Virus record (IMG/VR): IMGVR_UViG_3300049855_000348
Span: 64,001-128,000 of that record
Reading direction: 5' to 3' (one strand)
Source: a virus
DNA length: 64,000 nucleotides
Each line of letters begins with the position of its first letter. Positions within the stretch are counted from its first letter, which is position 1. This document shows, piece after piece, positions 1 to 64,000 of the stretch. The translations under genes were made by a program, and so were the position numbers. Below the pieces are notes generated by a model, which saw only the letters and a list, made by a program, of their open reading frames with translations, made no database searches and was not told the DNA's origin.

Positions 1-2
1 AG

Positions 3-2075
3 ATCACGGACGTGGATGGCAACGTGCTGGCCTCCTTCGTGTGGGACATCGTCCTCAATCAAGCCGTGTGGCAGACCTTCGCTGCGGGATGGATCAAGCG
101 TCCCGACGGCACCAATGCTGATCTGACGGATGTCGAGAGCGTCTACGCCGACAACAACCGTGGCGGCATCACCATCAGCTTCACCAGTGCGCTCAAGATC
201 GTCGCCACCACCAAGTTCGTCACGACCTACCAGTACGAAGTGGAGACCAAGCCTAGCCGCAACACTCGTCTGTCGGAATTCTTCGACCTCGTGCTCTCTT
301 CGTTGGAGAAACCGAACGAGAGCAAGACGAAGGATTACCAGCATGCGATGGAGATCGTCAAACGATCGAAGCCGCTACGCACCAAGCTGCGCAACATCAC
401 CTTCCCAGTGAAGATGGCCGATGCCTTCGTGAGCAACGCTGGCTCCGTTTCATCGACCAACACCTTCAGTAATCCCGATCGAATCAGTGACCAGAACATC
501 AAGGTCACTGAGGTGAACATGCTGGGCATTCGTGACTCGGTTGGCCTCAGCCACAAGGGTCTGTTCGCCGATGGCTTCCTGTTCTCCTGGGAGATCGACT
601 GCAACCTGTTCGAGAATCGCTTCGGCATCTACCATTCACTGGCTCTCGATCCTGCGCTCTTCGGGCCGAACTTCCGTGAGATCCTGGCCCGTGATACCTT
701 GGTGCAGCGTGGTCACGCCATCATGGTGCTCGACGATGAATTACTCGAAGAGAACAAGAAAAGCCTCCTGCGTCGTGTTGATTTCCAGATGCGGAACTTC
801 ACCACCGAGCCGGCCTGCACGCTGACCACCGACTACCTCGGTCACTACCACACGATCAAGAACAGCATCCCGACCACGCCGGCCTCGGTCACCTTCTCCG
901 ATCTGCTGATCGAGCTTGACGTTCCCAGCATCAGCCCGGCAGGCTCGGTCACGCTGATCATCGAAGACCCGACCGCAGGCGCTAATCGCACTGGTCGGAC
1001 CTACACCTGGGATGGCGATTCAGGCTTGGTGCAGGGCATCCTCGAAACCGGTGTCACCGGTTCCTTCTCCTTCACCATCGACACCGCCAACCTCAAGACG
1101 ATCGAGGACTCCTACAGCGGTCTCGACTACACCATCACCCTGGTGCGTTGCCCGACCGCCGCAGACGTTGAGGACCTGTACCTCAGCCGTCCGAACCTCC
1201 GGAACATCCAGATCGACCTCAACAAGTGGTATGCGATCTACGACATCACCGGAGACTTCTACGCTGACCCGGTCCACCTGTCGGTCTTCTTCTCGGCGGT
1301 CTACCTCAACCACCAGGGCACCTGCTGCAACTGCGACCTGGACATCGTCACCACCAGCACGCCGGCCACCTTCAACCAGATCCTCGGCAAGACCTACCAG
1401 TTCGGCTACGAGTTCGACCTGGAGATCTATGCCATCTCGACTAACGAGATAGTAGGCGTCTACCACTGGAACAGCCGGCAGTGGATCCCCGTTCTGGTCG
1501 ATTCCGACTTCACCGTGACCCTTTCCCCGGTCAACGGAGGCGTCTGGACCGACGATCTCACCGTGGCTGGCACCATCACCTATGTTGGCGCTGCACCGGC
1601 TGGAATCGCCCAGGAATGGGGAATCCGGGCATGCCCTCGGAAGGTCGGCGACCGCCTCGGCATCGACCTGAACGCCCAGTACACCGACGACTTCGGCTTG
1701 GCCATGGTCCACGGCGGCATGCTGGGGGTCATTGACGAGAGTCAGAGCTTCCTCGACCTGAAGTGGGGCGACCTGATCCCGCACCAGCACGATCAGGGTG
1801 ACCAGCACTTGGCCGCCTTCGACGGGTACTACCTGCGGGGTGGTGTTCTCCTGCCGGCGTTCAGCTACCACGTCACCATGGCCGGCGCTGGGGTGTTCCA
1901 GTGGGACAGCAGCCCGGCGTGGGACAACGGCTTCGCCTGGGACTTCGCCACGCAGTTCCAGTGGGATGTCGACTTCTTCGATGCGATCCAGAAGGTGTGG
2001 GACGGCAGCAATCCGATTGCCACCGAGTTCTTCATCCACCACTTCCCGAAGCGTCAGGTGTACGAGTTCGCCTAA
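3..2075 (+). CDS. Large virion-type protein, 5' end outside the window
   Basis: The frame is open to the left edge of the window, so the GTG at 12 is only the first usable start seen and the gene probably begins upstream. About 690 residues are visible. The sequence is rich in Thr, Asp and aromatic residues and predicted beta strands, with no signal peptide or membrane segment. The last 80 residues contain repeated W-D-x motifs (FQWD, AWDN, AWDF, QWDV). Composition and size fit a structural or tail/baseplate protein, but I recognise no family. It converges with the leftward gene ending at 2072, the two stop codons overlapping. Confidence 0.75.
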   Translation: MTDVDGNVLASFVWDIVLNQAVWQTFAAGWIKRPDGTNADLTDVESVYADNNRGGITISFTSALKIVATTKFVTTYQYEVETKPSRNTRLSEFFDLVLSSLEKPNESKTKDYQHAMEIVKRSKPLRTKLRNITFPVKMADAFVSNAGSVSSTNTFSNPDRISDQNIKVTEVNMLGIRDSVGLSHKGLFADGFLFSWEIDCNLFENRFGIYHSLALDPALFGPNFREILARDTLVQRGHAIMVLDDELLEENKKSLLRRVDFQMRNFTTEPACTLTTDYLGHYHTIKNSIPTTPASVTFSDLLIELDVPSISPAGSVTLIIEDPTAGANRTGRTYTWDGDSGLVQGILETGVTGSFSFTIDTANLKTIEDSYSGLDYTITLVRCPTAADVEDLYLSRPNLRNIQIDLNKWYAIYDITGDFYADPVHLSVFFSAVYLNHQGTCCNCDLDIVTTSTPATFNQILGKTYQFGYEFDLEIYAISTNEIVGVYHWNSRQWIPVLVDSDFTVTLSPVNGGVWTDDLTVAGTITYVGAAPAGIAQEWGIRACPRKVGDRLGIDLNAQYTDDFGLAMVHGGMLGVIDESQSFLDLKWGDLIPHQHDQGDQHLAAFDGYYLRGGVLLPAFSYHVTMAGAGVFQWDSSPAWDNGFAWDFATQFQWDVDFFDAIQKVWDGSNPIATEFFIHHFPKRQVYEFA

Positions 2076-2314
2076 CCGAGGCGACGTTCTTCCTTGTCGA
2101 GTTCGTCTTCAATCTTCGTGATCTCGGCTCGCGCATCATCGAAGCCGCATCGACACGTTGAGCCACCTTCACACAGATAGGTGTGACTCGTGAATTCCTC
2201 CAGCTTGTTGATGATGCTGCGCAATCGCCATTCACGACGAGCACCGTAACAGCATCCGGTGGTGGCGCTGGTGACCGTGATGGCCTCTCGTTGGCAGTAG
2301 ATGCAGATCTTCAT
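2072..2314 (-). CDS. Small Cys-rich (zinc-ribbon-like) protein, 80 aa
   Basis: It begins with a CxxC pair (IYCQ after MKIC) and has a second Cys-rich region (TGCC, LCEGG, CRCG), followed by an acidic/basic helical tail. Four or more cysteines in this spacing suggest metal binding. Its ATG overlaps the TGA of the upstream gene (ATGA at 2311-2314), so it is probably translationally coupled. Function unknown. Confidence 0.75.
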   Translation of the reverse strand: MKICIYCQREAITVTSATTGCCYGARREWRLRSIINKLEEFTSHTYLCEGGSTCRCGFDDARAEITKIEDELDKEERRLG

Positions 2315-2742
2315 TCAACCACTTCCTGTTCGAGTTCCCACACGCTTGGATTACTGAGATCCACTCCGTTGAAAGACTTGAATTCCTGAATAGCATCGAA
2401 TGAAAAACGCATCCGCATGCGTCTGACGTGACCCGAAATCGGACACCGGGTGACTTCGATGTCGATTTCAATCTCTGGAATATCATCTGGTCCAAAGACC
2501 TTTTTCGGATCAACTGGATCACCTTTGATCAACTCCTTCGGCCATGGATCGAGACGCCATACCTTGCGGTAACGACGATCGGCCTTGCGACCGACGTTAT
2601 ACCAGTGCCGGCCACGCCTGGAATTCCAACCATGGCGTTTGACCATCACCTCGGCATAGGTGGCGATCTGCTTCAGCCGCAGGAGTTCATTGAGGATGAA
2701 CTTGGGGAGATTTGGATGTAGGTCGCTGAGGTTGAGTTTCAT
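2311..2742 (-). CDS. Hypothetical protein, 143 aa
   Basis: Soluble and basic in the first half (RHGWNSRRGRHW, RKADRRYRKVW), with an acidic middle (GPDDIPEIEIDIEV). No recognised family. It is the second-last gene of a leftward operon that starts at the promoter at 3420-3447, and overlaps both neighbours by 4 nt. Confidence 0.75.
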   Translation of the reverse strand: MKLNLSDLHPNLPKFILNELLRLKQIATYAEVMVKRHGWNSRRGRHWYNVGRKADRRYRKVWRLDPWPKELIKGDPVDPKKVFGPDDIPEIEIDIEVTRCPISGHVRRMRMRFSFDAIQEFKSFNGVDLSNPSVWELEQEVVE

Positions 2743-2909
2743 CGGTTGAATAACTTTCCGAGCCCTTCACGAATGATGGCGAAGGTCTCACGTGGGCAGG
2801 TCACCAGAGCCAGAATCATCATCAACAAAACGATGAACAAGAAACCGCACAGAAAGACGACGAAGGCCACTGGTTCGAGACGTTCAGCCAGCGTTTGATT
2901 TGTGGCCAT
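2739..2909 (-). CDS. Small single-pass membrane protein, 56 aa
   Basis: A long hydrophobic segment (VAFVVFLCGFLFIVLLMMIL) follows an N-terminal amphipathic stretch, and the tail is basic. I take the start at ATG 2909 because GGAGCG lies just upstream; an in-frame start at 2954 would overlap the upstream gene much more. Small membrane proteins in phage operons can be lysis or superinfection factors, but nothing here proves a role. Confidence 0.7.
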   Translation of the reverse strand: MATNQTLAERLEPVAFVVFLCGFLFIVLLMMILALVTCPRETFAIIREGLGKLFNR

Positions 2910-3366
2910 AATCGCTCCAGAAGGTACCAGGATCGAAGTTCTTGAACTGACCACCAGCAGACTTGTGTGCCCGCAGGATGCCAGCGAGTTTGCAACCCTT
3001 GTCGGTGAACTTCACCACCGGGTGGATGCCGGTGCCTTCCCAGATGCAGAGACCCATGGCGATCAGATCCTCGAAGCAACTCCAGTCGTCATGTTTCTCC
3101 AGTTTTGCACCGTGCTTCAGGAGGGTGGGGTAATGCGAGTTCGGGTACGCCCGGTTTGAACGGTTGGCCAAACCTGGGTGAACCCTGATATCGCAGCGCA
3201 TACGATCGATATCGATGACGCCACCGTTGTCGACGGCACGACACTCCAGGAAGGCGAAGGTCGCCCAGTGATCATGGCCCCAACGATCGACTGGCACGCT
3301 GGGATTTCCTGTCGCTTCGTCGGTAGGCTTGGCGACGGTCATGGAGAGCGGGCGCTGCTTGCTCAT
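2884..3366 (-). CDS. Hypothetical protein, possible winged-helix C-terminus, 160 aa
   Basis: The middle and C-terminal parts (ECRAVDNGGVIDIDRMRCD, then VVKFTDKGCKLAGILRAHK) resemble a helix-turn-helix followed by a wing, but I cannot name the family. The ATG follows the stop of a 15-codon leader ORF with no gap (TGA ATG), and there is only a weak Shine-Dalgarno, so coupling to the leader ORF is likely. Its 3' end overlaps the membrane-protein gene by 26 nt. Confidence 0.75.
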   Translation of the reverse strand: MSKQRPLSMTVAKPTDEATGNPSVPVDRWGHDHWATFAFLECRAVDNGGVIDIDRMRCDIRVHPGLANRSNRAYPNSHYPTLLKHGAKLEKHDDWSCFEDLIAMGLCIWEGTGIHPVVKFTDKGCKLAGILRAHKSAGGQFKNFDPGTFWSDYGHKSNAG

Positions 3367-3414
3367 TCAAGAGTTCCAGATCAGGAGGTAGAGACGATAG
3401 AGGAAGGACTGCAT
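3367..3414 (-). CDS. 15-codon leader ORF, leaderless start
   Basis: The ATG is 5 nt downstream of the -10 box of the promoter at 3420-3447, so it would be the very 5' end of the transcript. The peptide is MQSFLYRLYLLIWNS. Its TGA is immediately followed by the ATG of the next gene (TGAATG). It is either a leader peptide that feeds ribosomes into the next gene or a short membrane-active peptide. There is no homology evidence. Confidence 0.45.
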   Translation of the reverse strand: MQSFLYRLYLLIWNS

Positions 3415-3419
3415 GATTT

Positions 3420-3447
3420 CCTATAGCGACTGATTGATCTAAGTCAA
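3420..3447 (-). promoter_or_regulatory. Promoter/operator module (leftward)
   Basis: On the minus strand: -35 TTGACT, 16-nt spacer TAGATCAATCAGTCGC, -10 TATAGG. The spacer is an imperfect inverted repeat. The stop codon TAG of the upstream gene is inside the module (its last codons are TTG ACT TAG). It drives the operon 3414 to 2072. Confidence 0.75.
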
Positions 3448-3753
3448 CGATCCGGTTTCGTTACTGGTCAATCCGCTTTCGAGATGTCTGATGTTGATCG
3501 ACTCTCTCGACGTGTAGTCGACGCGAACGATCTCCATGCCAGCGGTCGCCTCCAATGGGAGTTGTGTCCTGATGAAGTTCAACAGTGCCTGCATCTGATC
3601 ATACTGGTCATAGCAGATTGGTGGGCTGCGCTTGCTGAGGATCTTCTTGGTGTAGCTTAGCGTCATCCGACCACCGTTCTTGCCGGAGAGCCGGCTGAAC
3701 ACTGAGCAGAGGTAGTCGTTCTTGCTGCCGACGATGCAGTAGCAGGTCATCAT
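3439..3753 (-). CDS. Small hypothetical with GLTxxExG tail, 104 aa
   Basis: Start ATG 3753 overlaps the stop of the upstream gene (CTATGATG). The N-terminus is MMTCYCIVGSKNDYLC, and the rest is a mixed alpha/beta soluble protein. The C-terminus ends GLTSNETGSLT, the same tail seen in the four genes upstream. Here the tail is not followed by another gene; its last codons form the -35 box of the next promoter. Function unknown. Confidence 0.75.
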   Translation of the reverse strand: MMTCYCIVGSKNDYLCSVFSRLSGKNGGRMTLSYTKKILSKRSPPICYDQYDQMQALLNFIRTQLPLEATAGMEIVRVDYTSRESINIRHLESGLTSNETGSLT

Positions 3754-3980
3754 AGAGTTCCCTTCTCTTCCTGCGTCAGACCAAGGCTCGCTTCGTATTT
3801 CGCCTGTGAGGTCTTGAGCATATCCCAATGGACCTCAGCTTCCTTGATCAGTCGCAGGCAAGTCTTGCAGGTGACCAGTGCTTTGTTGTCAGAAGCACGC
3901 ATGGCGTAAACGCCACAGTACGACTTGCCGGCGTTTGGTCGAGTTCCGTGAACGATGATAATTTTCTTCTGGTCATTCAT
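3750..3980 (-). CDS. Small Cys-rich protein with GLTxxExG tail, 76 aa
   Basis: The layout is a His-containing N-terminus (IIIVHGTRPNAGKSYCG), a CxxC pair (LVTCKTCLRL), a helix, then the tail GLTQEEKGTL. Cys spacing matches the next two genes, so this is one of a tandem family, probably metal-binding. The codons of the tail (GAAGAGAAGGGAA) supply the ribosome-binding site of the following gene. Confidence 0.8.
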   Translation of the reverse strand: MNDQKKIIIVHGTRPNAGKSYCGVYAMRASDNKALVTCKTCLRLIKEAEVHWDMLKTSQAKYEASLGLTQEEKGTL

Positions 3981-4192
3981 GCTGGCATTCCGGTCTCGGC
4001 TGAGGTCAATCCACCAGCTTCAATCTCGGCTTCGTAGTCTTCCTGCGAGACTTCACCACGGCACACCGGACAGGTGACCAGCGGCTGCATGGATGCGATC
4101 TTGATCCCCTTCGTGTTGGTCCGCAGACCGCAGGCGGTGGTGTCGTTCCTGAACAGGCCACGGTAGTGCGTGTGATCGAGTGATGGCTTCAC
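3977..4192 (-). CDS. Small Cys-rich protein with GLTxxExG tail, 71 aa
   Basis: A paralogue of its neighbours: N-terminal H-x-H, one Cys (TTACGLRT), a CxxC pair (LVTCPVCRGE), an acidic helix (SQEDYEAEIEA) and the tail GLTSAETGMPA. A zinc-binding site built from one Cys/His pair plus CxxC is likely. ATGA-type overlaps on both sides. Confidence 0.8.
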   Translation of the reverse strand: MKPSLDHTHYRGLFRNDTTACGLRTNTKGIKIASMQPLVTCPVCRGEVSQEDYEAEIEAGGLTSAETGMPA

Positions 4193-4374
4193 GCTGGCAC
4201 CCCTTGCTCTGCCGTGGTGAGACCGGGCTTCTCTTCTTCACCGAGACGAGCCCAGGCCAAGCACGACGAGCACGTGATCATGCCGATCTCTTTCGTGGTA
4301 CGAACGTCCGGATCGGCGAGTTGTCTTCCACACCCAGTATGATCGGTGAAGATGACATGCCAGTGAATCATCAC
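4189..4374 (-). CDS. Small Cys-rich protein with GLTxxExG tail, 61 aa
   Basis: The shortest member of the tandem family: HVIFTDHTGCG, then MITCSSCLAW (CxxC), then the tail GLTTAEQGVPA. The tail codons contain the purine-rich GCAAGGGG used as the Shine-Dalgarno of the gene at 4192. Probably metal-binding; no known function. Confidence 0.8.
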   Translation of the reverse strand: MMIHWHVIFTDHTGCGRQLADPDVRTTKEIGMITCSSCLAWARLGEEEKPGLTTAEQGVPA

Positions 4375-4787
4375 GTCGGCCTCCCTTGCTCTTCAGCGGT
4401 GAGACCGGTCGGAGCTTCCTCGTCTGATTCCCTGACCACATTCCCTTCAGCATCGAGCCACACACAGCGGGTAGAAGCCTTGATAACAATCACTCGTTTT
4501 TCAGGCATCTCGAAACCCTGACCAATTCCTTGATTGGCTGGCGGTTTGACTGGTGGCATCGGGATACCACCACTAAGACCACTGGTGGCATCGGTTGTCG
4601 GCTGCACAGCAAAGGACTCTGGTTCCTCACCATCTCGCCAGTCGACATTGGTTCTGAACTTCCACTGCTTCTTCCGGCAGTTCATGCAGATACGAAGATC
4701 GTGATGATCACCCAGAGTGGTTTTCTTACCCACAAAGGGCATCGACCATTTGTGATAGCCTACCCGACATCCGAGTGTTGCGCTCAT
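4371..4787 (-). CDS. Cys-rich protein with GLTxxExG tail, 138 aa
   Basis: First and longest gene of the tandem set. It has GCRVGYHKW near the N-terminus and a CxxC (RICMNCRKK), a Pro/Gly-rich linker (GGIPMPPVKPPANQG), a small beta unit ending CVWLDAEGNVV, and the tail GLTAEEQGRPT. The GYHKW...CxxC pattern resembles small zinc-knuckle phage proteins. TAATG overlap with the upstream gene. Confidence 0.8.
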   Translation of the reverse strand: MSATLGCRVGYHKWSMPFVGKKTTLGDHHDLRICMNCRKKQWKFRTNVDWRDGEEPESFAVQPTTDATSGLSGGIPMPPVKPPANQGIGQGFEMPEKRVIVIKASTRCVWLDAEGNVVRESDEEAPTGLTAEEQGRPT

Positions 4788-5221
4788 TACGACAGATTCT
4801 CGTAGATCACGAACCGCTTGCCAAGGGCAGCCGCCTCTTCGGCACCGAGGCTGATGAAGAACCGGTATTTCTCGTCGGCGTAGAAATGCGCGTTCAGAGC
4901 ACGCTTCACCCGGTGGAAGTAACCGTCGGCGAGGACCTGCTCCTCAGCCGTGCGCCAGTGCGGCTTGACGCTCGGGACGACATCCTCGATGTCCATGCGG
5001 TTGATGCAGAACACCTTGTAGGGAGTCCGACCCGGCAGGCTGGTCATCTCGATACCAGGGAAGCTCTGGATCTGGATACCGCTGGCCTCGGAGCGCCGGA
5101 TGGCTTCTTCGATGTAGCGGTCCTGGAGTTCCCTGACCGTGTTCTCGTTGAGATCGGCCATCTCCTCCTTCGTGAAGACGGCTTCCCAGGCGTAGTAGAT
5201 CCCGTAAAAGGTCTGGCTCAT
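4787..5221 (-). CDS. Hypothetical protein, 144 aa
   Basis: I take the start at MSQTFYG (5221), which overlaps the TGA of the upstream gene; the upstream in-frame extension is Pro/Arg-rich and overlaps that gene's coding frame. The protein is soluble and largely helical (FTKEEMADLNENTVRELQDRYIEEAIRRSEA), with a C-terminal HFYADEKYRFFISLG. No recognised family. Confidence 0.75.
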   Translation of the reverse strand: MSQTFYGIYYAWEAVFTKEEMADLNENTVRELQDRYIEEAIRRSEASGIQIQSFPGIEMTSLPGRTPYKVFCINRMDIEDVVPSVKPHWRTAEEQVLADGYFHRVKRALNAHFYADEKYRFFISLGAEEAAALGKRFVIYENLS

Positions 5222-5490
5222 AGCGGCTTCCCGTATTGGAGGGTGGTGAGGACTGAGGTTTTGATCTGTTCGGGAGTGTATTCGTGGTTGAAGCGGGCTT
5301 GGTAGGTGCCGGCCCGGGCGATCACAGGGTCGCCGTTGGCATCCTTCTTCCACTCGTGATCGACAGGCAAGTCGATCGTCGCGTAGTTGCGATGCAGTTC
5401 GAGGTGCAGCACCTTCACTCCCGGGAAGGTGTCCTTCTCGATCAGGGAGATGACTTCGGCGCGTTTGGAGGCGAGTTTGGCTTTGCTCAT
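5218..5490 (-). CDS. Hypothetical protein with leaderless start, 90 aa
   Basis: ATG 5490 lies exactly 6 nt after the TATACT box, so the expected transcript starts at the A of ATG; the in-frame GTG at 5496 falls inside the untranscribed promoter. The protein starts MSKAKLASKRAEV, then has a beta-rich region (VKVLHLELHRNYATIDLP). Function unknown. First gene of the operon that ends with the GLT-tail family. Confidence 0.8.
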   Translation of the reverse strand: MSKAKLASKRAEVISLIEKDTFPGVKVLHLELHRNYATIDLPVDHEWKKDANGDPVIARAGTYQARFNHEYTPEQIKTSVLTTLQYGKPL

Positions 5491-5496
5491 GCCCAC

Positions 5497-5524
5497 AGTA
5501 TAGCGACCTTTCTGTCTAAGTCAA
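5497..5524 (-). promoter_or_regulatory. Promoter/operator module (leftward), leaderless
   Basis: Minus strand: TTGACT, spacer TAGACAGAAAGGTCGC (16 nt), TATACT, then GTGGGC and ATG. The inverted repeat is centred in the spacer. It drives 5490 to 3439. Confidence 0.85.
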
Positions 5525-5531
5525 CCCTGAA

Positions 5532-5744
5532 TCAGTAGCAGCCGTAGCCGAGCACCTGGACGTGCTGACCGACCAGATCTTCACAGTCAGCCGCGTCATC
5601 GGCCTCTTTCTGGTCGACCAGATGCAGGCATGGCCCGAAGTTGATCGTACGGGGCGAGCCACCACCGTTGAAGCCGTCGAGGATCATCACCTCCTGCTCA
5701 GGATCACAGAGTTCGAGGGCAGCGATGAGTTCTTTGATCTTCAT
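5532..5744 (-). CDS. Small phage protein, leaderless start, 70 aa
   Basis: ATG 5744 is 6 nt after TATACT. The start MKIKELIAALELCDPEQEVM followed by ILDGFNGGGSPRTINFG is typical of a widespread family of small phage proteins in which a helix with DP(E/D)xEV leads into a beta strand. Molecular function is not known to me. It is the only gene between two promoter modules. Confidence 0.8.
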   Translation of the reverse strand: MKIKELIAALELCDPEQEVMILDGFNGGGSPRTINFGPCLHLVDQKEADDAADCEDLVGQHVQVLGYGCY

Positions 5745-5750
5745 GTCCAC

Positions 5751-5778
5751 AGTATAGCGATCATTTGGTCTAAGTCAA
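5751..5778 (-). promoter_or_regulatory. Promoter/operator module (leftward), leaderless
   Basis: Minus strand: TTGACT, spacer TAGACCAAATGATCGC, TATACT, GTGGAC, ATG. It lies back to back with a rightward copy of the module at 5804-5831. Confidence 0.85.
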
Positions 5779-5803
5779 CCTCTACCTCAAAATGGTTTGG
5801 GTG

Positions 5804-5831
5804 TTGACAGCGCCAAAAGGGTCAATATGCT
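5804..5831 (+). promoter_or_regulatory. Promoter/operator module (rightward)
   Basis: Plus strand: TTGACA, spacer GCGCCAAAAGGGTCAA (16 nt), TATGCT. It is the only rightward copy seen, and its spacer is a diverged form of the inverted repeat. The expected start is near 5838. An in-frame ATG at 5797 cannot be used because it lies upstream of this promoter. Confidence 0.65.
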
Positions 5832-5837
5832 CCCGGC

Positions 5838-5921
5838 TCCAAGGGCTAAGACGGTTCCGTTTCACGGAGTAGTCGAGGCAAGCCCAGAGATCACCCTCCA
5901 GCCACACCTGGAGGGTTTTTT
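5838..5921 (+). ncRNA. Putative short leader RNA or sRNA ending at an intrinsic terminator
   Basis: The segment between the rightward promoter and the terminator is about 84 nt. It holds a small hairpin (TCCGT-TTC-ACGGA inside GAC...GTC) and ends with the terminator stem and T6. It could be an independent small RNA or an attenuator leader for the methyltransferase gene that follows. No known family recognised. Confidence 0.4.
5894..5921 (+). terminator. Intrinsic terminator upstream of the methyltransferase gene
   Basis: CCCTCCAG-CCACAC-CTGGAGGG, an 8-bp perfect stem with a 6-nt loop, is followed by TTTTTT on the plus strand. It sits about 60 nt after the predicted transcription start and 14 nt before the ATG at 5935. 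Confidence 0.8.
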
Positions 5922-5934
5922 CGTTTATAAGTCC

Positions 5935-6537
5935 ATGAGCCCAGAATTAGTTGCAGAAGTGTTCACCCGCATCCATGACCAGAACCTCTGGGGCAGTCCT
6001 GAGAGCGTTTCTGGCGGTGGAAGTGCTCTGGAGGCCACCACCAAGATCCGCGCCGAGATCCCGGCCCTGATCGCCCAGCATGGCATCCTGAGCATGCTCG
6101 ACTTGCCCTGTGGAGACTTCAACTGGATGGGTGAGATGCTGAAGGTTCTGCCTGATCTGCGGTACACCGGTGGTGATGTGGTGGTTCCGCTCATCGAGAA
6201 GAACATCCGCAAGTACCCCACCATTCGCTTTGAGGTGTTGGATGTGATCTCGTCACCCCTGGCACAGCATGATCTGGTGTTCTGCCGTGACTGCTTGGTT
6301 CACCTGCCTGAGAAGCTGGTTCGCAAGGCCATCGAGAACATCAAGGAGAGCAACTGCCGCTTCCTCCTGGCGACCACGTTCCCCAAGGCCATCCCCCAGG
6401 ACATCGAAGTCGGACAGTGGCGTCCGCTCAACCTGATCCCCTTTCTGGGAGAGCCGATCCAGGTGATCAGTGAGTGCTTTGCTGACCTGGATGGCGTACC
6501 AACCGAGAAGCAACTCGGACTGTGGCGCTTCCGGTAA
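5935..6537 (+). CDS. SAM-dependent methyltransferase (class I), 200 aa
   Basis: Motif I of class I methyltransferases is at residues 54-61 (MLDLPCGD), followed by an acidic-type strand (YTGGDVVVPLIEKN) and a post-I motif (HDLVFCRDCLVHLPEK). The closest resemblance is to small methyltransferases found in surface-glycan clusters; the substrate is not visible. I start at MSPELVAEV because the upstream in-frame codons cover the promoter and terminator. It overlaps the next gene by TAATG. Confidence 0.8.
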   Translation: MSPELVAEVFTRIHDQNLWGSPESVSGGGSALEATTKIRAEIPALIAQHGILSMLDLPCGDFNWMGEMLKVLPDLRYTGGDVVVPLIEKNIRKYPTIRFEVLDVISSPLAQHDLVFCRDCLVHLPEKLVRKAIENIKESNCRFLLATTFPKAIPQDIEVGQWRPLNLIPFLGEPIQVISECFADLDGVPTEKQLGLWRFR

Positions 6538-7199
6538 TGCCTCCTCCACAACCACAACGACCGTTGTCCGACAAGGGTGACGTGGATGAGATCGGCGACC
6601 TGAAGGATCGCCGGACATGGCTGTCTGGCCTGCTGGTGCAGTTCGCCTACACCAACTTCCACCACGACCCACATCCGATCTGTGTGGTCCTGTACGCCGA
6701 CCGTCGGTACACCCATGCCATCAACGTCAGCTACCTGAGCGGTCAGCAGCGCCGGCAGTTCAAGGGTGGTCTGCGGATGTGGTACATGCTCGATCCTCGG
6801 CTGAAGTACCACTGGATGAAGATCTACAACAAGACGTGCTTGGTCGGCTATCGGACCTACTTCACCGGTCTGCTTCATCCGCTGACGGCTTGGCCCATTC
6901 AAGAGGTGAAGGACTCCATCCCGCAAGCCATGGGGCTGCTGGGCTCGATCAACGGCATCAAGCCGACGGACTGGGGCAAGTTCGCTGCTCGTGCCACCAA
7001 GGCGGCGACGGCTCGTGATCTGGCCATGAGCAACCGGCCTAGCGCCCGTCCTAATCAGCAGAGACCATCGAATCGTCCGAACGCAAGACCATTGGCGATT
7101 CGGGTTGGAGAAGCTATTCGACGGGCTGAACGTGGGATGAACCAGGGATCAATCCGACCGGGTCCTCTGCGACCACGTGGCCAGCGACCGGGGCAGTGA
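6537..7199 (+). CDS. Hypothetical phage protein with basic Pro/Arg tail, 220 aa
   Basis: The ATG at 6537 overlaps the previous TAA. The first 150 residues form a globular domain (WLSGLLVQFAYTNFHHDPH, VVLYADRRYTHAINVSYLSG) reminiscent of phage virion proteins that carry an 'xxPxVxVLxxYxxxxxxINxxYL' core. The last 70 residues are Arg/Pro/Asn-rich (RPNQQRPSNRPNARP) and probably disordered and nucleic-acid- or surface-binding. Converges with the leftward gene at 7213. Confidence 0.7.
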   Translation: MPPPQPQRPLSDKGDVDEIGDLKDRRTWLSGLLVQFAYTNFHHDPHPICVVLYADRRYTHAINVSYLSGQQRRQFKGGLRMWYMLDPRLKYHWMKIYNKTCLVGYRTYFTGLLHPLTAWPIQEVKDSIPQAMGLLGSINGIKPTDWGKFAARATKAATARDLAMSNRPSARPNQQRPSNRPNARPLAIRVGEAIRRAERGMNQGSIRPGPLRPRGQRPGQ

Positions 7200-7212
7200 T
7201 CGTGAATTTCGC

Positions 7213-7770
7213 TCACGGCTGATTCAAGGTATCGCCAGATAGACCAATGATCAGCCCACCAACAGAGATCATTGGTGTAACCATCGGAGAAATCTGCATG
7301 GTCATGTCGAGTTTTGCTTTGAATAAAACAGCACCTCTACCGGTTTTTGATTGACCGATTGAAATATGTGAAGCCAAGACGCTCTCCCCATCACACTCAG
7401 GGAAAGCGATGTCTAATGCATTCGTTATCGTTTTACCATCGAAAGCGAAACCACTACCACGTGGAACTGCGACACGATCGTAGTTCTTATAGCTCACTTC
7501 GTTGGTTGATTGATCGTCATTCGGTTCGCCATGATGCAGCGCAACATAGAATTTTTCTGACTCATCAACTGCCATCACCCTGTCGACTGGAAGACCACCA
7601 TCGCCGACCTGGACGGTATTTCCGAGATGCGGCAACACCTCAGGTGACGTTGGTTCGCGTTTGGTGATCTTGGGAAAGAGACCGGTCGCAGCGAGACCAT
7701 CCCAGTCCACACTGAACTTCATCAGTTCCTTCTGAGAGAGTCCGCCATCGCCGACAGGGATATCAGTCAT
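7213..7770 (-). CDS. Virion-type protein of the 'FYVALHxxDP' family, 185 aa
   Basis: Residues 74-105 (KFYVALHHGEPNDDQSTNE, VSYKNYDRVAVPRGSG) match the family also present at 47074-47514, which is common among phage tail-associated proteins. Two copies of a VGDGGL motif sit in the N-terminal 60 residues (IPVGDGGLS, VQVGDGGLP), outside the family core. It is the last gene of the leftward run from 10327. Its place in an otherwise non-structural operon is odd. Confidence 0.75.
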   Translation of the reverse strand: MTDIPVGDGGLSQKELMKFSVDWDGLAATGLFPKITKREPTSPEVLPHLGNTVQVGDGGLPVDRVMAVDESEKFYVALHHGEPNDDQSTNEVSYKNYDRVAVPRGSGFAFDGKTITNALDIAFPECDGESVLASHISIGQSKTGRGAVLFKAKLDMTMQISPMVTPMISVGGLIIGLSGDTLNQP

Positions 7771-7957
7771 GAAGATCTTTCAGTGGAGTGAGCGTTGGCT
7801 TCAGGCCGATCTCTCTTGCCAGTTCTTCAGCCTCTTCTTCAGCCATTTCTTCAAGGATCTTCTGTCGCTCTCTAGCCTCAAGAGCCTCACGGAGCCGTTG
7901 GATACCAGGGCTCACCTTCTCCAAGCCACCATCATAGACCTGAATTGGATTGTTCAC
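7763..7957 (-). CDS. Small acidic coiled-coil protein, 64 aa
   Basis: The N-terminus is MNNPIQVYDGGLEKV, a variant of the VGDGG motif. The rest is one long helix with heptads (LREALEARERQKILEEMAEE). Overlaps both neighbours. Possibly an adaptor or oligomerisation factor; function unknown. Confidence 0.7.
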   Translation of the reverse strand: MNNPIQVYDGGLEKVSPGIQRLREALEARERQKILEEMAEEEAEELAREIGLKPTLTPLKDLHD

Positions 7958-8324
7958 GTCTCTTCCCGAGGACGAAGGAGTTGAAGATGGATTCGAGGCA
8001 CCCCTCGTAGAGTAAGGTCGGCAGTGGATTACGAAACTGAATGTAGCTCATGGCATGGCCCATGCTCTCCAGCGTCTTGGTCAACTGGTCCATGTTCTGC
8101 ATCCCTTTGAGACGACGCTCGAAGTCGAGGATATTCGAGTGCTCAGCCCATTCGGGCTGCATGATACCCATGCGGAGGGCACGCTCATTGGTGTCGGCTT
8201 TGTAACCGCAGTTCTGACCGTTCTCGTCGAACAGGATCGCACCAACGTTGCAGCACTCATCGTGTCTGACTTGGTCGACGATCTTGAGGATCGAGTAGTT
8301 GCCGTATTTGGCCTTCTCATTCAT
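7932..8324 (-). CDS. DUF3037-like protein, 130 aa
   Basis: The N-terminal half (YSILKIVDQVRHDECCNVGAILFDENG) matches the DUF3037 signature, YS-[IL]-x-(Y/I)-V...ExxNVGxxLF. The remainder is helical. DUF3037 proteins are found in phages and bacteria and have no established biochemical role. ATGA overlap with the upstream gene and 26-nt overlap with the downstream gene. Confidence 0.75.
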   Translation of the reverse strand: MNEKAKYGNYSILKIVDQVRHDECCNVGAILFDENGQNCGYKADTNERALRMGIMQPEWAEHSNILDFERRLKGMQNMDQLTKTLESMGHAMSYIQFRNPLPTLLYEGCLESIFNSFVLGKRREQSNSGL

Positions 8325-8698
8325 GGGAGTCTCCTTACTGGTCCGCCGACTACGCCACTAGGTAGGCGCTTTTTGCTGGCTGCAAGGAGTTCATCTGCGT
8401 CGGTGTACTCGACAGCATTCCTCTCGCCTGGGTTTCCACCTCCGAGATCTCCATCACCGACATCAACTGAGATCGTCTGACCAACCTCGTCTACCTCAAC
8501 CTTCCTGTTGTTCCGATCGAGGATGATCTGGGCGATGGTGGAAGCCTTGATGGTGATCTGACCAACAGTGCCGTCCTTCATCTGAACTTTGATTTCGATC
8601 TCATCCTCCTCGGTGACATTGGCGTGGACGATTCTCCTCCCGACGTTGAGATCATCATCCGGAAAGTCCGAGAGGAGAGGATTGATTCCCTTTGCCAT
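8321..8698 (-). CDS. Hypothetical protein, 125 aa
   Basis: A small beta-rich domain (DEIEIKVQMKDGTVGQITIKA) is followed by another VGDGG-like segment (TISVDVGDGDLGGGNPGE) and a flexible tail. No recognised family. Part of the leftward operon from 10327. Confidence 0.7.
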   Translation of the reverse strand: MAKGINPLLSDFPDDDLNVGRRIVHANVTEEDEIEIKVQMKDGTVGQITIKASTIAQIILDRNNRKVEVDEVGQTISVDVGDGDLGGGNPGERNAVEYTDADELLAASKKRLPSGVVGGPVRRLP

Positions 8699-8702
8699 CT
8701 GA

Positions 8703-9179
8703 TCACCGCTTCGCAGCGATCAGCATGCACTTGTAGAGATTCCAGAACGCTGACCACGGACGTTTCTCGGTCAGTTCGTTGACCTCGATGAAGTGAATTA
8801 GTTCGATGACACTCCCCACGGTATCACAGGGAAAGTGCTCTAATTTCACCGTGTCGATGCCACCGTCGAGAACTTGAATGTTGTTCTCTTGGCTGTCGAC
8901 GTGTTTGAGGATGTCGTTGAGCAACGCTTTATGATCGATGCCTTCACTGTCGGTGAATTCACGCTTGCGGTTCTCTTCCTGAGCCGTCAGTAGAAGTTTG
9001 CGTAGGTCTTCATGTGAGACCACTCGTTCATGAATGGTATCACTACCGGCATCGATCTTCTCAACGTAGGTGAATTTCTTATCACCCTTCACGTAGATGA
9101 GATCGCCGACGATATGTCTGGACTGATCACCGGGTTCCTGGACCCGTATCCGCATCGGTTCTGTTTTTGTCTTGGCCAT
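8703..9179 (-). CDS. Hypothetical protein, 158 aa
   Basis: The N-terminus is beta-rich (RHIVGDLIYVKGDKKFTYVEK) and the C-terminus helical. Residues 98-111 contain ENNIQVLDGGIDTV, a variant of the dispersed QVGDGG motif. Its ATG overlaps the TAA of the upstream gene (TAATG at 9179). Confidence 0.7.
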   Translation of the reverse strand: MAKTKTEPMRIRVQEPGDQSRHIVGDLIYVKGDKKFTYVEKIDAGSDTIHERVVSHEDLRKLLLTAQEENRKREFTDSEGIDHKALLNDILKHVDSQENNIQVLDGGIDTVKLEHFPCDTVGSVIELIHFIEVNELTEKRPWSAFWNLYKCMLIAAKR

Positions 9180-10327
9180 TACTGGCTCCCTCCCGTGAGC
9201 TTCTTCGTCCCGAATGAGGTTGCCAGCGACTTAGCAACCTCGGCTTCCTTGCCGGTGCCGGCTGCGAGCAAGACACGGATGGCAGCCGTCTCAGCGAGTT
9301 GACTGCCTTCCTCCATGGCTTGCTCGACCACGAAGGTAGTGTTGTTCTTCCGACGCTCAGCGACCAACTGGAGGCTCTTGATCAGTTCCTCCATGGCCTT
9401 CTTGCCGATCGGCTTGCCGACGTTCTCACTCAGACTCTTGATGATGGCGGTAAGATCCTTGTCTTGCTCGCTGATCGAATCGTTGAGCCGCTGACGCATC
9501 CGATCCAGGATCGAGTCAGGGTTGAAGACACGTTCACGCAGGGCCACCGCGTTCTCGTCGATCATCCAGTAGTGATCCAGCGTGCAGGGGACCGATGAGC
9601 GACCAATGAGGAAGCTGGCGAACTGCTCAGGAGACAGAGCGATGCGGGCGATGGTCCGACCATCAGGGTTGTGGACCTCGATCGTCACATAGTGCTGGTG
9701 CTCGGACATGCTGCCGTTGAGATACCGCTGACCCGAGGTGATGGTCAGGGAGATCGTAGATCTGGAGCGTTCGAGATCTGACCAGTTGTTGTAGTCGTGC
9801 AGACCGTGCTGGGTGGACTGTTCGGCGTCGGTCCCCTCGTGCTTCTTGTGGCCATGCACATCAGCGCCCTTGCGAAGATTCTCAGCAGCGTCTTCGAGCT
9901 TCCGATGTGCCTGGATCAACTTGGCGAATGCCAGGATCTCTTCCTCAGAGATGGCCAGCATGCCCTTCGAGTTGCGGAAGCTGTAGTTCAGATTCAACTT
10001 CTCAGCCGCATTGATCCACGTACGGGCAGTGTGGTCAGAGACAGCGACGACACCCTGCTTCGGCAGGTAATTGATATCGTGGAGACCATCGGTCTTGAAT
10101 TGGACACGGTCGCAGTTGGCGTGCAGGTTGGAATCGACCGCCTCCGGTTTCACGTCAGTACGCTGTGCCTTGGCGACGACTGGACCTTCCAGGCCGATCT
10201 CATTTTCGATGTAGGAAACGGCGTCCAACAGTTCCTTCGGACCTTTGTACTCAACATTCCCAGCGAAGAGTGCCTTGGTGGACTTGGCCAGCGTCCGCAT
10301 GGCGATGATGAGCTTGTCGTTTTGCAT
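9179..10327 (-). CDS. Hypothetical phage protein, 382 aa, leaderless start
   Basis: ATG 10327 is 6 nt after the -10 position of the promoter at 10334-10361. There are three parts: an N-terminal helical region, a central beta domain (STISLTITSGQRYLNGSM, then HYVTIEVHNPDGRTIARIAL) of a type I associate with conserved large-phage proteins, and a long helical C-terminus (residues 260-380). No catalytic motif is visible. Function unknown. Confidence 0.8.
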   Translation of the reverse strand: MQNDKLIIAMRTLAKSTKALFAGNVEYKGPKELLDAVSYIENEIGLEGPVVAKAQRTDVKPEAVDSNLHANCDRVQFKTDGLHDINYLPKQGVVAVSDHTARTWINAAEKLNLNYSFRNSKGMLAISEEEILAFAKLIQAHRKLEDAAENLRKGADVHGHKKHEGTDAEQSTQHGLHDYNNWSDLERSRSTISLTITSGQRYLNGSMSEHQHYVTIEVHNPDGRTIARIALSPEQFASFLIGRSSVPCTLDHYWMIDENAVALRERVFNPDSILDRMRQRLNDSISEQDKDLTAIIKSLSENVGKPIGKKAMEELIKSLQLVAERRKNNTTFVVEQAMEEGSQLAETAAIRVLLAAGTGKEAEVAKSLATSFGTKKLTGGSQ

Positions 10328-10333
10328 TGGATA

Positions 10334-10361
10334 CCCTTAGCGACCTTTTGGTCTAAGTCAA
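10334..10361 (-). promoter_or_regulatory. Promoter/operator module with degenerate -10
   Basis: Minus strand: TTGACT, spacer TAGACCAAAAGGTCGC, then TAAGGG where other copies have TATACT, then TATCCA and ATG. Spacer and -35 are fully conserved, so this copy may depend more strongly on an activator. Confidence 0.65.
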
Positions 10362-10362
10362 T

Positions 10363-10614
10363 TTATCTCTCTTGGACGACGATATCAACCGGCAGACTCC
10401 GATCGTTACGGAACGTCCGCTCGGTGGTCTTGAGGAGGATCACCAGACCCATCACGCCGAGGTCCTGGTTGTCGGGGTCGATCTGTTGAGTGGTATGCGG
10501 GATCTGATCACGTCCAACGAAGTAGGCGTGAGCGATCTCTGGAGCCTCGGCCAGAACTATCCCGATGATGTCACCGTGGTGATTCTTGGCGATGAAGATG
10601 AAGCGTTTGCGCAT
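10363..10614 (-). CDS. Hypothetical protein, 83 aa
   Basis: Starts MRKRFIFIAKNHHGDIIGIV with GGAAC upstream. Small alpha/beta protein. Overlaps the upstream gene by 58 nt in another frame, more than usual here, but both frames look coding. Function unknown. Confidence 0.65.
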   Translation of the reverse strand: MRKRFIFIAKNHHGDIIGIVLAEAPEIAHAYFVGRDQIPHTTQQIDPDNQDLGVMGLVILLKTTERTFRNDRSLPVDIVVQER

Positions 10615-10784
10615 GCGAGTTCCTTGCGTTCTTGAAGCACGGTGTCAATGAAGGCACCGAGGCGCTTCACCGCTTTGAGATCAGTCTCACCAACACAGGA
10701 CAAGATTGGTCTGCCTGTACGGTCTCGAACGACCACTCGACAGTTGGAGACGGAGACCTTCAGGAAGAGATCGGGAATGGTCAT
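10557..10784 (-). CDS. Hypothetical protein, 75 aa
   Basis: The start ATG 10784 overlaps the TGA of the upstream gene. The first 55 residues (MTIPDLFLKVSVSNCRVVV...) look like a compact beta unit plus a helix. The last 20 residues are Ser/Thr-rich and lie in the overlap with the next gene. Function unknown. Confidence 0.6.
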   Translation of the reverse strand: MTIPDLFLKVSVSNCRVVVRDRTGRPILSCVGETDLKAVKRLGAFIDTVLQERKELACANASSSSPRITTVTSSG

Positions 10785-11029
10785 GTTTTTTCGATTGAGA
10801 CAATCGAATCGGACTGCATCGCTATCGCTATGCTATCCTGAAAGTCAGCCAGAGCTAACCGCTCTTCCTCCGGCATCGGTTTACCTCGTTTCGCTTTTAC
10901 AACATGAAGTGGTTTGTGCTTCAATGAAGCACCGCCAGGGAAAGACTGGATAGCCGTCCAGATCGCCACCGATTGAGGAACCGGCAGGCCATCACCGACT
11001 TGAATCGATATGGTCAGATCCCGTGCCAT
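10781..11029 (-). CDS. Hypothetical protein with QVGDG motif, 82 aa
   Basis: I start at ATG 11029 (MARDLTISIQVGDGLPVP), within the 3' end of the 37-aa gene upstream; an ATG at 11047 is possible but lacks a ribosome-binding site. It carries the dispersed QVGDG motif at residues 9-14 and a charged C-terminal helix. Confidence 0.6.
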   Translation of the reverse strand: MARDLTISIQVGDGLPVPQSVAIWTAIQSFPGGASLKHKPLHVVKAKRGKPMPEEERLALADFQDSIAIAMQSDSIVSIEKT

Positions 11030-11127
11030 CGTCCACACTGCTTGCATCGTGGGGTGGGATAGTCTCGGCCAACATGACCATCCCAGTCATGCCAGCCGAT
11101 GAAGCAGAGAAATCCCTTCCAAGTCAT
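11014..11127 (-). CDS. 37-aa zinc-knuckle-like protein
   Basis: This short gene starts with an ATGA overlap at the end of the metallopeptidase/VWA gene. Residues run MTWKGFLCFIGWHDW, then a CxxC with following His (CKQCGRWH). One Cys-x4-His plus CxxC-x3-H suggests a zinc site, as in the GYHKW...CxxC protein at 4371. Easily missed because of its length; the arrangement of overlaps supports it. Confidence 0.6.
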   Translation of the reverse strand: MTWKGFLCFIGWHDWDGHVGRDYPTPRCKQCGRWHGI

Positions 11128-13049
11128 GCGTACTGCTCCTGTGCGGCCTTCGCCGACTGCTTGCGGACCCAGCGATCGAAGATGCCGATCAGGTCGTTGA
11201 TGTTCTTGCAGGTCACCGTCTCGACGATGCCGGAGTGCTTCACCACCTCATCGAGCGACACCAGGAGGCACGCCTCGAAGCCGGCATCCTTGAGCATCTT
11301 CGAGAGCATGGGCACCTCGGTCTCGTACACCGCACCGTCGGTGAAGACGAAGGCTACCTTGCGGTTCGACTTGGCACGCAGGAGAGCCTTGACGCAACCA
11401 GTGCCGCAGGCGATCAGCGAGGTACCGCCATCCGAGTTGTGCTTGTTGCCGCGCACTGCCGAGACCTGCTCGTCGAGCGACTTGGTGATGGTGGCATCGG
11501 TGTTCCACACCACCTCAGCGTTCTCGCAGCTAGCAGCCTGGAGCGCAAAGAGAGCGTTGTGGGCGAAGCTGTTCAGCAAACCGTTGATGTTCGACGTGCT
11601 GCTGCTGAAGTCGGTAGCGACCACGCAGGCCACCGGCGCATCGGTGATCTCTTCGATCGAGTTCACGAAGGGCTTGCGGGCGAGCATGCCCTTGCGGTCA
11701 GCCGCCACCACGGTGGGCAGGTGCAGGCGACCGGTCTTCCGCAGACCGGCGACACGATCCATCACCAGCGTGCGCAGCTTGCGCATGCTCATCTTCACCC
11801 GGTTGGCGAAGTTCCGATCGACAGCGTCGGCAATCTTGGTGACGTTCACATCACCCTTCTCACTGCCGATGCCGCGAACGGTCGACAGATCGGTCTCCGG
11901 CATCTCGATTTCTTCGTTCTTGTCCGGGCCGTTCATCCCAGCCGAAGCCGAGTCGCCAGCGGCGTCTTCCTTGGCCTGAGCTTTCTTGGTGCGACCCACC
12001 TCGCCGACCTTGGCCTTGGCCTTCTCCAGGGCACCTTCCAGGTCTGCCGGCTGCTGAGCCTCCCCTTCCTGCTCGTTCTTCTTCTGGCCGCCAGAGCCAT
12101 TCTGAGAGGGTTTCGGCTCTTTGGGCTGCTGGGCACCGCCCTGGGGCTTGAAATCGTTCTGAGCGCCTTCCTGAGGCTCCTGATCGCCCTCCTCGCCACC
12201 CTCCCCCTCGCCATCCTCTTCCGGACGCTCTTTGGGGCGCTCGCCGGCACGACCAGCACCCGACTTGATGCGGATCTGGCTGTCGGCCTCCCCGTCTCCA
12301 CCACCCTCGCTGTCCTTCTGCTCACCCTTGGGAGCGGGCTGATCGTTGAGGATCTTGGTAGCCAGGGCAACGTTGGCTGACTTCTTGGCTTCCGGGAACA
12401 CGTCGAAGTAGGAGATGCACCACTTTTCCAGGGTGTCCTTGCTGACGGTCTTCAGACGGGTGATGCGCTGGGCTTCCTCGACCAGGGAGGCGAACTTATC
12501 CTTCCAGCCCGGCTGGTCTTCGTACTTCTTCTCGGCCACGTAGGCGTTGATCGAGTCGCTGGCAGCCAGACGGACCTCATCACCGCAGTGCGGGCGGAAG
12601 AAGAGCAACGCCCACAGGCTCGGATCGAAGTTCTCTTTCGACCAGGGGTCGCGGACGTTCTTGGCATCGGCAGCGTGCTCGTGGCCGGCTTCGTCATAGC
12701 GGTTGTTGGCGATGACGTTGATCGCCAGATTGGCCAGGACCGCCTCGTAGTGCGGACGGTTCAAGATGAACTGGCGTTCGATGCGGCAGTCGTCGATCAG
12801 GTTGGCGAGTTCACGCAGGTTGCCAGCCGGGTAGTTGGCCGGGTAGTTCAGGTGGCAGCACTCGTGGACCAGCACGGCGAAGCGGTCGTCTTCCTCCCAG
12901 TTGATCGCCGAGCCCATGATGACCTGACGGCCATTGGTGTGCGGGCCGTCGGACGGCAACCCAGCGATGACCTTGACCTGCTTGCCGGTGATGACCGTAG
13001 CGAAGGCAGAGGGCTTGGCGAAGTTGATGTTTGCTGATGCTTTGCTCAT
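11124..13049 (-). CDS. HExxH metallopeptidase-like / von Willebrand factor A protein, 641 aa
   Basis: Domains in order: an N-terminal metallopeptidase-like domain with VLVHECCHLNYP (HExxH at residues 62-66); a helical region to about 230; a low-complexity Gly/Glu/Gln/Lys linker (about 235-390); and a C-terminal VWA-like domain with MIDAS residues DFSSS (from residue 480), GGTS (541-544) and FTDG (569-572). The architecture matches the DUF2201/CobT-type partners of MoxR ATPases. The AAA+ partner is at 15751-16710. Such pairs usually act as ATP-driven chaperones or metal-insertion machines; the phage target is unknown. ATG 13049 is leaderless. Confidence 0.85.
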   Translation of the reverse strand: MSKASANINFAKPSAFATVITGKQVKVIAGLPSDGPHTNGRQVIMGSAINWEEDDRFAVLVHECCHLNYPANYPAGNLRELANLIDDCRIERQFILNRPHYEAVLANLAINVIANNRYDEAGHEHAADAKNVRDPWSKENFDPSLWALLFFRPHCGDEVRLAASDSINAYVAEKKYEDQPGWKDKFASLVEEAQRITRLKTVSKDTLEKWCISYFDVFPEAKKSANVALATKILNDQPAPKGEQKDSEGGGDGEADSQIRIKSGAGRAGERPKERPEEDGEGEGGEEGDQEPQEGAQNDFKPQGGAQQPKEPKPSQNGSGGQKKNEQEGEAQQPADLEGALEKAKAKVGEVGRTKKAQAKEDAAGDSASAGMNGPDKNEEIEMPETDLSTVRGIGSEKGDVNVTKIADAVDRNFANRVKMSMRKLRTLVMDRVAGLRKTGRLHLPTVVAADRKGMLARKPFVNSIEEITDAPVACVVATDFSSSTSNINGLLNSFAHNALFALQAASCENAEVVWNTDATITKSLDEQVSAVRGNKHNSDGGTSLIACGTGCVKALLRAKSNRKVAFVFTDGAVYETEVPMLSKMLKDAGFEACLLVSLDEVVKHSGIVETVTCKNINDLIGIFDRWVRKQSAKAAQEQYA

Positions 13050-13055
13050 GCCCAG

Positions 13056-13083
13056 AGTATAGCGACAAAAAGGTCGCCGTCAA
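13056..13083 (-). promoter_or_regulatory. Promoter/operator module, perfect inverted repeat
   Basis: Minus strand: TTGACG, spacer GCGACCTTTTTGTCGC, TATACT, CTGGGC, ATG. The spacer has perfect outer arms GCGAC-N6-GTCGC. The TGA stop of the upstream gene (13080-13082) lies inside the -35 box. Confidence 0.85.
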
Positions 13084-13343
13084 CCTTCAGTTTGATTGCC
13101 TAATACTTTGACAAAGAGTTCCTTGACAAATTCATAAATCTCCTCTGGTGGAATCCCATCGGCACGCATCTGATCTAAGAGTGCATTTAGCTGGTCTGTG
13201 ATCGATAACCACTCGATTTTCTGTTTTTCACTAATTGTCCGTCCCTGCATTAGTTCTTCCAACACATGAAGAGAAACAGCATCACGACGGGAAAGCCTTT
13301 CATCAAGAGTCTCATCACCGTGATTAGTATCGTCCATGTTCAT
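13080..13343 (-). CDS. Helical hypothetical protein, 87 aa
   Basis: Starts MNMDDTNHGDETLDERL just after the polymerase stop; an alternative ATG at 13355 overlaps the polymerase gene. Entirely helical and acidic, with IPPEEIYEFVKELFVKVLG near the end. Function unknown; may be a partner of the polymerase because of its position. Confidence 0.65.
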   Translation of the reverse strand: MNMDDTNHGDETLDERLSRRDAVSLHVLEELMQGRTISEKQKIEWLSITDQLNALLDQMRADGIPPEEIYEFVKELFVKVLGNQTEG

Positions 13344-13345
13344 GA

Positions 13346-14482
13346 TTAGCCCCATTCCTGAGTGGGAGATTTGAACTGTGGCCGGAGGTTGTAACGCCCG
13401 AAGGCCGGCATGCGTACCTGCTTGACGATCTCCGCCACGGCATCCCGTTCCTTGATGGGATCGACATCGAAGTACAACTGGTCATGCAGGTCTCCACTGC
13501 CGAACAGATGAACACCGGCACAGGCCAGTCGAGACATCAGTTCCCACTTGCAAAGCTGAAGGGCGGTTTGAGCCCAGTGGTTCGGACGCTTGTACTCGGT
13601 ATCGCCAAGGTCGTAGTGGAAGCCGTTGAACTCCGCCAGCCGGCTGCTGATGCACTGTTCACGCCACTCGTTGACCAATGGGTAGACCTCCTGCAATCGA
13701 GCCAGGATGCGGTCGACGTTGCGGGCATCGCCACCGGCGTTGGCGTACAGGGTGGTGTGCAGAGCGCCGTAGATGTAGGCCAGGATGGTTTTCTTGGTGA
13801 GGTCACGATCCAGGCCATCGGCGACGAATAAGCCGTAGGCGTCTTCTGGTGGCTGGTAGCCGAGGTGCTGAAGGATCAGGTTGAACTCAGCAGCCGACCA
13901 GTCGAACTGAACCGTGAAGCGATCTGGGTGCGGCGGTCTGATCCTGGCACGCAGTGACCGTTCAACGTTGTGGTAGGGAGCCTTGGCACGGTAGCTGAGA
14001 GTGTTGCTGGCCCGGTAGGAGAACGTGCGGATCTTTCCATCCCAGTCCTGCATGGGGTGATGGTGCAGTTGCCAGAAGTACAGAGCGGTGTTGCGACAGA
14101 TGGCATCGGTGGTCGGGCTGACCTTGGGTACGATCTTGCAGGGTGCCTCTGCTGCCCAGGGAAAGACACCCGCTACCTGCTCAGGTTTGAAGATGCCCAG
14201 TTGGAAGACCAGGGCGAGGTAGGTGTCGATCGCCATGTAGATTGGAGCCGTGGCGATTAGTTGGGCAGCCAGACTCTGCACCTGTTCAACATTCAGTGAC
14301 CTGCCGTCACGAGTCTTCCCTAGATTAGCTGTGAAGAAATCGCGGCCCAAGTCGGCACCATCCAAGAAGCCTGCCAAAGTAGTAGCCTCAGGGGCCGTCT
14401 CGCGGACGGTGAACCCTTTGCGATCGGCTGGCACTCGTTCAGCGAGCGACATCCCCGACAATACGACAGACCTGACGGCCAT
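13346..14482 (-). CDS. Short family A DNA polymerase-like protein, 378 aa
   Basis: The C-terminal two thirds carry the palm/fingers motifs of Pol I: the template-contact region (TLSYRAKAPYHNVERSLRAR, residues 161-180), motif A (QFDWSAAEF, Asp194 with Glu at the DYSQIE position), motif B (RDLTKKTILAYIYGA, 226-240), the helix after it (VYPLVNEWRE), a NHWAQTALQ segment equivalent to N-x-PIQGTAAD, and motif C (DLHDQLYFDV, His333-Asp334). Both catalytic aspartates are present; the usual Glu of HDE is Gln. The protein is far shorter than Pol I and has no 3'-5' exonuclease domain. It could be a repair or primer-extension polymerase. Confidence 0.8.
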   Translation of the reverse strand: MAVRSVVLSGMSLAERVPADRKGFTVRETAPEATTLAGFLDGADLGRDFFTANLGKTRDGRSLNVEQVQSLAAQLIATAPIYMAIDTYLALVFQLGIFKPEQVAGVFPWAAEAPCKIVPKVSPTTDAICRNTALYFWQLHHHPMQDWDGKIRTFSYRASNTLSYRAKAPYHNVERSLRARIRPPHPDRFTVQFDWSAAEFNLILQHLGYQPPEDAYGLFVADGLDRDLTKKTILAYIYGALHTTLYANAGGDARNVDRILARLQEVYPLVNEWREQCISSRLAEFNGFHYDLGDTEYKRPNHWAQTALQLCKWELMSRLACAGVHLFGSGDLHDQLYFDVDPIKERDAVAEIVKQVRMPAFGRYNLRPQFKSPTQEWG

Positions 14483-14614
14483 TGCGAAGGCTTCCGGCTT
14501 ACCCCTGGAACATGCGAGACATTATGCTGAGCGTGATCGTCGGTGGCATGGGGTCATCTGTCCACTTCGAGTCAGGGCAGCATGCGAGCGTTTCGCTCGC
14601 CTTGTGGCCAACAC
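14483..14614 (-). other. Short gap with a 7-bp hairpin
   Basis: There is no convincing gene. A perfect hairpin GCGAGCG-TTT-CGCTCGC at 14584-14600 lies downstream of the gene ending at 14615 and lacks a T-run, so it may be a processing site or a weak terminator between that gene and the polymerase. Confidence 0.45.
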
Positions 14615-14908
14615 TTACGAGTGACGCTTGATGCGCTCTTCGAGCACGCGACGTTCGATGTTGTGCAGTGCCTCGGCGTGACGTGACTGTTCTTGGCTCT
14701 TCACGATCTGCAAGGCGAGCGGGACGATGCCGTGTTGCTTGGTCAGCAGACCAACGGTCAGCAGTTCCTTGTGGTACTGAGGCAAGCCTGAATCCTGAAT
14801 GAGCTTCGTGAACTCGTCACACGCCTTGGGATCATCGAGATTCAGGTTGCGGTACTTGGCGAAGATCTCCTGAAGTTGATCACCGAGGGAGCGAGACGGT
14901 TGAGGCAT
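14615..14908 (-). CDS. Helical hypothetical protein, 97 aa
   Basis: The start has a good Shine-Dalgarno (CTGGAG). The protein is all-helical (GDQLQEIFAKYRNLNLDDPKAC...) with a strongly basic C-terminal helix (NIERRVLEERIKRHS). First gene after the promoter at 14933-14960, upstream of the polymerase. Unknown function. Confidence 0.7.
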   Translation of the reverse strand: MPQPSRSLGDQLQEIFAKYRNLNLDDPKACDEFTKLIQDSGLPQYHKELLTVGLLTKQHGIVPLALQIVKSQEQSRHAEALHNIERRVLEERIKRHS

Positions 14909-14932
14909 GGAAGACTCCAGATTGGGAAGGTC

Positions 14933-14960
14933 GTGTTAGCGACACTGCGGCTGATGTAAA
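14933..14960 (-). promoter_or_regulatory. Promoter/operator module, variant
   Basis: Minus strand: TTTACA, spacer TCAGCCGCAGTGTCGC, TAACAC. The GTCGC arm and the 16-nt spacing are kept, the left arm differs. A 24-nt leader with a Shine-Dalgarno follows. The spacer is close to the one at 33808-33835, so these two form a subclass. Confidence 0.6.
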
Positions 14961-14967
14961 GGGCTGG

Positions 14968-15750
14968 CTACTGAGCGGGGTCGTAGTTCACATCGCCCTG
15001 CTTTTCTCTTTCTTCTTGCTTTTGTTTTTCCCTGATCTCTTTCGTCAACTTGCTCAGTTTTCGGAACGCCGGCCAGTTGAGGTAGATGACGTAAAGCAGC
15101 GGCAAGAAGGCGAACGAATCGTAAGGCTTTGGTAGCATTCCGCACACTGGGATCATGAAACAAAAGAAGCTAGATTTTATGAGAGTCAGCGTCATGCGTG
15201 TTGTTTCCACGCTATCGTTGTGAATCTTTCTCTTTTCTGCTTTCAACACGATCTCATTGTCTGCCAAGATCTGTTTCTTCAACAGATCCTCTGGCGTGTA
15301 GGTCGACTTGAATTTCTCAATTATTTTCGCCTCGTGGTCGTTCATCCACTCATTGAAGTTCTTTTGTGCGTGTATCGTCGGCAAGGAGTGCTCTGTTCCC
15401 ATCCTCATCGCATGAGCAATGTTTTCGATTCTGAAATAATCCAGACCAATACGGGTTTTGTCTTCTGCTGGTTTACTGAAGTCCTCGTCGGCGATCTCTT
15501 TCGCACGTTTGACGATCCACTCATGTGATCGAGTGATGCCACATAACTGATCATCGAAGGCTTCGGCTTCGGCCTTGGCGAAGAACGGATCGACCGGCAG
15601 CGTCGGATACTCAGCACCATCAGCAGCTTCATTCATCGTCTCACCACCGGTCCTCAACATAGTACGTTTGTTACCAACGGAAGCGCCCAGGGTATTTCTA
15701 CCCTGGGCGGAGTGGCCACCGATGCCATTGAAGTCCTCAAACCAACCCAT
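14968..15750 (-). CDS. Two-pass membrane protein, 260 aa
   Basis: A long soluble helical N-terminal region (residues 40-185) is followed by two hydrophobic segments (IKSSFFCFMIPVCGML and SFAFLPLLYVIYLNW) and a charged C-terminal tail (EIREKQKQEEREKQ). ATG 15750 follows the ATPase stop directly; a second possible start is ATG 15636 with a better ribosome-binding site. Function unknown. Confidence 0.7.
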   Translation of the reverse strand: MGWFEDFNGIGGHSAQGRNTLGASVGNKRTMLRTGGETMNEAADGAEYPTLPVDPFFAKAEAEAFDDQLCGITRSHEWIVKRAKEIADEDFSKPAEDKTRIGLDYFRIENIAHAMRMGTEHSLPTIHAQKNFNEWMNDHEAKIIEKFKSTYTPEDLLKKQILADNEIVLKAEKRKIHNDSVETTRMTLTLIKSSFFCFMIPVCGMLPKPYDSFAFLPLLYVIYLNWPAFRKLSKLTKEIREKQKQEEREKQGDVNYDPAQ

Positions 15751-16710
15751 TTAGAAAACCTGCTTGCCCAGATCCCCTCCGTTGCCCTGGCTGGCGAAGC
15801 GACCGGCGCGACCCTTCTTCACCGCCTCGGCCTGGGAATCGCTCACCGACAGCGGCTTGCCTTCAGCAGTCCAGATGTCGTTGAAGCACGAGCGCAGAGC
15901 GGTGATCTCGGCCTCATCATCCGAGAAGCGGGTCAGGAACATCGTCCGTGCCGTCTGGAAGGTGTGGACGGCCATGTTCTTGGCCAGATCCAGGAAGGCG
16001 CGGGTCGACACGTCCGAGTGGACGGCCTTGTTCTTCACCGCAGCACGCACCTTGCCGACGAACTGTTCCAGGGCCACCGCATCACGCGGATCGAGCTTGT
16101 CGACCGAGGAGTTGTTGCGCAGCACGGCGATGTCCAGTTCCTGGTGGTAGCCCAACTGGAGTTGGATGGCGAAGCGGTCGCGGAAGGCTTCGTTCATCAC
16201 CCGGACGCCCTCGTAGAAGGGGTTGCCGGCAGCGATCAGGCCGAACTTCTCGTGGGCCACGACGACTTCGGGCTCACCATCAGGACCCGGCTTCTCAGCC
16301 AGGACCAGTTCACGACGGTGGTCGAGCAAACCGTGGATGGCGAACGACACCTCGGGCTTGAGGCTGTTGATCTCGTCGAGCAGACAGACGTGACCGTTGC
16401 GGGCGGCACGGGTCAGGATGCCATCCATCCAGACGTAGCCGACACCGGAGGGGTTGGGGATCCACTGGCCGATCAGGGCTTCACTGGTCGCACCCGTGTG
16501 GCAGGGGATGTAGCAGTATTGCTGATTGAGGCGCAGAGCCACGTCAGCAGCCAGACTCGACTTGCCGGTGCCACGGGGTCCGAGGAGCAGACAGTTCTGC
16601 TTGTTGCGGATGGCGTCGCAGAGGATGTCCACGTCGGTCTTGTCGTGGTACTTGCGGGCGATGTAGGTCGAAACGGCGGGTGCCGGCTTGGTTGCTGTTT
16701 TCGTGGTCAT
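15751..16710 (-). CDS. MoxR/CobS-type AAA+ ATPase, 319 aa
   Basis: Walker A GPRGTGKSS at residues 44-52 and Walker B HVCLLDEIN at 107-115 are followed by sensor 1 (LIAAGNP) and the arginine-finger region (NEAFRDRFAI). Length and motif order match MoxR/CobS proteins, which work with a VWA-domain partner; that partner is encoded in the same direction at 11124-13049. Homologous pairs are known in several large phages. The role is likely ATP-driven remodelling of a phage or host protein, target unknown. Start chosen at the ATG with CGGAG upstream. Confidence 0.85.
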   Translation of the reverse strand: MTTKTATKPAPAVSTYIARKYHDKTDVDILCDAIRNKQNCLLLGPRGTGKSSLAADVALRLNQQYCYIPCHTGATSEALIGQWIPNPSGVGYVWMDGILTRAARNGHVCLLDEINSLKPEVSFAIHGLLDHRRELVLAEKPGPDGEPEVVVAHEKFGLIAAGNPFYEGVRVMNEAFRDRFAIQLQLGYHQELDIAVLRNNSSVDKLDPRDAVALEQFVGKVRAAVKNKAVHSDVSTRAFLDLAKNMAVHTFQTARTMFLTRFSDDEAEITALRSCFNDIWTAEGKPLSVSDSQAEAVKKGRAGRFASQGNGGDLGKQVF

Positions 16711-16743
16711 GGTTGCTATGCTCCGTGCTTGGTTGATGCGCAG

Positions 16744-16771
16744 AGTATAGCGACCAATTGGTCTATGTCAA
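16744..16771 (-). promoter_or_regulatory. Promoter/operator module, perfect GACC-N4-GGTC
   Basis: Minus strand: TTGACA, spacer TAGACCAATTGGTCGC, TATACT. The core GACCAATTGGTC is a perfect palindrome. Unlike the leaderless copies, a leader of about 28 nt with a Shine-Dalgarno precedes the ATPase ATG. Confidence 0.85.
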
Positions 16772-16774
16772 AAA

Positions 16775-17266
16775 CTATTTCCGGATACCCTGCTTGGCCA
16801 GCCAGCCGGTGAACAATGGGTGTATCTGACGCCTTACCAGCCAGATCCTGATCCGGTAAGAGACTCGAACCGGGATGGTCAGCAGGTAGGTGACCAGGGT
16901 TGCCGCAACGAACACGAAGATCCAGAAGATTCCAATGCAACAGCCGTTCTTTTCAGTCGGGCAGAGACGGGCCAATGATCGCTTGCAATGTACGGAGTGC
17001 TGATGCTGTTGATCCAGGAGGTCAAGGAACTGCCGGTGCAGGACGTTGGACGACTCCAGGTAGCGATACAGTTCACCCTCATCAACTCGGTACGGCGAGA
17101 TCAACACCAATCGTTCGATCTCACAGGCCATTGACGGGATATAATCTTCGATCACTCCGAGCATTGTCATGCGATGGTAGAAATCCATCCGACGCTTCTG
17201 GTTCCAGTTCTCTGGCCAGCCCGCTTCGAGACGGTGTTCCCCTTCGCAATACAAGCACGGCCTCAC
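16775..17266 (-). CDS. Membrane-anchored Cys-rich protein, 163 aa
   Basis: I start at GTG 17266, which overlaps the previous TGA (GTGA), giving RPCLYCEGEH with a CxxC. The central part is helical, and a Cys-rich stretch (HCKRSLARLC, NGCCIG) leads into one hydrophobic segment (IFWIFVFVAATLVTYLLTI) and a basic tail. Function unknown. Confidence 0.65.
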   Translation of the reverse strand: MRPCLYCEGEHRLEAGWPENWNQKRRMDFYHRMTMLGVIEDYIPSMACEIERLVLISPYRVDEGELYRYLESSNVLHRQFLDLLDQQHQHSVHCKRSLARLCPTEKNGCCIGIFWIFVFVAATLVTYLLTIPVRVSYRIRIWLVRRQIHPLFTGWLAKQGIRK

Positions 17267-17535
17267 GCTGGTTTGACTTTCCGGGCCATGATGCCCATGG
17301 AGCACAGGAGGAGATCATTAGCTACGGCAACCACTCTTGGCTTCATCTTGCCGAAGATCTTCATGAACTTGTCGTCGTTGGGATTGTCACTCAGCGGGAC
17401 GATCACCATCGCCCTGACCATCGGGTTGATCTGCTGGGTATCGATCTTGACCTTGGTCTTGATCAGAGCGGTGCATCCGGCACGCTCTTTCTCGATCACC
17501 CAGATTGCGGTCAGATCAGCGGACTTTAGTTTCAC
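17263..17535 (-). CDS. Hypothetical protein, 90 aa
   Basis: Small alpha/beta protein: AIWVIEKERAGCTALIKTKV, then MVRAMVIVPLSDNPND and a C-terminal hydrophobic helix. No recognised family. Overlaps the upstream gene by 20 nt and the downstream gene by a GTGA. Confidence 0.65.
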   Translation of the reverse strand: MKLKSADLTAIWVIEKERAGCTALIKTKVKIDTQQINPMVRAMVIVPLSDNPNDDKFMKIFGKMKPRVVAVANDLLLCSMGIMARKVKPA

Positions 17536-17730
17536 TCGGCCACCTTATTCGTCTGATGAGGGAGGTTGGATAGGAATACGAGCCGCGTTCGTTCTGGAGG
17601 TGAGCCGAAGCATAGTCTTCAGAGAGTGTGATTTTACCGGTGATCAGAGTACCATCGTGTAGCTCGATGGTACCCTTCCGGTCTACCACTTTTTCCCTGA
17701 TCTTGCGTGGCTCCATGAACGGCTGCATAA
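17516..17730 (-). CDS. Small beta-rich protein, 71 aa
   Basis: Starts MQPFMEPRKIREK (ATG 17730), or at the second Met. The pattern IELHDGTLITGKITLSED followed by YPTSLIRRIRW resembles an SH3/Sm-like barrel, though too short to assign. It is transcribed divergently from the gene at 17745, with only 14 nt between starts. Confidence 0.6.
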
Positions 17731-17744
17731 ACCTAGATAAGCCA

Positions 17745-18356
17745 ATGGATCTGATCCGCCACACAAATCTCATCGCCGAAGAGCGAGATCCGTCAGCCAG
17801 CTTCCCGACGCCGGAGGAGATCCTGTCGGTCTTGAAGCTCTACCTGAACAAGAAGCAGAACCTGGGCGAACTCCACGACCTGCGGAACCGGCTGCTGGTA
17901 GCTGCCCGTCAACTGCTACGGAACACCATCAAGCTCAACGCCATCGTCGATCGCCCCGACTTCGATCTGCTCATGGCGAAGATGACCGGCCTGAAGAAGC
18001 TCCGTGGCTACTGGGCATCACGGCTGCTCAGTGTCCCTCTGCTGAAGTCAGCAGTCGACCAGTTGACCAAGGCGCAGAATGGTCCTCAGCTTGCCCTGGC
18101 CATTGCCCGTCTAACCGGTGTGGTCGAGAACGCCGAAGACACCATCCCAGCGCCAACCAAGACGTTCCTCGACTCCGGTGACGACACCTACAACTCGATC
18201 TACAAGTACCTGACCAAGATCGATGGCTGGAACGAGGCACGAGTCGATGAGTTCAACACCGCATTGCGGAACTTGCGTGATCGGTTAGTACAGCAAATGG
18301 CAGCGAAGATCACTGCTGCCAAGACACTGAAAGCGCCGAGGCCGGCAGGGTGGTAG
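17745..18356 (+). CDS. Helical hypothetical protein, 203 aa
   Basis: Starts MDLIRHTNLIAEERDPSA; an earlier in-frame ATG at 17628 overlaps the opposite-strand gene. Predominantly helical with a basic C-terminus (QQMAAKITAAKTLKAPRP). There is no obvious Shine-Dalgarno; the sequence CCTAGATAAG lies 5 nt upstream. Function unknown. Confidence 0.75.
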   Translation: MDLIRHTNLIAEERDPSASFPTPEEILSVLKLYLNKKQNLGELHDLRNRLLVAARQLLRNTIKLNAIVDRPDFDLLMAKMTGLKKLRGYWASRLLSVPLLKSAVDQLTKAQNGPQLALAIARLTGVVENAEDTIPAPTKTFLDSGDDTYNSIYKYLTKIDGWNEARVDEFNTALRNLRDRLVQQMAAKITAAKTLKAPRPAGW

Positions 18357-18362
18357 TTCGCA

Positions 18363-18680
18363 ATGCAGAAGGGTGATGTTGCTCCGTCCACTTGGACCAT
18401 CGTGCGGCACGGAAAGTTTCGCTTCTACTGGTTCCCTGAGACCGGCTTCAACATCGTCCACAACTTCTGCTGGGAGTTCTCCTGGTTCTTTGTGGTCAAC
18501 GTCTGGCTGTTTGCACTCGAATGGGAATACGAACCTAGCTCAGAATCTTGTTCAGACCCCGACGCAGCGAACGTGACTCCGGAAGGAAGCCATCATCTGG
18601 CGATGGATCAGGCACGTGAGCCTTCTGACCAATCCGCTGACGCATCAGTGTCCGATTCTGTTTGTCAGAGAGACCCGTAG
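18363..18680 (+). CDS. Aromatic-rich small protein, 105 aa, antisense overlap at its 3' end
   Basis: Residues 18-58 are rich in Phe, Trp and Tyr (KFRFYWFPETGFNIVHNF, FFVVNVWLFALEWEYE), a pattern I have seen in small phage proteins. After about residue 60 the sequence becomes Ser/Asp-rich and runs antisense to the gene ending at 18535. The last 45 residues may not be conserved. Confidence 0.6.
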   Translation: MQKGDVAPSTWTIVRHGKFRFYWFPETGFNIVHNFCWEFSWFFVVNVWLFALEWEYEPSSESCSDPDAANVTPEGSHHLAMDQAREPSDQSADASVSDSVCQRDP

Positions 18681-19158
18681 GAATCCCCTTCACGGCTTTC
18701 ATGCCCTTCTTGACCAGGGCAGACACCTGGGATGAGTCTGGGATCTTTCCGGCCTTGAGATCCTTGTGGATGTCGCTCATACCTTCCATGAAACGCTGCT
18801 GGTAACCTGACAGGAGATCGCTGACCAGGATCTCACTGTGCGGGCCGACGCCGTTCTTCTTCATGAACGGCAGAACCTTCCTGAGGTGTGAGGCTGTGCT
18901 TCCAAAGGTCTGGATGGCGTACTTGCCTTGGTAGCCACGCACACGAACCCAGCCCTTGGCCATGGCAGCCTTGAGCAGCTTGCCGCGAACGCCTTCGGGA
19001 TCAACATCACCCGGGTTGTAGTCGGTGGTCAGGTTCTTCACTTCGGCTTCGGTGAATCCATACCGCTCAGGGTTGGCCTGGATGTCCATGCCATGCTCGG
19101 CGACGTGGTAGCCCTTGCCCGTGCTGCCATTGACCCACCAACCTTGAAAACCAGCCAT
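18535..19158 (-). CDS. Phage protein of the 'GWW' paralogue family, 207 aa
   Basis: Its N-terminal 105 residues (GWWVNGSTGKGYHVAEHGM, NPERYGFTEAE, KGWVRVRGYQGKYAI) align with the gene at 19389-19892, so these are paralogues. The family has an N-terminal W-rich beta hairpin, a D/E-H pair, NPxxxGL and a (G)W(I/V)RVR motif, and is common in large phages without known function. The C-terminal half here is unique and basic. Confidence 0.75.
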   Translation of the reverse strand: MAGFQGWWVNGSTGKGYHVAEHGMDIQANPERYGFTEAEVKNLTTDYNPGDVDPEGVRGKLLKAAMAKGWVRVRGYQGKYAIQTFGSTASHLRKVLPFMKKNGVGPHSEILVSDLLSGYQQRFMEGMSDIHKDLKAGKIPDSSQVSALVKKGMKAVKGIPTGLSDKQNRTLMRQRIGQKAHVPDPSPDDGFLPESRSLRRGLNKILS

Positions 19159-19176
19159 GGTGACCCTCTGACGTAG

Positions 19177-19389
19177 TTAGCGAAAGGGTGCGATCTTGAT
19201 GGCTGGGCCGCCTAGTGTGTCCTGTTCTTTCTTGGCATCTTCGACGGCCTTCTTCTCACGCTTCTTGATGCACCTCTTGCGTCGACAGAACGGTCCAGGG
19301 CCGTCGTAACGAGGCGACGACATCATGCACTCACCGCAGGCTTTGCAGGAGAAGGTTCGACCATCTCGATCACAGATCCAGCCAGCCAT
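19177..19389 (-). CDS. Small zinc-finger-like protein, 70 aa
   Basis: Start ATG 19389 overlaps the TGA of the upstream gene. Cysteines occur as WICD, FSCKACGEC and FCRRKRC, two CxxC-type pairs, followed by a very basic segment (IKKREKKAVEDAKKE). Looks like a small nucleic-acid-binding zinc protein. Confidence 0.75.
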   Translation of the reverse strand: MAGWICDRDGRTFSCKACGECMMSSPRYDGPGPFCRRKRCIKKREKKAVEDAKKEQDTLGGPAIKIAPFR

Positions 19390-19892
19390 CAGCGCCCCGG
19401 GTACTGAGGTTGATCGGGTCGTTCGTAGCGACGAATCCACCGATCGATCAGATCCTTCACCGGTGACTTGTGCAGTCCCTTGCCGAACTGGAATGCCCGT
19501 TCGGTCAGCGACACGCCCATGCCGAAGTCCGTGAAGGTGATCAGGGTGGTATTGCCGATCTCCTTGGACTTGATGTAGCGACGGAGGACCTTCAGAGCAT
19601 CTTCAGGATCTCCGGCGAACTCCCAGCCCAGGTGACCCTTCCACTGGCGAATGCGGATGTAGCCGGCGACGGCAGTGCGCTGGATGATCAGGGCTCTGAC
19701 ATCTTCGTTGTTGACGACAACATGACCTTGGCATGTGTGTGGCTTCTGGTCACCACGTAGAATGGCACGTTGCAGGTCGACAGCGGTCAGACGAAACCGC
19801 TGTGGGTTGCGACAGACATCCTGTGCATGATCGTCGATCAGTAGGTAGCGACGGTTGAGCCGGTCGTACCAGTATCCAGTTCCGAGAGGCAT
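19389..19892 (-). CDS. Phage protein of the 'GWW' paralogue family, 167 aa
   Basis: GYWYDRLNRRYLLIDDHAQDV, NPQRFRLTAVD and AGYIRIRQWKGHLGWEF correspond position by position to the neighbour at 18535-19158. The C-terminus differs (LITFTDFGMGVSLTERAFQ). Function unknown. Confidence 0.75.
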   Translation of the reverse strand: MPLGTGYWYDRLNRRYLLIDDHAQDVCRNPQRFRLTAVDLQRAILRGDQKPHTCQGHVVVNNEDVRALIIQRTAVAGYIRIRQWKGHLGWEFAGDPEDALKVLRRYIKSKEIGNTTLITFTDFGMGVSLTERAFQFGKGLHKSPVKDLIDRWIRRYERPDQPQYPGR

Positions 19893-19898
19893 GTTGAA

Positions 19899-20810
19899 TT
19901 AGACCTTGGTGAATTGTGGGTGATTCTTCTTGAGGAAGTCAGCGATGAGATCGAAAGTCTTGGTCTCGAACTGAACTTCCAGTTTGGTTTTGCGGAAGAC
20001 GAAGCTGACACCAGGGAAATCTATAATGGTTCCGTAGGCGACTGAGGTGTCTGTGCCATCACAGCTTTGGATGGCCTTCCTCATGATCTCAGCCATTGGC
20101 TTGTGATCTTTGTGGACCGCACCGAGCAGGGTCAGAGTATCTTGGATGGTTTTCACCAGAAGACTTCCGCCATCGCGGCAGCCATTCTTCCAATCGATCT
20201 TGTTTGGGACCACCTTCCAGGAGTCTGCCACGTAGCAGCAAACGTATCCGTGAACTTCACCCTTTTTCTTGGTGAATGACTTCTCGATGAAGTTCTCGAA
20301 CTTCTCCTCGCTATTCATTCCAGACGATCCAATCCAACCGGAATGACCGAGTTGTTCGGCAATGATCTTTGCGAGTCGTTGTTTCGAGATGTCTTCACCA
20401 CGTCCGGCGAACTGACTGACCATGTGATTGTAGAACTTGATCAAGTTGAGCGACATCGGGTCCTTGAAATCCTGCTGTCTGGGCAGGATCTCGGTTGGGA
20501 TCGCACAAGCCAACTCGACCTGCACACCCTTGTTCAGAGCGGTCAATTCCTGGCCGAGTTTGGTGATCATCGCCTCACAGAAGACACTGGCGTTGGTGTG
20601 GTAGATCGACTGATCGTTATCTCCCTTCAGGCCGTAAATCTCAACGATTCCGCTGATCCGGTTCTTGCAGATTGCGAAGTTCCGATCGCTCTTGATCAAA
20701 GCATCGGTCATTTGCAGGTAGCTGTCCTGGAAGGTCTGCACCCATGCCGGGACATCGTCAGGTTCTTGGACGAATTGGTTCACAGTGATTCTCTCTTCGA
20801 GTTCGAGCAT
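19899..20810 (-). CDS. Hypothetical protein, 303 aa
   Basis: I start at ATG 20810 because GGAGGAACC lies just before it; the longer open frame covers the upstream gene. It is a soluble alpha/beta protein with several Cys (AICKNRISGIVEIYGLKGDN, VHGYVCCYVADSWKVV). No catalytic signature recognised. Confidence 0.75.
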   Translation of the reverse strand: MLELEERITVNQFVQEPDDVPAWVQTFQDSYLQMTDALIKSDRNFAICKNRISGIVEIYGLKGDNDQSIYHTNASVFCEAMITKLGQELTALNKGVQVELACAIPTEILPRQQDFKDPMSLNLIKFYNHMVSQFAGRGEDISKQRLAKIIAEQLGHSGWIGSSGMNSEEKFENFIEKSFTKKKGEVHGYVCCYVADSWKVVPNKIDWKNGCRDGGSLLVKTIQDTLTLLGAVHKDHKPMAEIMRKAIQSCDGTDTSVAYGTIIDFPGVSFVFRKTKLEVQFETKTFDLIADFLKKNHPQFTKV

Positions 20811-20821
20811 GGTTCCTCCGA

Positions 20822-21088
20822 TTATGCGAGACGAAGAAGTGGACGATAGCTGTTGAGAGAAGGGGCCACACCACATGGTGTTGCCCGATACTCCTCGACC
20901 GCTTTCTTCCACACACGTTCGGCACGGTCAGCCGCACCAGATGCGCGAGCCAGGAGAACGAGGTTTGCTTCCCTGTTCTCTTCGTCCTCTACACACAGAC
21001 TACGAAGGTCACATTCGAGGGCGATAGCCTCGACCATTGCCTTGCGCAGCGGGTGATTGGGAAGAGTTGGATCAGACGGTTTGAACAT
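20822..21088 (-). CDS. Helical hypothetical protein, leaderless start, 88 aa
   Basis: ATG 21088 is exactly 6 nt after the TATATT box. Starts MFKPSDPTLPNHPLRKAM and is all-helical (NLVLLARASGAADRAERVW). Function unknown. Confidence 0.75.
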   Translation of the reverse strand: MFKPSDPTLPNHPLRKAMVEAIALECDLRSLCVEDEENREANLVLLARASGAADRAERVWKKAVEEYRATPCGVAPSLNSYRPLLRLA

Positions 21089-21094
21089 GCCAAC

Positions 21095-21122
21095 AATATA
21101 GCGACCATTTAGTCTAAGTCAA
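21095..21122 (-). promoter_or_regulatory. Promoter/operator module, leaderless
   Basis: Minus strand: TTGACT, spacer TAGACTAAATGGTCGC, TATATT, GTTGGC, ATG. It drives 21088 and the genes to its left. Confidence 0.85.
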
Positions 21123-21461
21123 GAAGGATCCAGTAGCAGATCTGATCTCGATCGCAATCGGTCAATGAGCCTTCTTTCCGAAGCACCACACCAACCAATC
21201 CTCATTCAGTCACGGTCGCTCGGTGGGGTGTGTCCACTCCGCTCTTATGACCTCCATCAGATTCGTACCCCACCACCCTTGCGAGGGATGGGTTTCCAGC
21301 AACGCGAAGCTGGTCTGCAAAGCGGCTCCTTACCAGAAAACCCCACGAGTGTCGGCGTTACCCGTTACACTGTGAGGTTTCCTGATGGTCTTTCGACCGT
21401 AGGGCGAACCGGTATTATTCGGTTTGCCTCCACCATCCATGATTGACCGCATGGCCGGTTG
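21123..21461 (-). other. Non-coding or unclassified segment downstream of the tmRNA
   Basis: No gene is convincing here. A 9-bp hairpin GGCGAACCG/CGGTTTGCC with an 8-nt loop is at 21403-21428. The outer ends of 21221-21274 (GGTGGGG...CCCCACC) can also pair. A 36-codon leftward frame (21330-21440) and a 93-codon rightward frame (21165-21446) are open but have no clear ribosome-binding site. The region may be the 3' tail of the tmRNA transcript or another structured RNA. Confidence 0.4.
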
Positions 21462-21837
21462 TGGTGGACGCGCCCGGAATCGAACCGGGGTCCAAGAGAT
21501 CTTCTTTCTGTGTGCTCTACCAAGAATATGAGGTGTTTCTGTCCTCCAACCTAGTTGGTCTTTTCTCGATGACCTACACTCGTCTGCGTTGTTCTTTCGT
21601 GCCTTACCCGCAGCGGGAAAGCCCTAGCGTCCGGCCTATGGTACCAGGGTGCGACCGGCGACGGCCCTGGGGTTGTTGGTGCAGCGTCTAGCTGCCTGAT
21701 TGCTCAGGCGGCGAGTGCGATGCGACCGTACTCGACGTGATCGTCGGGTATTTTTTTACGGGTTTTTTAGGTGGACTCCCGCACCACCTCTTGGCTCACC
21801 CTGATGTCTGTTCTCCTGTCGAGACCTGTTCGCGCCC
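21462..21837 (-). ncRNA. ssrA: Transfer-messenger RNA (tmRNA), phage-encoded
   Basis: The 5' end GGGCGCG pairs completely with CGCGTCC just before an encoded ACCA 3' end. The T-arm is CCCGG-TTCGATT-CCGGG. The 5' region (GGGCGCGAACAGGTCTCGAC) matches the tmRNA start pattern. Pseudoknot-1 arms AGGTGG/CCACCT precede an A-rich run, then the tag frame. By alignment with E. coli (A-run, five bases, resume codon) the tag starts at GAC 21745 and reads DDHVEYGRIALAA, stop TGA at 21704. Helix GCCTGA-GCAA-TCAGGC surrounds the stop, as in known tmRNAs. Length 376 nt is normal. It would let the phage rescue stalled ribosomes with its own degradation tag. Confidence 0.93.
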
Positions 21838-21852
21838 ACATGAACTGATTGT

Positions 21853-21890
21853 AAAAGAGACCACCGGGCGCTCGGTGCGTACCGGTGGTC
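21853..21890 (-). terminator. Intrinsic terminator just upstream of the tmRNA
   Basis: Minus strand GACCACCGG-N14-CCGGTGGTC followed by TCTTTTAC: a 9-bp perfect stem and a short T-run. It would end leftward transcription from 22201 before the tmRNA. A TACAAT box lies within 16 nt of the tmRNA 5' end, so the tmRNA may have its own promoter, but no good -35 is seen. Confidence 0.6.
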
Positions 21891-22200
21891 GGAATCTCGT
21901 TGGTTCGTCGTGCGTGTCAACCGATGGTTAGGTCAATGTCGCATGTCGTCCTTTCTTTTTGGTGCGCTGTCCGAGGTCGCGCCTACCTGTCGTCTCTCCG
22001 TTTTTTTTCTTACCGCCAGATCAGCTTGGGGGATTGGCCTTACGCTGTCGTCGCAGCACATAGTACGCATGTGTTGTGTGTGTATTCAATGCATTGGAAC
22101 CTCCTTCTTTGTTTTACGTAAGGCACCTTCTCAGTCGGTCAGGTTGGGGGTTGTCCTTACCCTGGGCTCCGTGAGTCGGCAGATCATCGTTGCGGCGATA
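21891..22200 (-). other. Leader region between the promoter at 22201 and the tmRNA
   Basis: Three tiny leftward frames are visible: an 18-codon frame beginning MICRLTEPRVRTT; a near-perfect Shine-Dalgarno AAGGAGGT followed by ATG CAT TGA (a two-codon frame); and a 45-codon frame (21933-22070, starting MRTMCCDDSV) without a ribosome-binding site. TTGACA occurs around 21917-21922 on the minus strand. None is a confident gene. Confidence 0.35.
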
Positions 22201-22228
22201 TTTATAGCGACCATTTGGTCTATGTCAA
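22201..22228 (-). promoter_or_regulatory. Promoter/operator module driving the tmRNA region
   Basis: Minus strand: TTGACA, spacer TAGACCAAATGGTCGC, TATAAA. The TGA stop of the glycosyltransferase gene (22225-22227) is part of the -35 box. Transcription runs into the tmRNA region. Confidence 0.85.
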
Positions 22229-23988
22229 ACAATTTGTGGAACGCCGGCTTCTGCGAGTCGTGATTTTCCGATCGTCCTGACCTTGATGCCCAGTGTACCG
22301 AGAAACGGCATCAGGTGACGGTAGTTGCGCACGATCTTCGGGAAGTTCTGGTCGATCTCTGAAACCTTGGTCTCTTTGTAGAATCGTGGCTGCTGTGGTG
22401 AGTAGTCATGACCACAACCAGCGAGCAGGATGTCCTTGGCTCCAGCCCACACAGCGACCTGAATGGCCACCCAGACGATCGAGTAACCATGGAAGATGCC
22501 ACGGGTGAGGTCGGAGCAGAAACCCTCATGGCCGATGGTCTTGATGTACGAAGCATCGCAGTTGCCAGGAAGGAATGGACGAACCACCGAGTTGTAGATC
22601 TTCAGACCACACGCCTTGATGGCGATCTCTTTCTTCTCTGGAACATCGAGGAAACGCTTGTCGCCGATGCAATACACATCGAACGGGATACCGAGTTTCA
22701 TCGCAGCGTTGGTGCCGATGTTCTTGGCGTTTGGGTAGAGTCCAACCGCTTCAAGTGCTGTTGGTCCATTTCCCCAGATCACCACCTGCTGATCTTTCCA
22801 TTGCCCGAACAGTTCAAGCACGGCGGGCTGGATCTTCTCCGGCACGAGGTACGGAGAGGCGAGACGCTGGAAACCTCCCCACTGACGGAAATAGGTTTTC
22901 TCTTTCACTGGTGGAGTGATGGGACTCTGACCGGTGGTGACTTGCTCATAAACATCGGTGAAGTGTCTGACCAGTCGATTGGGATTCCAGTTGTTCTCCA
23001 TCCACGAACGACCGTCAATTTTCAACTTCTCCACCAGATCTGGATTGGCGGCGAGATTGCGCAGTGTGGCTTCGAGTTCGTGCTGCTGCGTGTTCACCCA
23101 TGGCAGGGTGGTGTCGTATCCAACGATCTGACGGATGGCATCCTTCGTCTGATCATCAATCCAGCCGATGGTGACCAGACCCTGGCTGAGAGCTTCCAAC
23201 GAACAGAGATGGTAGCCACCAGTGACGCACTCGTCGATGCAGACATCGTGCTGTTGTTTGATGGGCATCAACTCTTCCCAACGCTTGTCGGTGATGAGTG
23301 TGTACTCGATGAGCCCTTCGGCCTGCAATTTCTTCAGGACAGCGTTGACGGTGGAATAGCCCTTGCCGCAGCAGGTGTTGGTGTAGATGGCGTAGGACTT
23401 CAGATCGCTTGGTGTGTAGATGACCTTCAGTTTGCTGTGCTTCGCCAGCATCGGCATCAGGCGTGTGTCGTAGATGTCGATCATGTTCGGAACTGGCGTG
23501 CTCTTGGGATAGAAGCGAACATGCTTCTGAGCGATGACCAGCGTGCGAATGTCATCACGATTCACCACATCACGCTTATAAGCCTTCTGGAGGAGTGATG
23601 GTTCGGTGTGGTACTGGAGGACTTTGTATTTCTCCCGCAGCAAGTGCTTGAACGGAGCCATCTCAGGCGATTCGTGATCCACCCAGTTGTGAAAGTGAAT
23701 CACATCAGCCTTGCTGATGAGGTGCTTCACTTCGTGGACTTGATGCAGGAAGACATCGTGCTGAAACTTCCGACCGTTGGTGGTGTCACTGGCGGTGACC
23801 GTCCGGCAGGTGTGTGACGTGTACTTGTTGATGGCGTCATGGATGCGCCAGATCGCCCCGGCACAGTTGGTCCGAGAGATCTGAAGGATCAGTTTTCCTT
23901 CCGCCTTGTTGATTGCCGGGGCGGCGTTCTGCAACTCGGGAAAGGATGAGTTATCCATCGGGATCAGTTCGACTGGGTAGTTGGTCAT
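22225..23988 (-). CDS. GT-B glycosyltransferase fused to a DUF115/sialyltransferase-like domain, 587 aa
   Basis: Residues 30-350 look like a family 4-type GT-B glycosyltransferase: the N-terminal Rossmann half contains ADVIHFHNW, and the C-terminal half has VCIDECVTGGYHLCSLEALSQGL, the usual E(x7)E nucleotide-sugar region. From about 402 a second Rossmann domain starts (VVIWGNGPTALEAVGL) and ends with IVWVAIQVAVWAGAKDILLAGCGHDY, the pattern of DUF115/MptE-like and GT42 domains. The gene at 24019 encodes the same second domain alone. Probable role: glycosylation of virion or host surface. Confidence 0.75.
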   Translation of the reverse strand: MTNYPVELIPMDNSSFPELQNAAPAINKAEGKLILQISRTNCAGAIWRIHDAINKYTSHTCRTVTASDTTNGRKFQHDVFLHQVHEVKHLISKADVIHFHNWVDHESPEMAPFKHLLREKYKVLQYHTEPSLLQKAYKRDVVNRDDIRTLVIAQKHVRFYPKSTPVPNMIDIYDTRLMPMLAKHSKLKVIYTPSDLKSYAIYTNTCCGKGYSTVNAVLKKLQAEGLIEYTLITDKRWEELMPIKQQHDVCIDECVTGGYHLCSLEALSQGLVTIGWIDDQTKDAIRQIVGYDTTLPWVNTQQHELEATLRNLAANPDLVEKLKIDGRSWMENNWNPNRLVRHFTDVYEQVTTGQSPITPPVKEKTYFRQWGGFQRLASPYLVPEKIQPAVLELFGQWKDQQVVIWGNGPTALEAVGLYPNAKNIGTNAAMKLGIPFDVYCIGDKRFLDVPEKKEIAIKACGLKIYNSVVRPFLPGNCDASYIKTIGHEGFCSDLTRGIFHGYSIVWVAIQVAVWAGAKDILLAGCGHDYSPQQPRFYKETKVSEIDQNFPKIVRNYRHLMPFLGTLGIKVRTIGKSRLAEAGVPQIV

Positions 23989-24018
23989 GGATGAGTGCTG
24001 GTCTTCTACTTATGAGCG

Positions 24019-24690
24019 ATGACCACACTCCGATCCGCCAAAGAACTCTGGTCCGACGCCCAGCCCGCCCGGCCTTGTTTGATCATGGGGAACTCCCCCA
24101 GCCTGGATCTCTACAAGGACGAGACCTACGACCAGTTCTTCACCATCGGCTGCAATTCCCGCCTGCACACCCGGTACACTCCCGATCTGACCATGATGAT
24201 CGACCGGAACATACCAACACCCGATCCTGAGGCTGATCTGGTCTCACAGATCCCCCATTGGCAACAGAGTCATCCAGGGACGGTCTACAAGTTCCAACTC
24301 GGCCTGCGACTCCAGTTCCACCCCGATCTGAGTTCTGACAAGATCGACTATTCGATCACCAGTCCGTACATGGCCATCTGCCTCGCCTATCTTATGGGAT
24401 GGCGCAGCTTCACTCTCATCGGGATCGACCTGGGCATGGTCGACGGGAAGAACTACCATGACGACAAGGAGAAAGCTCCCATCGTCACCCGTCCTGGCTT
24501 CGTGCTCGGACCCGATGGCAAGGAGATCCCCGACCCCCTCAACACTCGGCGTCGCTTCCTCGCTGCGTGCTACAATCACCTCAGCTACCTCATCAACAAG
24601 ATGAGCACGTACCACAACTGCCGTTTCTTCTCGCTCTCGCCCTACTCGCAGTTGCTTCAAAACGGTAACGTCAAGAAAGTCACGCTGTGA
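24019..24690 (+). CDS. DUF115/MptE-like Rossmann protein, 223 aa
   Basis: Starts MTTLRSAKELWSD. Residues 20-31 (CLIMGNSPSLDL) match the glycine-rich loop of DUF115/GT42-type domains, and SPYMAICLAYLMGWRSFTLIG with D-L-G following matches the second conserved block. It is a paralogue of the C-terminal domain of the divergent neighbour. The likely activity is nucleotide-sugar or diphosphate transfer in surface-glycan modification; the substrate cannot be read from the sequence. Confidence 0.75.
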   Translation: MTTLRSAKELWSDAQPARPCLIMGNSPSLDLYKDETYDQFFTIGCNSRLHTRYTPDLTMMIDRNIPTPDPEADLVSQIPHWQQSHPGTVYKFQLGLRLQFHPDLSSDKIDYSITSPYMAICLAYLMGWRSFTLIGIDLGMVDGKNYHDDKEKAPIVTRPGFVLGPDGKEIPDPLNTRRRFLAACYNHLSYLINKMSTYHNCRFFSLSPYSQLLQNGNVKKVTL

Positions 24691-25544
24691 ACGACGCCGA
24701 CAAGTTGAAAGACGAGTACCACTCGAAGCTCGCAGACAACCAGACCTACTGGTTGAAGATCCGCTTCACGCCCGGCATGGAGATGCTGGCCAAAGAGCTT
24801 GCCACCGGTCGCCGGATCTATGAGCAGGATTTCGTCGATCCGAATACCTCACCAAGAACGGTCATCATCTCACCGGATGGCAGTGAACTCAGCCCAAGTA
24901 TTTCGCCGAGTCCGCCACCTCCATCACCGGCATCCTCACCATCACCAATACCAGCCTCGCCACATCCGGTCATCACTCGTCGTCGCAGCCAACGCTGGAT
25001 GATCGATGCTACCGGCAGCTTTCCCACGCTTTTCATCGAAGAATCGAAGGTGAGCTTCTATTCGACGCTCGCTGAACTGAAGCAGGGTATTTCCGATCGT
25101 TCCGACACCGGTCGCAACAAGGTGGTGATCAACATCGCCAACGTCATCTCGGTCGAGAAGATCATCACCCGTCGCAGCTACTCGCAGAGCATCGTCTACC
25201 CCGATGTCGAAGCAGGCATCAATGGTCAGGAACCGAAGATCGTTGAAGAACCACTGACGATCGACTCACCGCAAGAGATCCCAGCGATCACCGACATCAA
25301 CCAAGAGATGATGTTCAAGATCCTGGCCCATGGTGGTCAGGCTCCGTACCGCTATTCGATGATCAACGCGCCCACCGACCTCTACGTCACCGAGGACGGC
25401 TGGGTTCGTGGCTTCATCGAAGAGGACCAGTGGCCGACCTCCGACTTCCGTGAGTTCGTGGTTCTCATCCTGGTCGAAGACTCCTCCATCCCAGTCCAGA
25501 CTGCCGGCCTGGAGTTCCGCTACCGGCTCTACCCACGCTCATGA
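24687..25544 (+). CDS. Virion-type protein with Pro/Ser linker, 285 aa
   Basis: GTG start overlaps the previous TGA. A short N-terminal helical unit is followed by a Ser/Pro-rich linker (residues 69-95, SPSISPSPPPPSPASSPS) and a region of beta strands with a possible Ig-like fold at the C-terminus (GGQAPYRYSMINAPTDLYV). Probably a structural adaptor. No family recognised. Confidence 0.65.
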   Translation: MNDADKLKDEYHSKLADNQTYWLKIRFTPGMEMLAKELATGRRIYEQDFVDPNTSPRTVIISPDGSELSPSISPSPPPPSPASSPSPIPASPHPVITRRRSQRWMIDATGSFPTLFIEESKVSFYSTLAELKQGISDRSDTGRNKVVINIANVISVEKIITRRSYSQSIVYPDVEAGINGQEPKIVEEPLTIDSPQEIPAITDINQEMMFKILAHGGQAPYRYSMINAPTDLYVTEDGWVRGFIEEDQWPTSDFREFVVLILVEDSSIPVQTAGLEFRYRLYPRS

Positions 25545-26119
25545 TGCACCAACCCACCAAGGTTTCCAAGCAGACCATCGGCTCGGTCCTGGAGGACATC
25601 AAACGCCAGCAGAAGCGGCTGGAGGATGCCTTCAACTGGACCAGCACGGTGGCCAAGGCCATCCAGACTGCCGGTCGCCGGGTGGTGTTCACCAACGTTG
25701 GACCGATCGAGCCAACCACCCGGGAGGTCGGGATCGCCTTTTCCCTGGTCGTAAACGGGGTCATGCAGGACGTTCTAGTCGTCACCCTGGTCGTTACCCC
25801 TTCCAAGGACGATCTTGCCTCCATGAGGCGGGAAACCGCCCTGGCGATGGAGGGAATTCGCCTGGAGACCATGCTGGCGTGGCAGGAGCAGGGGGTGCGG
25901 GTGTTCGAGACGTGGTTCGTCAAGGAACAGACCCTGTGGCAGGGCTCGCCGGAGAAGACCCAGGTCTATCTTACTAAGGTCATAGCAGATTGGCTGGCCT
26001 ACTGGTTCGAGACGCCACCTTCGCCGATCTTCCGGGCACCCGAACTCCGCATCCGGTCGATCAGCCCGAAGGCACCGCTCGCCACACCGCTTCCTGTTGC
26101 TTCACCGATGGGCGGTTAG
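25541..26119 (+). CDS. Hypothetical protein, 192 aa
   Basis: ATGA overlap with the previous gene. An N-terminal coiled-coil-like helix (SVLEDIKRQQKRLEDAFNW) is followed by a beta region (VGIAFSLVVNGVMQDVLVV) and a helical domain with several Trp. The last 20 codons overlap the 3' end of the opposite-strand gene (26061-26119). Function unknown, probably virion-associated. Confidence 0.65.
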   Translation: MMHQPTKVSKQTIGSVLEDIKRQQKRLEDAFNWTSTVAKAIQTAGRRVVFTNVGPIEPTTREVGIAFSLVVNGVMQDVLVVTLVVTPSKDDLASMRRETALAMEGIRLETMLAWQEQGVRVFETWFVKEQTLWQGSPEKTQVYLTKVIADWLAYWFETPPSPIFRAPELRIRSISPKAPLATPLPVASPMGG

Positions 26120-27413
26120 TCGCTCCGTAGGTGTACGGGATCTTCTTCATGCCCGGCCATGGCTGGAGGTTGCTCAAGAAGCGTTTGAACTCGTAGGTGT
26201 CGCCACCGTAGGTGAGCACCGATCCGAAGGGCATGAAGTGGACCGAGTAGTATTCGCCGGTGGCGTGATCATTGATCTCGCTGTCGACCAACGTCATCAG
26301 ATTGCGATGCGGACGATTGACCGTCAGCGAGATACCCAGGGCTTGCTCACCCTCTGAGGTGATGGCACTGGGATGCAGGCCGAAGTTCGTGCCGTACTCC
26401 GTCGGCGTTCCCTCGACTCGTGACAGACGCTGATTGTAGGTCAGGCCAGCGGGCAGGATCAGGTCATCAGGATCGAAGCTCGGGTAAACGCTGTCGCACT
26501 GTTCTTGGTTGTCACAGACGTTCGAGCATTCGAGCGAGCACAGGTAAGGAACACCCACCACGCCGTGCGGCATCTTCACCACGGCACCCGGTGGGTATCC
26601 ATCCTGCACGACGATATTGCGCACGAACACCTGACCAGATGCATCTTTGATGGCGATCGACAGTGCGGTCGGCTGGCTGGCAGTGACCGACAAGGTCATG
26701 TAATAGCCGCCGATTCCATCGGCATAGACGGTAACCGTCGCCACTCCACCGACATCGCTGCCTGAGGGATTGTACGAGTCGATGCCCTGCTCGGCATCAT
26801 AGGCGATCACTGCACCAACGTTGCCAATGATCGGCAGGTTGACGATGCAGTTCTCGTTGAGCATTGGGATGATGTCGAAGTCACAGTCGAACTGCAACGG
26901 CACCAGATGCTTCATCAACAAATTCTGATCGACGTGGCGAAGGTCCTGCCAGTAACGAGAGATGAACACCAGGAAGCCGGTGCTCATGTCATCCGTGGTG
27001 GCCGAAGCGAGGTCGATTGGACGCGGGAAGTTCGCTGGCGGCTCATCGAGGAAGAGCAGACGACCAGAAGGATCACGAATCCCTTCCGACAGACGAGCCC
27101 GGCAGATGTTGCGATCTGGCTCAGCATGGAAGCCGAAGGTGATGCCAGCCGACTCCTGGTTGACCTGGGCAGCCATATCGGTGGTCAGCCGCTTGCAGAG
27201 TGCGCTGGTGAAGATCGCCTTCGAGAAGGTGGGTGTCTCCAGGTTCAGGCCAGACTTCCGACCCGCTGAAGGGATGTGAATGATCTGTGGCTGGATGGCA
27301 GCGCAGTTCTCTGGCGAGTCATAGTTTGCACCGTCCACCGTGGCAGCCAGATAGGGCGTCCTGAGGAAGCCTCCGCCAATCGAGAACAGGTGAACTTTTT
27401 CGTCAAACTGCAT
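26061..27413 (-). CDS. Virion-type protein with Ig-like repeats, 450 aa
   Basis: The N-terminal half is unrecognised. The segment around residues 285-365 (GVVGVPYLCSLECSNVC, LPAGLTYNQRLSRVEGTPTEYGT) has the 'GxxY...LPxGL...GTPTxxG' signature of He_PIG-type Ig-like domains often found in phage and cell-surface adhesins. The Cys-rich piece (ECSNVCDNQEQCDSV) could be disulfide-bonded or metal-binding. Likely a baseplate or fibre-associated protein. Confidence 0.65.
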   Translation of the reverse strand: MQFDEKVHLFSIGGGFLRTPYLAATVDGANYDSPENCAAIQPQIIHIPSAGRKSGLNLETPTFSKAIFTSALCKRLTTDMAAQVNQESAGITFGFHAEPDRNICRARLSEGIRDPSGRLLFLDEPPANFPRPIDLASATTDDMSTGFLVFISRYWQDLRHVDQNLLMKHLVPLQFDCDFDIIPMLNENCIVNLPIIGNVGAVIAYDAEQGIDSYNPSGSDVGGVATVTVYADGIGGYYMTLSVTASQPTALSIAIKDASGQVFVRNIVVQDGYPPGAVVKMPHGVVGVPYLCSLECSNVCDNQEQCDSVYPSFDPDDLILPAGLTYNQRLSRVEGTPTEYGTNFGLHPSAITSEGEQALGISLTVNRPHRNLMTLVDSEINDHATGEYYSVHFMPFGSVLTYGGDTYEFKRFLSNLQPWPGMKKIPYTYGATNRPSVKQQEAVWRAVPSG

Positions 27414-27447
27414 GACCTAGTTAGCCTGTTTTCCCTGTAGTTAGATC

Positions 27448-28209
27448 ATGCCACAAACACTCGCTACGCTGCGGTATCTCTCCTTCGAGGTCGGTTCCAA
27501 GTGCAATCTCGCTGACGATCACCCGACCTGCCCGATCAACCACATGAACCGGGTCTACGAGAAGACCATCCAGCCGGCTGACGTGTTGGCCTTCGTCCGC
27601 TCGGCTGTCGACCACGGCTTCCGTGGGTTCGTCGCCTTCCACTACTACAACGAGCCGATGCTCAAGATCATCGACGTGTTGACCATCATGGACCTCATCG
27701 ACGAGGCCAAGCTGCCGGTGCAGTACCTGCTGTGGTCGAACGGTCTGCTGATCCCGAGGAGCCCGGACAAGCAACAGTTCCTCAAACGCTTTCACGACAT
27801 CATCATCTCGCAGTATTTCGCCAAGGACGTTCCCTTCTTCGTCGAACTCCAGAAACGCTTCCCCCACATCCGCATCATTCCCAACGCTCAGTTGGACGAC
27901 CGTGCCGCTGTGGTCGAGAAGCCGGCCACCTCCTACACCGACTTCGGTCAGTGCATGCGCCAGAAGATCGAGATGATCATTCGCAACGATGGTGAGATCC
28001 ACCACTGCTGCATCGACTACGGTAACGAGATCAAGGCCGGCAACGTCCTGCGTGACGACCATGCTGCCGTCATTGCTCGCTGGCAGAAGAACCGCGACAT
28101 CGTCGGTGCCGGCGACATGAACCAAGAAGGGTTCAACGCTCTCCCCTCCGTCTGCAAAGCCTGCGTCGTCAAGACGCCTCACTCCGTGATCATGCCCAAG
28201 AGGACCTGA
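27448..28209 (+). CDS. Radical-SAM/SPASM-like protein with altered cluster motif, 253 aa
   Basis: The start of the barrel (YLSFEVGSKCNLADDHPTCPI) occupies the place of the CxxxCxxC motif but has Cys19 and Cys28 with eight residues between, and only two Cys. The fold pattern continues (VAFHYYNEPML, matching the 'GGEP' strand). The C-terminus looks like a SPASM tail: QCMRQ, dG-x-(I)HHCCID, then GN and SVCKAC. It may bind an iron-sulfur cluster differently or have lost radical chemistry. It sits next to a GT25 enzyme, suggesting a role in glycan modification. Confidence 0.65.
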   Translation: MPQTLATLRYLSFEVGSKCNLADDHPTCPINHMNRVYEKTIQPADVLAFVRSAVDHGFRGFVAFHYYNEPMLKIIDVLTIMDLIDEAKLPVQYLLWSNGLLIPRSPDKQQFLKRFHDIIISQYFAKDVPFFVELQKRFPHIRIIPNAQLDDRAAVVEKPATSYTDFGQCMRQKIEMIIRNDGEIHHCCIDYGNEIKAGNVLRDDHAAVIARWQKNRDIVGAGDMNQEGFNALPSVCKACVVKTPHSVIMPKRT

Positions 28210-28901
28210 TGCGTCTCGACTCCGTTCTGTACGTCAACCTTCCTGAATCGATCTATCGCCGTGATTGCGTTGAATCAGAGATCCACAAAGTTGGTCTCTT
28301 CGACATCGCACACCATCACGAAGGCATCCGACCGGAAGCTAGTCTCCCGTTGCCACGTGGTTTCTCTCCCGAGCTTCTAGGCAGCCTCTATGGTGATCAG
28401 CAGGCACGTGGTGCTCTGGGTTGTGCGTTGGCTCACTACAACGCCTACAAGCGCATCCAATACAACGGCTGGCAGAACACGCTGATCCTCGAAGATGATG
28501 CAGTGATCGACGTGGCTCATTTCAAGACCCTGCTCGACAACGCACCAGCCGATGCCGACATCATCTACCTCAATCGTTCACAGTGGCCGGTGGCGGTCAT
28601 CGACGACACTCAGAACAGTGATTTCTTCGAGCGTGTGAAGGGACAACTCTGCACCGTCGGCTACATCGTCAGGCAGTCAGCGATCGAACGACTCATCGAA
28701 CGTTGTGATCCGTTCGCTCCGCGTCCGAATCCCGTTCATATCAGTGTCATCGACGTGGTACTGGCCAATGAGATGACCGACCTGAAGATCTTCCGTCCAT
28801 TGCATGGAGCGGTCGATCAGGATCTCACCAAGTTCGGCTCCATCATCGCTGGGGTGCCGGCTGTGGAGTATCAGAAGAAGAAGGAACTGGGATCGGTGTA
28901 G
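28209..28901 (+). CDS. Glycosyltransferase family 25 protein, 230 aa
   Basis: The family signature is clear: N-terminal LYVNLPESIYRRDCVE, then GALGCALAHYNAYKRI and the ILEDDAVI block (EDD at residues 95-97), which holds the metal-binding acidic residues. GT25 enzymes transfer galactose or glucose in LPS synthesis or protein hydroxylysine glycosylation. TGATG overlap with the radical-SAM-like gene indicates co-translation. Confidence 0.85.
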   Translation: MRLDSVLYVNLPESIYRRDCVESEIHKVGLFDIAHHHEGIRPEASLPLPRGFSPELLGSLYGDQQARGALGCALAHYNAYKRIQYNGWQNTLILEDDAVIDVAHFKTLLDNAPADADIIYLNRSQWPVAVIDDTQNSDFFERVKGQLCTVGYIVRQSAIERLIERCDPFAPRPNPVHISVIDVVLANEMTDLKIFRPLHGAVDQDLTKFGSIIAGVPAVEYQKKKELGSV

Positions 28902-28946
28902 TCTACTGGTCTTTGAAGCCCGGCAGGAACTGCACACCCACCGTCG

Positions 28947-29186
28947 CTAGTGAGAGGTTTCCCATTCGAGCGGAGTACCGATTTCCACACGGCAGTGCTG
29001 AATGGCTGGGAAGCGTGCGGTCTTCCTGTAGGCAGCCTTGAGAGATCTCGCACAGCGGATGCGACGGAATCGACCGTTGGGTAGACTGACGATGGTGTCA
29101 CCATCGTCGGTCTTGCGAGTCTTCAACTCACCTTTGATCGGACACATCTCGGCGAGATGTTCGAGGATTGCGTTGATTGGTGTCAT
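28947..29186 (-). CDS. Hypothetical protein, 79 aa
   Basis: Small basic protein: MTPINAILEHLAEMCPIKG, then a strand pair (DDGDTIVSLPNGRFRRIRC) and a basic helix. No family recognised. It follows the lipoprotein gene after a 2-nt gap. Confidence 0.6.
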   Translation of the reverse strand: MTPINAILEHLAEMCPIKGELKTRKTDDGDTIVSLPNGRFRRIRCARSLKAAYRKTARFPAIQHCRVEIGTPLEWETSH

Positions 29187-29188
29187 GA

Positions 29189-29611
29189 TCAGTCCTTATT
29201 GAAGGTGATGTCGGTGGTCGACAGACGCCAGTAGTCGAGAGCGTTGTAGGGAACATTGATGCGCTGGGTGGTGTAGACGCTATCCGGCTTCAATGCCACC
29301 ACAGCATCCTTCACGCACCAGCCACGACCGGTCAGGATGAAGTTCAGATTGATGACTCTGTTGGTGGTGTTGCGGAAGGTCACAACCACATCAGATCGTC
29401 CACCACGATCGTACTCACGATTGTCGAAGCACCACGGAGAGCCATCGCTCTGAAACCGGGTCTGCGTGATCTCGAAGTGGCCGACCGGCTCGTCCTGGTT
29501 GCGGTTCTGCACCACCTGATGGGCTGTGGTGGTGACCATGCGACCGTTCTGGCCGCATCCGATGGTGAACAGGCAGGCGAGCAGGAGGACGAAGTGAAAG
29601 ATGTTCTTCAT
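29189..29611 (-). CDS. Lipoprotein, leaderless start, 140 aa
   Basis: It has a classical lipoprotein signal: basic-poor N-terminus, hydrophobic core FHFVLLLACLFTIGC with a lipobox (FTIGC) at Cys19, then a hydrophilic mature part with beta strands (RSDVVVTFRNTTNRVINLN). ATG 29611 is 6 nt after TATACT, so it is leaderless and under the operator module. Phage lipoproteins of this kind can block superinfection or be spanin subunits; which one applies is not visible. Confidence 0.8.
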   Translation of the reverse strand: MKNIFHFVLLLACLFTIGCGQNGRMVTTTAHQVVQNRNQDEPVGHFEITQTRFQSDGSPWCFDNREYDRGGRSDVVVTFRNTTNRVINLNFILTGRGWCVKDAVVALKPDSVYTTQRINVPYNALDYWRLSTTDITFNKD

Positions 29612-29617
29612 GCCCGA

Positions 29618-29645
29618 AGTATAGCGATCAATTTGTCTAAGTCAA
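29618..29645 (-). promoter_or_regulatory. Promoter/operator module, leaderless
   Basis: Minus strand: TTGACT, spacer TAGACAAATTGATCGC, TATACT, TCGGGC, ATG. It drives the lipoprotein gene. Confidence 0.85.
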
Positions 29646-29648
29646 CAC

Positions 29649-29957
29649 CTACTTGATGAAGAGCAACACTCCGATCACAGTGGCTGCCATCGTCATCGCC
29701 AGAATCACCACCGAGGCCAGGACATCAGTCCGGTGGATGCTGCGAGCCTTCTGGACGGCTTCTTCCACGGCTGAGAAGGGTACCGTCACGAACAAGTGAC
29801 CATCGTGCAATTCAGGCCGGCAACTGGTGGCCATGGAGGTCAGCAGGGGTTGGATCTGGGAGGGAGCCTTGGCGAGGTGACTGACCAGTTCTTGGTTGGC
29901 ATCAGCGACGGCGGTCATGGACTTCCCCAAGGGGTGGTAGGGTGGTATTGGGATCAT
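29649..29957 (-). CDS. C-terminally anchored membrane protein, 102 aa
   Basis: A soluble N-terminal part is followed by one C-terminal hydrophobic segment (VLASVVILAMTMAATVIGVLLFI) and a final Lys. ATGA overlap with the exonuclease gene. Function unknown. Confidence 0.7.
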   Translation of the reverse strand: MIPIPPYHPLGKSMTAVADANQELVSHLAKAPSQIQPLLTSMATSCRPELHDGHLFVTVPFSAVEEAVQKARSIHRTDVLASVVILAMTMAATVIGVLLFIK

Positions 29958-30628
29958 CTCACAGCCAACGGCAGGGCACCGGGCACACGAGGGTAGCCAA
30001 TGCGCCTCCAGGCTTCGTTCAGCAGCGTGGTGTGGTCGTGGTGCCCACAGTCGACCAAAGTGTCCAGGTACGCCTCGCAGAGGGCGTAGCAGGCACCGGC
30101 AGTGTTGGCATCGTCCAGGGCGGAGTGGGCTCTGGGGTTCTCGATGCCGAAGAAGCTGGCGATCTCTTTCAGGTTGGACTTCCTGACCGGGCTCTTGATG
30201 CGACGCTTCAGATTCCAGAAGTTATACATCAGGTCTTCAGGGTGGTAACTGACCTGGGCTTTGAGACCAAACTGGCTGGTCCAGTAGTTCAACAGGGGGA
30301 AGTCGAAGTTGACGATGTTCTGCCCCACCAGGATGGCCCGGTCACTGCCACCACCGGCGACCTTGAAGACCCAGTCGCAGAACTTGGCCCACCCTTCCAA
30401 CTGGGAGACTGCTTCACGGTCCCAGACGGCTTGGTCGTAGTGGTTGTAGACCCCCATGGTGTTCGGGGCGATGCGGTGTGGATGTTCGATCCTGAGCTTG
30501 ACGTGAAAATTCTCCGTCGTCGGCACCAGCGTGTCGTGACGTAACATGACACCTGCGATCTCGATTGCCTCGTTGTGGCGAGGATCGAGACCGGTGGTCT
30601 CAGTGTCGAAGGAGATGAGCACGCTCAT
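29954..30628 (-). CDS. DnaQ-like 3'-5' exonuclease (DEDDh), 224 aa
   Basis: The DEDDh motifs are complete: Exo I FDTETTGL (Asp8, Glu10), Exo II GQNIVNFDFP (Asp109), Exo III HSALDDA (His168, Asp173). The enzyme would degrade single-stranded DNA or RNA ends, as a proofreading subunit or in nucleotide recycling. The short family A polymerase at 13346 lacks an exonuclease domain, so this protein could provide it in trans; that link is an inference. Confidence 0.88.
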   Translation of the reverse strand: MSVLISFDTETTGLDPRHNEAIEIAGVMLRHDTLVPTTENFHVKLRIEHPHRIAPNTMGVYNHYDQAVWDREAVSQLEGWAKFCDWVFKVAGGGSDRAILVGQNIVNFDFPLLNYWTSQFGLKAQVSYHPEDLMYNFWNLKRRIKSPVRKSNLKEIASFFGIENPRAHSALDDANTAGACYALCEAYLDTLVDCGHHDHTTLLNEAWRRIGYPRVPGALPLAVR

Positions 30629-31080
30629 CCGGGACGGATACCCTGCGTCAGTTGCTTGCGGATGATGTTCTGGGCGATGGCTCCCAGGACATTTTCATGC
30701 CAGTGCTTCTCGAAGCGTTCGGCTTCAACACGGAGGAGAGCCGGTGCCTTGGTGTAGGCTTCCTCGACCGTCACCGCTGGCACCGGGACGAAGATCGCCT
30801 GCTTGTGTTCCTTCGGCTTCTCACCGGGTGCTGGGCGGTAGTTCTTGTCGAACGGGATCGGCACCGTGACGACGGCATGCGCCACCCAACGTGGGAAGTC
30901 GGGAGGGAAGGCACCGGAGATGAGGATGTTTTCCTCAATCCGCAAGCCTTCCTGGTTGTAGTAGTTCTCGCGCTTGAAGATGAAGATCGGTGCTGCCTCG
31001 AACTTCTTCAGTGCGTCGGCGATGACCCCTTCCGGGAGCAGCGGAGCATCGGCGGGCGGGGCTTGATTGGTTTCGTTCAC
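30625..31080 (-). CDS. Hypothetical protein, 151 aa
   Basis: A Pro/Ala-rich start precedes a globular part with HAVVTVPIPFDKNYRPAPGE and a helical C-terminus. ATGA overlaps with both neighbours. No family recognised. Confidence 0.7.
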   Translation of the reverse strand: MNETNQAPPADAPLLPEGVIADALKKFEAAPIFIFKRENYYNQEGLRIEENILISGAFPPDFPRWVAHAVVTVPIPFDKNYRPAPGEKPKEHKQAIFVPVPAVTVEEAYTKAPALLRVEAERFEKHWHENVLGAIAQNIIRKQLTQGIRPG

Positions 31081-31949
31081 TGCTGAGTTCCTTCTTCGTC
31101 TTCTTCAGCCGGTGGTTCTTCACCGGTGAGGTCCTTCTGAACCAGACGAGCTACATCGGGGTGGAGGTTACGACCTGAGTTGGTCTTGTCGACACGTTCG
31201 ATCAGTCGTGCATCGGCTTCGGCTTCTTCCATCGCCATGGCAAGGCCGGCGATCACCTTTTGGATCTGATTGCCAAAGAGGGCACGGTAATCGGCCATCC
31301 GCACACGGTGCATGGTCGCATCGTAGAAATCGAGAGCGTTGGTCAGTTCCTGCCAGAGCTTGCGATCGGTGCCAGACCAGAACCAAGACTCAGGATCGTT
31401 GACGAACGTGTAGACCAGTTCACTGCTCTTCGACAAGCCAACCAGACTGATCGTGCGCTGGGCGGTGTCGATACGAAAGACTTCACGACCGTCGAAGAAC
31501 AGGAGGCGTTCGTCCGAGTTGGCGACCGTGAATTGTCGGTCGATCTTGAAAGCCATCGCTTTGATAGCGTCGATGAGGACCACCACCTCATGCCGGGTGA
31601 TCAGGTTGGCGGTTGCCGCTTCGTGACTGCTGATGGCGTACTGGGATTGGATGACCCTTTCCAGACGCTCCCAGATCTTCACTTCGATGTTCAGACTGAA
31701 GATCTTGCGAGGTGGGCAGACGTATGCCCGCTCGACATTCCCATCACGCTTGCGGCTGATGGTCCGGTTGGTCAGGTCGATGCGAAAAACCTCGACCCCA
31801 GCCGACGAGAGGGTGGCCACCACGTCTTCCCCACTGCTCATGGAGACCGTGAAGGCCGACTGCTCAACACCATCAGCGATGGCTTGGATCTGGTCAGGTG
31901 AGAGCAGGTTGACCACTCGTTTGACCGGTTCTGGTTTTCTTGCTCGCAT
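31077..31949 (-). CDS. Hypothetical protein with an internal repeat, 290 aa
   Basis: Two similar segments occur about 100 residues apart: VEVFRIDLTNRTISRKRDG and REVFRIDTAQRTISLVGLS, each preceded by a strand and followed by a helical part, so the core is an internal duplication. The C-terminus is acidic and disordered (GEEPPAEEDEEGTQ). Function unknown. Confidence 0.75.
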   Translation of the reverse strand: MRARKPEPVKRVVNLLSPDQIQAIADGVEQSAFTVSMSSGEDVVATLSSAGVEVFRIDLTNRTISRKRDGNVERAYVCPPRKIFSLNIEVKIWERLERVIQSQYAISSHEAATANLITRHEVVVLIDAIKAMAFKIDRQFTVANSDERLLFFDGREVFRIDTAQRTISLVGLSKSSELVYTFVNDPESWFWSGTDRKLWQELTNALDFYDATMHRVRMADYRALFGNQIQKVIAGLAMAMEEAEADARLIERVDKTNSGRNLHPDVARLVQKDLTGEEPPAEEDEEGTQQ

Positions 31950-31956
31950 GGACTAG

Positions 31957-32163
31957 CTAACCCTTGTCGCCCTGTTTGGCGTCCTTCTCTTTGATCTCGG
32001 CGATCTCGGCGGTGGTTGGCTGTTCGATGTCCTTGATCAGGTAGTCATGGAGCATGCGAATGCCCCGTCGAACCTGATCCGACTTTCCGAGCCTGAACTT
32101 CTTGCTGATCTCCAGCAATTTTTCGTTGTCCTCATCCGTGATGAGGAAGCTGATCTTCGGCAT
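31957..32163 (-). CDS. Ribbon-helix-helix-like DNA-binding protein, 68 aa
   Basis: I start at ATG 32163, which overlaps the previous TGA. A short strand (KISFLIT) is followed by two helices (DEDNEKLLEISKKFRL, then KSDQVRRGIRMLHDYL), the layout of MetJ/Arc/CopG repressors. It is the best visible candidate for a protein that binds the inverted repeats in the promoter spacers, but that is an inference. A charged tail follows. Confidence 0.6.
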   Translation of the reverse strand: MPKISFLITDEDNEKLLEISKKFRLGKSDQVRRGIRMLHDYLIKDIEQPTTAEIAEIKEKDAKQGDKG

Positions 32164-32624
32164 CAGGTGCCTCCCTTCTTCACGGGGCAGAGGCAGTCCA
32201 GGTACTCCGGGTGGAGTGCCAGGATGCTGATCGCCCACGAGATGTTCCTGGGGCTGAAGGCGATCACCATGGTAGTGCCGTCTGGATAGAAGAACGTCGG
32301 AACCTCGAAGTCATCCAGGCTTTCGTCGAACAGCATGGTGTTGATGACTGCGACCACATGCGGTGCCAGATTGATCTGCTTGGAGACCAGCGGCAGATAG
32401 AAGTCGCTGAACTTACCATTGATCGACTTCTGACGCACCGTTGGAAGCTGCGTGATGAAATAACCGAAGGTGGTTGATTCCTTGGCGTTTTCTTCTTCCC
32501 GCTCGTCGAACCTTTCGCCCAGGGAGTCCGGGAAGTAGAAGTTCACTCCGAACACATCGGAGAGGTAATGCTCCAATGCCTTTCGGGCATCTGCCACGGG
32601 GTCTTTGACTGTTTTCATGCTCAT
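32163..32624 (-). CDS. Hypothetical protein, 153 aa
   Basis: Starts MSMKTVKDPVADARK with AGGAAG upstream. Mixed alpha/beta; the middle is SDFYLPLVSKQINLAPHVV. No family recognised. TGATG overlap with the ribbon-helix-helix-like gene, so the two are co-translated. Confidence 0.7.
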   Translation of the reverse strand: MSMKTVKDPVADARKALEHYLSDVFGVNFYFPDSLGERFDEREEENAKESTTFGYFITQLPTVRQKSINGKFSDFYLPLVSKQINLAPHVVAVINTMLFDESLDDFEVPTFFYPDGTTMVIAFSPRNISWAISILALHPEYLDCLCPVKKGGT

Positions 32625-32660
32625 GCTGTGCTTCCTGGATCTAGGGGGTGCCGACCGGTT

Positions 32661-33776
32661 TCAAACCTTGGGAACCGGCAGGGCCGCAGCCTGCTGGAGG
32701 ATCCACTTCACCGCACCACCCGACACGTTCTTGCCGGCGATGATGTCTTCGATCACCTTGCTCCAGCCGTAGTTGCCGGTGGCCTGGAGACGCTTGGCGA
32801 GCGCCAGGACCTCGTCGCTGGCCTTGCCGACAGTCGTGGTGTCCTGCGGGGGCGGGACGCGGCTGGCGAGGCTGTGGACGACCACCGGCTTGGGAGCAGC
32901 GGGTGCCGGCTGGGGCGTGGCAGCAGCCAGAGCAGCGGCTTCCGCCTTCTTGCGTGCCTCTTCCTCGGCGGCGAACCGCTGCTGGAGGAGGTTGATCACC
33001 TCGTTGATCGGCACACCGGCAGTGCGGTGATCCGAGCACCACTTCAGGAACTTGGGGATACGGCGAGCCTGCTGATCGTTCTTCACCACGTGGCGGTAGT
33101 AGCCTTCGCGCACACGGTAGCTGCGATCGAAGACACCGCTTTCGCAGTCAGCCAGCCACTTCTCATCGACACCGTTGGCCGAATCGAGGCGGCGGACAGT
33201 CTCCTGCCACAGGCGGCGGTAGGGGTTGCTGCCCGAGGCCAGGAGATCGCGGTGCTCGTAGAGACCAGGGAAGTCACGCTTGAAGTCGTTGACCTTCTCC
33301 ATCGTGCGGCGGAACTTCTCGGAGCGGGTGCGTTCAGCCTTCACCGCTTCGATCATGGCTTCCGCAGCCGGCAAGCCGAGGTTGCGCACGATCTCACCGA
33401 AGCAGTCCGTACCCGACCAGCCGAGGTAGGCACCCTTCAGCGTGCGGTAGAACACGCACCAGTTGTGATGAGCATTGCAGAGGCTGCACTGAGCCGCCCG
33501 CTTGCCGTTCACCGTGGGGGAGACCGCCAGAGCGTACTCGAACTCACCGAGTTCGGCGACGGTGTTCACCAGGGTGTTGCGCTTGTCGAAACGATCACGC
33601 TTGTCGGTGATGATCGAGTTGTCCTTGAGGACCGTCACTTTGCGCCACGTCAGCGGCTGACCGTAGGTTTCGACATTGCCGAGACCCGGTACCTCCGTGA
33701 GGACCACACCGCGCTCAACCTGTCGGAGGTTGCTGCCGGTGGTGGGGGAGAAGGGGATGTTGGAATTGAAGGCCAT
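32661..33776 (-). CDS. Hypothetical large-phage protein with CxxC...H motif, 371 aa
   Basis: The N-terminal domain contains CSLCNAHHNWC (a likely zinc site, residues 96-106) and WSGTDCFGEIV. Middle and C-terminal parts are helical and separated by an Ala/Pro linker (TPQPAPAAPKPVVV). The C-terminus repeats a helical unit (VLALAKRLQATGNYGWSKVI). Start chosen with AGGAG upstream and a 32-nt leader after the promoter at 33808. Confidence 0.75.
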   Translation of the reverse strand: MAFNSNIPFSPTTGSNLRQVERGVVLTEVPGLGNVETYGQPLTWRKVTVLKDNSIITDKRDRFDKRNTLVNTVAELGEFEYALAVSPTVNGKRAAQCSLCNAHHNWCVFYRTLKGAYLGWSGTDCFGEIVRNLGLPAAEAMIEAVKAERTRSEKFRRTMEKVNDFKRDFPGLYEHRDLLASGSNPYRRLWQETVRRLDSANGVDEKWLADCESGVFDRSYRVREGYYRHVVKNDQQARRIPKFLKWCSDHRTAGVPINEVINLLQQRFAAEEEARKKAEAAALAAATPQPAPAAPKPVVVHSLASRVPPPQDTTTVGKASDEVLALAKRLQATGNYGWSKVIEDIIAGKNVSGGAVKWILQQAAALPVPKV

Positions 33777-33807
33777 GGTGAATACTCCTGCTTTGCTTGT
33801 GCGTGGA

Positions 33808-33835
33808 GTATAGCGACACTTTGGCTGATGTCAAC
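33808..33835 (-). promoter_or_regulatory. Promoter/operator module, variant left arm
   Basis: Minus strand: TTGACA, spacer TCAGCCAAAGTGTCGC, TATACT, then a 32-nt leader with AGCAGGAG. The left arm TCAGCC is shared only with the copy at 14933-14960. Confidence 0.8.
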
Positions 33836-33850
33836 ACTTAGCTCAAACGT

Positions 33851-34072
33851 CTAGCCCGGACCCCTCGGTGGATTCCTGGATCCGGTGGAGCCCTTTTCCC
33901 TGGCTTCCTTCATCCGCTTCGCCCGTTCGGTCATCAGATTGATCCAGTTCTTACGCTGGATGTTGGTCATGTTCATGACCTCCCAGCGTGCCAGACCACC
34001 GTCAGCCGTCATTGTGAAGACCTGATTGTCCAGGGCTTTACGAGTGTCCCAGTTCTCGGTTGGGCTCAGATT
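33851..34072 (-). CDS. Probable +1 frameshift extension of the T4_baseplate-family gene
   Basis: Immediately 3' of the gene at 34071, the +1 frame is open for 73 codons (NLSPTENWDTRKALDNQVF, then TMTADGGLARWEVMNMTNIQ, then a basic helical tail) and ends at TAG 33851. The upstream gene ends CGT CCC TAA; slippage of the Pro codon CCC to CCT would join the frames. An alternative is independent translation from ATG at about 33969, which has GGGAGGT 7 nt upstream, giving a 39-aa protein. The arrangement mirrors tail-assembly-chaperone frameshift pairs in other phages. Confidence 0.6.
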   Translation of the reverse strand, partial: NLSPTENWDTRKALDNQVFTMTADGGLARWEVMNMTNIQRKNWINLMTERAKRMKEAREKGSTGSRNPPRGPG

Positions 34073-34901
34073 AGGGACGAAAAAACGACTCCGTGATGGC
34101 GATGTTCACATCTTCCATCGAACCAGTCTCGGCGTTCTCGACTTCGATACGCACCTTCGGACCCGGGTTCTTGTCCATCAGTTCGGCACGGATGGCATGG
34201 GCCGTCTTGGCAATCATGCGATCGACAGCTTTGCGGACAGTGTCCGGGTTGCTGTCACCGTTGATGCTGACGATCTGACGACGCAGGGCCGAGGTGGGCG
34301 AGGAGTCGGGAGCCTTGGGGTTCTTCTTCTTCTCGTTCATCCGTTCGATCACGGCGTCTTGTTCATCCTTGCCGCGACTGAAGCGCAGTTCGTAGGTCAC
34401 GCCATCGTACTGGAATGGCCAGGGTTCCTGGAAGCCCTCGGGCAGCTTGTTGATCGTGAGCTTGCTCACGTCGGTCTTGATCTCCTGCTCGGTGCCGTCA
34501 CGCATGCGGGCACGGAAGCTGTACTCGGGGCCATAGCTGATGGCACGCAGGTAGAACAGCAGGTGCAGGCGATCTCCACTGAGGAGATCCATGGTGTTGA
34601 TGCCCTTGGTCATGATGCAGCGACTCAGCAGCATATCGATGGCGATACCCTGCTTGTGGAAACGCTCAGTGACCAGGATCTCTTCCTCCTTGGTTGTCAT
34701 CGGACGCACCAGCACGTAGCCGGCACGGGCGGGTGACTTCGCATCGTAGAGGGAGCCACCGCTGGGCAGGTCGACACGCTCTCCGGTGAACTCGGTATCC
34801 TGGCCAGTGGTGCCGATGCTGGCCTGGGCAAAGACGGCGTCGTTGGAGATCACCTTCTTGGGTGCGATCGGAGCTTTGGAGGGATCGTTTTCGGTGGGCA
34901 T
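34071..34901 (-). CDS. T4_baseplate-family protein (gp26/gp51-like), 276 aa
   Basis: The central part (LPSGGSLYDAKSPARAGYV, LVRPMTTKEEEILVTERF, LLSRCIMTKGINTMDLLSGDRLHLLFYLRAISYG) matches the family of T4 baseplate hub assembly proteins gp26/gp51. The C-terminal 90 residues are charged and helical. The gene ends in a T6 run and CCC TAA, with an overlapping open +1 frame beyond. It lies downstream of the sheath, tube and large structural genes, as expected for a tail assembly chaperone. Confidence 0.75.
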   Translation of the reverse strand: MPTENDPSKAPIAPKKVISNDAVFAQASIGTTGQDTEFTGERVDLPSGGSLYDAKSPARAGYVLVRPMTTKEEEILVTERFHKQGIAIDMLLSRCIMTKGINTMDLLSGDRLHLLFYLRAISYGPEYSFRARMRDGTEQEIKTDVSKLTINKLPEGFQEPWPFQYDGVTYELRFSRGKDEQDAVIERMNEKKKNPKAPDSSPTSALRRQIVSINGDSNPDTVRKAVDRMIAKTAHAIRAELMDKNPGPKVRIEVENAETGSMEDVNIAITESFFRP

Positions 34902-34940
34902 GGTGGCTTCCTGCGACTACCTACCTGCCCACCTCCAGTT

Positions 34941-37900
34941 TCAGGACTCAGTTTGTTTGGTCAGGTGGTTGCCCACATAGGCGTCGTCGTAAATGTCGTC
35001 GATGCTATGGGCATACGGCTTGAGCAGGGCTTCCAATTCCGTCCGAGGGGCACGGAAGTGCAGTTCGATCTGGAGGTAGTTGAAGACGATGCTTTCCTTG
35101 GCGACCTTCTCCAGGCTGTCACGATACCCCAGCAGACCCTCGAACCCGAACCAGCCCTTGATGCCGGTCATGACGAGTTCATCGTCCTTGTCCCCGTAGG
35201 TCGGCCATGGGCTGGAGCCTGACGGGTTGGGTGATGCCCCATCCTTCCAAGGCGATGGAGAGCCAGCGGCGGCGAAGTTCGGCACCGGATCCTGAACCGA
35301 GGTGATCGAGTTCCATTCCTCGTTGAGGACGGAACGCAGCCACTCCAGGTAGGACAGCTTGCGGGGAACGTACTTGTTGCACACCGGATCCCACACACGG
35401 TCGTTGTAGTCGTAGGTGGCAGCCTGCCCGGGATTCATGAAGTCCCACAGAATCAGACCGTCGGCGAAGCCAACCGTCTGGATGTCGATCAATTCCTGAA
35501 GGTAGGCGTTGTCATACCAGTCAGCGATCAGACTGCGGCTGCGGTCGATGTCTGGCTCGATGGTGATCGGATCTTCCACCGACGCACGAACGGCACCGAA
35601 CTTCTCAGTGATGGGGATTGGGAACGGCTGGTAAGGGCTCTTGTAAGTTTCATTCCACGAGGTCCACAGACCGAGGTCGGTCGTGTTCTCCTGCCAGAAA
35701 TTCATGATGCCGTCTTTGTCGTAGTCCAGGTTCTCGCCGAACAGGCTGTACTGGAGTTCGTTGAAGTTGACGGCTTCACCAGCGAAGATGCTTGAGCGGT
35801 CAAGCGCCGGCATGCGGTACTGGAAGATCTTGAAGGAGTAGAACGACACCGGTGCAGCGGTGTTGGTCGTGCGTGGGTTGCTGGTGCCGATGAGGAGATC
35901 GTCACCGTTGGAAGCAGCATTCTCGTCGATCGACGCCGAGCCTTGGATCACCGTGATGCTGTTGATGCCGACTTCGAGATCACCCTGAGCCATGGCGATG
36001 TTGATGTGACACCAACGATCGTAGCGGATCTTTCCACCAACGAACAGCGGGTGACGGACGCGCATGTTGCCATCATCGATCAACGTATCCCAGGTGAACG
36101 GACTCCACAGCGGTGTCGGTCCATACAGGAAGCTGTCACTGGGCCAGAGGATTGGCAGATCGCCCCAGTCCTGCGGTGCAATCGGCCAGTACACCGGATA
36201 GGTGTCGGGCTGAGCATTCGCTGGTGAGATGGGCGGCGAGGCTGGGGTGAAGATGTTGGCCGGGAACGGATGTGGATCGAGTGGCGACGGGTACGGCGAA
36301 ACCGTCGGCGAGAACAGCCAGCGTGGGCTGTACTGTCCCGGGCTCGGAGCGTAGACACCATAGAACTGATCGATGGTGTAGAGCAGTGGATTGATCGGGA
36401 TCGGAGCGAAGACGAAACCTTCAGCCGTGCCAGCGGGATCGACACGATCAACAGGCATGATCTGGGCATAGGCTTGTTGAGCATGCCACATCAGGTATTG
36501 GCTGGCGATGATGGTGCCGTGGCCAGCGACGTAAGGGTCATCAGGCGACACGAGCAGGTACTTGCCACCACCGATGTCGAACGGCACACCGATCGACACC
36601 ACGCCGTCATTGCCCTGCCATTCGAGCGGCTGCAAGCCAGTCTCTTTGAAGGCAGTGTGGTAGGTGTCGTAGATGTTCGGGTTCGCCCAGTCAGTGCGCG
36701 GCGGGAAGATGCTGGTGCCGACTGAAGGATGGATCAGTGAGTTCCGGAAGGTGGTGCTGTTGAAGACACCTGAGTTGGCCAGTGAGAAGCGCAGCAGCTT
36801 TTCACGATCGACCGAGGCGATGTAGCCGGGCAGGTATGAGCCAGTCTTCTGGAAAAGAGTGAGCGCACCACGGGTGCCGAGCACGTCGTTGGCCGTCTCG
36901 TCATCCGAGTTGATCTTGAACCACGTGTCGATCGTCGTGCCGGCACGGCGGATGTTGTAGGCATCACGATGCTCAGCTTGGACGATGGTGTTCTTGCCAT
37001 CGAAGCGGAAGGAATGAGCCGCACGTTCACGAACGCCGAACTCCGAATCCACCTGGAAGCACTTCTCCAGGTCGACATGACGAAGCTCAGGGCGGGTATC
37101 GTAGGGCTGGGTCGACAGGTTGACCGTGTTCAGGATCTTGACGCTGTGACCGTAGACATCCTGGTAGAGGTTGAAGTGGTCGAACAGGGCAGTCTCAGCC
37201 GTGATGACGACGTAGATCTCGTGGGCCGGGTAGCCCTCACCCTTGACCATCATCTGGTCGACCAGATCGAACGACAGGTTGATGTGTCTCCATCCGTCAC
37301 TCTCACGGACATTCGTGGCGACGACCGTCTCGTAGTTCTCACGCCAGTGCTGGATGCTCGTCACCCGGTTGGTGACCTGATCCATGGCCCAGCCCTTGGG
37401 GCGGAGGCGGTTGTTGCGGACGACCTCGATCTTGGCATCCCCGGAGGTCGTCTTTACCCACAGCGAGAGGCCGTAGGAGCCGTTTGGAAGCACGATCCGG
37501 CGACAGAGGTACCCATCAGTCACCTCGACCGACTTCGTGCCGTAAACGGGCGTCTTGTCCCTCAGGAAGGCATAGGGCGGCAGGTCAGCCGGGATGTCGG
37601 TCGACGAGGCAGTGGTGGCAGTACCGCACCAGCCATCTTCGTCGATGGTGCCAGCCTCGAATGACGAGGTGAAGCGCCAGTCGCCATTGGCATCAAGCAG
37701 GTTGAACACGTCCTGGGTCACGTCCAGGGCGGTGAGGGGGTCGACCTCGGTCACCCGGTAGGAGTCGTAGTCCCCCTGGCTGATGATGTCCCGGTTGAAC
37801 GGAATGTGCAGCGAGCGGTTGGTGGTGGTGTCCAGGTAACGGCTCACACGACCATGCTGGGCAGCGTTGACGCTGGGCGGCTCAGCATCGACCGCAGGGC

Positions 37901-38690
37901 GAAGCACGTCGATGTACTGACCATACACGTACGAGAACGCAGCGCAGTCGGCCACCTGTTCATCGATCTTGCGGCCAAGGTATTCGTCGTAATTCGCCCG
38001 GATCAGATCCTCGTATGGTCCCCACACCTCAGGGTTGAGGATGGACATGCTGGGATCCATCCACATGGCGGCGAGGGTGACCATGTCGGTCTTCTCGCCA
38101 TCAGGACGGTAGAGATCCTGTTCCAGACCGATCAGACGAGCATCCCAACGACGATCACTCCACTTGATCGAGATCGAGTGGAGGTACTTCAGTTCTGTGC
38201 AGCGGAACGACAGGTAGTCGATGACCGAAGTTGCATCAGCCATCATGATCGGCGTACGAACACGCCACGTGACATCGCCTGGGCGACGCACGTTGTATCG
38301 CTGAGCTTTTTCCTGCTTCTCAGTGGTGGTGCCAGTGGAGGTGAAAACCACTCCATCGAGATCGGTACGCCCACCCATGTTGGTCAGATTGTAGAGCGGC
38401 TGCACCACGCCTGCGGAGTCAGGCAGGCCGGTGAATAACAGGTTACCAGTCAGGCGGGTGAACTGGCGATCATCGCAGCCGACGCCGGGCTTGGTGGTCT
38501 GCTGTTCGCAGACGGTGATGCGACGCAAACGATGAACGTTGCGACGAGGATCTTCGGCCTGATCATCAGTCAGCAGGAAGCGATCTTCGGGGAATTGACG
38601 AAGACTCAGCGCGATGGCTGAAAGGATGGGAATCCGGTAAAGCCGCAACGCTCTTTCGAGATCATTCGTTAGAGCTTTGGCGATGCCCAT
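34941..38690 (-). CDS. Giant structural protein with LamG-like segments, 1249 aa
   Basis: I start at MGIAKALTNDLERAL (ATG 38690, AGAGGAC upstream); the longer frame covers the tail tube gene. The N-terminal third has no match. Residues about 440-560 and 585-1010 look like concanavalin/LamG-type beta sandwiches (ESDGWRHINLSFDLVDQMM, SFRFDGKNTIVQ, YDRWCHINIAMAQGDLEVG), with a Pro-rich insertion (YSPRWLFSPTVSPYPSPL). The C-terminal 200 residues include YDKDGIMNFWQEN, a calcium-loop-like motif. Probably a large baseplate or tail protein. Confidence 0.75.
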   Translation of the reverse strand: MGIAKALTNDLERALRLYRIPILSAIALSLRQFPEDRFLLTDDQAEDPRRNVHRLRRITVCEQQTTKPGVGCDDRQFTRLTGNLLFTGLPDSAGVVQPLYNLTNMGGRTDLDGVVFTSTGTTTEKQEKAQRYNVRRPGDVTWRVRTPIMMADATSVIDYLSFRCTELKYLHSISIKWSDRRWDARLIGLEQDLYRPDGEKTDMVTLAAMWMDPSMSILNPEVWGPYEDLIRANYDEYLGRKIDEQVADCAAFSYVYGQYIDVLRPAVDAEPPSVNAAQHGRVSRYLDTTTNRSLHIPFNRDIISQGDYDSYRVTEVDPLTALDVTQDVFNLLDANGDWRFTSSFEAGTIDEDGWCGTATTASSTDIPADLPPYAFLRDKTPVYGTKSVEVTDGYLCRRIVLPNGSYGLSLWVKTTSGDAKIEVVRNNRLRPKGWAMDQVTNRVTSIQHWRENYETVVATNVRESDGWRHINLSFDLVDQMMVKGEGYPAHEIYVVITAETALFDHFNLYQDVYGHSVKILNTVNLSTQPYDTRPELRHVDLEKCFQVDSEFGVRERAAHSFRFDGKNTIVQAEHRDAYNIRRAGTTIDTWFKINSDDETANDVLGTRGALTLFQKTGSYLPGYIASVDREKLLRFSLANSGVFNSTTFRNSLIHPSVGTSIFPPRTDWANPNIYDTYHTAFKETGLQPLEWQGNDGVVSIGVPFDIGGGKYLLVSPDDPYVAGHGTIIASQYLMWHAQQAYAQIMPVDRVDPAGTAEGFVFAPIPINPLLYTIDQFYGVYAPSPGQYSPRWLFSPTVSPYPSPLDPHPFPANIFTPASPPISPANAQPDTYPVYWPIAPQDWGDLPILWPSDSFLYGPTPLWSPFTWDTLIDDGNMRVRHPLFVGGKIRYDRWCHINIAMAQGDLEVGINSITVIQGSASIDENAASNGDDLLIGTSNPRTTNTAAPVSFYSFKIFQYRMPALDRSSIFAGEAVNFNELQYSLFGENLDYDKDGIMNFWQENTTDLGLWTSWNETYKSPYQPFPIPITEKFGAVRASVEDPITIEPDIDRSRSLIADWYDNAYLQELIDIQTVGFADGLILWDFMNPGQAATYDYNDRVWDPVCNKYVPRKLSYLEWLRSVLNEEWNSITSVQDPVPNFAAAGSPSPWKDGASPNPSGSSPWPTYGDKDDELVMTGIKGWFGFEGLLGYRDSLEKVAKESIVFNYLQIELHFRAPRTELEALLKPYAHSIDDIYDDAYVGNHLTKQTES

Positions 38691-38709
38691 GTAGTCCTCT
38701 TTGAAAACG

Positions 38710-38740
38710 AAAAAACCCGCTGGCCTATCTAGCCAGCGGG
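38710..38740 (-). terminator. Intrinsic terminator after the tail tube gene
   Basis: Minus strand CCCGCTGGC-TAGATAG-GCCAGCGGG followed by TTTTTT. A 9-bp perfect stem sits between the tube gene (stop 38761) and the giant structural gene. It would reduce read-through after the abundant sheath and tube. Confidence 0.85.
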
Positions 38741-38760
38741 TCTTCGTTTGAAGCCAATGA

Positions 38761-39441
38761 TCAGTTGGTGATGGCTTCTTTGCGGCGGATGCGGAAGGCA
38801 CGGTCGTAGCGGAAGCTGACCGAGATCTCCTGCACATCGCTCGAACCGTAGTCGAGGTCGCCGTACTCGATCTTCTGCGGGAAGATGCCCTGGATGAGCC
38901 ATGTCTGGGTGATGCCCTGGCCAGCGTTCTCAGCGGCGAAGTCGACATCACCATCTTCGTTGTAGGACTCCAGCAGCATCGGCTCCAGCATGTGGAGGTA
39001 GGCCAGACCCTTGCAGTTGGCAGCCGAACCGAAGGCATCACCCTTGTTGGGCTGGTACATCAGTTCGCGCCAGCCTTCCATGACATCCGAGGTGGACGGC
39101 ATGCTGGTGTCGAGACCCTGGGAAGCATCAGCACCACCAGCCGAGCGCATCTGGATCGAGTCGTAGAACGACACCTGAAGAGGCTCGTACTTCGGCTTGC
39201 CCGGCAGGTAGATCGAGCCGTTCAGGCGCTTGACCTCGGTGTCCTCGAAACTGATGTTCGGGCGGGCAGCCTTCGAGCAGTTCAGGCGCAGCGAAGCCGC
39301 TGGGTTGTTCATCGCAGCAGCGAGGCCAGCCGGGAGAGTGAACTCCAGGATCCAGCGGTTCTTGCGCATGTACTCCATGTGCGGAGTAACCAGATTCTGA
39401 TCGGCTGCGGCCCAACCGAAGGTCTTGGTATCATCTGGCAT
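38761..39441 (-). CDS. Tail tube protein (T4 gp19-like), 226 aa
   Basis: Position directly after the sheath gene, size, and sequence (YMRKNRWILEFTLPAGLAA, FEDTEVKRLNGSIYLPGKPKYEPLQVSFYD, TWLIQGIFPQKIEYGDLDYGSSD) fit T4-type tail tube proteins: an N-terminal 'RxNRWxxxF' strand, and the 'GxxFP..IdygdlDyss.dv..I.v.frYD' C-terminal strand. A strong terminator follows. Confidence 0.85.
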   Translation of the reverse strand: MPDDTKTFGWAAADQNLVTPHMEYMRKNRWILEFTLPAGLAAAMNNPAASLRLNCSKAARPNISFEDTEVKRLNGSIYLPGKPKYEPLQVSFYDSIQMRSAGGADASQGLDTSMPSTSDVMEGWRELMYQPNKGDAFGSAANCKGLAYLHMLEPMLLESYNEDGDVDFAAENAGQGITQTWLIQGIFPQKIEYGDLDYGSSDVQEISVSFRYDRAFRIRRKEAITN

Positions 39442-39455
39442 TGGAAGGTCCTCGT

Positions 39456-39464
39456 GTTTATCTA
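39456..39464 (-). promoter_or_regulatory. TAGATAAAC motif upstream of the tail tube gene
   Basis: Minus strand TAGATAAAC is followed by ACGAGGACCTTC and the ATG of the tube gene. The same nonamer with a similar flank lies upstream of the sheath gene (42048-42056). Candidate late-promoter element; no -35 element is seen. Confidence 0.35.
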
Positions 39465-39486
39465 GTAGGTGGGCCGGTTTGCTGGA

Positions 39487-42024
39487 TCAGACAACGCCGA
39501 CGGCGGCGAGGGCTTCGGTGAAGTTCGCACCCTGAGCGGTGATGACGAAGCTCAGGATGATCTTCTCGGCTGCCTTGGTCGGTTCGACCACGATGTAGCC
39601 GTAGACCTCGTTGTTGTCACGAGCGGCACTGCTCGTGGTCTGAGCGTCAATCTTCACCAGGAAGTTGTTCAAGCCACGCTTGTTCTTCACTTCCTGGTAG
39701 ATCGGGGTCAGGATCTTCACCAAGCTGGCCCAGAGGACAGCGTCGTTCGGATCGAAGAGTTCCGGACGAACGGCGGCGACCGAGGTGCGCTTGATGTAGT
39801 TCAACATGCGACGCACGTTGACACGATCGAGAGCCGAAGCGGCACGCTGGAGAGTGCGCTGACCGAAGATGACCACGCCATCCTTGGGGAAGTTCACGAT
39901 CGGGTTGACGGCGTTGCCGTTCGAGTACATGAAGTCGCGGTCACCCTGGTTGTTCACTGCATTGCCCTGGATGCCCAGAGCACGCACGAGGCGACCACGC
40001 TTGAAGCCAGCCGGAGCGAACCACACCTCACCGACGTTATCGGAGTAGGCGATCTGTTCGAGGACGCAGACGCTGGGCGGAACCCAGATCGTGCCACCGT
40101 TGAACAGGTCCTGGACCGGGAGCCAGCCGTAGTACAGAGCACCGAAGCTGGAGTTGAAGGCAGCGGAGTTGCCGAAGCCACGACCGTTGTGCCAGTCAAC
40201 CACATCCTGCGGAGACAGACCCTTGGTGACATCGCTGCCCGAGGGCGGATCGACGATGTAGATCAGATCGCCGGCACCTTCACAGATCGACAGACCAGCA
40301 CGGACGACAGCAGCCTGATCGAAACCAGGAGCAGCCAGAATGCTGTTGTCGTAGGTCTCGCGGTTGGCGTAGCCGTAGAGGCCGGAGTTGTCAGCAGGGT
40401 TGCCGATGACTGCATCGACGAGGTCGTTGTAGTCTTCCGGGATGCCGCTCTCACCACCGGTGAAGGCAGCGTCCTGCGAGGTGTAGAACTCGTAGGCGTT
40501 CCAGGTCAGGAAGGACTTGGCTGCGACATCGCTGATCACGTCGATACCACCCAACGCCGTTGTCAGCGAGGTCGAATCGCTGAGCAGGGTGATGTCTGCG
40601 GCAGCGAGCGGCGAGATGCCGCTGAAGCCTTCGAGTGCATCGATGAAGCTGCCGCTGACACCAGACGGCTGGATGCGCAGGTTGACAGCCTTCTCGCCGA
40701 GTTCGTTCGTCTCACGGTACTCGACGGTCATGAGACCCGAGTCATCGTGGCCGAAGTACATCTTGGCGCTGTTGGCGTACTCACCAGGGCTCGAAGCCTT
40801 GAAGTGCAGCTTGAGCGAGTTGGTGTAGTCGAGGCGCTTGGTACGGGTGCTCGACAGATTGATGGTGCCGATGCTTTCGTCGACCGGGTTGACGATCTCA
40901 CCCTGCGGCAGGTTGGTACCACCGTTGACCAGGGTGACAGTGCCGGCGTCGATGAGACCAGAACCGTCGCTGCCCGCACCGTTCGCAGCGGTGACGATCA
41001 GACGGGCCGTGGTGTTGGCAGCCAGAGCGGACAACACTTCAGCAGCCGTGGTGACGGTCTCGTTGATGTTGACCGTGACTTCACGACCAGAAACGCTGAC
41101 TGGTGGCAGACCGGTGAAGGTGTTGCCGACATCGACGAAGGTGACCGAGATGCCATTGCCGGCGATGCCGGGCTTCTTGGCCGTCAACTGAAGCTGGCTG
41201 TACGGCGTTCCACCATCGTAGGCGTTGGTGGCGTAGCCGGGCTCGTTCGGGCTGACCGACGAGGTGTCGTCAACGAGCTTGAACTCCAGGTTGAGAGCGA
41301 CGAGATCAGCGAGGTTCGCCGTCTTGATGGCGATGAACTTCTGCACGCCGTTCACATTGTCTTCGACCAGGATGTTCTCAGCACGCAGCGGAGCGTCGAC
41401 CATCAAGCGGTTGAAGCGGTTGGTGAACTGATCGTAGTTCTCGAAGGTCTTCGTGGCGGAAGCCATCGGCACGAGCACCTGCACGAACGCACCGGAGCCA
41501 GTGATGGCAGCGTTGAGTTCGTCGAGAGTGGTGATCGGAGCGAAGGCGGCGGTGAAGATGTTCGAGGCACCGAAGCGGCGGACCAGGGCATCGAAGGCAT
41601 CCGAGCCCAGGAACGAACCACTGCGCTTGAACACCTGGATGGCGAAGGCGAGTTGGCCACCATTGATGGTGATGCCGGAATCGTCCTTGGCGAGATACAG
41701 GACCTGCGAGTTGACGACGATGGGCGAGTCAGCACTGGCGAAGGCTTCCGTGCCGTCAGTGACGCGGGTGTACCAGACCTGCGAGGTCTTGGACAGCGCA
41801 TTCATCACGGCGTGCATGCCGAAGCGTGCTTTACTGGTGCCGATCGCCGGTGGCTTGCCGAAGATGTTCGCAGCATTGGACTGCGAGGTCAGCAGCGTGG
41901 GTACGCCGACCGGTCCCTTACTGGCCACGCCAACCAAGGCGAGGACGGTGCTGGCGATACGGGCAGCGTAAGCCGACACATCGACTTCATTGGCGTAGGC
42001 ACCAGGGCTGAGATAGGTCGTCAT
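39487..42024 (-). CDS. Contractile tail sheath protein (T4 gp18-like), 845 aa
   Basis: N-terminus MTTYLSPGAYANEVDVSAYA and LALVGVASKGPVGVPTLLTS are the sheath handshake region. The C-terminal third (WHNGRGFGNSAAFNSSFGALYYGWL, GVVIFGQRTLQRAASALDRVNVRRMLNYI) matches the conserved sheath domain, ending IILSFVITAQGANFTEAL. At 845 aa it is longer than T4 gp18 (659 aa); the extra length is in the central beta-rich domains, which protrude from the sheath. Confidence 0.92.
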   Translation of the reverse strand: MTTYLSPGAYANEVDVSAYAARIASTVLALVGVASKGPVGVPTLLTSQSNAANIFGKPPAIGTSKARFGMHAVMNALSKTSQVWYTRVTDGTEAFASADSPIVVNSQVLYLAKDDSGITINGGQLAFAIQVFKRSGSFLGSDAFDALVRRFGASNIFTAAFAPITTLDELNAAITGSGAFVQVLVPMASATKTFENYDQFTNRFNRLMVDAPLRAENILVEDNVNGVQKFIAIKTANLADLVALNLEFKLVDDTSSVSPNEPGYATNAYDGGTPYSQLQLTAKKPGIAGNGISVTFVDVGNTFTGLPPVSVSGREVTVNINETVTTAAEVLSALAANTTARLIVTAANGAGSDGSGLIDAGTVTLVNGGTNLPQGEIVNPVDESIGTINLSSTRTKRLDYTNSLKLHFKASSPGEYANSAKMYFGHDDSGLMTVEYRETNELGEKAVNLRIQPSGVSGSFIDALEGFSGISPLAAADITLLSDSTSLTTALGGIDVISDVAAKSFLTWNAYEFYTSQDAAFTGGESGIPEDYNDLVDAVIGNPADNSGLYGYANRETYDNSILAAPGFDQAAVVRAGLSICEGAGDLIYIVDPPSGSDVTKGLSPQDVVDWHNGRGFGNSAAFNSSFGALYYGWLPVQDLFNGGTIWVPPSVCVLEQIAYSDNVGEVWFAPAGFKRGRLVRALGIQGNAVNNQGDRDFMYSNGNAVNPIVNFPKDGVVIFGQRTLQRAASALDRVNVRRMLNYIKRTSVAAVRPELFDPNDAVLWASLVKILTPIYQEVKNKRGLNNFLVKIDAQTTSSAARDNNEVYGYIVVEPTKAAEKIILSFVITAQGANFTEALAAVGVV

Positions 42025-42047
42025 TTGGTACTCCGGTGAAGGTCTGC

Positions 42048-42056
42048 GTTTATCTA
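42048..42056 (-). promoter_or_regulatory. TAGATAAAC motif upstream of the sheath gene
   Basis: Minus strand TAGATAAAC, then GCAGACCTTCACC. Same nonamer as at 39456-39464. Candidate late-promoter or processing signal. Confidence 0.35.
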
Positions 42057-42090
42057 CGGTTGGACGTAAACGACTGCTAGTCGCTCAAAG

Positions 42091-44310
42091 TCACATGCTC
42101 ACGACGGTACGTTCGGTTTCCGTAGCTTCCCCTGGGGAACCAACCACTCGAATCCGCTGGATGTAGCGTCGGAATGTGGGAACAAATTGGAAAGGAAGGC
42201 CAAGATAGGCTTCCAACTGAACTACCAGGGAACCCTTGACCGTACGTTCGGCATCGCCGTTTTCGACGTTGTGACTGTAGGAACGCAGCCAGAGAGGGAA
42301 GATTTCCTGGGGAACCGGCTGTGCGCCGACGAAATCAAGGGGATAGGCCATCTTCAGGTAGGAGAGGCCACCGTGGTGGTGGAAACGCTGAAGGATGGTA
42401 CCGATGGAGTAACGAAGGTCCTCCTCGAACTCGGCATAGACCTCGACAGCATAGGTCAGCTTCCAAGGAGAAGGCTTCGAGAAACGTGCGGCCCGGCGAG
42501 CCTGTTCCCGAGGTCCATCGTACAGCACACCAACGTAGGATTCTGGTGGGTGGTAGCGGTCACCGTTGTATTCCACCTGCTGAAGACGCAGCGTCACTAC
42601 CGGCTGTTTGGCACGCTCGTTACGCGCATCATCACCCTTCAGAGCTTTGATGGCGCGGATCGCCTTCTCACCACCGGCATACTCGACGCGGAATTCCAGG
42701 GAATGGCTATCATCGCGGGGTGTTTTGATCGTCCGGAACCAGTCAACAAAGGCTTTCTCATACGACAAGAAAGCCGGGATGAAGGGAATCACCTTCTCGT
42801 ATTGTTGAATGGCTGCCATAGCTTCTTCGTCCTCTTCTATGTAGACAGCCTCGGCGATCACAACAGGCGCAGAAATCTTGATCGAAGGGAAACTTACGCT
42901 GGTTGAGGCTGTGCCGGTTGCCGTGCCGGTTGGTGGTGTGACGGTGATGGTGCCGATGTCGCCGTTGCCATGAACGGTGACCAACACGTCGACCGTCGGA
43001 GCGTCCAAGACGACGGTTGCCAGAGATCCGGAGGTATTGGCCGAACCGGTTCCCTGTGCATCAATTGCAACAATTTGAACGGTACCGATGAGTGATGTCG
43101 CCGATGCCCCAGCCGTGGTGTCGGCTGTGGGTGCGGTGACGTTCACCGTGCTCAGGTTGCCAGAGGCGTTTGCAGAGCCTGTGGCGGACGATGTCGGTGC
43201 CGAGGTGGTGATGGTACCAATCGAGACCGAAACGGTCACGCCGGCACTGACAGTGGCCGTTGGGGCGATGACGACGACTGCCGGCAGCGAGGCGGTTCCT
43301 GTACCGTTGCCGGTGCCGGTCACCGTCGGTGAGGTAACCGTTACGGTGCTCAGGTTTCCAGAAGCAACGACGCTGACACTGCCCTGTGCCGTCGGAGCCG
43401 ACACGTTGACGGTGTTGAGGTTGCCGTTTACCGAAGCGGCACCAGTCGCCGATGCCGTCGGAGCGGTGACGGTGACCGTCGATAGCGAAGCAGAGGCAGT
43501 CGCTTTTCCGGTCGCCGATGCCGTCGGTGCGGTGACAGTGACCGTACCAATATCACCCGATGCACTGCCGGTTCCAGTTGTCGACGCCGATGCCGTCGGA
43601 GCGGTGACGGTGACCGTACCGATCGAGGTGTCAGTGTTTGCTGCACCAGTGGCTGAGGCAGTTGGCGTCGAAACGGTGACCGTGCTGATCGAGGCACTGA
43701 CATTCGCAGTGCCCGTCGCCGAAGCGGTCGGAGCCGAGACGGTGACGGTGTTGATTGAGGCATCGACAGCAGCAGCACCCGTCGCCGAAGCGGTTGGCGC
43801 GGTGACAGTGATGGTACCAATCGAAACGTCGACAGCAGTAGATCCAGCAGCCGAGGCGGTCGGGGTCGAGAGAGTGACGGTGCCAATCGAGGCATCAACG
43901 TTTGCGGTACCGGTCGCCGAAGCTGTTGGAGCCGTGACAGTGACGGTACTGATTGAGACATCAGCGATAGCAGATCCAGCAGCCGAAGCTGTTGGTGCGG
44001 TGACGGTGACCGTGCTGATCGAGGTATTGACATTCGCAGCACCGGTCGCCGAGGCTGTTGGAGCCGAGACGGTGACCGTGCTGATCGAAGTATCGACGTT
44101 CGCTGCACCGGTTGCTGAAGCGGTTGGTGCGGTGACGGTGACCGTACCAATCGAAGTATTGACAGCGGCAGATCCAGTCGCCGAAACAGTTGGTGCAGAA
44201 ACTACTACGGTACCGATATTACCAGATGCAACAGCGTCGGTACTGCCACTTCCGAAGAAGTTGCTGGCGAAGTGGTCGCTACCGAAGTGATTCCCATTCA
44301 GATAGCCCAT
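42091..44310 (-). CDS. Repeat protein fused to a conserved structural domain, 739 aa
   Basis: After MGYLNGNHFGSDHFASNFFGS, about 21 copies of a 22-residue repeat follow (consensus (D/N)xSIxTVTVxAPTASATGxA(N/A)V), about 66 bp each, to residue ~480. From residue 498 the sequence is a non-repetitive domain (YEKVIPFIPAFLSYEKAFVDWFRTIKTP, NGDRYHPPESYVGVLYDGP) with the character of a tail or head-completion protein. An internal ATG at 42819 with AGAGGA upstream could release that domain alone (242 aa). The repeats would form a thread- or decoration-like beta structure. Confidence 0.75.
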   Translation of the reverse strand: MGYLNGNHFGSDHFASNFFGSGSTDAVASGNIGTVVVSAPTVSATGSAAVNTSIGTVTVTAPTASATGAANVDTSISTVTVSAPTASATGAANVNTSISTVTVTAPTASAAGSAIADVSISTVTVTAPTASATGTANVDASIGTVTLSTPTASAAGSTAVDVSIGTITVTAPTASATGAAAVDASINTVTVSAPTASATGTANVSASISTVTVSTPTASATGAANTDTSIGTVTVTAPTASASTTGTGSASGDIGTVTVTAPTASATGKATASASLSTVTVTAPTASATGAASVNGNLNTVNVSAPTAQGSVSVVASGNLSTVTVTSPTVTGTGNGTGTASLPAVVVIAPTATVSAGVTVSVSIGTITTSAPTSSATGSANASGNLSTVNVTAPTADTTAGASATSLIGTVQIVAIDAQGTGSANTSGSLATVVLDAPTVDVLVTVHGNGDIGTITVTPPTGTATGTASTSVSFPSIKISAPVVIAEAVYIEEDEEAMAAIQQYEKVIPFIPAFLSYEKAFVDWFRTIKTPRDDSHSLEFRVEYAGGEKAIRAIKALKGDDARNERAKQPVVTLRLQQVEYNGDRYHPPESYVGVLYDGPREQARRAARFSKPSPWKLTYAVEVYAEFEEDLRYSIGTILQRFHHHGGLSYLKMAYPLDFVGAQPVPQEIFPLWLRSYSHNVENGDAERTVKGSLVVQLEAYLGLPFQFVPTFRRYIQRIRVVGSPGEATETERTVVSM
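42120..44310 (-). repeat. Array of about 66-bp tandem coding repeats (about 42880-44240)
   Basis: The repeats occupy roughly 42880-44240 of this gene. Each encodes a 22-residue unit around TVTVxAPTASATG. Copies are more alike in the 5' two thirds; later copies (toward 42900) diverge, consistent with expansion at the 5' end by slippage or recombination. Confidence 0.75.
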
Positions 44311-44318
44311 GGACTACC

Positions 44319-45056
44319 TTATGGGGTAAGCGTTACGACTGACCTGTTACCATCGACATCAGCCGTGGTAGCAACACGGTTTGCTGTGTCAGGCATGTTG
44401 CGGAATACAGTCGAGCCAGGACCTCCAGAGGCTTTGCCACACAGAACCGCAGCCATCAGGCGCAGAGTCTGTTTGACGGTGTAGCTGGCTTCAACGCCGT
44501 TGGCGAGATCCAACAAGGAATTGGCAATCGCATCGCGTTCGGTGCTGTCAAGCGTTGCGGTGATCTTTCCACCAGAGAGAGAGGCGGGGAGACGGGCACC
44601 TAGTGCAACCATCAACTCACCAAAGCTGCCAACAGCTTGGAGACCCGAGGTCTGTGCATTCCAAACGGCAACAGCAAGATTTTCTGGGCTGAGTGTCGTG
44701 AATGGAGTGATCGCACAACCGAGGATACCACGCATGAACGGTGTGATGGAAACCACCGAACTCATGCTCATAGAGCACGAACGAGTAGCTGGAGTGCCGA
44801 GTGTGATCGTCTGGACACTGTCCGTCCGCATCACGTACGACATCGAAACTACGCCGGGCTTCTCAGCCCAGATCCACGCCTGTCCTGGTGCATAGCCGAT
44901 CGGCACTGAGGAGTATTGGCTCCACTGTGGATTGATGAATTTATTACGTGACGCACCGGCACCATTCCAGTTCGCACGATCACCAGACAACGTCGATCCA
45001 CCAAGAGACCGGCCAGGGCTCTTGAGCAAAACCGAATAGTTGCCTAGCAGCGGCAT
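44319..45056 (-). CDS. Virion-type protein, 245 aa
   Basis: The N-terminal half is Ser/Gly-rich. The C-terminal 70 residues (IANSLLDLANGVEASYTVKQ, LRLMAAVLCGKASGG, GNRSVVTLTP) match a widespread phage tail/fibre-associated segment with 'lld...gie.g.t..qalRl..a.l.Gk.sg....fr...d...R..a..d..GNR'. Role uncertain, probably tail fibre attachment. Confidence 0.7.
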   Translation of the reverse strand: MPLLGNYSVLLKSPGRSLGGSTLSGDRANWNGAGASRNKFINPQWSQYSSVPIGYAPGQAWIWAEKPGVVSMSYVMRTDSVQTITLGTPATRSCSMSMSSVVSITPFMRGILGCAITPFTTLSPENLAVAVWNAQTSGLQAVGSFGELMVALGARLPASLSGGKITATLDSTERDAIANSLLDLANGVEASYTVKQTLRLMAAVLCGKASGGPGSTVFRNMPDTANRVATTADVDGNRSVVTLTP

Positions 45057-45059
45057 GTA

Positions 45060-46214
45060 TTAGCCCCAGCCGAAATCGAGGTGACCGTAGAAGGCGCTGT
45101 TGGTCGGGGTGTTGGCACCGTGGTAAAGCAGCCAGTGCAAGCACGCGCCATCGTACACGCGAGGCAGTGACGGCACCTGATGCATCAGGTCACGCTCAGC
45201 AGCCACACCGATGGTGGTCATCGGCAACGTGAGCAACGGCTTGGCGAGCACAGTCGAGAATTCACCCGACACATACGAGACCGACAAGTTGATCTGATCG
45301 ATCTTCTGGATGCCCGAATCGCCAGCGGCGAGTGGCATGAACGGCCCGTATTTGCCGGCACCGGTACCCGAGTAGAGAATCAGACCGTTTGGAGCAGCCG
45401 TCTTGCCGATCGGCAACGTACCGGGAGTCAGGTTGCCGGTGTTGTTCTGTTCATCGGTGTAGGTGATGCGCAAGTTCGGTGTGGCAGCGCCGAGCGGGGT
45501 GGCGTTGTTGGCAACCATGAATGCCTGCACACCACGACCCGAGGTGTAGCGAGGCAGGACCGAACTAACGGTGTGGGTACCGGTACCAGCGTCGGTGATG
45601 TTGACGGCGGTGCCGGCGACGGCGTTGGCATAGCTGGTGGCGAGCTTGAACGTCAGGTCCGACTGCTTGATGACGAAGTAGTCGGTAGCGAGCGATAAAC
45701 CAGCCGGCAGCGTGGTGGTCGTGGTCAACTGGACACGAGTCAGATTCTCGATGTTGATGTTGGTATGAGTGCAAACATCGGTTGGAGCATCAGCCGTGAA
45801 CGTGCTGAGCGCCGTGAGCGGATTGCTGGTCGCCTGATCACCCGTGGTGGTGGTTGAGGTCACGCGGTAAAAGCCGAGCAGGTCGACGAGCATCAGAACA
45901 GCCGGCATCGTTGTTGCGGCAGCACTGAAACCTGAAGCGTTGAGGATGTGCTTGTAATCCGGCGAGACGTTACCGCCGTGACGAATACCAGCAGCGCCCG
46001 CAACGGCATCGCTCAATTGCTGGAAGGCGAGGTTGGTACCAGCGTTGAGAACGGTATCTGCGGTGGGGTTACCACTGCCACGGCTCAGGCTGTTCCATTC
46101 ACCGGCAACACCTGCCGTGGTTGGCAGCATGTTTTTGTTCCAGTCAGTACGCAAGAATTTGCCGTTGACTGTGATCTCATTGATGAAGTCGTCGAGAGAG
46201 GAGAATCCAGGCAT
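45060..46214 (-). CDS. Virion-type protein, paralogue with inserted FCCH-like domain, 384 aa
   Basis: Shares its overall plan with the next gene (start MPGF.S..D.I, GxW.DLS/NSLSRGSGNP, DLLGFYRV/DYLLYYPF, GRGVQAFMV/GKGVQILPV, and GPFMPLAAGDSGIQKI/GPFLPLQDGDTGVRSI). About 85 extra residues (133-219) contain TDVCTHTN, LTTTTTLPAGLSLATDYFVI and FKLATSYANAVAGTAVNI, the signature often labelled FCCH-like in phage tail proteins. Confidence 0.75.
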   Translation of the reverse strand: MPGFSSLDDFINEITVNGKFLRTDWNKNMLPTTAGVAGEWNSLSRGSGNPTADTVLNAGTNLAFQQLSDAVAGAAGIRHGGNVSPDYKHILNASGFSAAATTMPAVLMLVDLLGFYRVTSTTTTGDQATSNPLTALSTFTADAPTDVCTHTNINIENLTRVQLTTTTTLPAGLSLATDYFVIKQSDLTFKLATSYANAVAGTAVNITDAGTGTHTVSSVLPRYTSGRGVQAFMVANNATPLGAATPNLRITYTDEQNNTGNLTPGTLPIGKTAAPNGLILYSGTGAGKYGPFMPLAAGDSGIQKIDQINLSVSYVSGEFSTVLAKPLLTLPMTTIGVAAERDLMHQVPSLPRVYDGACLHWLLYHGANTPTNSAFYGHLDFGWG

Positions 46215-46217
46215 GGG

Positions 46218-47072
46218 TTAGTTCCAGGTAGTGGAAAGGACACCGTGTAGCGAGACACCAGACAGCGATCCGTTCGGCAGGCAAAGGAGATTGAGATAGG
46301 CGTTGTCGTCAATCTCAGGAAGGAGCGAGCGATCAGTCACATATGATACTTCAACCGGAGCGTCCACGCCGCGCAAAATGAAGGAGGTGAGTGGTTTCAC
46401 GAGGACCAAAGTGAACAAACCGACATCCGAACCAAGCATAGTCACCGATTGGATCGAACGAACGCCGGTGTCACCGTCCTGCAATGGCAGAAATGGTCCA
46501 GCGCAACCATTGGTTGCTGTCGCTGTTGTTGCAATAGCACCGGTGAAAGTAGCAGTATTGAAAGTAACAGCAGGGGTTACTCTTCCAGCAACTCCATCTT
46601 GATTGGTATAGGTGACTGTGAACGACTGACCGCCCGTCTGCGCACCCACGAGAACCGGCAGGATCTGTACGCCTTTCCCGTCGGTGAAACGTGGGATCGG
46701 CACAGTATTATCCATCGTCTGTGGGTCTGTAGTTCCCTGATCAACGAATGGATAATACAGAAGATAATCGCACAAGATCAACGAGAGCGGCAAACCAGTG
46801 CCACTGCTCGATAGGATCATACTCTGCAATAATTTTTTCTTCGCTGGTGTTACCGGTGATCCGTGAAATAGACCTTCATTACCATTCAGAACTGCTGCCA
46901 CCAAAGGCGTGTTGGCGTAATAGTTCGGAATCGGATTGCCCGGTGCCATGCTGAGATCGTACCAAATGCCAGCAACCGTAACGACCGCAGGAGTCTTACG
47001 GAACGAAAACTCCCTAAGTTTTCCGTCCAGAGTTGCATCAACAATGGATTTGAAGTTAGGGAATCCTGCCAC
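46218..47072 (-). CDS. Virion-type protein, paralogue of the neighbour, 284 aa
   Basis: Shorter form of the gene at 45060, lacking the inserted FCCH-like domain. Conserved blocks include GIWYDLSMAPGNPIPNYY, ILCDYLLYYPFVDQGT and GPFLPLQDGDTGVRSI. Only 3 nt separate the two genes. Function in the virion unknown. Confidence 0.75.
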   Translation of the reverse strand: MAGFPNFKSIVDATLDGKLREFSFRKTPAVVTVAGIWYDLSMAPGNPIPNYYANTPLVAAVLNGNEGLFHGSPVTPAKKKLLQSMILSSSGTGLPLSLILCDYLLYYPFVDQGTTDPQTMDNTVPIPRFTDGKGVQILPVLVGAQTGGQSFTVTYTNQDGVAGRVTPAVTFNTATFTGAIATTATATNGCAGPFLPLQDGDTGVRSIQSVTMLGSDVGLFTLVLVKPLTSFILRGVDAPVEVSYVTDRSLLPEIDDNAYLNLLCLPNGSLSGVSLHGVLSTTWN

Positions 47073-47073
47073 G

Positions 47074-47514
47074 TTAGTCTACCTGGATGGTGAACGTTCC
47101 AGCAGCGATAACGGGCTGAATCGGGGGGACGATCGGAAGGGTGGTCGACAGAGGACCGGACCACAGGATCACACCAGCGCCGGAACTGGCGAGTCCGATG
47201 GATCCGTAGGTCGCAGAGGCACTACCAGCGGTGCATTGACCGAAGGTGATGGCAGCAACGTTCGAGATGGTATCGCCTGAACGAGAGAAACCAGAACCGG
47301 TGCGAGGAATGGCGACACGGGCGTAGCCGGTGTAGGAGACTTCGTTGGTTGACTGGGTGCCTGCTTCACCCGGATCCGCACTGTGCAGTGCGACGTAGAA
47401 GTTGCCTGGAGTTGCTGAGTTCTGAAGACCTGCTGCGTCGCCGACATCGGCCCAGTCGATGTTCAGAAACAGCAGATCGAGAAAGGCTGCTTCCGCAGCA
47501 TTGGACATACTCAT
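47074..47514 (-). CDS. Virion-type protein of the 'FYVALHxADPG' family, 146 aa
   Basis: GNFYVALHSADPGEAGTQST, NEVSYTGYARVAIPRTGSG and the final strands (GTFTIQVD) are a clear match to a common phage tail-associated family. Paralogue of the protein at 7213-7770, which is more diverged and carries extra VGDGGL motifs. Confidence 0.8.
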   Translation of the reverse strand: MSMSNAAEAAFLDLLFLNIDWADVGDAAGLQNSATPGNFYVALHSADPGEAGTQSTNEVSYTGYARVAIPRTGSGFSRSGDTISNVAAITFGQCTAGSASATYGSIGLASSGAGVILWSGPLSTTLPIVPPIQPVIAAGTFTIQVD

Positions 47515-47531
47515 GGCAGTTGGTCCTCAGC

Positions 47532-47951
47532 TTAGTTCTGGAAGCGGAATGGGGTCAGGAAGTTGACGGCGAAGTCACCGAGCGTCGAGACGATATCCGA
47601 GCCGAAGTCGACGTAGGCTACCAGTTCGTCGGCTGATGCCACACCACCACGGCGCTTGTAGATCACGCCGGCACGGGCGGTAATCGTCGCAGCCGGCCAT
47701 GTGGTGCTGGCGAAGGTGATGTCTTCACGATCGTTGGCGGTGTCCTTGGTGACCGTTGCAGCCGTGGCCTTACCACCCGAGGTGTAGCCGGTACCGGTTA
47801 CCTCGTTGGTCACGTCAGACCGCTTCATATGCGTGTCTTTGTTCGGGGTGTAGGCGCTGGTCACCAGCATCAGATAGAACGTGTCCGCATCACAATCGAT
47901 GACACCTCTGACGATATCATCAATGGCTGAGTTGTAGATGAGTGAAGCCAT
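47532..47951 (-). CDS. Phage tail-associated protein, 139 aa
   Basis: I start at MASLIYNSAIDDIVRG (47951, CGAGGAC upstream). Conserved features are FYLMLVTSAYTPNKDTH, MKRSDVTNEVTGTGYTSGG, and DITFASTTWPAATITARAGVIYK, typical of a widespread phage virion family with a jelly-roll-like fold. First gene of the leftward late block. Confidence 0.8.
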   Translation of the reverse strand: MASLIYNSAIDDIVRGVIDCDADTFYLMLVTSAYTPNKDTHMKRSDVTNEVTGTGYTSGGKATAATVTKDTANDREDITFASTTWPAATITARAGVIYKRRGGVASADELVAYVDFGSDIVSTLGDFAVNFLTPFRFQN

Positions 47952-48048
47952 AATGTCCTCGTAAGGGTGAACGAGTGCGAAGGTGGATGATCTAGTTACC
48001 CCTATCAATCGACCAATCTGACGGGGCTTTCTTTGGCTACATAGACTT

Positions 48049-48252
48049 ATGCGATACAAAGCGACCCGTGATGTCCCTCTCGGCGGCGGCCACATCGTGG
48101 CTGAGGGGCAGACCGTAGAGCTATCAGCCGGAACCCACATCCCCGGTCTGGAACCCGTCTTGGAGCGGGTACCGAGCGCCAATGCCCTGGAACACCAGAG
48201 CGGTGAGCGCAATCTGGATGCCCCAGGGCGCGGGAAGGTCCTCAAAGGATGA
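48049..48252 (+). CDS. Small hypothetical protein, 67 aa
   Basis: MRYKATRDVPLGGGHIVAEGQTVEL looks like a small beta-barrel start; the C-terminus is charged. No Shine-Dalgarno precedes the ATG. It begins the rightward block opposite the tail genes. Confidence 0.6.
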   Translation: MRYKATRDVPLGGGHIVAEGQTVELSAGTHIPGLEPVLERVPSANALEHQSGERNLDAPGRGKVLKG

Positions 48253-48491
48253 TCTTCGCCCGTTGCAAGCCCAACAAGGCCGGGATCCTGATCCTGGCTG
48301 ACAAACTCCACCGGGTGAAGCCCGGGTGGACTGGGCTTGTGCCACGGGACCTCTATCTGGCCAACTCCTCCTTCCTGGAGCCAGCCGAGGATCGGGCTCA
48401 GGAGGTGCCGAAGGAGGCCGACCCCTTTCGTCGAGGCAGTTGTTTCCATTTTCATGGCCAAGCTGGGTCCTGGTCCGCTCGTGCTGCTTGA
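48249..48491 (+). CDS. Small hypothetical protein, 80 aa
   Basis: ATGA overlap with the previous gene. Starts MIFARCKPNKAGILILADKL with a likely SH3-like strand order (RVKPGWTGLVPRDLY); the C-terminal third is polar. Function unknown, perhaps a minor virion protein. Confidence 0.55.
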   Translation: MIFARCKPNKAGILILADKLHRVKPGWTGLVPRDLYLANSSFLEPAEDRAQEVPKEADPFRRGSCFHFHGQAGSWSARAA

Positions 48492-48519
48492 AGACACCGA
48501 CCCTATTCTGGACTGAACC

Positions 48520-49308
48520 ATGACCACCGCGACTGAGACCAATTGCTCGACTTCATCCTGCTCACCAGAGCCGGTGATGAACACGTGCCTGACGCTCAGC
48601 ATCAAGCGGTACATCCTGACCGAGCTTGGCTACCCCAACGTCGAAGTCGAACTCTGCGATGAACACCTTGAGAATGCCATCAAGGACACCATCAGCGACT
48701 TCCTGCGTTTCAATGCCCTCAACCTGACCAAGTATTGGAAGATCACCCTTCAGAACGGTGTCAGCACCTACGATCTGCCATCAGACTTCCGTGTCCTGCG
48801 TGAGGTGGTGACCTTCAAGCTCAGCCAGTTCGATGTGATCTTCGGTGCCGACCTGATCATCAATCCGATCTATCTGCGCAATACCCGTGATGCCTATCAG
48901 GATATCCTGACCTTCTGGCTCAGTGAAGCCGCCTTCGAGACCCAGAAGCGCACCTACGGCCTCAACACGTCCTGGGACATCATCGAAGGCAACAAGAAGA
49001 TCTGCCTGCGTCCATGCCCGTCCTCTGATCGTGTGGCCATCCTCAAAGGCAGCTACCAGCCAGAACCCGGCACGGTTACCGAGCAGACGCTGGGCACCAA
49101 GGATGAACTCTTCCGTCGCATGGCTTTGGCTCGTGCCATGTCCATCCTTGGTCGTATTCGTGGCAAGCGTACCTCCGGCATCAACACCTCCCAAGGTGTG
49201 GTCATGCTCGACGGCCCTGAGCTTCGTGCTGAGGGAGAGAAGATGCTGACCGAAGCTCGGGAAGAACTCAAGAACACCGGTCGTCCTCTTGGCTTCTACG
49301 CGGGGTGA
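48520..49308 (+). CDS. Virion-type protein, possible neck/connector, 262 aa
   Basis: After a Cys/Ser-rich start, the sequence IKRYILTELGYPNVEVELCDEHLENAIKDTI resembles the N-terminal helical part of head-tail connector proteins ('LG...vev.ltdeqL..aI..al..'). It is followed by a beta/alpha domain and a helical C-terminus with an Ala/Glu helix. Inferred role: neck or head completion; not certain. Confidence 0.6.
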   Translation: MTTATETNCSTSSCSPEPVMNTCLTLSIKRYILTELGYPNVEVELCDEHLENAIKDTISDFLRFNALNLTKYWKITLQNGVSTYDLPSDFRVLREVVTFKLSQFDVIFGADLIINPIYLRNTRDAYQDILTFWLSEAAFETQKRTYGLNTSWDIIEGNKKICLRPCPSSDRVAILKGSYQPEPGTVTEQTLGTKDELFRRMALARAMSILGRIRGKRTSGINTSQGVVMLDGPELRAEGEKMLTEAREELKNTGRPLGFYAG

Positions 49309-49311
49309 ATC

Positions 49312-49545
49312 ATGGATCTCTATAAAGCACTCGTCGAAGCTAGCATGGGCGTGGGAGGCTCCGGTACGGATACCGGTTCAGCCGACGCCGGCACTGGCAT
49401 CCCCGTGAAGAAGCCAGTGCCAGCAAAGAAGATGAAGAAGAACATCGGCGATCGTCTGAAGCTCGGATCACCGGCCAATGCCGGCATGATCGGCACCAAC
49501 ATCGCCATGCCTGGACGCTCTGCCTTTGCCAAGGGTATCGAGTAA
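49312..49545 (+). CDS. Small basic protein, 77 aa
   Basis: Gly/Ser-rich first half (GVGGSGTDTGSADAGTG) and Lys-rich middle (VKKPVPAKKMKKN), largely disordered. TAATG overlap with the next gene. Function unknown; could be a scaffold- or DNA-associated protein. Confidence 0.65.
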   Translation: MDLYKALVEASMGVGGSGTDTGSADAGTGIPVKKPVPAKKMKKNIGDRLKLGSPANAGMIGTNIAMPGRSAFAKGIE

Positions 49546-50204
49546 TGGGCAACGACTCCCGCAACAACTTCGAGCCTCCATGCTACATGGACGTTGGCTC
49601 AAAGCTCTTTCCGGAAGCACCGGAAGGACAGGGACTCGATTTGACTGATCCCAACACCCGGGATCAGTCATTGACGAAGCATGTCATTCGTGAAGGGCAG
49701 AAACAGGGCTTCAAGCCGATCTCAATCTGGCTCTTCTCCCATCGTGATGCGATGGGTAATCAACCCGGTGTCGGACCAGTTGGTGCTGCTGGACCCGTTC
49801 GTGACGTGGATGACTTCTACGGCGATGGTGGTGGCGGCAAGATGCGCAACGACAAGTCGGATGCCGCTGGCTCCAACTTCTACAACGAGATGCCGACCAA
49901 GGTCTACTCAGGACCTTTCGAGATTCGTGCTGAGTATATTCCAGTGCAGGCCGAAGCTGTGTTGCTCGATTTCGGCTACGACAAAACCTACAACGATGTC
50001 TTCAATTTCCTGATTGAAGATGCTGTCAAAATTCTCGGTCGAGTTCCCTACAACGGCGATCTGATCCGTCGCTTCGACGGCAAGATCCTGGAGATCGTCA
50101 AGAGCATCGAGATCCAGGCAGAGACATGGCAGTGGATGTACCAGCAGTGCTCGGCCATCAACACCGGCAAGGATGATCGTACGTTCTTCCGGAGTCAGAG
50201 TTGA
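49545..50204 (+). CDS. Virion-type protein, possible neck protein, 219 aa
   Basis: The C-terminal half (EAVLLDFGYDKTYNDVFNFL, IEDAVKILGRVPYNGDLIRRFDG, MYQQCSAINTGKDD) is well ordered, the N-terminal half is Gly/Asp-rich. Position between two virion-type genes suggests a neck or head-completion protein. No firm family. Confidence 0.6.
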   Translation: MGNDSRNNFEPPCYMDVGSKLFPEAPEGQGLDLTDPNTRDQSLTKHVIREGQKQGFKPISIWLFSHRDAMGNQPGVGPVGAAGPVRDVDDFYGDGGGGKMRNDKSDAAGSNFYNEMPTKVYSGPFEIRAEYIPVQAEAVLLDFGYDKTYNDVFNFLIEDAVKILGRVPYNGDLIRRFDGKILEIVKSIEIQAETWQWMYQQCSAINTGKDDRTFFRSQS

Positions 50205-50542
50205 AGAACCGCTTCAGTTCAGTCGGTGAGTGGGCACCAAACTTTCACCTACGTGTGAAAGAGTGCGTGAACGACGAGATGATGGAGAAATTCATCAAGC
50301 GGTACATCGAGCGTCTTCAGGAAGATCTCAACCGCATTGCTCAGAACCGAATCGCCGAAGAAGACCTCTCTGAAAATCTCACCTTCGAGGTTGCTCGTTC
50401 AGGTCCGAAAGAGATCGCCATTCGTCCGTCGAACCCAGTGCTGTTCTACAAGCTGGAGTTCGGTGAGTTCAATGCCGATGGTACCCTGAAGACCCCACCA
50501 CACTCGATCATGAAAGAGTGGAAGGCCATCATCAGGGTCTGA
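50201..50542 (+). CDS. Virion-type protein, TTG start, 113 aa
   Basis: The start is TTG 50201, overlapping the previous TGA (TTGA). Helical N-terminus (MMEKFIKRYIERLQEDLNRIAQN), then a beta-rich end (LTFEVARSGPKEIAIRP, VLFYKLEFGEFNADGTL). A shared terminator follows. Confidence 0.65.
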   Translation: MKNRFSSVGEWAPNFHLRVKECVNDEMMEKFIKRYIERLQEDLNRIAQNRIAEEDLSENLTFEVARSGPKEIAIRPSNPVLFYKLEFGEFNADGTLKTPPHSIMKEWKAIIRV

Positions 50543-50547
50543 ACATG

Positions 50548-50582
50548 AAAGAGCCCTGCCAGGATCACCAGCAGGGCTCTTT
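50548..50582. terminator. Bidirectional terminator between convergent units
   Basis: AAAGAGCCCTGC-N11-GCAGGGCTCTTT: 12 bp of perfect inverted repeat with A/T runs on both sides. It separates the rightward gene ending at 50542 from the leftward gene ending at 50603. Confidence 0.85.
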
Positions 50583-50602
50583 GCAGACGATCTGAAGCAG
50601 AA

Positions 50603-50956
50603 TTACTCAGTGACGAGGGTCTTGTCGCCATTGACTCCCAGCGACTTGCGTTCCTCATCACTGAGGCCATCTACTGCCATGGCATTGATGATTGCTCGAC
50701 GTACCCAGGCTTCGGTGATGCTGTGGACAGCATCGTTGACCGCCTGAGCGATGATGTAGACCACCGCTACCAGGATGATGCCGTTGATGGTCAGGGCGAT
50801 GTTCTCGCGGCCAAACCAGATCAGGCAGGCGACGATGGCCAGCATGGACAGCAGCTTCTTGCTGAGCCAACCGGACTTCTTGGGGAGAAGGGAAGAGAAA
50901 CCGGCACCGACCTTGAGGCCGGCGATCTTCTCTTGGAGCTTGGCGATGTCCGACAT
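50603..50956 (-). CDS. Two-pass membrane protein, 117 aa
   Basis: Start ATG 50956 with AAAGGA just after the previous stop. Soluble N-terminus with KLQEKIAGLKVGAGFSS, two hydrophobic stretches (LLSMLAIVACLIWFG, IALTINGIILVAVVYIIAQA) and a soluble tail. The small size, two transmembrane segments and position next to an anchored protein would be compatible with a lysis or membrane role, not proven. Confidence 0.7.
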   Translation of the reverse strand: MSDIAKLQEKIAGLKVGAGFSSLLPKKSGWLSKKLLSMLAIVACLIWFGRENIALTINGIILVAVVYIIAQAVNDAVHSITEAWVRRAIINAMAVDGLSDEERKSLGVNGDKTLVTE

Positions 50957-50966
50957 GACGTTCCTT

Positions 50967-51581
50967 TCAGTAACGTGTTGACAGAGAGATATAAGGAGAC
51001 CAACCAGAACCAGACCGATAATCGGAGAAATAGCCCAGACCGATCCCGAGCCGTTGCCAGAAGGGGGAGACAGTTTGGGAGGGGGCGTAGAAGGAGACTC
51101 CAAGTCCAGCCTGATGAGGGGAAATGAGTAGGTCGGGGGAGATGACACCGTAAGCGTATCGAACGGGCGAATATCTGAGTCCCACGTCAACTCCCACCTC
51201 ACTGTCGGTGGTTCCTCCATGGGTTCTGTCCTCGGCAACTCGAAGTCCAGTCCAAGCACCAAGGTCTGTCCGGTAGTCGCTAAAGTAACGTTTTGCAGTG
51301 TACTTGACGGTCCATCCGTCTTTGGCGTCACGCTGGGTTCGCTCCTGGTAGAGCAGCCCGCCATCGTACACAGAAGTAGACCAAGCAGCACCAGTTGGCG
51401 AGAAGACCTCAAGCACCCCATCAGGCTTGTCATCAGCATTGCGTGACCCCACATAGTCGTTGGCGGTGACCGGGATTGCGACTTGTGTCCCTTTATCGGG
51501 GGCACGACCACCGGACCCAAAATAGACCATGGCGGCGAAAACGCCGAGCACGACAAGGATGAGACCAGGGTGGTTTTCCAC
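50967..51581 (-). CDS. N-terminally anchored beta-rich protein, 204 aa
   Basis: Starts at GTG 51581 (MENHPG) with one hydrophobic segment LILVVLGVFAAMVYFGSG. The rest is beta-rich with repeated YFSDYR (YFSDYRTDLGAWTGLRV and YFSDYRSGSGWSPYISL) and DVGLRYSPVRYAYGVISPDLLISPHQAGLGVS, a pattern found in phage proteins of unknown function. A second frame across 50990-51460 encodes a lipoprotein-like signal. Confidence 0.7.
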   Translation of the reverse strand: MENHPGLILVVLGVFAAMVYFGSGGRAPDKGTQVAIPVTANDYVGSRNADDKPDGVLEVFSPTGAAWSTSVYDGGLLYQERTQRDAKDGWTVKYTAKRYFSDYRTDLGAWTGLRVAEDRTHGGTTDSEVGVDVGLRYSPVRYAYGVISPDLLISPHQAGLGVSFYAPSQTVSPFWQRLGIGLGYFSDYRSGSGWSPYISLSTRY

Positions 51582-51603
51582 CCTAGTATGTATCAGGCCA
51601 GCC

Positions 51604-51957
51604 CTACGCCCATTCCTTGTCGAGGTTGATCTTCAAGCGGCGAAGAGCAGCGCAGGCATCACGTTTGGCTGTCAGGCGGCTGTCACGCTGCTTGGCTCCG
51701 CTGATCGGTACGATGTTACCATCGACCATCAGCACACCGAGGTAACATAGAACTTCACCATACTCATCACTTCTCATCTGTTGGATGAAGTCGGCTTCGA
51801 CCACCGGGCGCTTCTTGGCACGAGCGAGAGCACGAACGATGCGCTTGGCTGCCGGTTTCTTTCCTTCTTTCTTCAAGATGTCGACGAGGGTGAGTAGAGC
51901 GGTAGAGACGAATGCGTAGTCCTCTCCCGTGAAGGTGATGCGGACAGGCTGTTTCAT
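51604..51957 (-). CDS. Basic helical protein, 117 aa
   Basis: Starts MKQPVRITFTGEDYAFVSTAL. Highly basic helices (KKEGKKPAAKRIVRALARAKKR) and an Arg/Lys-rich C-terminus suggest nucleic-acid binding. Function unknown. ATGA overlap with the upstream gene. Confidence 0.65.
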   Translation of the reverse strand: MKQPVRITFTGEDYAFVSTALLTLVDILKKEGKKPAAKRIVRALARAKKRPVVEADFIQQMRSDEYGEVLCYLGVLMVDGNIVPISGAKQRDSRLTAKRDACAALRRLKINLDKEWA

Positions 51958-52871
51958 GATTTCGCTTTCGAGTAGAGCTTGGTCTTGCGGTCAACCGAGA
52001 TGAGTTTCTTGCGCTTGAGTGAGGCGAGACGCTTGGTGATCTGTTCACAGTAGCCATGATGTTCATCAGCAACCACGTCACCGTTGTGATAGTGGAGATC
52101 ATAGATCAGGTTGCAGATCTCACAAAAGCTAAGGAACACACCGGCCTTTTGGGTGAAGAGATTCAAGATCCGCTTGTCGACATCATCGGTACGCAGCAGA
52201 GCCTTGGGTGGGATGTAAGTCACCACCTTCGAGAGATCTGGCACCGGCACATCGAACAGTTGGCAGACCTGCTGGAAAATGTTTGGATCGGTAAAAACCA
52301 TCCAGCCGTTGTCGAGTTCGACACCGCCGATGAAGGATCGACGTTCTTGGTTCTTCCAGAAGCTGGTCGGGTCGAAGAGGGAATCCCACAGGCAGATGCC
52401 ACGCTTCAGACTGACCGGGCTTGGATCGCCGTATTCACCCTGGATCTTGGTGCCGTTGAGCAGGGAGTCGATCGTCTCTTCGATCTTCGGCAGATGGTTC
52501 ACGCAGCCGAGAACGTAGACCGTGGTTTTCGTCTTGGTCTTACTACGGGTAAGCCAGCCATTTGGCCGATCACGCTCAGCGAGTGGACCGGTGACTTCGA
52601 TCGCCTTGGCCACCAGGAGTTCAGCGACACGGAAGTGACGGATAGCGTTGAAGGCACCAGCGACGGCACCAAACTCGTACTCGGCTGCCCCCATGTAATC
52701 GAAACTGAAGAACTGACAGAGCAGTTTCTGAGCTTCGTTCGAGAGACCAGATCCACCACCACCGAAGTCGAAGGGACCGATCTTACCACCCCAATGCTTG
52801 CTGGGTGGGTTCAGCGATTGGATCAGGTAGGTGCTGCGATACTTGTCGGGGTCGGGGATCAGTTCTCTCAC
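51954..52871 (-). CDS. Phage protein with 'FFSFDYMGAAEYEFGA' motif, 305 aa
   Basis: GTG start overlapping the previous TGA. The block FFSFDYMGAAEYEFGAVAGAF is a hallmark of a phage family of unknown function. The C-terminal 60 residues (HHGYCEQITKRLASLKRKKL) look like a winged helix. Likely early-expressed regulator or modulator, inferred from position only. Confidence 0.75.
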   Translation of the reverse strand: MRELIPDPDKYRSTYLIQSLNPPSKHWGGKIGPFDFGGGGSGLSNEAQKLLCQFFSFDYMGAAEYEFGAVAGAFNAIRHFRVAELLVAKAIEVTGPLAERDRPNGWLTRSKTKTKTTVYVLGCVNHLPKIEETIDSLLNGTKIQGEYGDPSPVSLKRGICLWDSLFDPTSFWKNQERRSFIGGVELDNGWMVFTDPNIFQQVCQLFDVPVPDLSKVVTYIPPKALLRTDDVDKRILNLFTQKAGVFLSFCEICNLIYDLHYHNGDVVADEHHGYCEQITKRLASLKRKKLISVDRKTKLYSKAKS

Positions 52872-53020
52872 TTCTTGGCCTTTCTCTTCTTTTTCTTCTT
52901 CACCTTGATGACTGGTCCGATCCAGAATCCAATGGTCTTGTTGCGATGTTCGATGGCAAGTTTCCTGGTCGGCTCATGACCGACGATGGAACCACCTCGC
53001 AGCTTGGTTGCCCAGGTCAC
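52868..53020 (-). CDS. Small Lys-rich protein, 50 aa
   Basis: Starts at GTG 53020, overlapping the stop of the gene at 53017, and ends in a TGA that overlaps the next GTG. The sequence MTWATKLRGGSIVGHE is followed by a strand, and the C-terminus is a run of Lys/Arg (KKKKKRKAKK). It fills an otherwise empty 150-nt gap with four-base overlaps at both ends, which supports it. Confidence 0.6.
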   Translation of the reverse strand: MTWATKLRGGSIVGHEPTRKLAIEHRNKTIGFWIGPVIKVKKKKKRKAKK

Positions 53021-53607
53021 AGTAAGACCTCTTTGAGTGCCTTCATCACCCTGGCCAACTTCTCCTGGTTGAGTGAACGAAGTTCCAGCTTGAACTCCGG
53101 AGCTTCAAGGGTGCCCTCACCTCGATTGAGATCGGGGCAGAACTCTTTCAGTGCTTCAAGATCTTTCTCGTAGTTCGAGATCACACCATCAACTACTTTA
53201 CGATACTGCTTTGAAATCTCAGTGTTCTTCTTGATTCGACGTGCCCGTTCAGCTTCTTCCTTGACCACTTCGATCACCTTGTCGAAGTCGAGGCTCTTTT
53301 TGACCTCACTGACCCGTGGCGTCTTGGCATAGTAGCCGGTCGAAGACTTGATATCGAGAACGTAGCGAATGTAACTGGTTTTGTAATTGCTGTCACGTCC
53401 TTCGATTGATTTGAAGGTCAAATTCACTTCCGTGTCGTCATCGAAGAGAACATTGATGATGGAAAGCCAGCCATAGACGGCTTCATTGCGCTTATTACTG
53501 GTTACTCCTTTGACCGTTCCGGCGACTCCACTCCGCAACCGTTTGATGAGTTCTTCGTGAGCTTCGTTGGAACGCTTGAGGGTGGCGAGTGAGGTTGCGT
53601 CTTGCAT
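53017..53607 (-). CDS. Hypothetical protein, leaderless start, 196 aa
   Basis: ATG 53607 is 6 nt after TATACT. Starts MQDATSLATLKRSNEAHEEL. Helix, beta-sheet region (FDDDTEVNLTFKSIEG, TSYIRYVLDIKSST) and a long C-terminal helical part (VVKEEAERARRIKKN). No catalytic signature. Function unknown. Confidence 0.75.
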   Translation of the reverse strand: MQDATSLATLKRSNEAHEELIKRLRSGVAGTVKGVTSNKRNEAVYGWLSIINVLFDDDTEVNLTFKSIEGRDSNYKTSYIRYVLDIKSSTGYYAKTPRVSEVKKSLDFDKVIEVVKEEAERARRIKKNTEISKQYRKVVDGVISNYEKDLEALKEFCPDLNRGEGTLEAPEFKLELRSLNQEKLARVMKALKEVLL

Positions 53608-53613
53608 GCCCAG

Positions 53614-53641
53614 AGTATAGCGACCAAAAGGTCTATGTCAA
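53614..53641 (-). promoter_or_regulatory. Promoter/operator module, leaderless, stop codon in -35
   Basis: Minus strand: TTGACA, spacer TAGACCTTTTGGTCGC, TATACT, CTGGGC, ATG. The TGA of the deoxyribonucleotidase gene (53638-53640) lies within the -35 box. Confidence 0.88.
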
Positions 53642-54183
53642 CCTGAAAGGAGACCCTTCACGTGTCCAACAACAGACTCCACCTTCGATGGCCTGAAGAG
53701 GCCATCTGCCTCATTAGCATTCCACGGCAAAGGGAAGAGTAACGACAGACCACCGTGTTGTTTGAACTTACGGCAGTTGAGCGGATGATCATCGATCAGG
53801 ATGTCACCCGGACGGGCAAGGTACTCCTTTTTACAAGTGAAGATCCAGTCCTCGAACTCCAGACCGAAGCGATCATGGAGCCACAAGAGCTTACCCTTGC
53901 AGGCATCGGATGACCAGCTTGGGTTGGTCAGGATGGTAACATTGTCGATCTCCTTCAATCCGTTGTAGAGGTCCATCGCCCACGGGTAGGGCTTGAGATT
54001 CCTCCACCATGCTGACCCACCACAGTTGATCAGATCCCACATCTGTTGATGAGTCATGCCGAGGCACTTCCAGATGTCCCACTGATCAAGGTCATCATGG
54101 GTGACACCGATCGTGCTGGGAAGTAAATCGAGGAACCCCTGGTTGAAGTTCACCAGGGGGCCGTCCATGTCGAGGTAGATCAT
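53638..54183 (-). CDS. 5'(3')-deoxyribonucleotidase, HAD family (NT5C-like), 181 aa
   Basis: Start ATG 54183 (ATGA overlap). Motif I IYLDMDGPLVNFNQGF has the DxDG signature of deoxyribonucleotidases. Motif II is ILTNPSWSSD, and the acidic motif IV ILIDDHPLNC follows. The enzyme would remove phosphate from deoxynucleoside monophosphates, as many phages do to reshape the nucleotide pool. Confidence 0.85.
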   Translation of the reverse strand: MIYLDMDGPLVNFNQGFLDLLPSTIGVTHDDLDQWDIWKCLGMTHQQMWDLINCGGSAWWRNLKPYPWAMDLYNGLKEIDNVTILTNPSWSSDACKGKLLWLHDRFGLEFEDWIFTCKKEYLARPGDILIDDHPLNCRKFKQHGGLSLLFPLPWNANEADGLFRPSKVESVVGHVKGLLSG

Positions 54184-54362
54184 GCCTTGGAGAGCTTGAC
54201 CACGATGCGACCGAGGCGCTTGTGCCCGGCCTTGGTGAAGTGCTTCTCCCACCACTTGCCGACATCCTTGGCGGTCCAGGTGGAGAAGTTCTTGGCGATC
54301 TCAGCTTCAGCCTGTGCGGCTGCTTCGTCCATCTGGCTGGTTGGTCCACCGTCTTCGGTCAT
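54180..54362 (-). CDS. Small helical protein, 60 aa
   Basis: MTEDGGPTSQMDEAAAQ is followed by FSTWTAKDVGKWWEKHFTKA and RLGRIVVKLSK. ATGA overlaps on both sides. Function unknown. Confidence 0.65.
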   Translation of the reverse strand: MTEDGGPTSQMDEAAAQAEAEIAKNFSTWTAKDVGKWWEKHFTKAGHKRLGRIVVKLSKA

Positions 54363-55039
54363 GATTCTTCCTTGGTTGAGAGGATCTTCTCGGCCTGTTC
54401 CCAGGCAGCGAGACGGCGGGCTTCGTACTCGGGGGTCTTTCCACCCGAGTCCTTCATGTTCTTGGTATCGACGAGTTCCTGGAGTGCCTTGATGGCAGCA
54501 TCACCCTTGCTCAGCGGCTTGGGATCGCCGACACCGAAGTATTTCTCGATCTCATAGATGATCGAGCCGTACTGATTGTTGACGTTGGCGTCTGGGCTCA
54601 TCAGAACGCCGATGATCTCCCAGAGCTTCTGATCAGCCGTTGGGAGAGGTGCGACAGCGGCAGCGAGTTCTTTCTCCTCCATCTCCTTGCGGATGTCGTC
54701 TGGCTGATGCTCCTCAGGGACCAAGGAGAAACCGACGAAGCGTACCAGTGGATTCTTCCCATCGGCACTCTTCTCGGTCGGAGATGCGAAGAATTGAATG
54801 CTGATCCGTGGAAGACCAGCAGCGGTCAGGATGCCATTGATGACACCCATGGGTCCGAGCGAGAAGTAGGGAGCAACCTCCTCCTTACGCACGATGATGT
54901 CTGGATGGTCGAGCAGTGCTTCGTTGGTTGGCACACGCATAGCCATCAGACAGTGCAGGGCACCGGCGTCGGCTTGTTGGGCGGAGTTCAAGCAATTCAG
55001 GATGGCTTGAATTTGAAGAGTCTTTGCAGGTGAGAGCAT
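54359..55039 (-). CDS. Hypothetical protein, 226 aa
   Basis: Soluble: N-terminal helical region, central strands (PRISIQFFASPTEKSADG), then a long helical C-terminus. No family recognised. It lies in the operon upstream of the nucleotidase. Confidence 0.7.
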   Translation of the reverse strand: MLSPAKTLQIQAILNCLNSAQQADAGALHCLMAMRVPTNEALLDHPDIIVRKEEVAPYFSLGPMGVINGILTAAGLPRISIQFFASPTEKSADGKNPLVRFVGFSLVPEEHQPDDIRKEMEEKELAAAVAPLPTADQKLWEIIGVLMSPDANVNNQYGSIIYEIEKYFGVGDPKPLSKGDAAIKALQELVDTKNMKDSGGKTPEYEARRLAAWEQAEKILSTKEES

Positions 55040-55047
55040 GGAATCTT

Positions 55048-55560
55048 TCAGGCGTCAGGAGTGGAGTCGATGGCGGCGAAGTATTCTGCACGGGGGATGA
55101 CATCAGCACCCGGCATCTGTCGCATTGGTGTCATGAACGGAAGTTCGACGAAGTAATTCTCGCCGATCTTCTTGAAACCGCAGTCAGTCATGTAGTGCTG
55201 ACCGCAGTTGTAGAAGAATGGATTGCAGCCGAGTTTCACGGCGAGATCGGTACCAGACGGAATGTGGATGTCCCACATCGCCTTGGCGATCTCCTTACCG
55301 GCCTTGGCCTTCTTGTTCGGACGGTAATAGAACGGCATTTTGGCGATGGGACGCCAGAGCTTCTGGTCTGGTTCGGCTTTGAACTTCAGACCTTCGACCT
55401 TGGTACCGTACATGACGTGCTTATCCATCTCGGCACCGTAGCGTACGGCGATCTCATTGATCTTGGCATAGCCGGCGCGGACCTCAGCATGCCAGTCCTT
55501 GATGATGGTGTGGGCTTCGCCAGAGACCACCTTGTAGTAGCGCATGTCGGGAAAATTCAT
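55048..55560 (-). CDS. Hypothetical protein, 170 aa
   Basis: Start ATG 55560 (MNFPDMRYYKVVSGEAH), overlapping the previous TGA. The region KMPFYYRPNKKAKAGKEIAK and the Cys pair (LGCNPFFYNCGQHYMTDCGF) stand out. Could be a virion-minor or nucleic-acid-binding protein; unknown. Confidence 0.7.
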   Translation of the reverse strand: MNFPDMRYYKVVSGEAHTIIKDWHAEVRAGYAKINEIAVRYGAEMDKHVMYGTKVEGLKFKAEPDQKLWRPIAKMPFYYRPNKKAKAGKEIAKAMWDIHIPSGTDLAVKLGCNPFFYNCGQHYMTDCGFKKIGENYFVELPFMTPMRQMPGADVIPRAEYFAAIDSTPDA

Positions 55561-56123
55561 TCGTCGTCCTTTGGCCAATCTGCTGGAGTGGTGATGATTA
55601 CCCGTTTCTTACCGTGACGCCAACAGATGGGTTTCTTGTAGGCTTCGATCGCTTTGTTGAGTTCATCCAGCTTGTCAGCGATCACTGACGGAAGTTCACC
55701 ATCTTCCGGCAACTCATCTTGCCAGAATTCACTGGTCACCTCACTGAGGTATTCAGGTTCGGTGATGACAAGCATGACTTCGTCAGGAGCAAGATCATTG
55801 TCTCGGCAGAACTCGTAGAATTCTTCGAGTTCGCTGAAGTATTGATCCCCGTCGTGAACGGCGAGCATACACTCACCATCCCACTCGACGATCGGCATCT
55901 TCAGCCACTCTTCCCGCTGACGCTTGGCGTAGCAGGGTGAGCAGTAGCTGTTCTTGGGGATGATGTTTCCGCACTCACACTTTTTGTGTGTACTGCCGAT
56001 GTAGCGAGCCATGTGCTCGTCATCGCCAAGGAAGTGACCGGTGGAGGCCACCCAACCGGTGACAGTCTTATACTCAGCCGCCTTCGGCGAGTCGTAGAGA
56101 ATTTGTTCTTCTTCAGATCCCAT
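55557..56123 (-). CDS. Hypothetical protein with zinc-ribbon, 188 aa
   Basis: Start ATG 56123 (AAAGGAACACTCG upstream). A zinc-ribbon-like segment (KKCECGNIIPKNSYCSPC, two CxC/CxxC pairs) lies at residues ~48-66, then acidic domains and a basic C-terminus (WRHGKKRVIITTPADW). Function unknown. Confidence 0.7.
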   Translation of the reverse strand: MGSEEEQILYDSPKAAEYKTVTGWVASTGHFLGDDEHMARYIGSTHKKCECGNIIPKNSYCSPCYAKRQREEWLKMPIVEWDGECMLAVHDGDQYFSELEEFYEFCRDNDLAPDEVMLVITEPEYLSEVTSEFWQDELPEDGELPSVIADKLDELNKAIEAYKKPICWRHGKKRVIITTPADWPKDDE

Positions 56124-56418
56124 CGAGTGTTCCTTTGCATACAGCACGGAGACGAACGCCGGCATCTTTCCACGAACACATCTCATCGGTCCACTGACCA
56201 AGCGAGATCAGCGTGGCAATGGTCTTCGACAGCGGATGCTTCGGACAGACCTTGATGTGCTCCTTCAGAACTTCAGCCATGGTTGGTGGCGTGTTGTCCT
56301 TCGGACCATAGCGGTGACCGCAGTAGACGCAGTTGATGAACATCCCCGACTGGAGATCAGAGATCCACAGCTTGAGCTTTTCATTCTCGGCGAGGAGTTC
56401 GTCAAGCTGGCTGGACAT
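56113..56418 (-). CDS. Coiled-coil plus zinc-finger protein, 101 aa
   Basis: N-terminal coiled coil (QLDELLAENEKLKLWISDL) followed by NCVYCGHRYG and EHIKVCPKHPL, a C2-x-HC-type zinc finger pattern common in phage small proteins where a zinc unit is joined to a leucine-zipper-like helix. Probably a nucleic-acid- or protein-binding adaptor. Confidence 0.75.
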   Translation of the reverse strand: MSSQLDELLAENEKLKLWISDLQSGMFINCVYCGHRYGPKDNTPPTMAEVLKEHIKVCPKHPLSKTIATLISLGQWTDEMCSWKDAGVRLRAVCKGTLDGI

Positions 56419-56950
56419 CGGTTGATTCCTTCACTGGGTTCTGGGCGTGTAAGACCTCAAAGTTGGCGAAGCAACCGGTGATACCACACTTGCCGCTGTT
56501 CGGCTTGATGTGACCAGCAGAGGCGCTGTTGATCGTGTAGACCTGAAGATCGAGGTTGACGACGATGATTTCTCCATCGTTGAGCATCTTGCTGGCGAAG
56601 CGTTGGCCGGCTTCAAAGGTGACGATGTCGCCGACCTTGAAGCGTGGTGTAATGGGGTTTTCCTTCGCCCACGACTTGATCACTTCCTGGTGAGCGTGGT
56701 AGAGGTGTGAGCCCCAGCCGTCGAGAATTTCCACCAGATCAGAGTCTGGCATGAACGATTCATCCTCGAAGTATCTGGCGAGTTGATAGCCGTCATCCTG
56801 TCCGTAGGCGTTCTTCAACACCTTCTTCGCAGCGTTGCGGGTATCCTCGTCATCTTCGGTATGACCGACCCACTTCTTGATGGATGGCCAGATTTTCTCG
56901 AAGGCGATGTCGACGACAGCATCGTCGGTGCGTTCTGGGCGAGGGATCAT
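56402..56950 (-). CDS. Hypothetical phage protein, 182 aa
   Basis: The N-terminal half (VDIAFEKIWPSIKKWVG, DDGYQLARYFEDESFMPDSDLVEILDGW) is a helical domain I have met in other large phages. The C-terminal half is a small beta barrel (RFKVGDIVTFEAGQRFAS). The name of the family is not known to me. Confidence 0.7.
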   Translation of the reverse strand: MIPRPERTDDAVVDIAFEKIWPSIKKWVGHTEDDEDTRNAAKKVLKNAYGQDDGYQLARYFEDESFMPDSDLVEILDGWGSHLYHAHQEVIKSWAKENPITPRFKVGDIVTFEAGQRFASKMLNDGEIIVVNLDLQVYTINSASAGHIKPNSGKCGITGCFANFEVLHAQNPVKESTDVQPA

Positions 56951-57486
56951 TTCTTGTTCCTGAGTTCAATGATGAGATCGAGCAGTGTGTTCAGTTCAGG
57001 CGAACTATGATTACCACGTTCACCGTTTCGGATCGCTTTCCAGAGGACATCGAAGAGACCGTGGCAGGCGGAGTCATGCCCCTGCCAGAATTGCGGGTCG
57101 AATTCACCGGTGAGGAAGTCTTCATCGACGTTGAGGTACGCCTCGAAAATTGGTAGCAGACGAAGATGGTTGAAGCTGAATTGAAGTTCGGCCTCTTTCC
57201 ATTCGAGTTTTCCACCCGGTGAGCACTCTGCATACCGCTCAAACACCTTGCCCACCTCGTCACGCAGGGCCATCCACCGGGTGATCTTGTCACTCCTGTC
57301 GAGGTGTGCCGGCGCACCAACGTTGTCTTCTCCGTCGATGGCGTTGGTGGTGGCAGCCTCAAGCTCATCCATCAGTCGATTGGCCACTGCCCCTGGCGGC
57401 ATTTGGTCAGGGCCGATGGTCCCACGTGGGTAGGCTTCACGGACGGCTTTGGCAGCCCGGATCAGGCGGACGAACTTCTCATCCAT
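56947..57486 (-). CDS. Hypothetical protein, 179 aa
   Basis: Helical soluble protein; starts MDEKFVRLIRAAKAVREAY. No recognised domain. ATGA overlap with the next gene and 8-nt overlap with the previous one. Confidence 0.7.
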   Translation of the reverse strand: MDEKFVRLIRAAKAVREAYPRGTIGPDQMPPGAVANRLMDELEAATTNAIDGEDNVGAPAHLDRSDKITRWMALRDEVGKVFERYAECSPGGKLEWKEAELQFSFNHLRLLPIFEAYLNVDEDFLTGEFDPQFWQGHDSACHGLFDVLWKAIRNGERGNHSSPELNTLLDLIIELRNKK

Positions 57487-58762
57487 GGTGCTTCAGGACC
57501 TCTTTGGCGTCGTTCGACAGGCTGGTCAGGATGTTGACCATCTCAAAGGGTCCGGCCTTCTGGGCAGCCACAACCGAGTCGATGATCAGGGAGGCCACCG
57601 CCACCAGGGCGACCTTGTCCTCCTGGAGCTTCCTCACCACCTCGGAATCGACCTGCTTGGCCTTCAATTCGTCGACCTGGAGGAGTAAAGCCTCCACCTT
57701 GGCCAGGGATTCAGCCTGGGATTGGCGCAGGCTGTCGTTTTCCTGCCTCGTAGCGGCCAGATCGGCTTTGAGGGGTCCGGTATCCTCAATTCCGGTCAAT
57801 GTGGCCTTGGCGAGGCTCTGGCGGGCAAGGCGGGCACGGTCCAGGACCGACCCAGCCGTCCGCATGGCAGCTTCGGCAGCCTGCATCACCCCGTCGAGGG
57901 TCTTCAGGTTGGCGCTGTGGACCGTGTCGACCTGGGTCTGGGCGAGTTCCTGGGAGGTTCGTGGGCGGTTCTTCTCGGCCTTCCGGGCTTCGATCTCGGC
58001 TTCCTTGGCCTCACGCTCGGCACGCTTCTGTTCCTTTTCGGCCTGTTCGGTATCCCGGAGCAGGTCGAGTTGGTCTTTGACCTCCTCGTAGATCTCCAGG
58101 CTGGTGGGGTAGGACGGGTCGGCGGTCTTCAGGGCGGTCCATTCACGCTCGGCGTGTTCTGATCCCATGATATCAGCCAGCACCTTTCGAGGCGAGTCGA
58201 ACTTGCTCAGCAGGGTCAGCAACTGGCCGACGGTTTTGCAGTTCGTCGTGTTCTTCCTGGTGTTGGCCACCATCGAGTTGTGGATGAGATCGCCCACGAA
58301 GCCTTCCGCATTCCGGCTGCTGGCCTGGATGATCAGGTCGTCGCGGATCTCCTTCTCGGATCGTGTGAAAAAAGTGCTGGGAACGTTCGAGGCGACCATC
58401 GCATGCATGATCGCATTCGCTGCGGTAGCGAATGACCGGACCATCCGTCGGACATCGGCTGCCAGTCTCATCGGGGCACGCCAGTCACCAGAGGTCTTCG
58501 CTGCGTTGATGGTCAGCTTGTTGACGACCTTGTGTCTCCACATCCACGAATGCGTGGTGTCGCCAGCGTACTCGTAGTTGTTCTGCTCTGCCCACTTGCC
58601 CCAGTCGTCCTTCGTCCATGCACGTGCCTGACCGGGTGTTGGACATTCATCGGGAGTGGGGATTCCCATCCATCTGCACAACGGCGTCACGTCTTCACTG
58701 TGGGTCTTGCTGAACGCCTCTTGCAGGGCGACCAGATAGGCCGGCTTTGAGATAGTTTCCAT
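57479..58762 (-). CDS. Large helical/coiled-coil protein, 427 aa
   Basis: I start at METISKPAYLVAL (58762) because AAAGGAGCC precedes it; the ATG at 58780 is also possible. The first 200 residues form a globular helical domain, residues ~230-290 are a charged coiled coil (TEQAEKEQKRAEREAKEAEI), and a second coiled coil follows (LAATRQENDSLRQSQAESLAK). Function unknown; possibly a scaffold or membrane-remodelling factor. Confidence 0.75.
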   Translation of the reverse strand: METISKPAYLVALQEAFSKTHSEDVTPLCRWMGIPTPDECPTPGQARAWTKDDWGKWAEQNNYEYAGDTTHSWMWRHKVVNKLTINAAKTSGDWRAPMRLAADVRRMVRSFATAANAIMHAMVASNVPSTFFTRSEKEIRDDLIIQASSRNAEGFVGDLIHNSMVANTRKNTTNCKTVGQLLTLLSKFDSPRKVLADIMGSEHAEREWTALKTADPSYPTSLEIYEEVKDQLDLLRDTEQAEKEQKRAEREAKEAEIEARKAEKNRPRTSQELAQTQVDTVHSANLKTLDGVMQAAEAAMRTAGSVLDRARLARQSLAKATLTGIEDTGPLKADLAATRQENDSLRQSQAESLAKVEALLLQVDELKAKQVDSEVVRKLQEDKVALVAVASLIIDSVVAAQKAGPFEMVNILTSLSNDAKEVLKHHG

Positions 58763-58776
58763 GGTGGCTCCTTTGT

Positions 58777-59064
58777 TCATTGTGGCTTTCCTAACTTGGT
58801 GATTTGTTGACGACTCTTCTTCAGCTTCTTGCTCAGGCGTTTGATCCGTTCCTGCATGAGCAGATTATCGAGACGGCGATAGTCCGGCACAAACAGATCC
58901 AATTGCAGGCAGATGAACTTCACCATCAGGTGATTGTCATTCTCTTGAGCATCCTTCTGAAGCTCTCTGATCTTCTTGGACAACTCACGATGAAGCCGGA
59001 TATCGAGACACCAGTTCCTGACTGCTTTGCGGAAGAAATATCGACGAATCCAGTCTTCTAACAT
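58777..59064 (-). CDS. Basic helical protein, 95 aa
   Basis: Starts MLEDWIRRYFFRKAV with AAAGGGATC upstream. Almost entirely helical and Lys/Arg-rich (ERIKRLSKKLKKSRQQ). Possibly nucleic-acid binding. ATGA overlap with the next frame. Confidence 0.7.
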   Translation of the reverse strand: MLEDWIRRYFFRKAVRNWCLDIRLHRELSKKIRELQKDAQENDNHLMVKFICLQLDLFVPDYRRLDNLLMQERIKRLSKKLKKSRQQITKLGKPQ

Positions 59065-59085
59065 TGTGATCCCTTTAGGCGTTTG

Positions 59086-59113
59086 AAAGTAGCGACTGAA
59101 TTATCGCTGTCAA
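59086..59113 (-). promoter_or_regulatory. Promoter/operator module, stop codon in -35
   Basis: Minus strand: TTGACA, spacer GCGATAATTCAGTCGC, TACTTT. Outer arms GCGAT-N6-GTCGC. The TGA of the upstream gene (59110-59112) is inside the -35 box. A leader of about 15 nt precedes the 59064 ATG. Confidence 0.75.
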
Positions 59114-59583
59114 TGCCAAGGATCAGGGTACTGCATCGGCGGCACTGGCAATGCCGCATCTGGCATCCAATGCTTCAATATCACGATGGCAGTAGCCACA
59201 CTCTTCGTGACGAAATCAACTTCCCGGGTAGTTTCAGTTTTGTAGAGCCACCACCGCTTGCCGGCTGTCTGCGGTCGGAAGCCCTTCTGCTGCATCATGG
59301 TCTTCGATGATTGCAGACCCAGATACGTGGATTCCCGGAGGATGGCATCCTGTTGTGCCTTGTGCCATTCCTGCACGAACTTGTCCAACTCCTCCAGGAA
59401 CTTCCGGGCACCATTCTTCGGATCGTCGCCGGTCACCACGGTACGCTGACCATTGGAGCGTAGCCAGTCGACCAGACGCCATTCCAACACATCCTGTTTC
59501 CAGGACAACACGAGGTGCCCGGTGGGTTCCTTCTGGCAGCCTTGGCCGTGAAAGCGGAAGCGGACCAGCGGGAGATCGGGCAT
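59110..59583 (-). CDS. Hypothetical protein, 157 aa
   Basis: Mixed alpha/beta with several Trp (KQDVLEWRLVDWLRSNGQRT, GKRWWLYKTETTREVDF). No recognised family. Follows the methyltransferase gene after 5 nt. Confidence 0.7.
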   Translation of the reverse strand: MPDLPLVRFRFHGQGCQKEPTGHLVLSWKQDVLEWRLVDWLRSNGQRTVVTGDDPKNGARKFLEELDKFVQEWHKAQQDAILRESTYLGLQSSKTMMQQKGFRPQTAGKRWWLYKTETTREVDFVTKSVATAIVILKHWMPDAALPVPPMQYPDPWH

Positions 59584-59588
59584 GGGAC

Positions 59589-60167
59589 TCAGGGGTTGTT
59601 GAACAGCCTCACTTGGATACCGAAGTCAGGCCGTTCGGCGATGGTGGCAGCATCATCGTCATACCACTCGCCCTTGCCGAAGACTTCAGCCAGGACATCG
59701 CGGTTCAAACGTAATGAGTACCACAGCAGGATGGGCGCTTTCGGTTTAGCGACACGTTTGACTATGTCAAGCAAACGACGCTGGTCCTCTTCGACGAGAT
59801 GTTCGAGGACGTTGATCGAGGCGACCACGTCGAAGGAGGCGGTCTGAAGGTCGTCAGAGACGTTGGTATAGAACAGATTGGGCTGTGGGACCGCACACTC
59901 CTTGCGGGCCAATTCAACGCACTCGATCACCGGGTCGTAGCCGACCACGGTTCTGAAGTAGCCGGCCAGCGGACGGGCGATGCGACCGGTACCACAGCCG
60001 TACTCCAGGAGTGTCATCGATGGGCTGATAGAGGCACCGGCGTGAAGCCTGCGGATGCACTCCATGGCGACAATCGCCCCATGCGTGGCATAGGCGATGT
60101 CGTCGTTTTGGTACTTGTTTGCGATCGTCTTCCGAGGCGAGCGCCAGTGGTCTTGAGTGAACGGCAT
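59589..60167 (-). CDS. SAM-dependent methyltransferase (class I), 192 aa
   Basis: Motif I LLEYGCGTGRIARPLA (residues 53-68), an acidic strand VVGYDPVIEC, and the post-motif FDVVASINVLEHLVEEDQRR are typical of class I (Methyltransf_11/23) enzymes. The substrate is not determinable. A full promoter module lies inside the coding frame at 59743-59770. Confidence 0.85.
   Translation of the reverse strand: MPFTQDHWRSPRKTIANKYQNDDIAYATHGAIVAMECIRRLHAGASISPSMTLLEYGCGTGRIARPLAGYFRTVVGYDPVIECVELARKECAVPQPNLFYTNVSDDLQTASFDVVASINVLEHLVEEDQRRLLDIVKRVAKPKAPILLWYSLRLNRDVLAEVFGKGEWYDDDAATIAERPDFGIQVRLFNNP
59743..59770 (-). promoter_or_regulatory. Internal promoter-like module within the methyltransferase gene
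   Basis: Minus strand: TTGACA, spacer TAGTCAAACGTGTCGC, TAAACC. Exact 16-nt spacing and the GTCGC arm are kept; the -10 is weak. It may serve the downstream gene at 59583. Confidence 0.45.
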
Positions 60168-60177
60168 GGTCTATGAA

Positions 60178-63100
60178 CTAGGCGGCGACTGCTTTCACGA
60201 CAGCGAAGTTGATGACGGGGGCATCGGAGGCAGTGCCTGCGATTGATGCGAACGTGATTCTGAACGATCCAGCCGCGACAGCCGACACACAGGCGATGTA
60301 AGTGTTGGTGCCAGACTTGACCGAGACAACAATCGTGTCAGTTGCTGCAACGGCTGAGTTGGTAACCGTGAAAGAAACCCAAGCATTCAGGGTCGGAGCA
60401 ACGGTGAACAGAGTGATTGCACCAGCAACGGTGTTGAGGGTAACGCCGGTGGTTCGGCTGGTGATCTGGGTAACCGCACCACCAGCACCGGTCGAGTAAC
60501 CGATACCGGCAGTGGCGTTGTTCGAGAGGACCGCACCGTTGAACTGCGAACGACCAGCCTGCACCCAGAGAGCGTAGGAGTTGGTCAGGGTTGCATTGGT
60601 ACCAGCGACAGGAGCACCAGTGATCGCAAAGGTGGCTGCGCTGGTGATGGTCGATGTACCAACGAAGGCGTAGGTTGGAGCAGCTACTACGAAGGCACGC
60701 TGAGTCGTGATGGCACCAGTCGCCCACTGCACCGTGCGATCCAACGAGAAATTTACATCATGGATTTCAGTTGAAGCAGTAAGAGAGGTATGAGCGCCAC
60801 CAAGAATAATGAATGCTTGCTGTGGCGACCCTGTTCCAGCCGGTTGTGTAATCCTGATGCTTCCATCAAACTGCGAACGACCAGCCTGCACCCAGAGAGC
60901 GTAGGAGTTGGTCAGGGTTGCATTGGTACCAGCGGCAGGAGCATTGTCGATGGCGAAGGTAGCTGCGGTAGTGATCGTTGAAGCACCGACAAATCCATAG
61001 GTCGGAGCCATGATCAGAACGCAACGTTGCGTTGTTAGAGCACCAGTGTTGAATTGTTGTGTTGCTGAAAAATTGAAAAGGACAGAGTTGTATTCCGTTG
61101 AAGCTAGAGCCCCTGTATGCGCCCCACCAATAAGTCTAAGCATTGGGGTTCCACCACCAGCGGCAGTACCTGCACTTTGTGTAATCGACCAGCCGCCAGC
61201 CCCCTGACCTGCACCACCTTGATTATGAATAGTTCCAACAATAGCACAGTTGAAGGTCCAGGCTCCAGATGTTTGAGAAGTTAGTGTTCCGCCTTTTCCA
61301 CCAACACCGTTTCCAGCGATAAGCGCATCGGTGTTGACAGTGAGTGTTCCGCCGGTGGTAACAGGACCATCAAGCTGAGTTTTTCCACTCTGCACCCAGA
61401 GAGCGTAGGGGTTGGTGATCGTTACATTGGTGCCAGCCGCAGCAGGACCTTCAATAGCAAAGGTCGCAGCCGTGGTGATAATCTGACCGGCACCAGAGCA
61501 AGCATAGGTCGGAGCCGAGATGAGCACCGCACGCTGTGTGGTCGGTGTCGTCGTCGCAAACTGAACAGTGCGGGCAAGGTTGAACCAAGCGTCGAGCAGT
61601 TCGGTCGATGCTGGAGTGAGGGTGTGGGCAGCACCGTCAAACCGAATGGCCAGCATGTTTGCCGCAGTGCCAGAAGCGATTGCTGCCGGATTTATGAAGA
61701 TCGTATCAAGATAGACCCTGCCGGCTATACCAACACCACCAGAGATGACAACAGCACCAGAGGTCTTGTTGGTGGAAGCGGTCGTGTTGGAGAACGTGTT
61801 GATACCAGAGAGGGTCTGCGTCATTCCTCTCGTGACGAAAGTATCGTTGCCGGTCACTACTGGCAGGGTGAAGGTTCTTGAAGAAGTCTGTGCTCCGGTG
61901 TCAAACGTGGTGAGCGTATTACCAGTGTGATTGTCGACCTGGAAGTTTAGTTGCTTACCAGGAGCAACGTTGCCAGCGATGACGAAGTTGGAGTCCGATA
62001 CCGTAACACTTGTCGCTGAGTAGAAGTTTGCCTGCCCAGAGGTTGAAGAAATATCAGCAAGAGTGCTAATGCTGGCTGTGCTTAGTGTAGCCGTTCCAGT
62101 GACAGTGAGATTACCCTGGAGACGAGTATTACCTGCCTGCACCCACAAGGCGTAGGCGTTGGTAATCGTGGCATTGGTGCCAGCCTGCGGAGCATTATCG
62201 ATGGCCACGGTTGCAGCCGTGGTTGCTGTGCTGGCACTGGCAAAAGTGATGGTCGGAGCCTTGATCGAAAAAAAACGCTGAGTGGTGAGTGTTCCTGCTG
62301 CCCATCTCACCGAACGGTTCAAAGCAAAGTTCACATCCGAAACTTCGGTTGATGCCGTGTTTCCAGTCGCAGCACCGTTTGCTGCGCCGATAATCGTGAA
62401 AGTCTCTGGAGTACCACTGCCCTGCGCTGTCGGAGCAAGGGTCAGTCCGTCTATTGAACTGTAGAGTAGTTCGGAGCTACCTTGAATCGTATTCACACCG
62501 GATCCAAAGGCGATTTGTTCGGCTGAGATCGAGCCACCAATGGTACCAGATCCGAATGGACCAACGGTAGAACTGTTGATTCGCGCAAAGAGACCTGAAG
62601 TGGTCGTCCACACATCACCGTTCACCGGCGAAGTTGGAGCGGTACCGTGCGGGAGTCGGAAACCAGAAACAGAAGTTGTCGATGCGGCAGTACGGAGAAG
62701 ACCACTCTCAATATCGAGAGCGACCGAGGTCGTTATGGTCGCATTGGTTCCAGCAACTGGAGCACCACCGATACTAACCGTTGCGGCAGTTGTAATCGTC
62801 GAGGCACCGACAAAGGCGTAGGTTGGCTGTAGGATTCTGAAAGCACGCTGAGTCGTCAGCGCACCAGTCGCCCACTGAACGGTACGCAAGAAGTCCCAAC
62901 GTACATCGTTGACTTCTGTTGATGCCGCATTGTTGGTGTGATTTGCACAATTCAGCGAGAAGGCAACCGGCGCACCTCCAGAAACTGCTGGTCTGTTGAA
63001 TACGAGACCGCCATTGACGGTGTACGTCAAATCGGCAGAGCCACTGATGGTGTTGGTTCCAGAACCGATGGCCAACTGATCAGCCGCGATCGAACCACCA

Positions 63101-64000
63101 ATCGTACCACCACCGGAACCGAACGGACCAACTGTAGTGCCATTGATCCGAGCGAACATGCCAGCAGTGGTTGTCCACACGTCACCATTGGTCGGCGATG
63201 ATGGTGCAGTTCCATGCGGAACACGAAGACCGGCAACGGTTGTGGTCGAGGCTGCGGTACCAAGAAGACCAGACTCAATCCAAAGTGCGTAAGAAGTGGT
63301 GATGGTAGCATTACTACCAGCAGCGGGGGCACCAGAGATCGCAACCGTCGCAGCGTTGGTGATCGTTGAAGAACTGACAAAGGCGTAGGTCGGAGCAGCG
63401 ATGCGGAAAGCTCTCTGAGTAGTGAGTGCGCCACCCGCCCATGTCTTCGTAGCCGACAAGTCGAAAATAATACTCGACGCTTCAGTGCTTGCCGTTTGGG
63501 CGGTATGCGCTCCAGCAGCTACCCGGAAGTCAGCAGTGGCAGCACTACTGTAACTCTGAGATACGATGTCGACGATGCCTTTGGTCTGCGATGCACTACC
63601 GCCGATGGTCATGCCACCAATGCCAACATAAGAGAAACCAATTCCGTCTGTGTAATAGATTCCAGTGCTGTTGCCCGGTGATGTGAAGGTGATGCCTGGG
63701 GCTGAGGCACTGCCATCTAGCGCGACGTATGGTACAAACGCTTGAACCGAACTGGTACTCGCGGTTAGCACTTGAGTGCCGGTTGCTGATAATCCAACAG
63801 CACCACCAGCATTATACATGCCGGTATCATTTGACGTGGGGCCAACCGAGTAAGTTGGGAGAGACGCTGATCCGTTAGGACCACCGTACTGACCTGCTTC
63901 CACTCGGATCGCATAACCACGTGTGATCGTGGCATTCGTGCCAGCAGCAGGAGCACCGGTGACTGACAGTGTTGCTGCCGTAGTGATCGTCGAGGCACCG
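60178..64000 (-). CDS. Giant repetitive tail-fibre-like protein, 5' end outside the window
   Basis: The frame is open to the right edge (the GTG at 63903 is not necessarily a start), so at least 1270 residues are present here and the gene continues. It is made of repeats of about 100-180 residues containing 'ITTAATxAIxGAPxAGTNATxTxSYALW(V/I)xAG', a 'GALTTQRAFRIxAPTYAFVGAS' segment and, in several copies, 'PHGTAPxSPxNGDVWTTTxGxFARIN' followed by 'TVGPFGSG'. Seven copies of the first segment are visible. The C-terminal ~130 residues differ and may be the tip. Typical of long tail fibre or tailspike-associated proteins. Confidence 0.85.
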   Translation of the reverse strand, partial: GASTITTAATLSVTGAPAAGTNATITRGYAIRVEAGQYGGPNGSASLPTYSVGPTSNDTGMYNAGGAVGLSATGTQVLTASTSSVQAFVPYVALDGSASAPGITFTSPGNSTGIYYTDGIGFSYVGIGGMTIGGSASQTKGIVDIVSQSYSSAATADFRVAAGAHTAQTASTEASSIIFDLSATKTWAGGALTTQRAFRIAAPTYAFVSSSTITNAATVAISGAPAAGSNATITTSYALWIESGLLGTAASTTTVAGLRVPHGTAPSSPTNGDVWTTTAGMFARINGTTVGPFGSGGGTIGGSIAADQLAIGSGTNTISGSADLTYTVNGGLVFNRPAVSGGAPVAFSLNCANHTNNAASTEVNDVRWDFLRTVQWATGALTTQRAFRILQPTYAFVGASTITTAATVSIGGAPVAGTNATITTSVALDIESGLLRTAASTTSVSGFRLPHGTAPTSPVNGDVWTTTSGLFARINSSTVGPFGSGTIGGSISAEQIAFGSGVNTIQGSSELLYSSIDGLTLAPTAQGSGTPETFTIIGAANGAATGNTASTEVSDVNFALNRSVRWAAGTLTTQRFFSIKAPTITFASASTATTAATVAIDNAPQAGTNATITNAYALWVQAGNTRLQGNLTVTGTATLSTASISTLADISSTSGQANFYSATSVTVSDSNFVIAGNVAPGKQLNFQVDNHTGNTLTTFDTGAQTSSRTFTLPVVTGNDTFVTRGMTQTLSGINTFSNTTASTNKTSGAVVISGGVGIAGRVYLDTIFINPAAIASGTAANMLAIRFDGAAHTLTPASTELLDAWFNLARTVQFATTTPTTQRAVLISAPTYACSGAGQIITTAATFAIEGPAAAGTNVTITNPYALWVQSGKTQLDGPVTTGGTLTVNTDALIAGNGVGGKGGTLTSQTSGAWTFNCAIVGTIHNQGGAGQGAGGWSITQSAGTAAGGGTPMLRLIGGAHTGALASTEYNSVLFNFSATQQFNTGALTTQRCVLIMAPTYGFVGASTITTAATFAIDNAPAAGTNATLTNSYALWVQAGRSQFDGSIRITQPAGTGSPQQAFIILGGAHTSLTASTEIHDVNFSLDRTVQWATGAITTQRAFVVAAPTYAFVGTSTITSAATFAITGAPVAGTNATLTNSYALWVQAGRSQFNGAVLSNNATAGIGYSTGAGGAVTQITSRTTGVTLNTVAGAITLFTVAPTLNAWVSFTVTNSAVAATDTIVVSVKSGTNTYIACVSAVAAGSFRITFASIAGTASDAPVINFAVVKAVAA

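Follow-up and report, generated by a model that had tools for sequence, protein, structure and literature searches.

A 34-bp promoter cassette that ends directly at a start codon recurs throughout a 220,489-base virus record, and judged from the nucleotide sequence its copies very probably specify genuine leaderless mRNAs. The window, a stretch of 64,000 nucleotides, corresponds to bases 64,001-128,000 of this record; about 156 kb of the record were examined as stretches, together with the flanks of each pattern match. The repeated cassette consists of TTGACW, a dyad operator within a 16-bp spacer, TATAMT and then NTGGGC. The family pattern reads TTGACW-TAGACCnnnnGGTCGC-TATAMT with the dyad GACCnnnnGGTC located between the -35 and -10 elements, and the dyad is also written GCGACCnnnnGGTCGC. 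With up to three mismatches allowed, the record contains 36 matches compared with none for the reversed control pattern, and the window harbors 12 family matches versus 0.1 expected. Nearly all sigma70-like sites in the 156 kb are members of this dyad promoter family, and about 32 of the copies precede genes. The alignment of the 19 copies with a good -10 element places TTGACW at -34 to -29, TATAnT at -12 to -7, nTGGGC at -6 to -1 and the ATG at +1. The cassette, its spacing, the lack of a Shine-Dalgarno sequence and the start codon can be read directly from the DNA.

Copies of the cassette in the window

A sequence-only reading of the window had claimed that the ATG follows the hexamer at the -10 position by exactly 6 nt at seven sites, and this spacing was found at all seven of them. 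Six sites stand as members of the predicted leaderless class, all on the minus strand, whereas 10327 is doubtful. The cassette at 5491..5524 comprises TTGACT (5524-5519), the dyad spacer, TATACT (5502-5497) and the discriminator GTGGGC (5496-5491); the ATG (5490-5488) of the adjoining 90-aa ORF (5218..5490, coding score 22.9) is the predicted +1, with a gap of 6 nt and without a Shine-Dalgarno sequence. The second cassette (5745..5778; TTGACT, TATACT 5756-5751, GTGGAC) precedes a 70-aa ORF (5532..5744), whose ATG (5744-5742) likewise represents the predicted +1 after 6 nt. A 641-aa ORF with a strong coding score (11124..13049) has its ATG and predicted +1 at 13049, 6 nt after the -10 element of the cassette 13050..13083 (TTGACG GCGACCTTTTTGTCGC TATACT CTGGGC). 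The weakest coding score of the set (3.4) belongs to the 88-aa ORF at 20822..21088, which follows the cassette 21089..21122 (TTGACT, TATATT 21100-21095, GTTGGC) with the same gap. At 29612..29645 (TTGACT, TATACT 29623-29618, TCGGGC) the upstream gene terminates in a TAG whose last base is 3 nt ahead of TTGACT, and the 140-aa ORF (29189..29611; gap 6 nt) has a lipoprotein signal peptide-like start (MKNIFHFVLLLACLFTIGC). The cassette 53608..53641 (TTGACA, TATACT 53619-53614, CTGGGC) contains the upstream TGA stop inside its -35 element and leads, again after 6 nt, into a 196-aa ORF (53017..53607, coding score 43.6) with ATG 53607 as the predicted +1.

The gene starting at 10327 is probably not leaderless, because its family copy (10328..10361, minus strand) has a poor -10 element (TAAGGG) and a usable Shine-Dalgarno sequence, AAGGG, 7 nt before the ATG. 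In this copy and those at genome positions 169371 and 44794, the -10 region now reads TAAGGG, TAGGAT or TATCAT-AAGGA, which yields a Shine-Dalgarno sequence in the place of the -10 element or discriminator; judged by these letters, a leaderless promoter may have turned into a ribosome-binding site. An eighth site, for which a gap of 5 nt had been noted, does show this distance (copy 3415..3447, minus strand; ATG 3414), but it should be dropped, as the ORF has only 15 codons and the -10 element is TATAGG. The stretch 3369-3414 (minus strand) may encode a 15-codon leader peptide, MQSFLYRLYLLIWNS, whose TGA is directly followed by the ATG of a 160-aa gene (2884-3366).

Two leadered copies, both on the minus strand, provide internal controls. 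In the first (16711..16771), TATACT is located at 16749-16744, the predicted +1 is the A of a C|A step at 16737, a GGAG is present, and ATG 16710 of an AAA ATPase lies 33 nt from the -10 element. The second (33777..33834) has TATACT at 33812-33807, C|A at the +1 position, AGGAG and ATG 33776. Two further elements of the window may be recorded here. On the plus strand, 5804-5925 comprises a promoter-like TTGACA GCGCCAAAAGGGTCAA TATGCT, in which the operator is degenerate, and after it a strongly structured stretch of 90 nt (z -4.3) that ends in a hairpin and a T run; it is a candidate small RNA or attenuator ahead of the gene starting at 5936, and the comparison of the stretch with Rfam gave no match. 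A tmRNA with the tag DDHVEYGRIALAA is encoded at 21462-21837 (minus strand), and about 365 nt upstream of it, at 22228, the promoter family is represented by a copy with TATAAA.

Spacing and the predicted transcription start

Among the 32 gene-linked copies, 22 have an ATG at a distance of exactly 6 nt from the -10 element, 19 of them with a good -10. When the first ATG of each ORF of at least 45 aa is counted, 20 of 32 sites have exactly this gap, since the copies at genome 39245 and 169371 have an extra ATG at 0 or 3 ahead of the one at 6. Under gaps uniformly distributed over 38 values the binomial probability is about 4e-24; the count of sites overstates the number of independent events, as the copies may share a recent origin that includes the ATG. 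The remaining gaps are 7, 9, 24, 24, 24, 27, 30, 32, 33 and 53 nt. The distribution is thus bimodal, with 6-9 nt or with 24-33 nt and a Shine-Dalgarno sequence, and the lack of any gap of 10-23 nt shows that there are two discrete classes, the leaderless one being the majority. This agrees with the original observation that the other copies carry leaders with ribosome-binding sites. Two near-misses at genome 48874 and 53555, one with a GTG at the +1 position (171-aa ORF) and one with an ATG 7 nt after TATAAT, could by their sequence also be leaderless.

Bacterial RNA polymerase favors a purine after a pyrimidine for the start of transcription. The A of the ATG occupies position 7 below the -10 element, and C is found at -1 in 17 of the 19 copies with a good -10. 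In these 17 the step at position 7 is the sole pyrimidine-purine step within positions 5-10, TG within the ATG aside. The C|A step is retained at the same position in four of six leadered copies, where the start codon is absent. As the modal start of sigma70 RNA polymerase is 7 bp below the -10 element (PMC5730371), the earlier proposal that the A of the ATG would be the first transcribed base fits this pattern well, and we infer the exact start site from it.

The similarity among the copies extends in both directions, with GTAGGTG upstream and ATGAGCAA downstream, as would be expected if the fixed gap merely reflected descent, i.e., if an ancestral promoter plus start (about -35 to +9) had been copied and the leaderless register had no selected role. 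This explanation appears very unlikely, given that spacer and operator bases vary whereas the -10 element, the register of the ATG and the C at -1 are constant, that the downstream proteins are unrelated and that the 5' ends fold more weakly than their synonymous recodings; common descent would in any case be compatible with function. Gene duplication was likewise rejected as an explanation of the constant gap, because the downstream proteins show no clear paralogy.

Translation starts, leaders and neighboring genes

The proposed ATGs are indirectly supported as the real translation starts. In-frame codon log-odds are -0.40 just upstream, where 24 in-frame stops occur, and +0.33 in codons 2-8, so that the coding signal sets in precisely at the ATG. 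The TGA of TTGACW is in the frame of the ATG, a consequence of the 16-bp spacer and the 6-nt gap, and therefore upstream starts are excluded, save for a GTG at -6 in some copies. Residue 1 of the 5744 ORF is aligned to profile position 1 of phrog_22847, the signal peptide-like N terminus of the 29611 ORF (judged by eye) backs its Met1, and at genome 169371, where the -10 element is uncertain, a Metallophos match from residue 1 backs the start. The alternative that translation begins at internal codons with a Shine-Dalgarno sequence, the cassette thus yielding ordinary leadered mRNAs, draws on a few genes (genome 14135, 39875, 69778, 161598) with a better Shine-Dalgarno at an in-frame internal start. 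It conflicts with codon statistics that are coding from codon 2, with the profile alignment at 5744 and the signal peptide at 29611, which needs Met1, and in several genes the first 30 codons offer no candidate for an internal start; we consider it the least probable of all the explanations, and extremely so.

The Shine-Dalgarno energy at the ATGs of the leaderless class averages -2.1 kcal/mol, compared with a median of -5.1 for the best candidates of the window genes; 10327 and genome 169371 are exceptions with a Shine-Dalgarno sequence. The earlier claim that none precedes these ATGs accordingly holds for the listed sites apart from 10327. The start codon at the +6 position is ATG in 22 cases and GTG in one, compared with 32 ATG and 15 GTG or TTG among the Shine-Dalgarno genes of the window. 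The first codons of the leaderless class are A-rich and contain more CA/AC steps than those of other genes; CA repeats have been reported to enhance the translation of leaderless mRNA (PMC9031893). The summed folding energy of the first 42 nt is -49.7 kcal/mol versus -104.0 +/- 9.8 for synonymous recodings (300 sets encoding the same peptides with the codon usage of the phage), none of the 300 being as weak, whereas other genes differ little from their recodings (-7.6 vs -8.5). The starts of leadered family members are also fairly unstructured, hence weak structure is not specific to the leaderless copies.

Both classes directly adjoin the preceding gene, and its stop codon is often located beside or inside the -35 element. 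In leadered copies this stop is found between -16 and +9 nt relative to the start of the -35 element, and 24-33 nt nevertheless separate the -10 element from the ATG. As they spend 18-27 more bases on a leader, squeezing alone cannot explain the leaderless class, which bears out the view that it is a sub-class of modules and not a side effect of compact genes. Many copies are part of same-strand arrays that leave no room for a terminator, the stop codon of the preceding gene falling between -8 and +4 nt relative to the -35 element. Together with the A-rich, unstructured starts, this arrangement would suit operon transcription, in which longer messages initiated further upstream pass through the cassette and account for most of the translation; the 30S subunit would bind a start that is unstructured or rich in A and lacks a Shine-Dalgarno sequence, and the cassette would act only as an auxiliary promoter. 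Such RNA would have no Shine-Dalgarno sequence before the gene, and there would be no reason for the fixed 6-nt gap, for the C at -1 or for a distinct class of copies with 24-33 nt and a Shine-Dalgarno sequence. We therefore regard translation from read-through messages as improbable and favor the leaderless modules.

Proposed control and relation to known systems

In the proposed mechanism, a sigma70-type RNA polymerase would start on the A of the ATG at each cassette, and the message, beginning with 5'-AUG and with a first stretch of 40 nt that is A-rich and unstructured, would be translated from its 5' end, independently of a Shine-Dalgarno sequence. The spacer dyad sits where a bound protein would block the polymerase, and a putative dyad-binding protein is therefore likely to repress the copies jointly or to set their timing. 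RNA that enters from upstream would lack a Shine-Dalgarno sequence ahead of the gene, so that most of the protein synthesis should be governed by the regulated promoter of the cassette itself. That the family forms a genome-wide regulon in which the leaderless start acts as an insulator, with protein appearing only upon activity of the adjoining operator-controlled promoter, is a tentative and rather doubtful extension; translation from the 5'-AUG, the regulator and the insulation are all deduced. A search of the record for a regulator, confined to the HTH_3 fold (PF01381), gave no match, and a phage sigma factor was discarded as a candidate because the record has no Sigma70_r2 match. A peptide chain release factor is encoded at record position G000:C1:23960-24283 (minus strand; RF-1 domain, 94 bits; PCRF also matched).

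The record is a divergent T4-type myovirus, an assignment based on the presence of a tail sheath (39487-42024) and a T4-type terminase, the best phage matches of the latter being about 31% identical. Relatives of the 641-aa protein (11124-13049), the tail sheath and TerL were sought in the viral contigs and none was found, whereas an AAA ATPase query matched one distant contig. The cassette DNA patterns had no match in the viral contigs, nor did the cassette in phage records. A single match in a bacterial genome (a Bacteroidales MAG) has no ATG in register and was taken as chance. The comparison of the phage tmRNA with phage records for a clue to the host gave no result.

Leaderless phage messages are known, mostly from single repressor genes or from phages of thermophiles and actinobacteria. 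The middle and late genes of the large Thermus phage phiYS40 mostly have leaderless mRNA (PMC3594737), and in our analysis this phage served as a positive control, with -10-like hexamers peaking 6-7 nt before the annotated starts. The present virus resembles it in having many leaderless genes, here about 20 by sequence prediction, but differs in its strong -35 element, its dyad operator and its near-identical promoter copies, and the best matches to its TerL and tail sheath came from other phages. A shift in the IF2/IF3 balance belongs to the phiYS40-type leaderless program; IF1 and IF3 families were sought in the record without a match. In lambda (cI) and PY54 (cI and cro), leaderless repressor genes have a promoter start that coincides with the AUG near a dyad operator (PMC4488713). 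This layout is shared, as a prediction, by the present cassettes, although one or two lysogeny-switch genes are concerned there and about 20 mostly unknown genes scattered over the record here, and the search for a lambda-type HTH repressor gave no HTH_3 match in this record. Cluster O mycobacteriophages such as Corndog have SigA promoters predicted to be leaderless and more than 30 dyad repeats (PMC4351075). There, repeat and promoters are mostly separate and three promoters are predicted to be leaderless, whereas the present dyad forms the promoter spacer and the predicted leaderless promoters number about 20. The "-10 motif adjacent to ORF" of Deinococcus-Thermus, located about 6-7 bp before leaderless ORFs with a role shown by mutation (PMC12340547), is matched in distance, with 22 of 32 copies at 6 nt and one at 7, but represents a cellular, phylum-wide pattern and not one operator-bearing phage cassette. 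The unusual feature is accordingly the occurrence of one operator-promoter-start cassette about 20 times beside unrelated genes, with leadered sister copies.

If the insulator reading were true, read-through RNA in same-strand arrays would be poorly translated, which would provide switch-like control without terminators. The position of the promoter can fix the starts of many small phage genes, and the roughly 20 leaderless and at least six leadered copies of one promoter/operator represent a natural experiment on the contribution of the leader.
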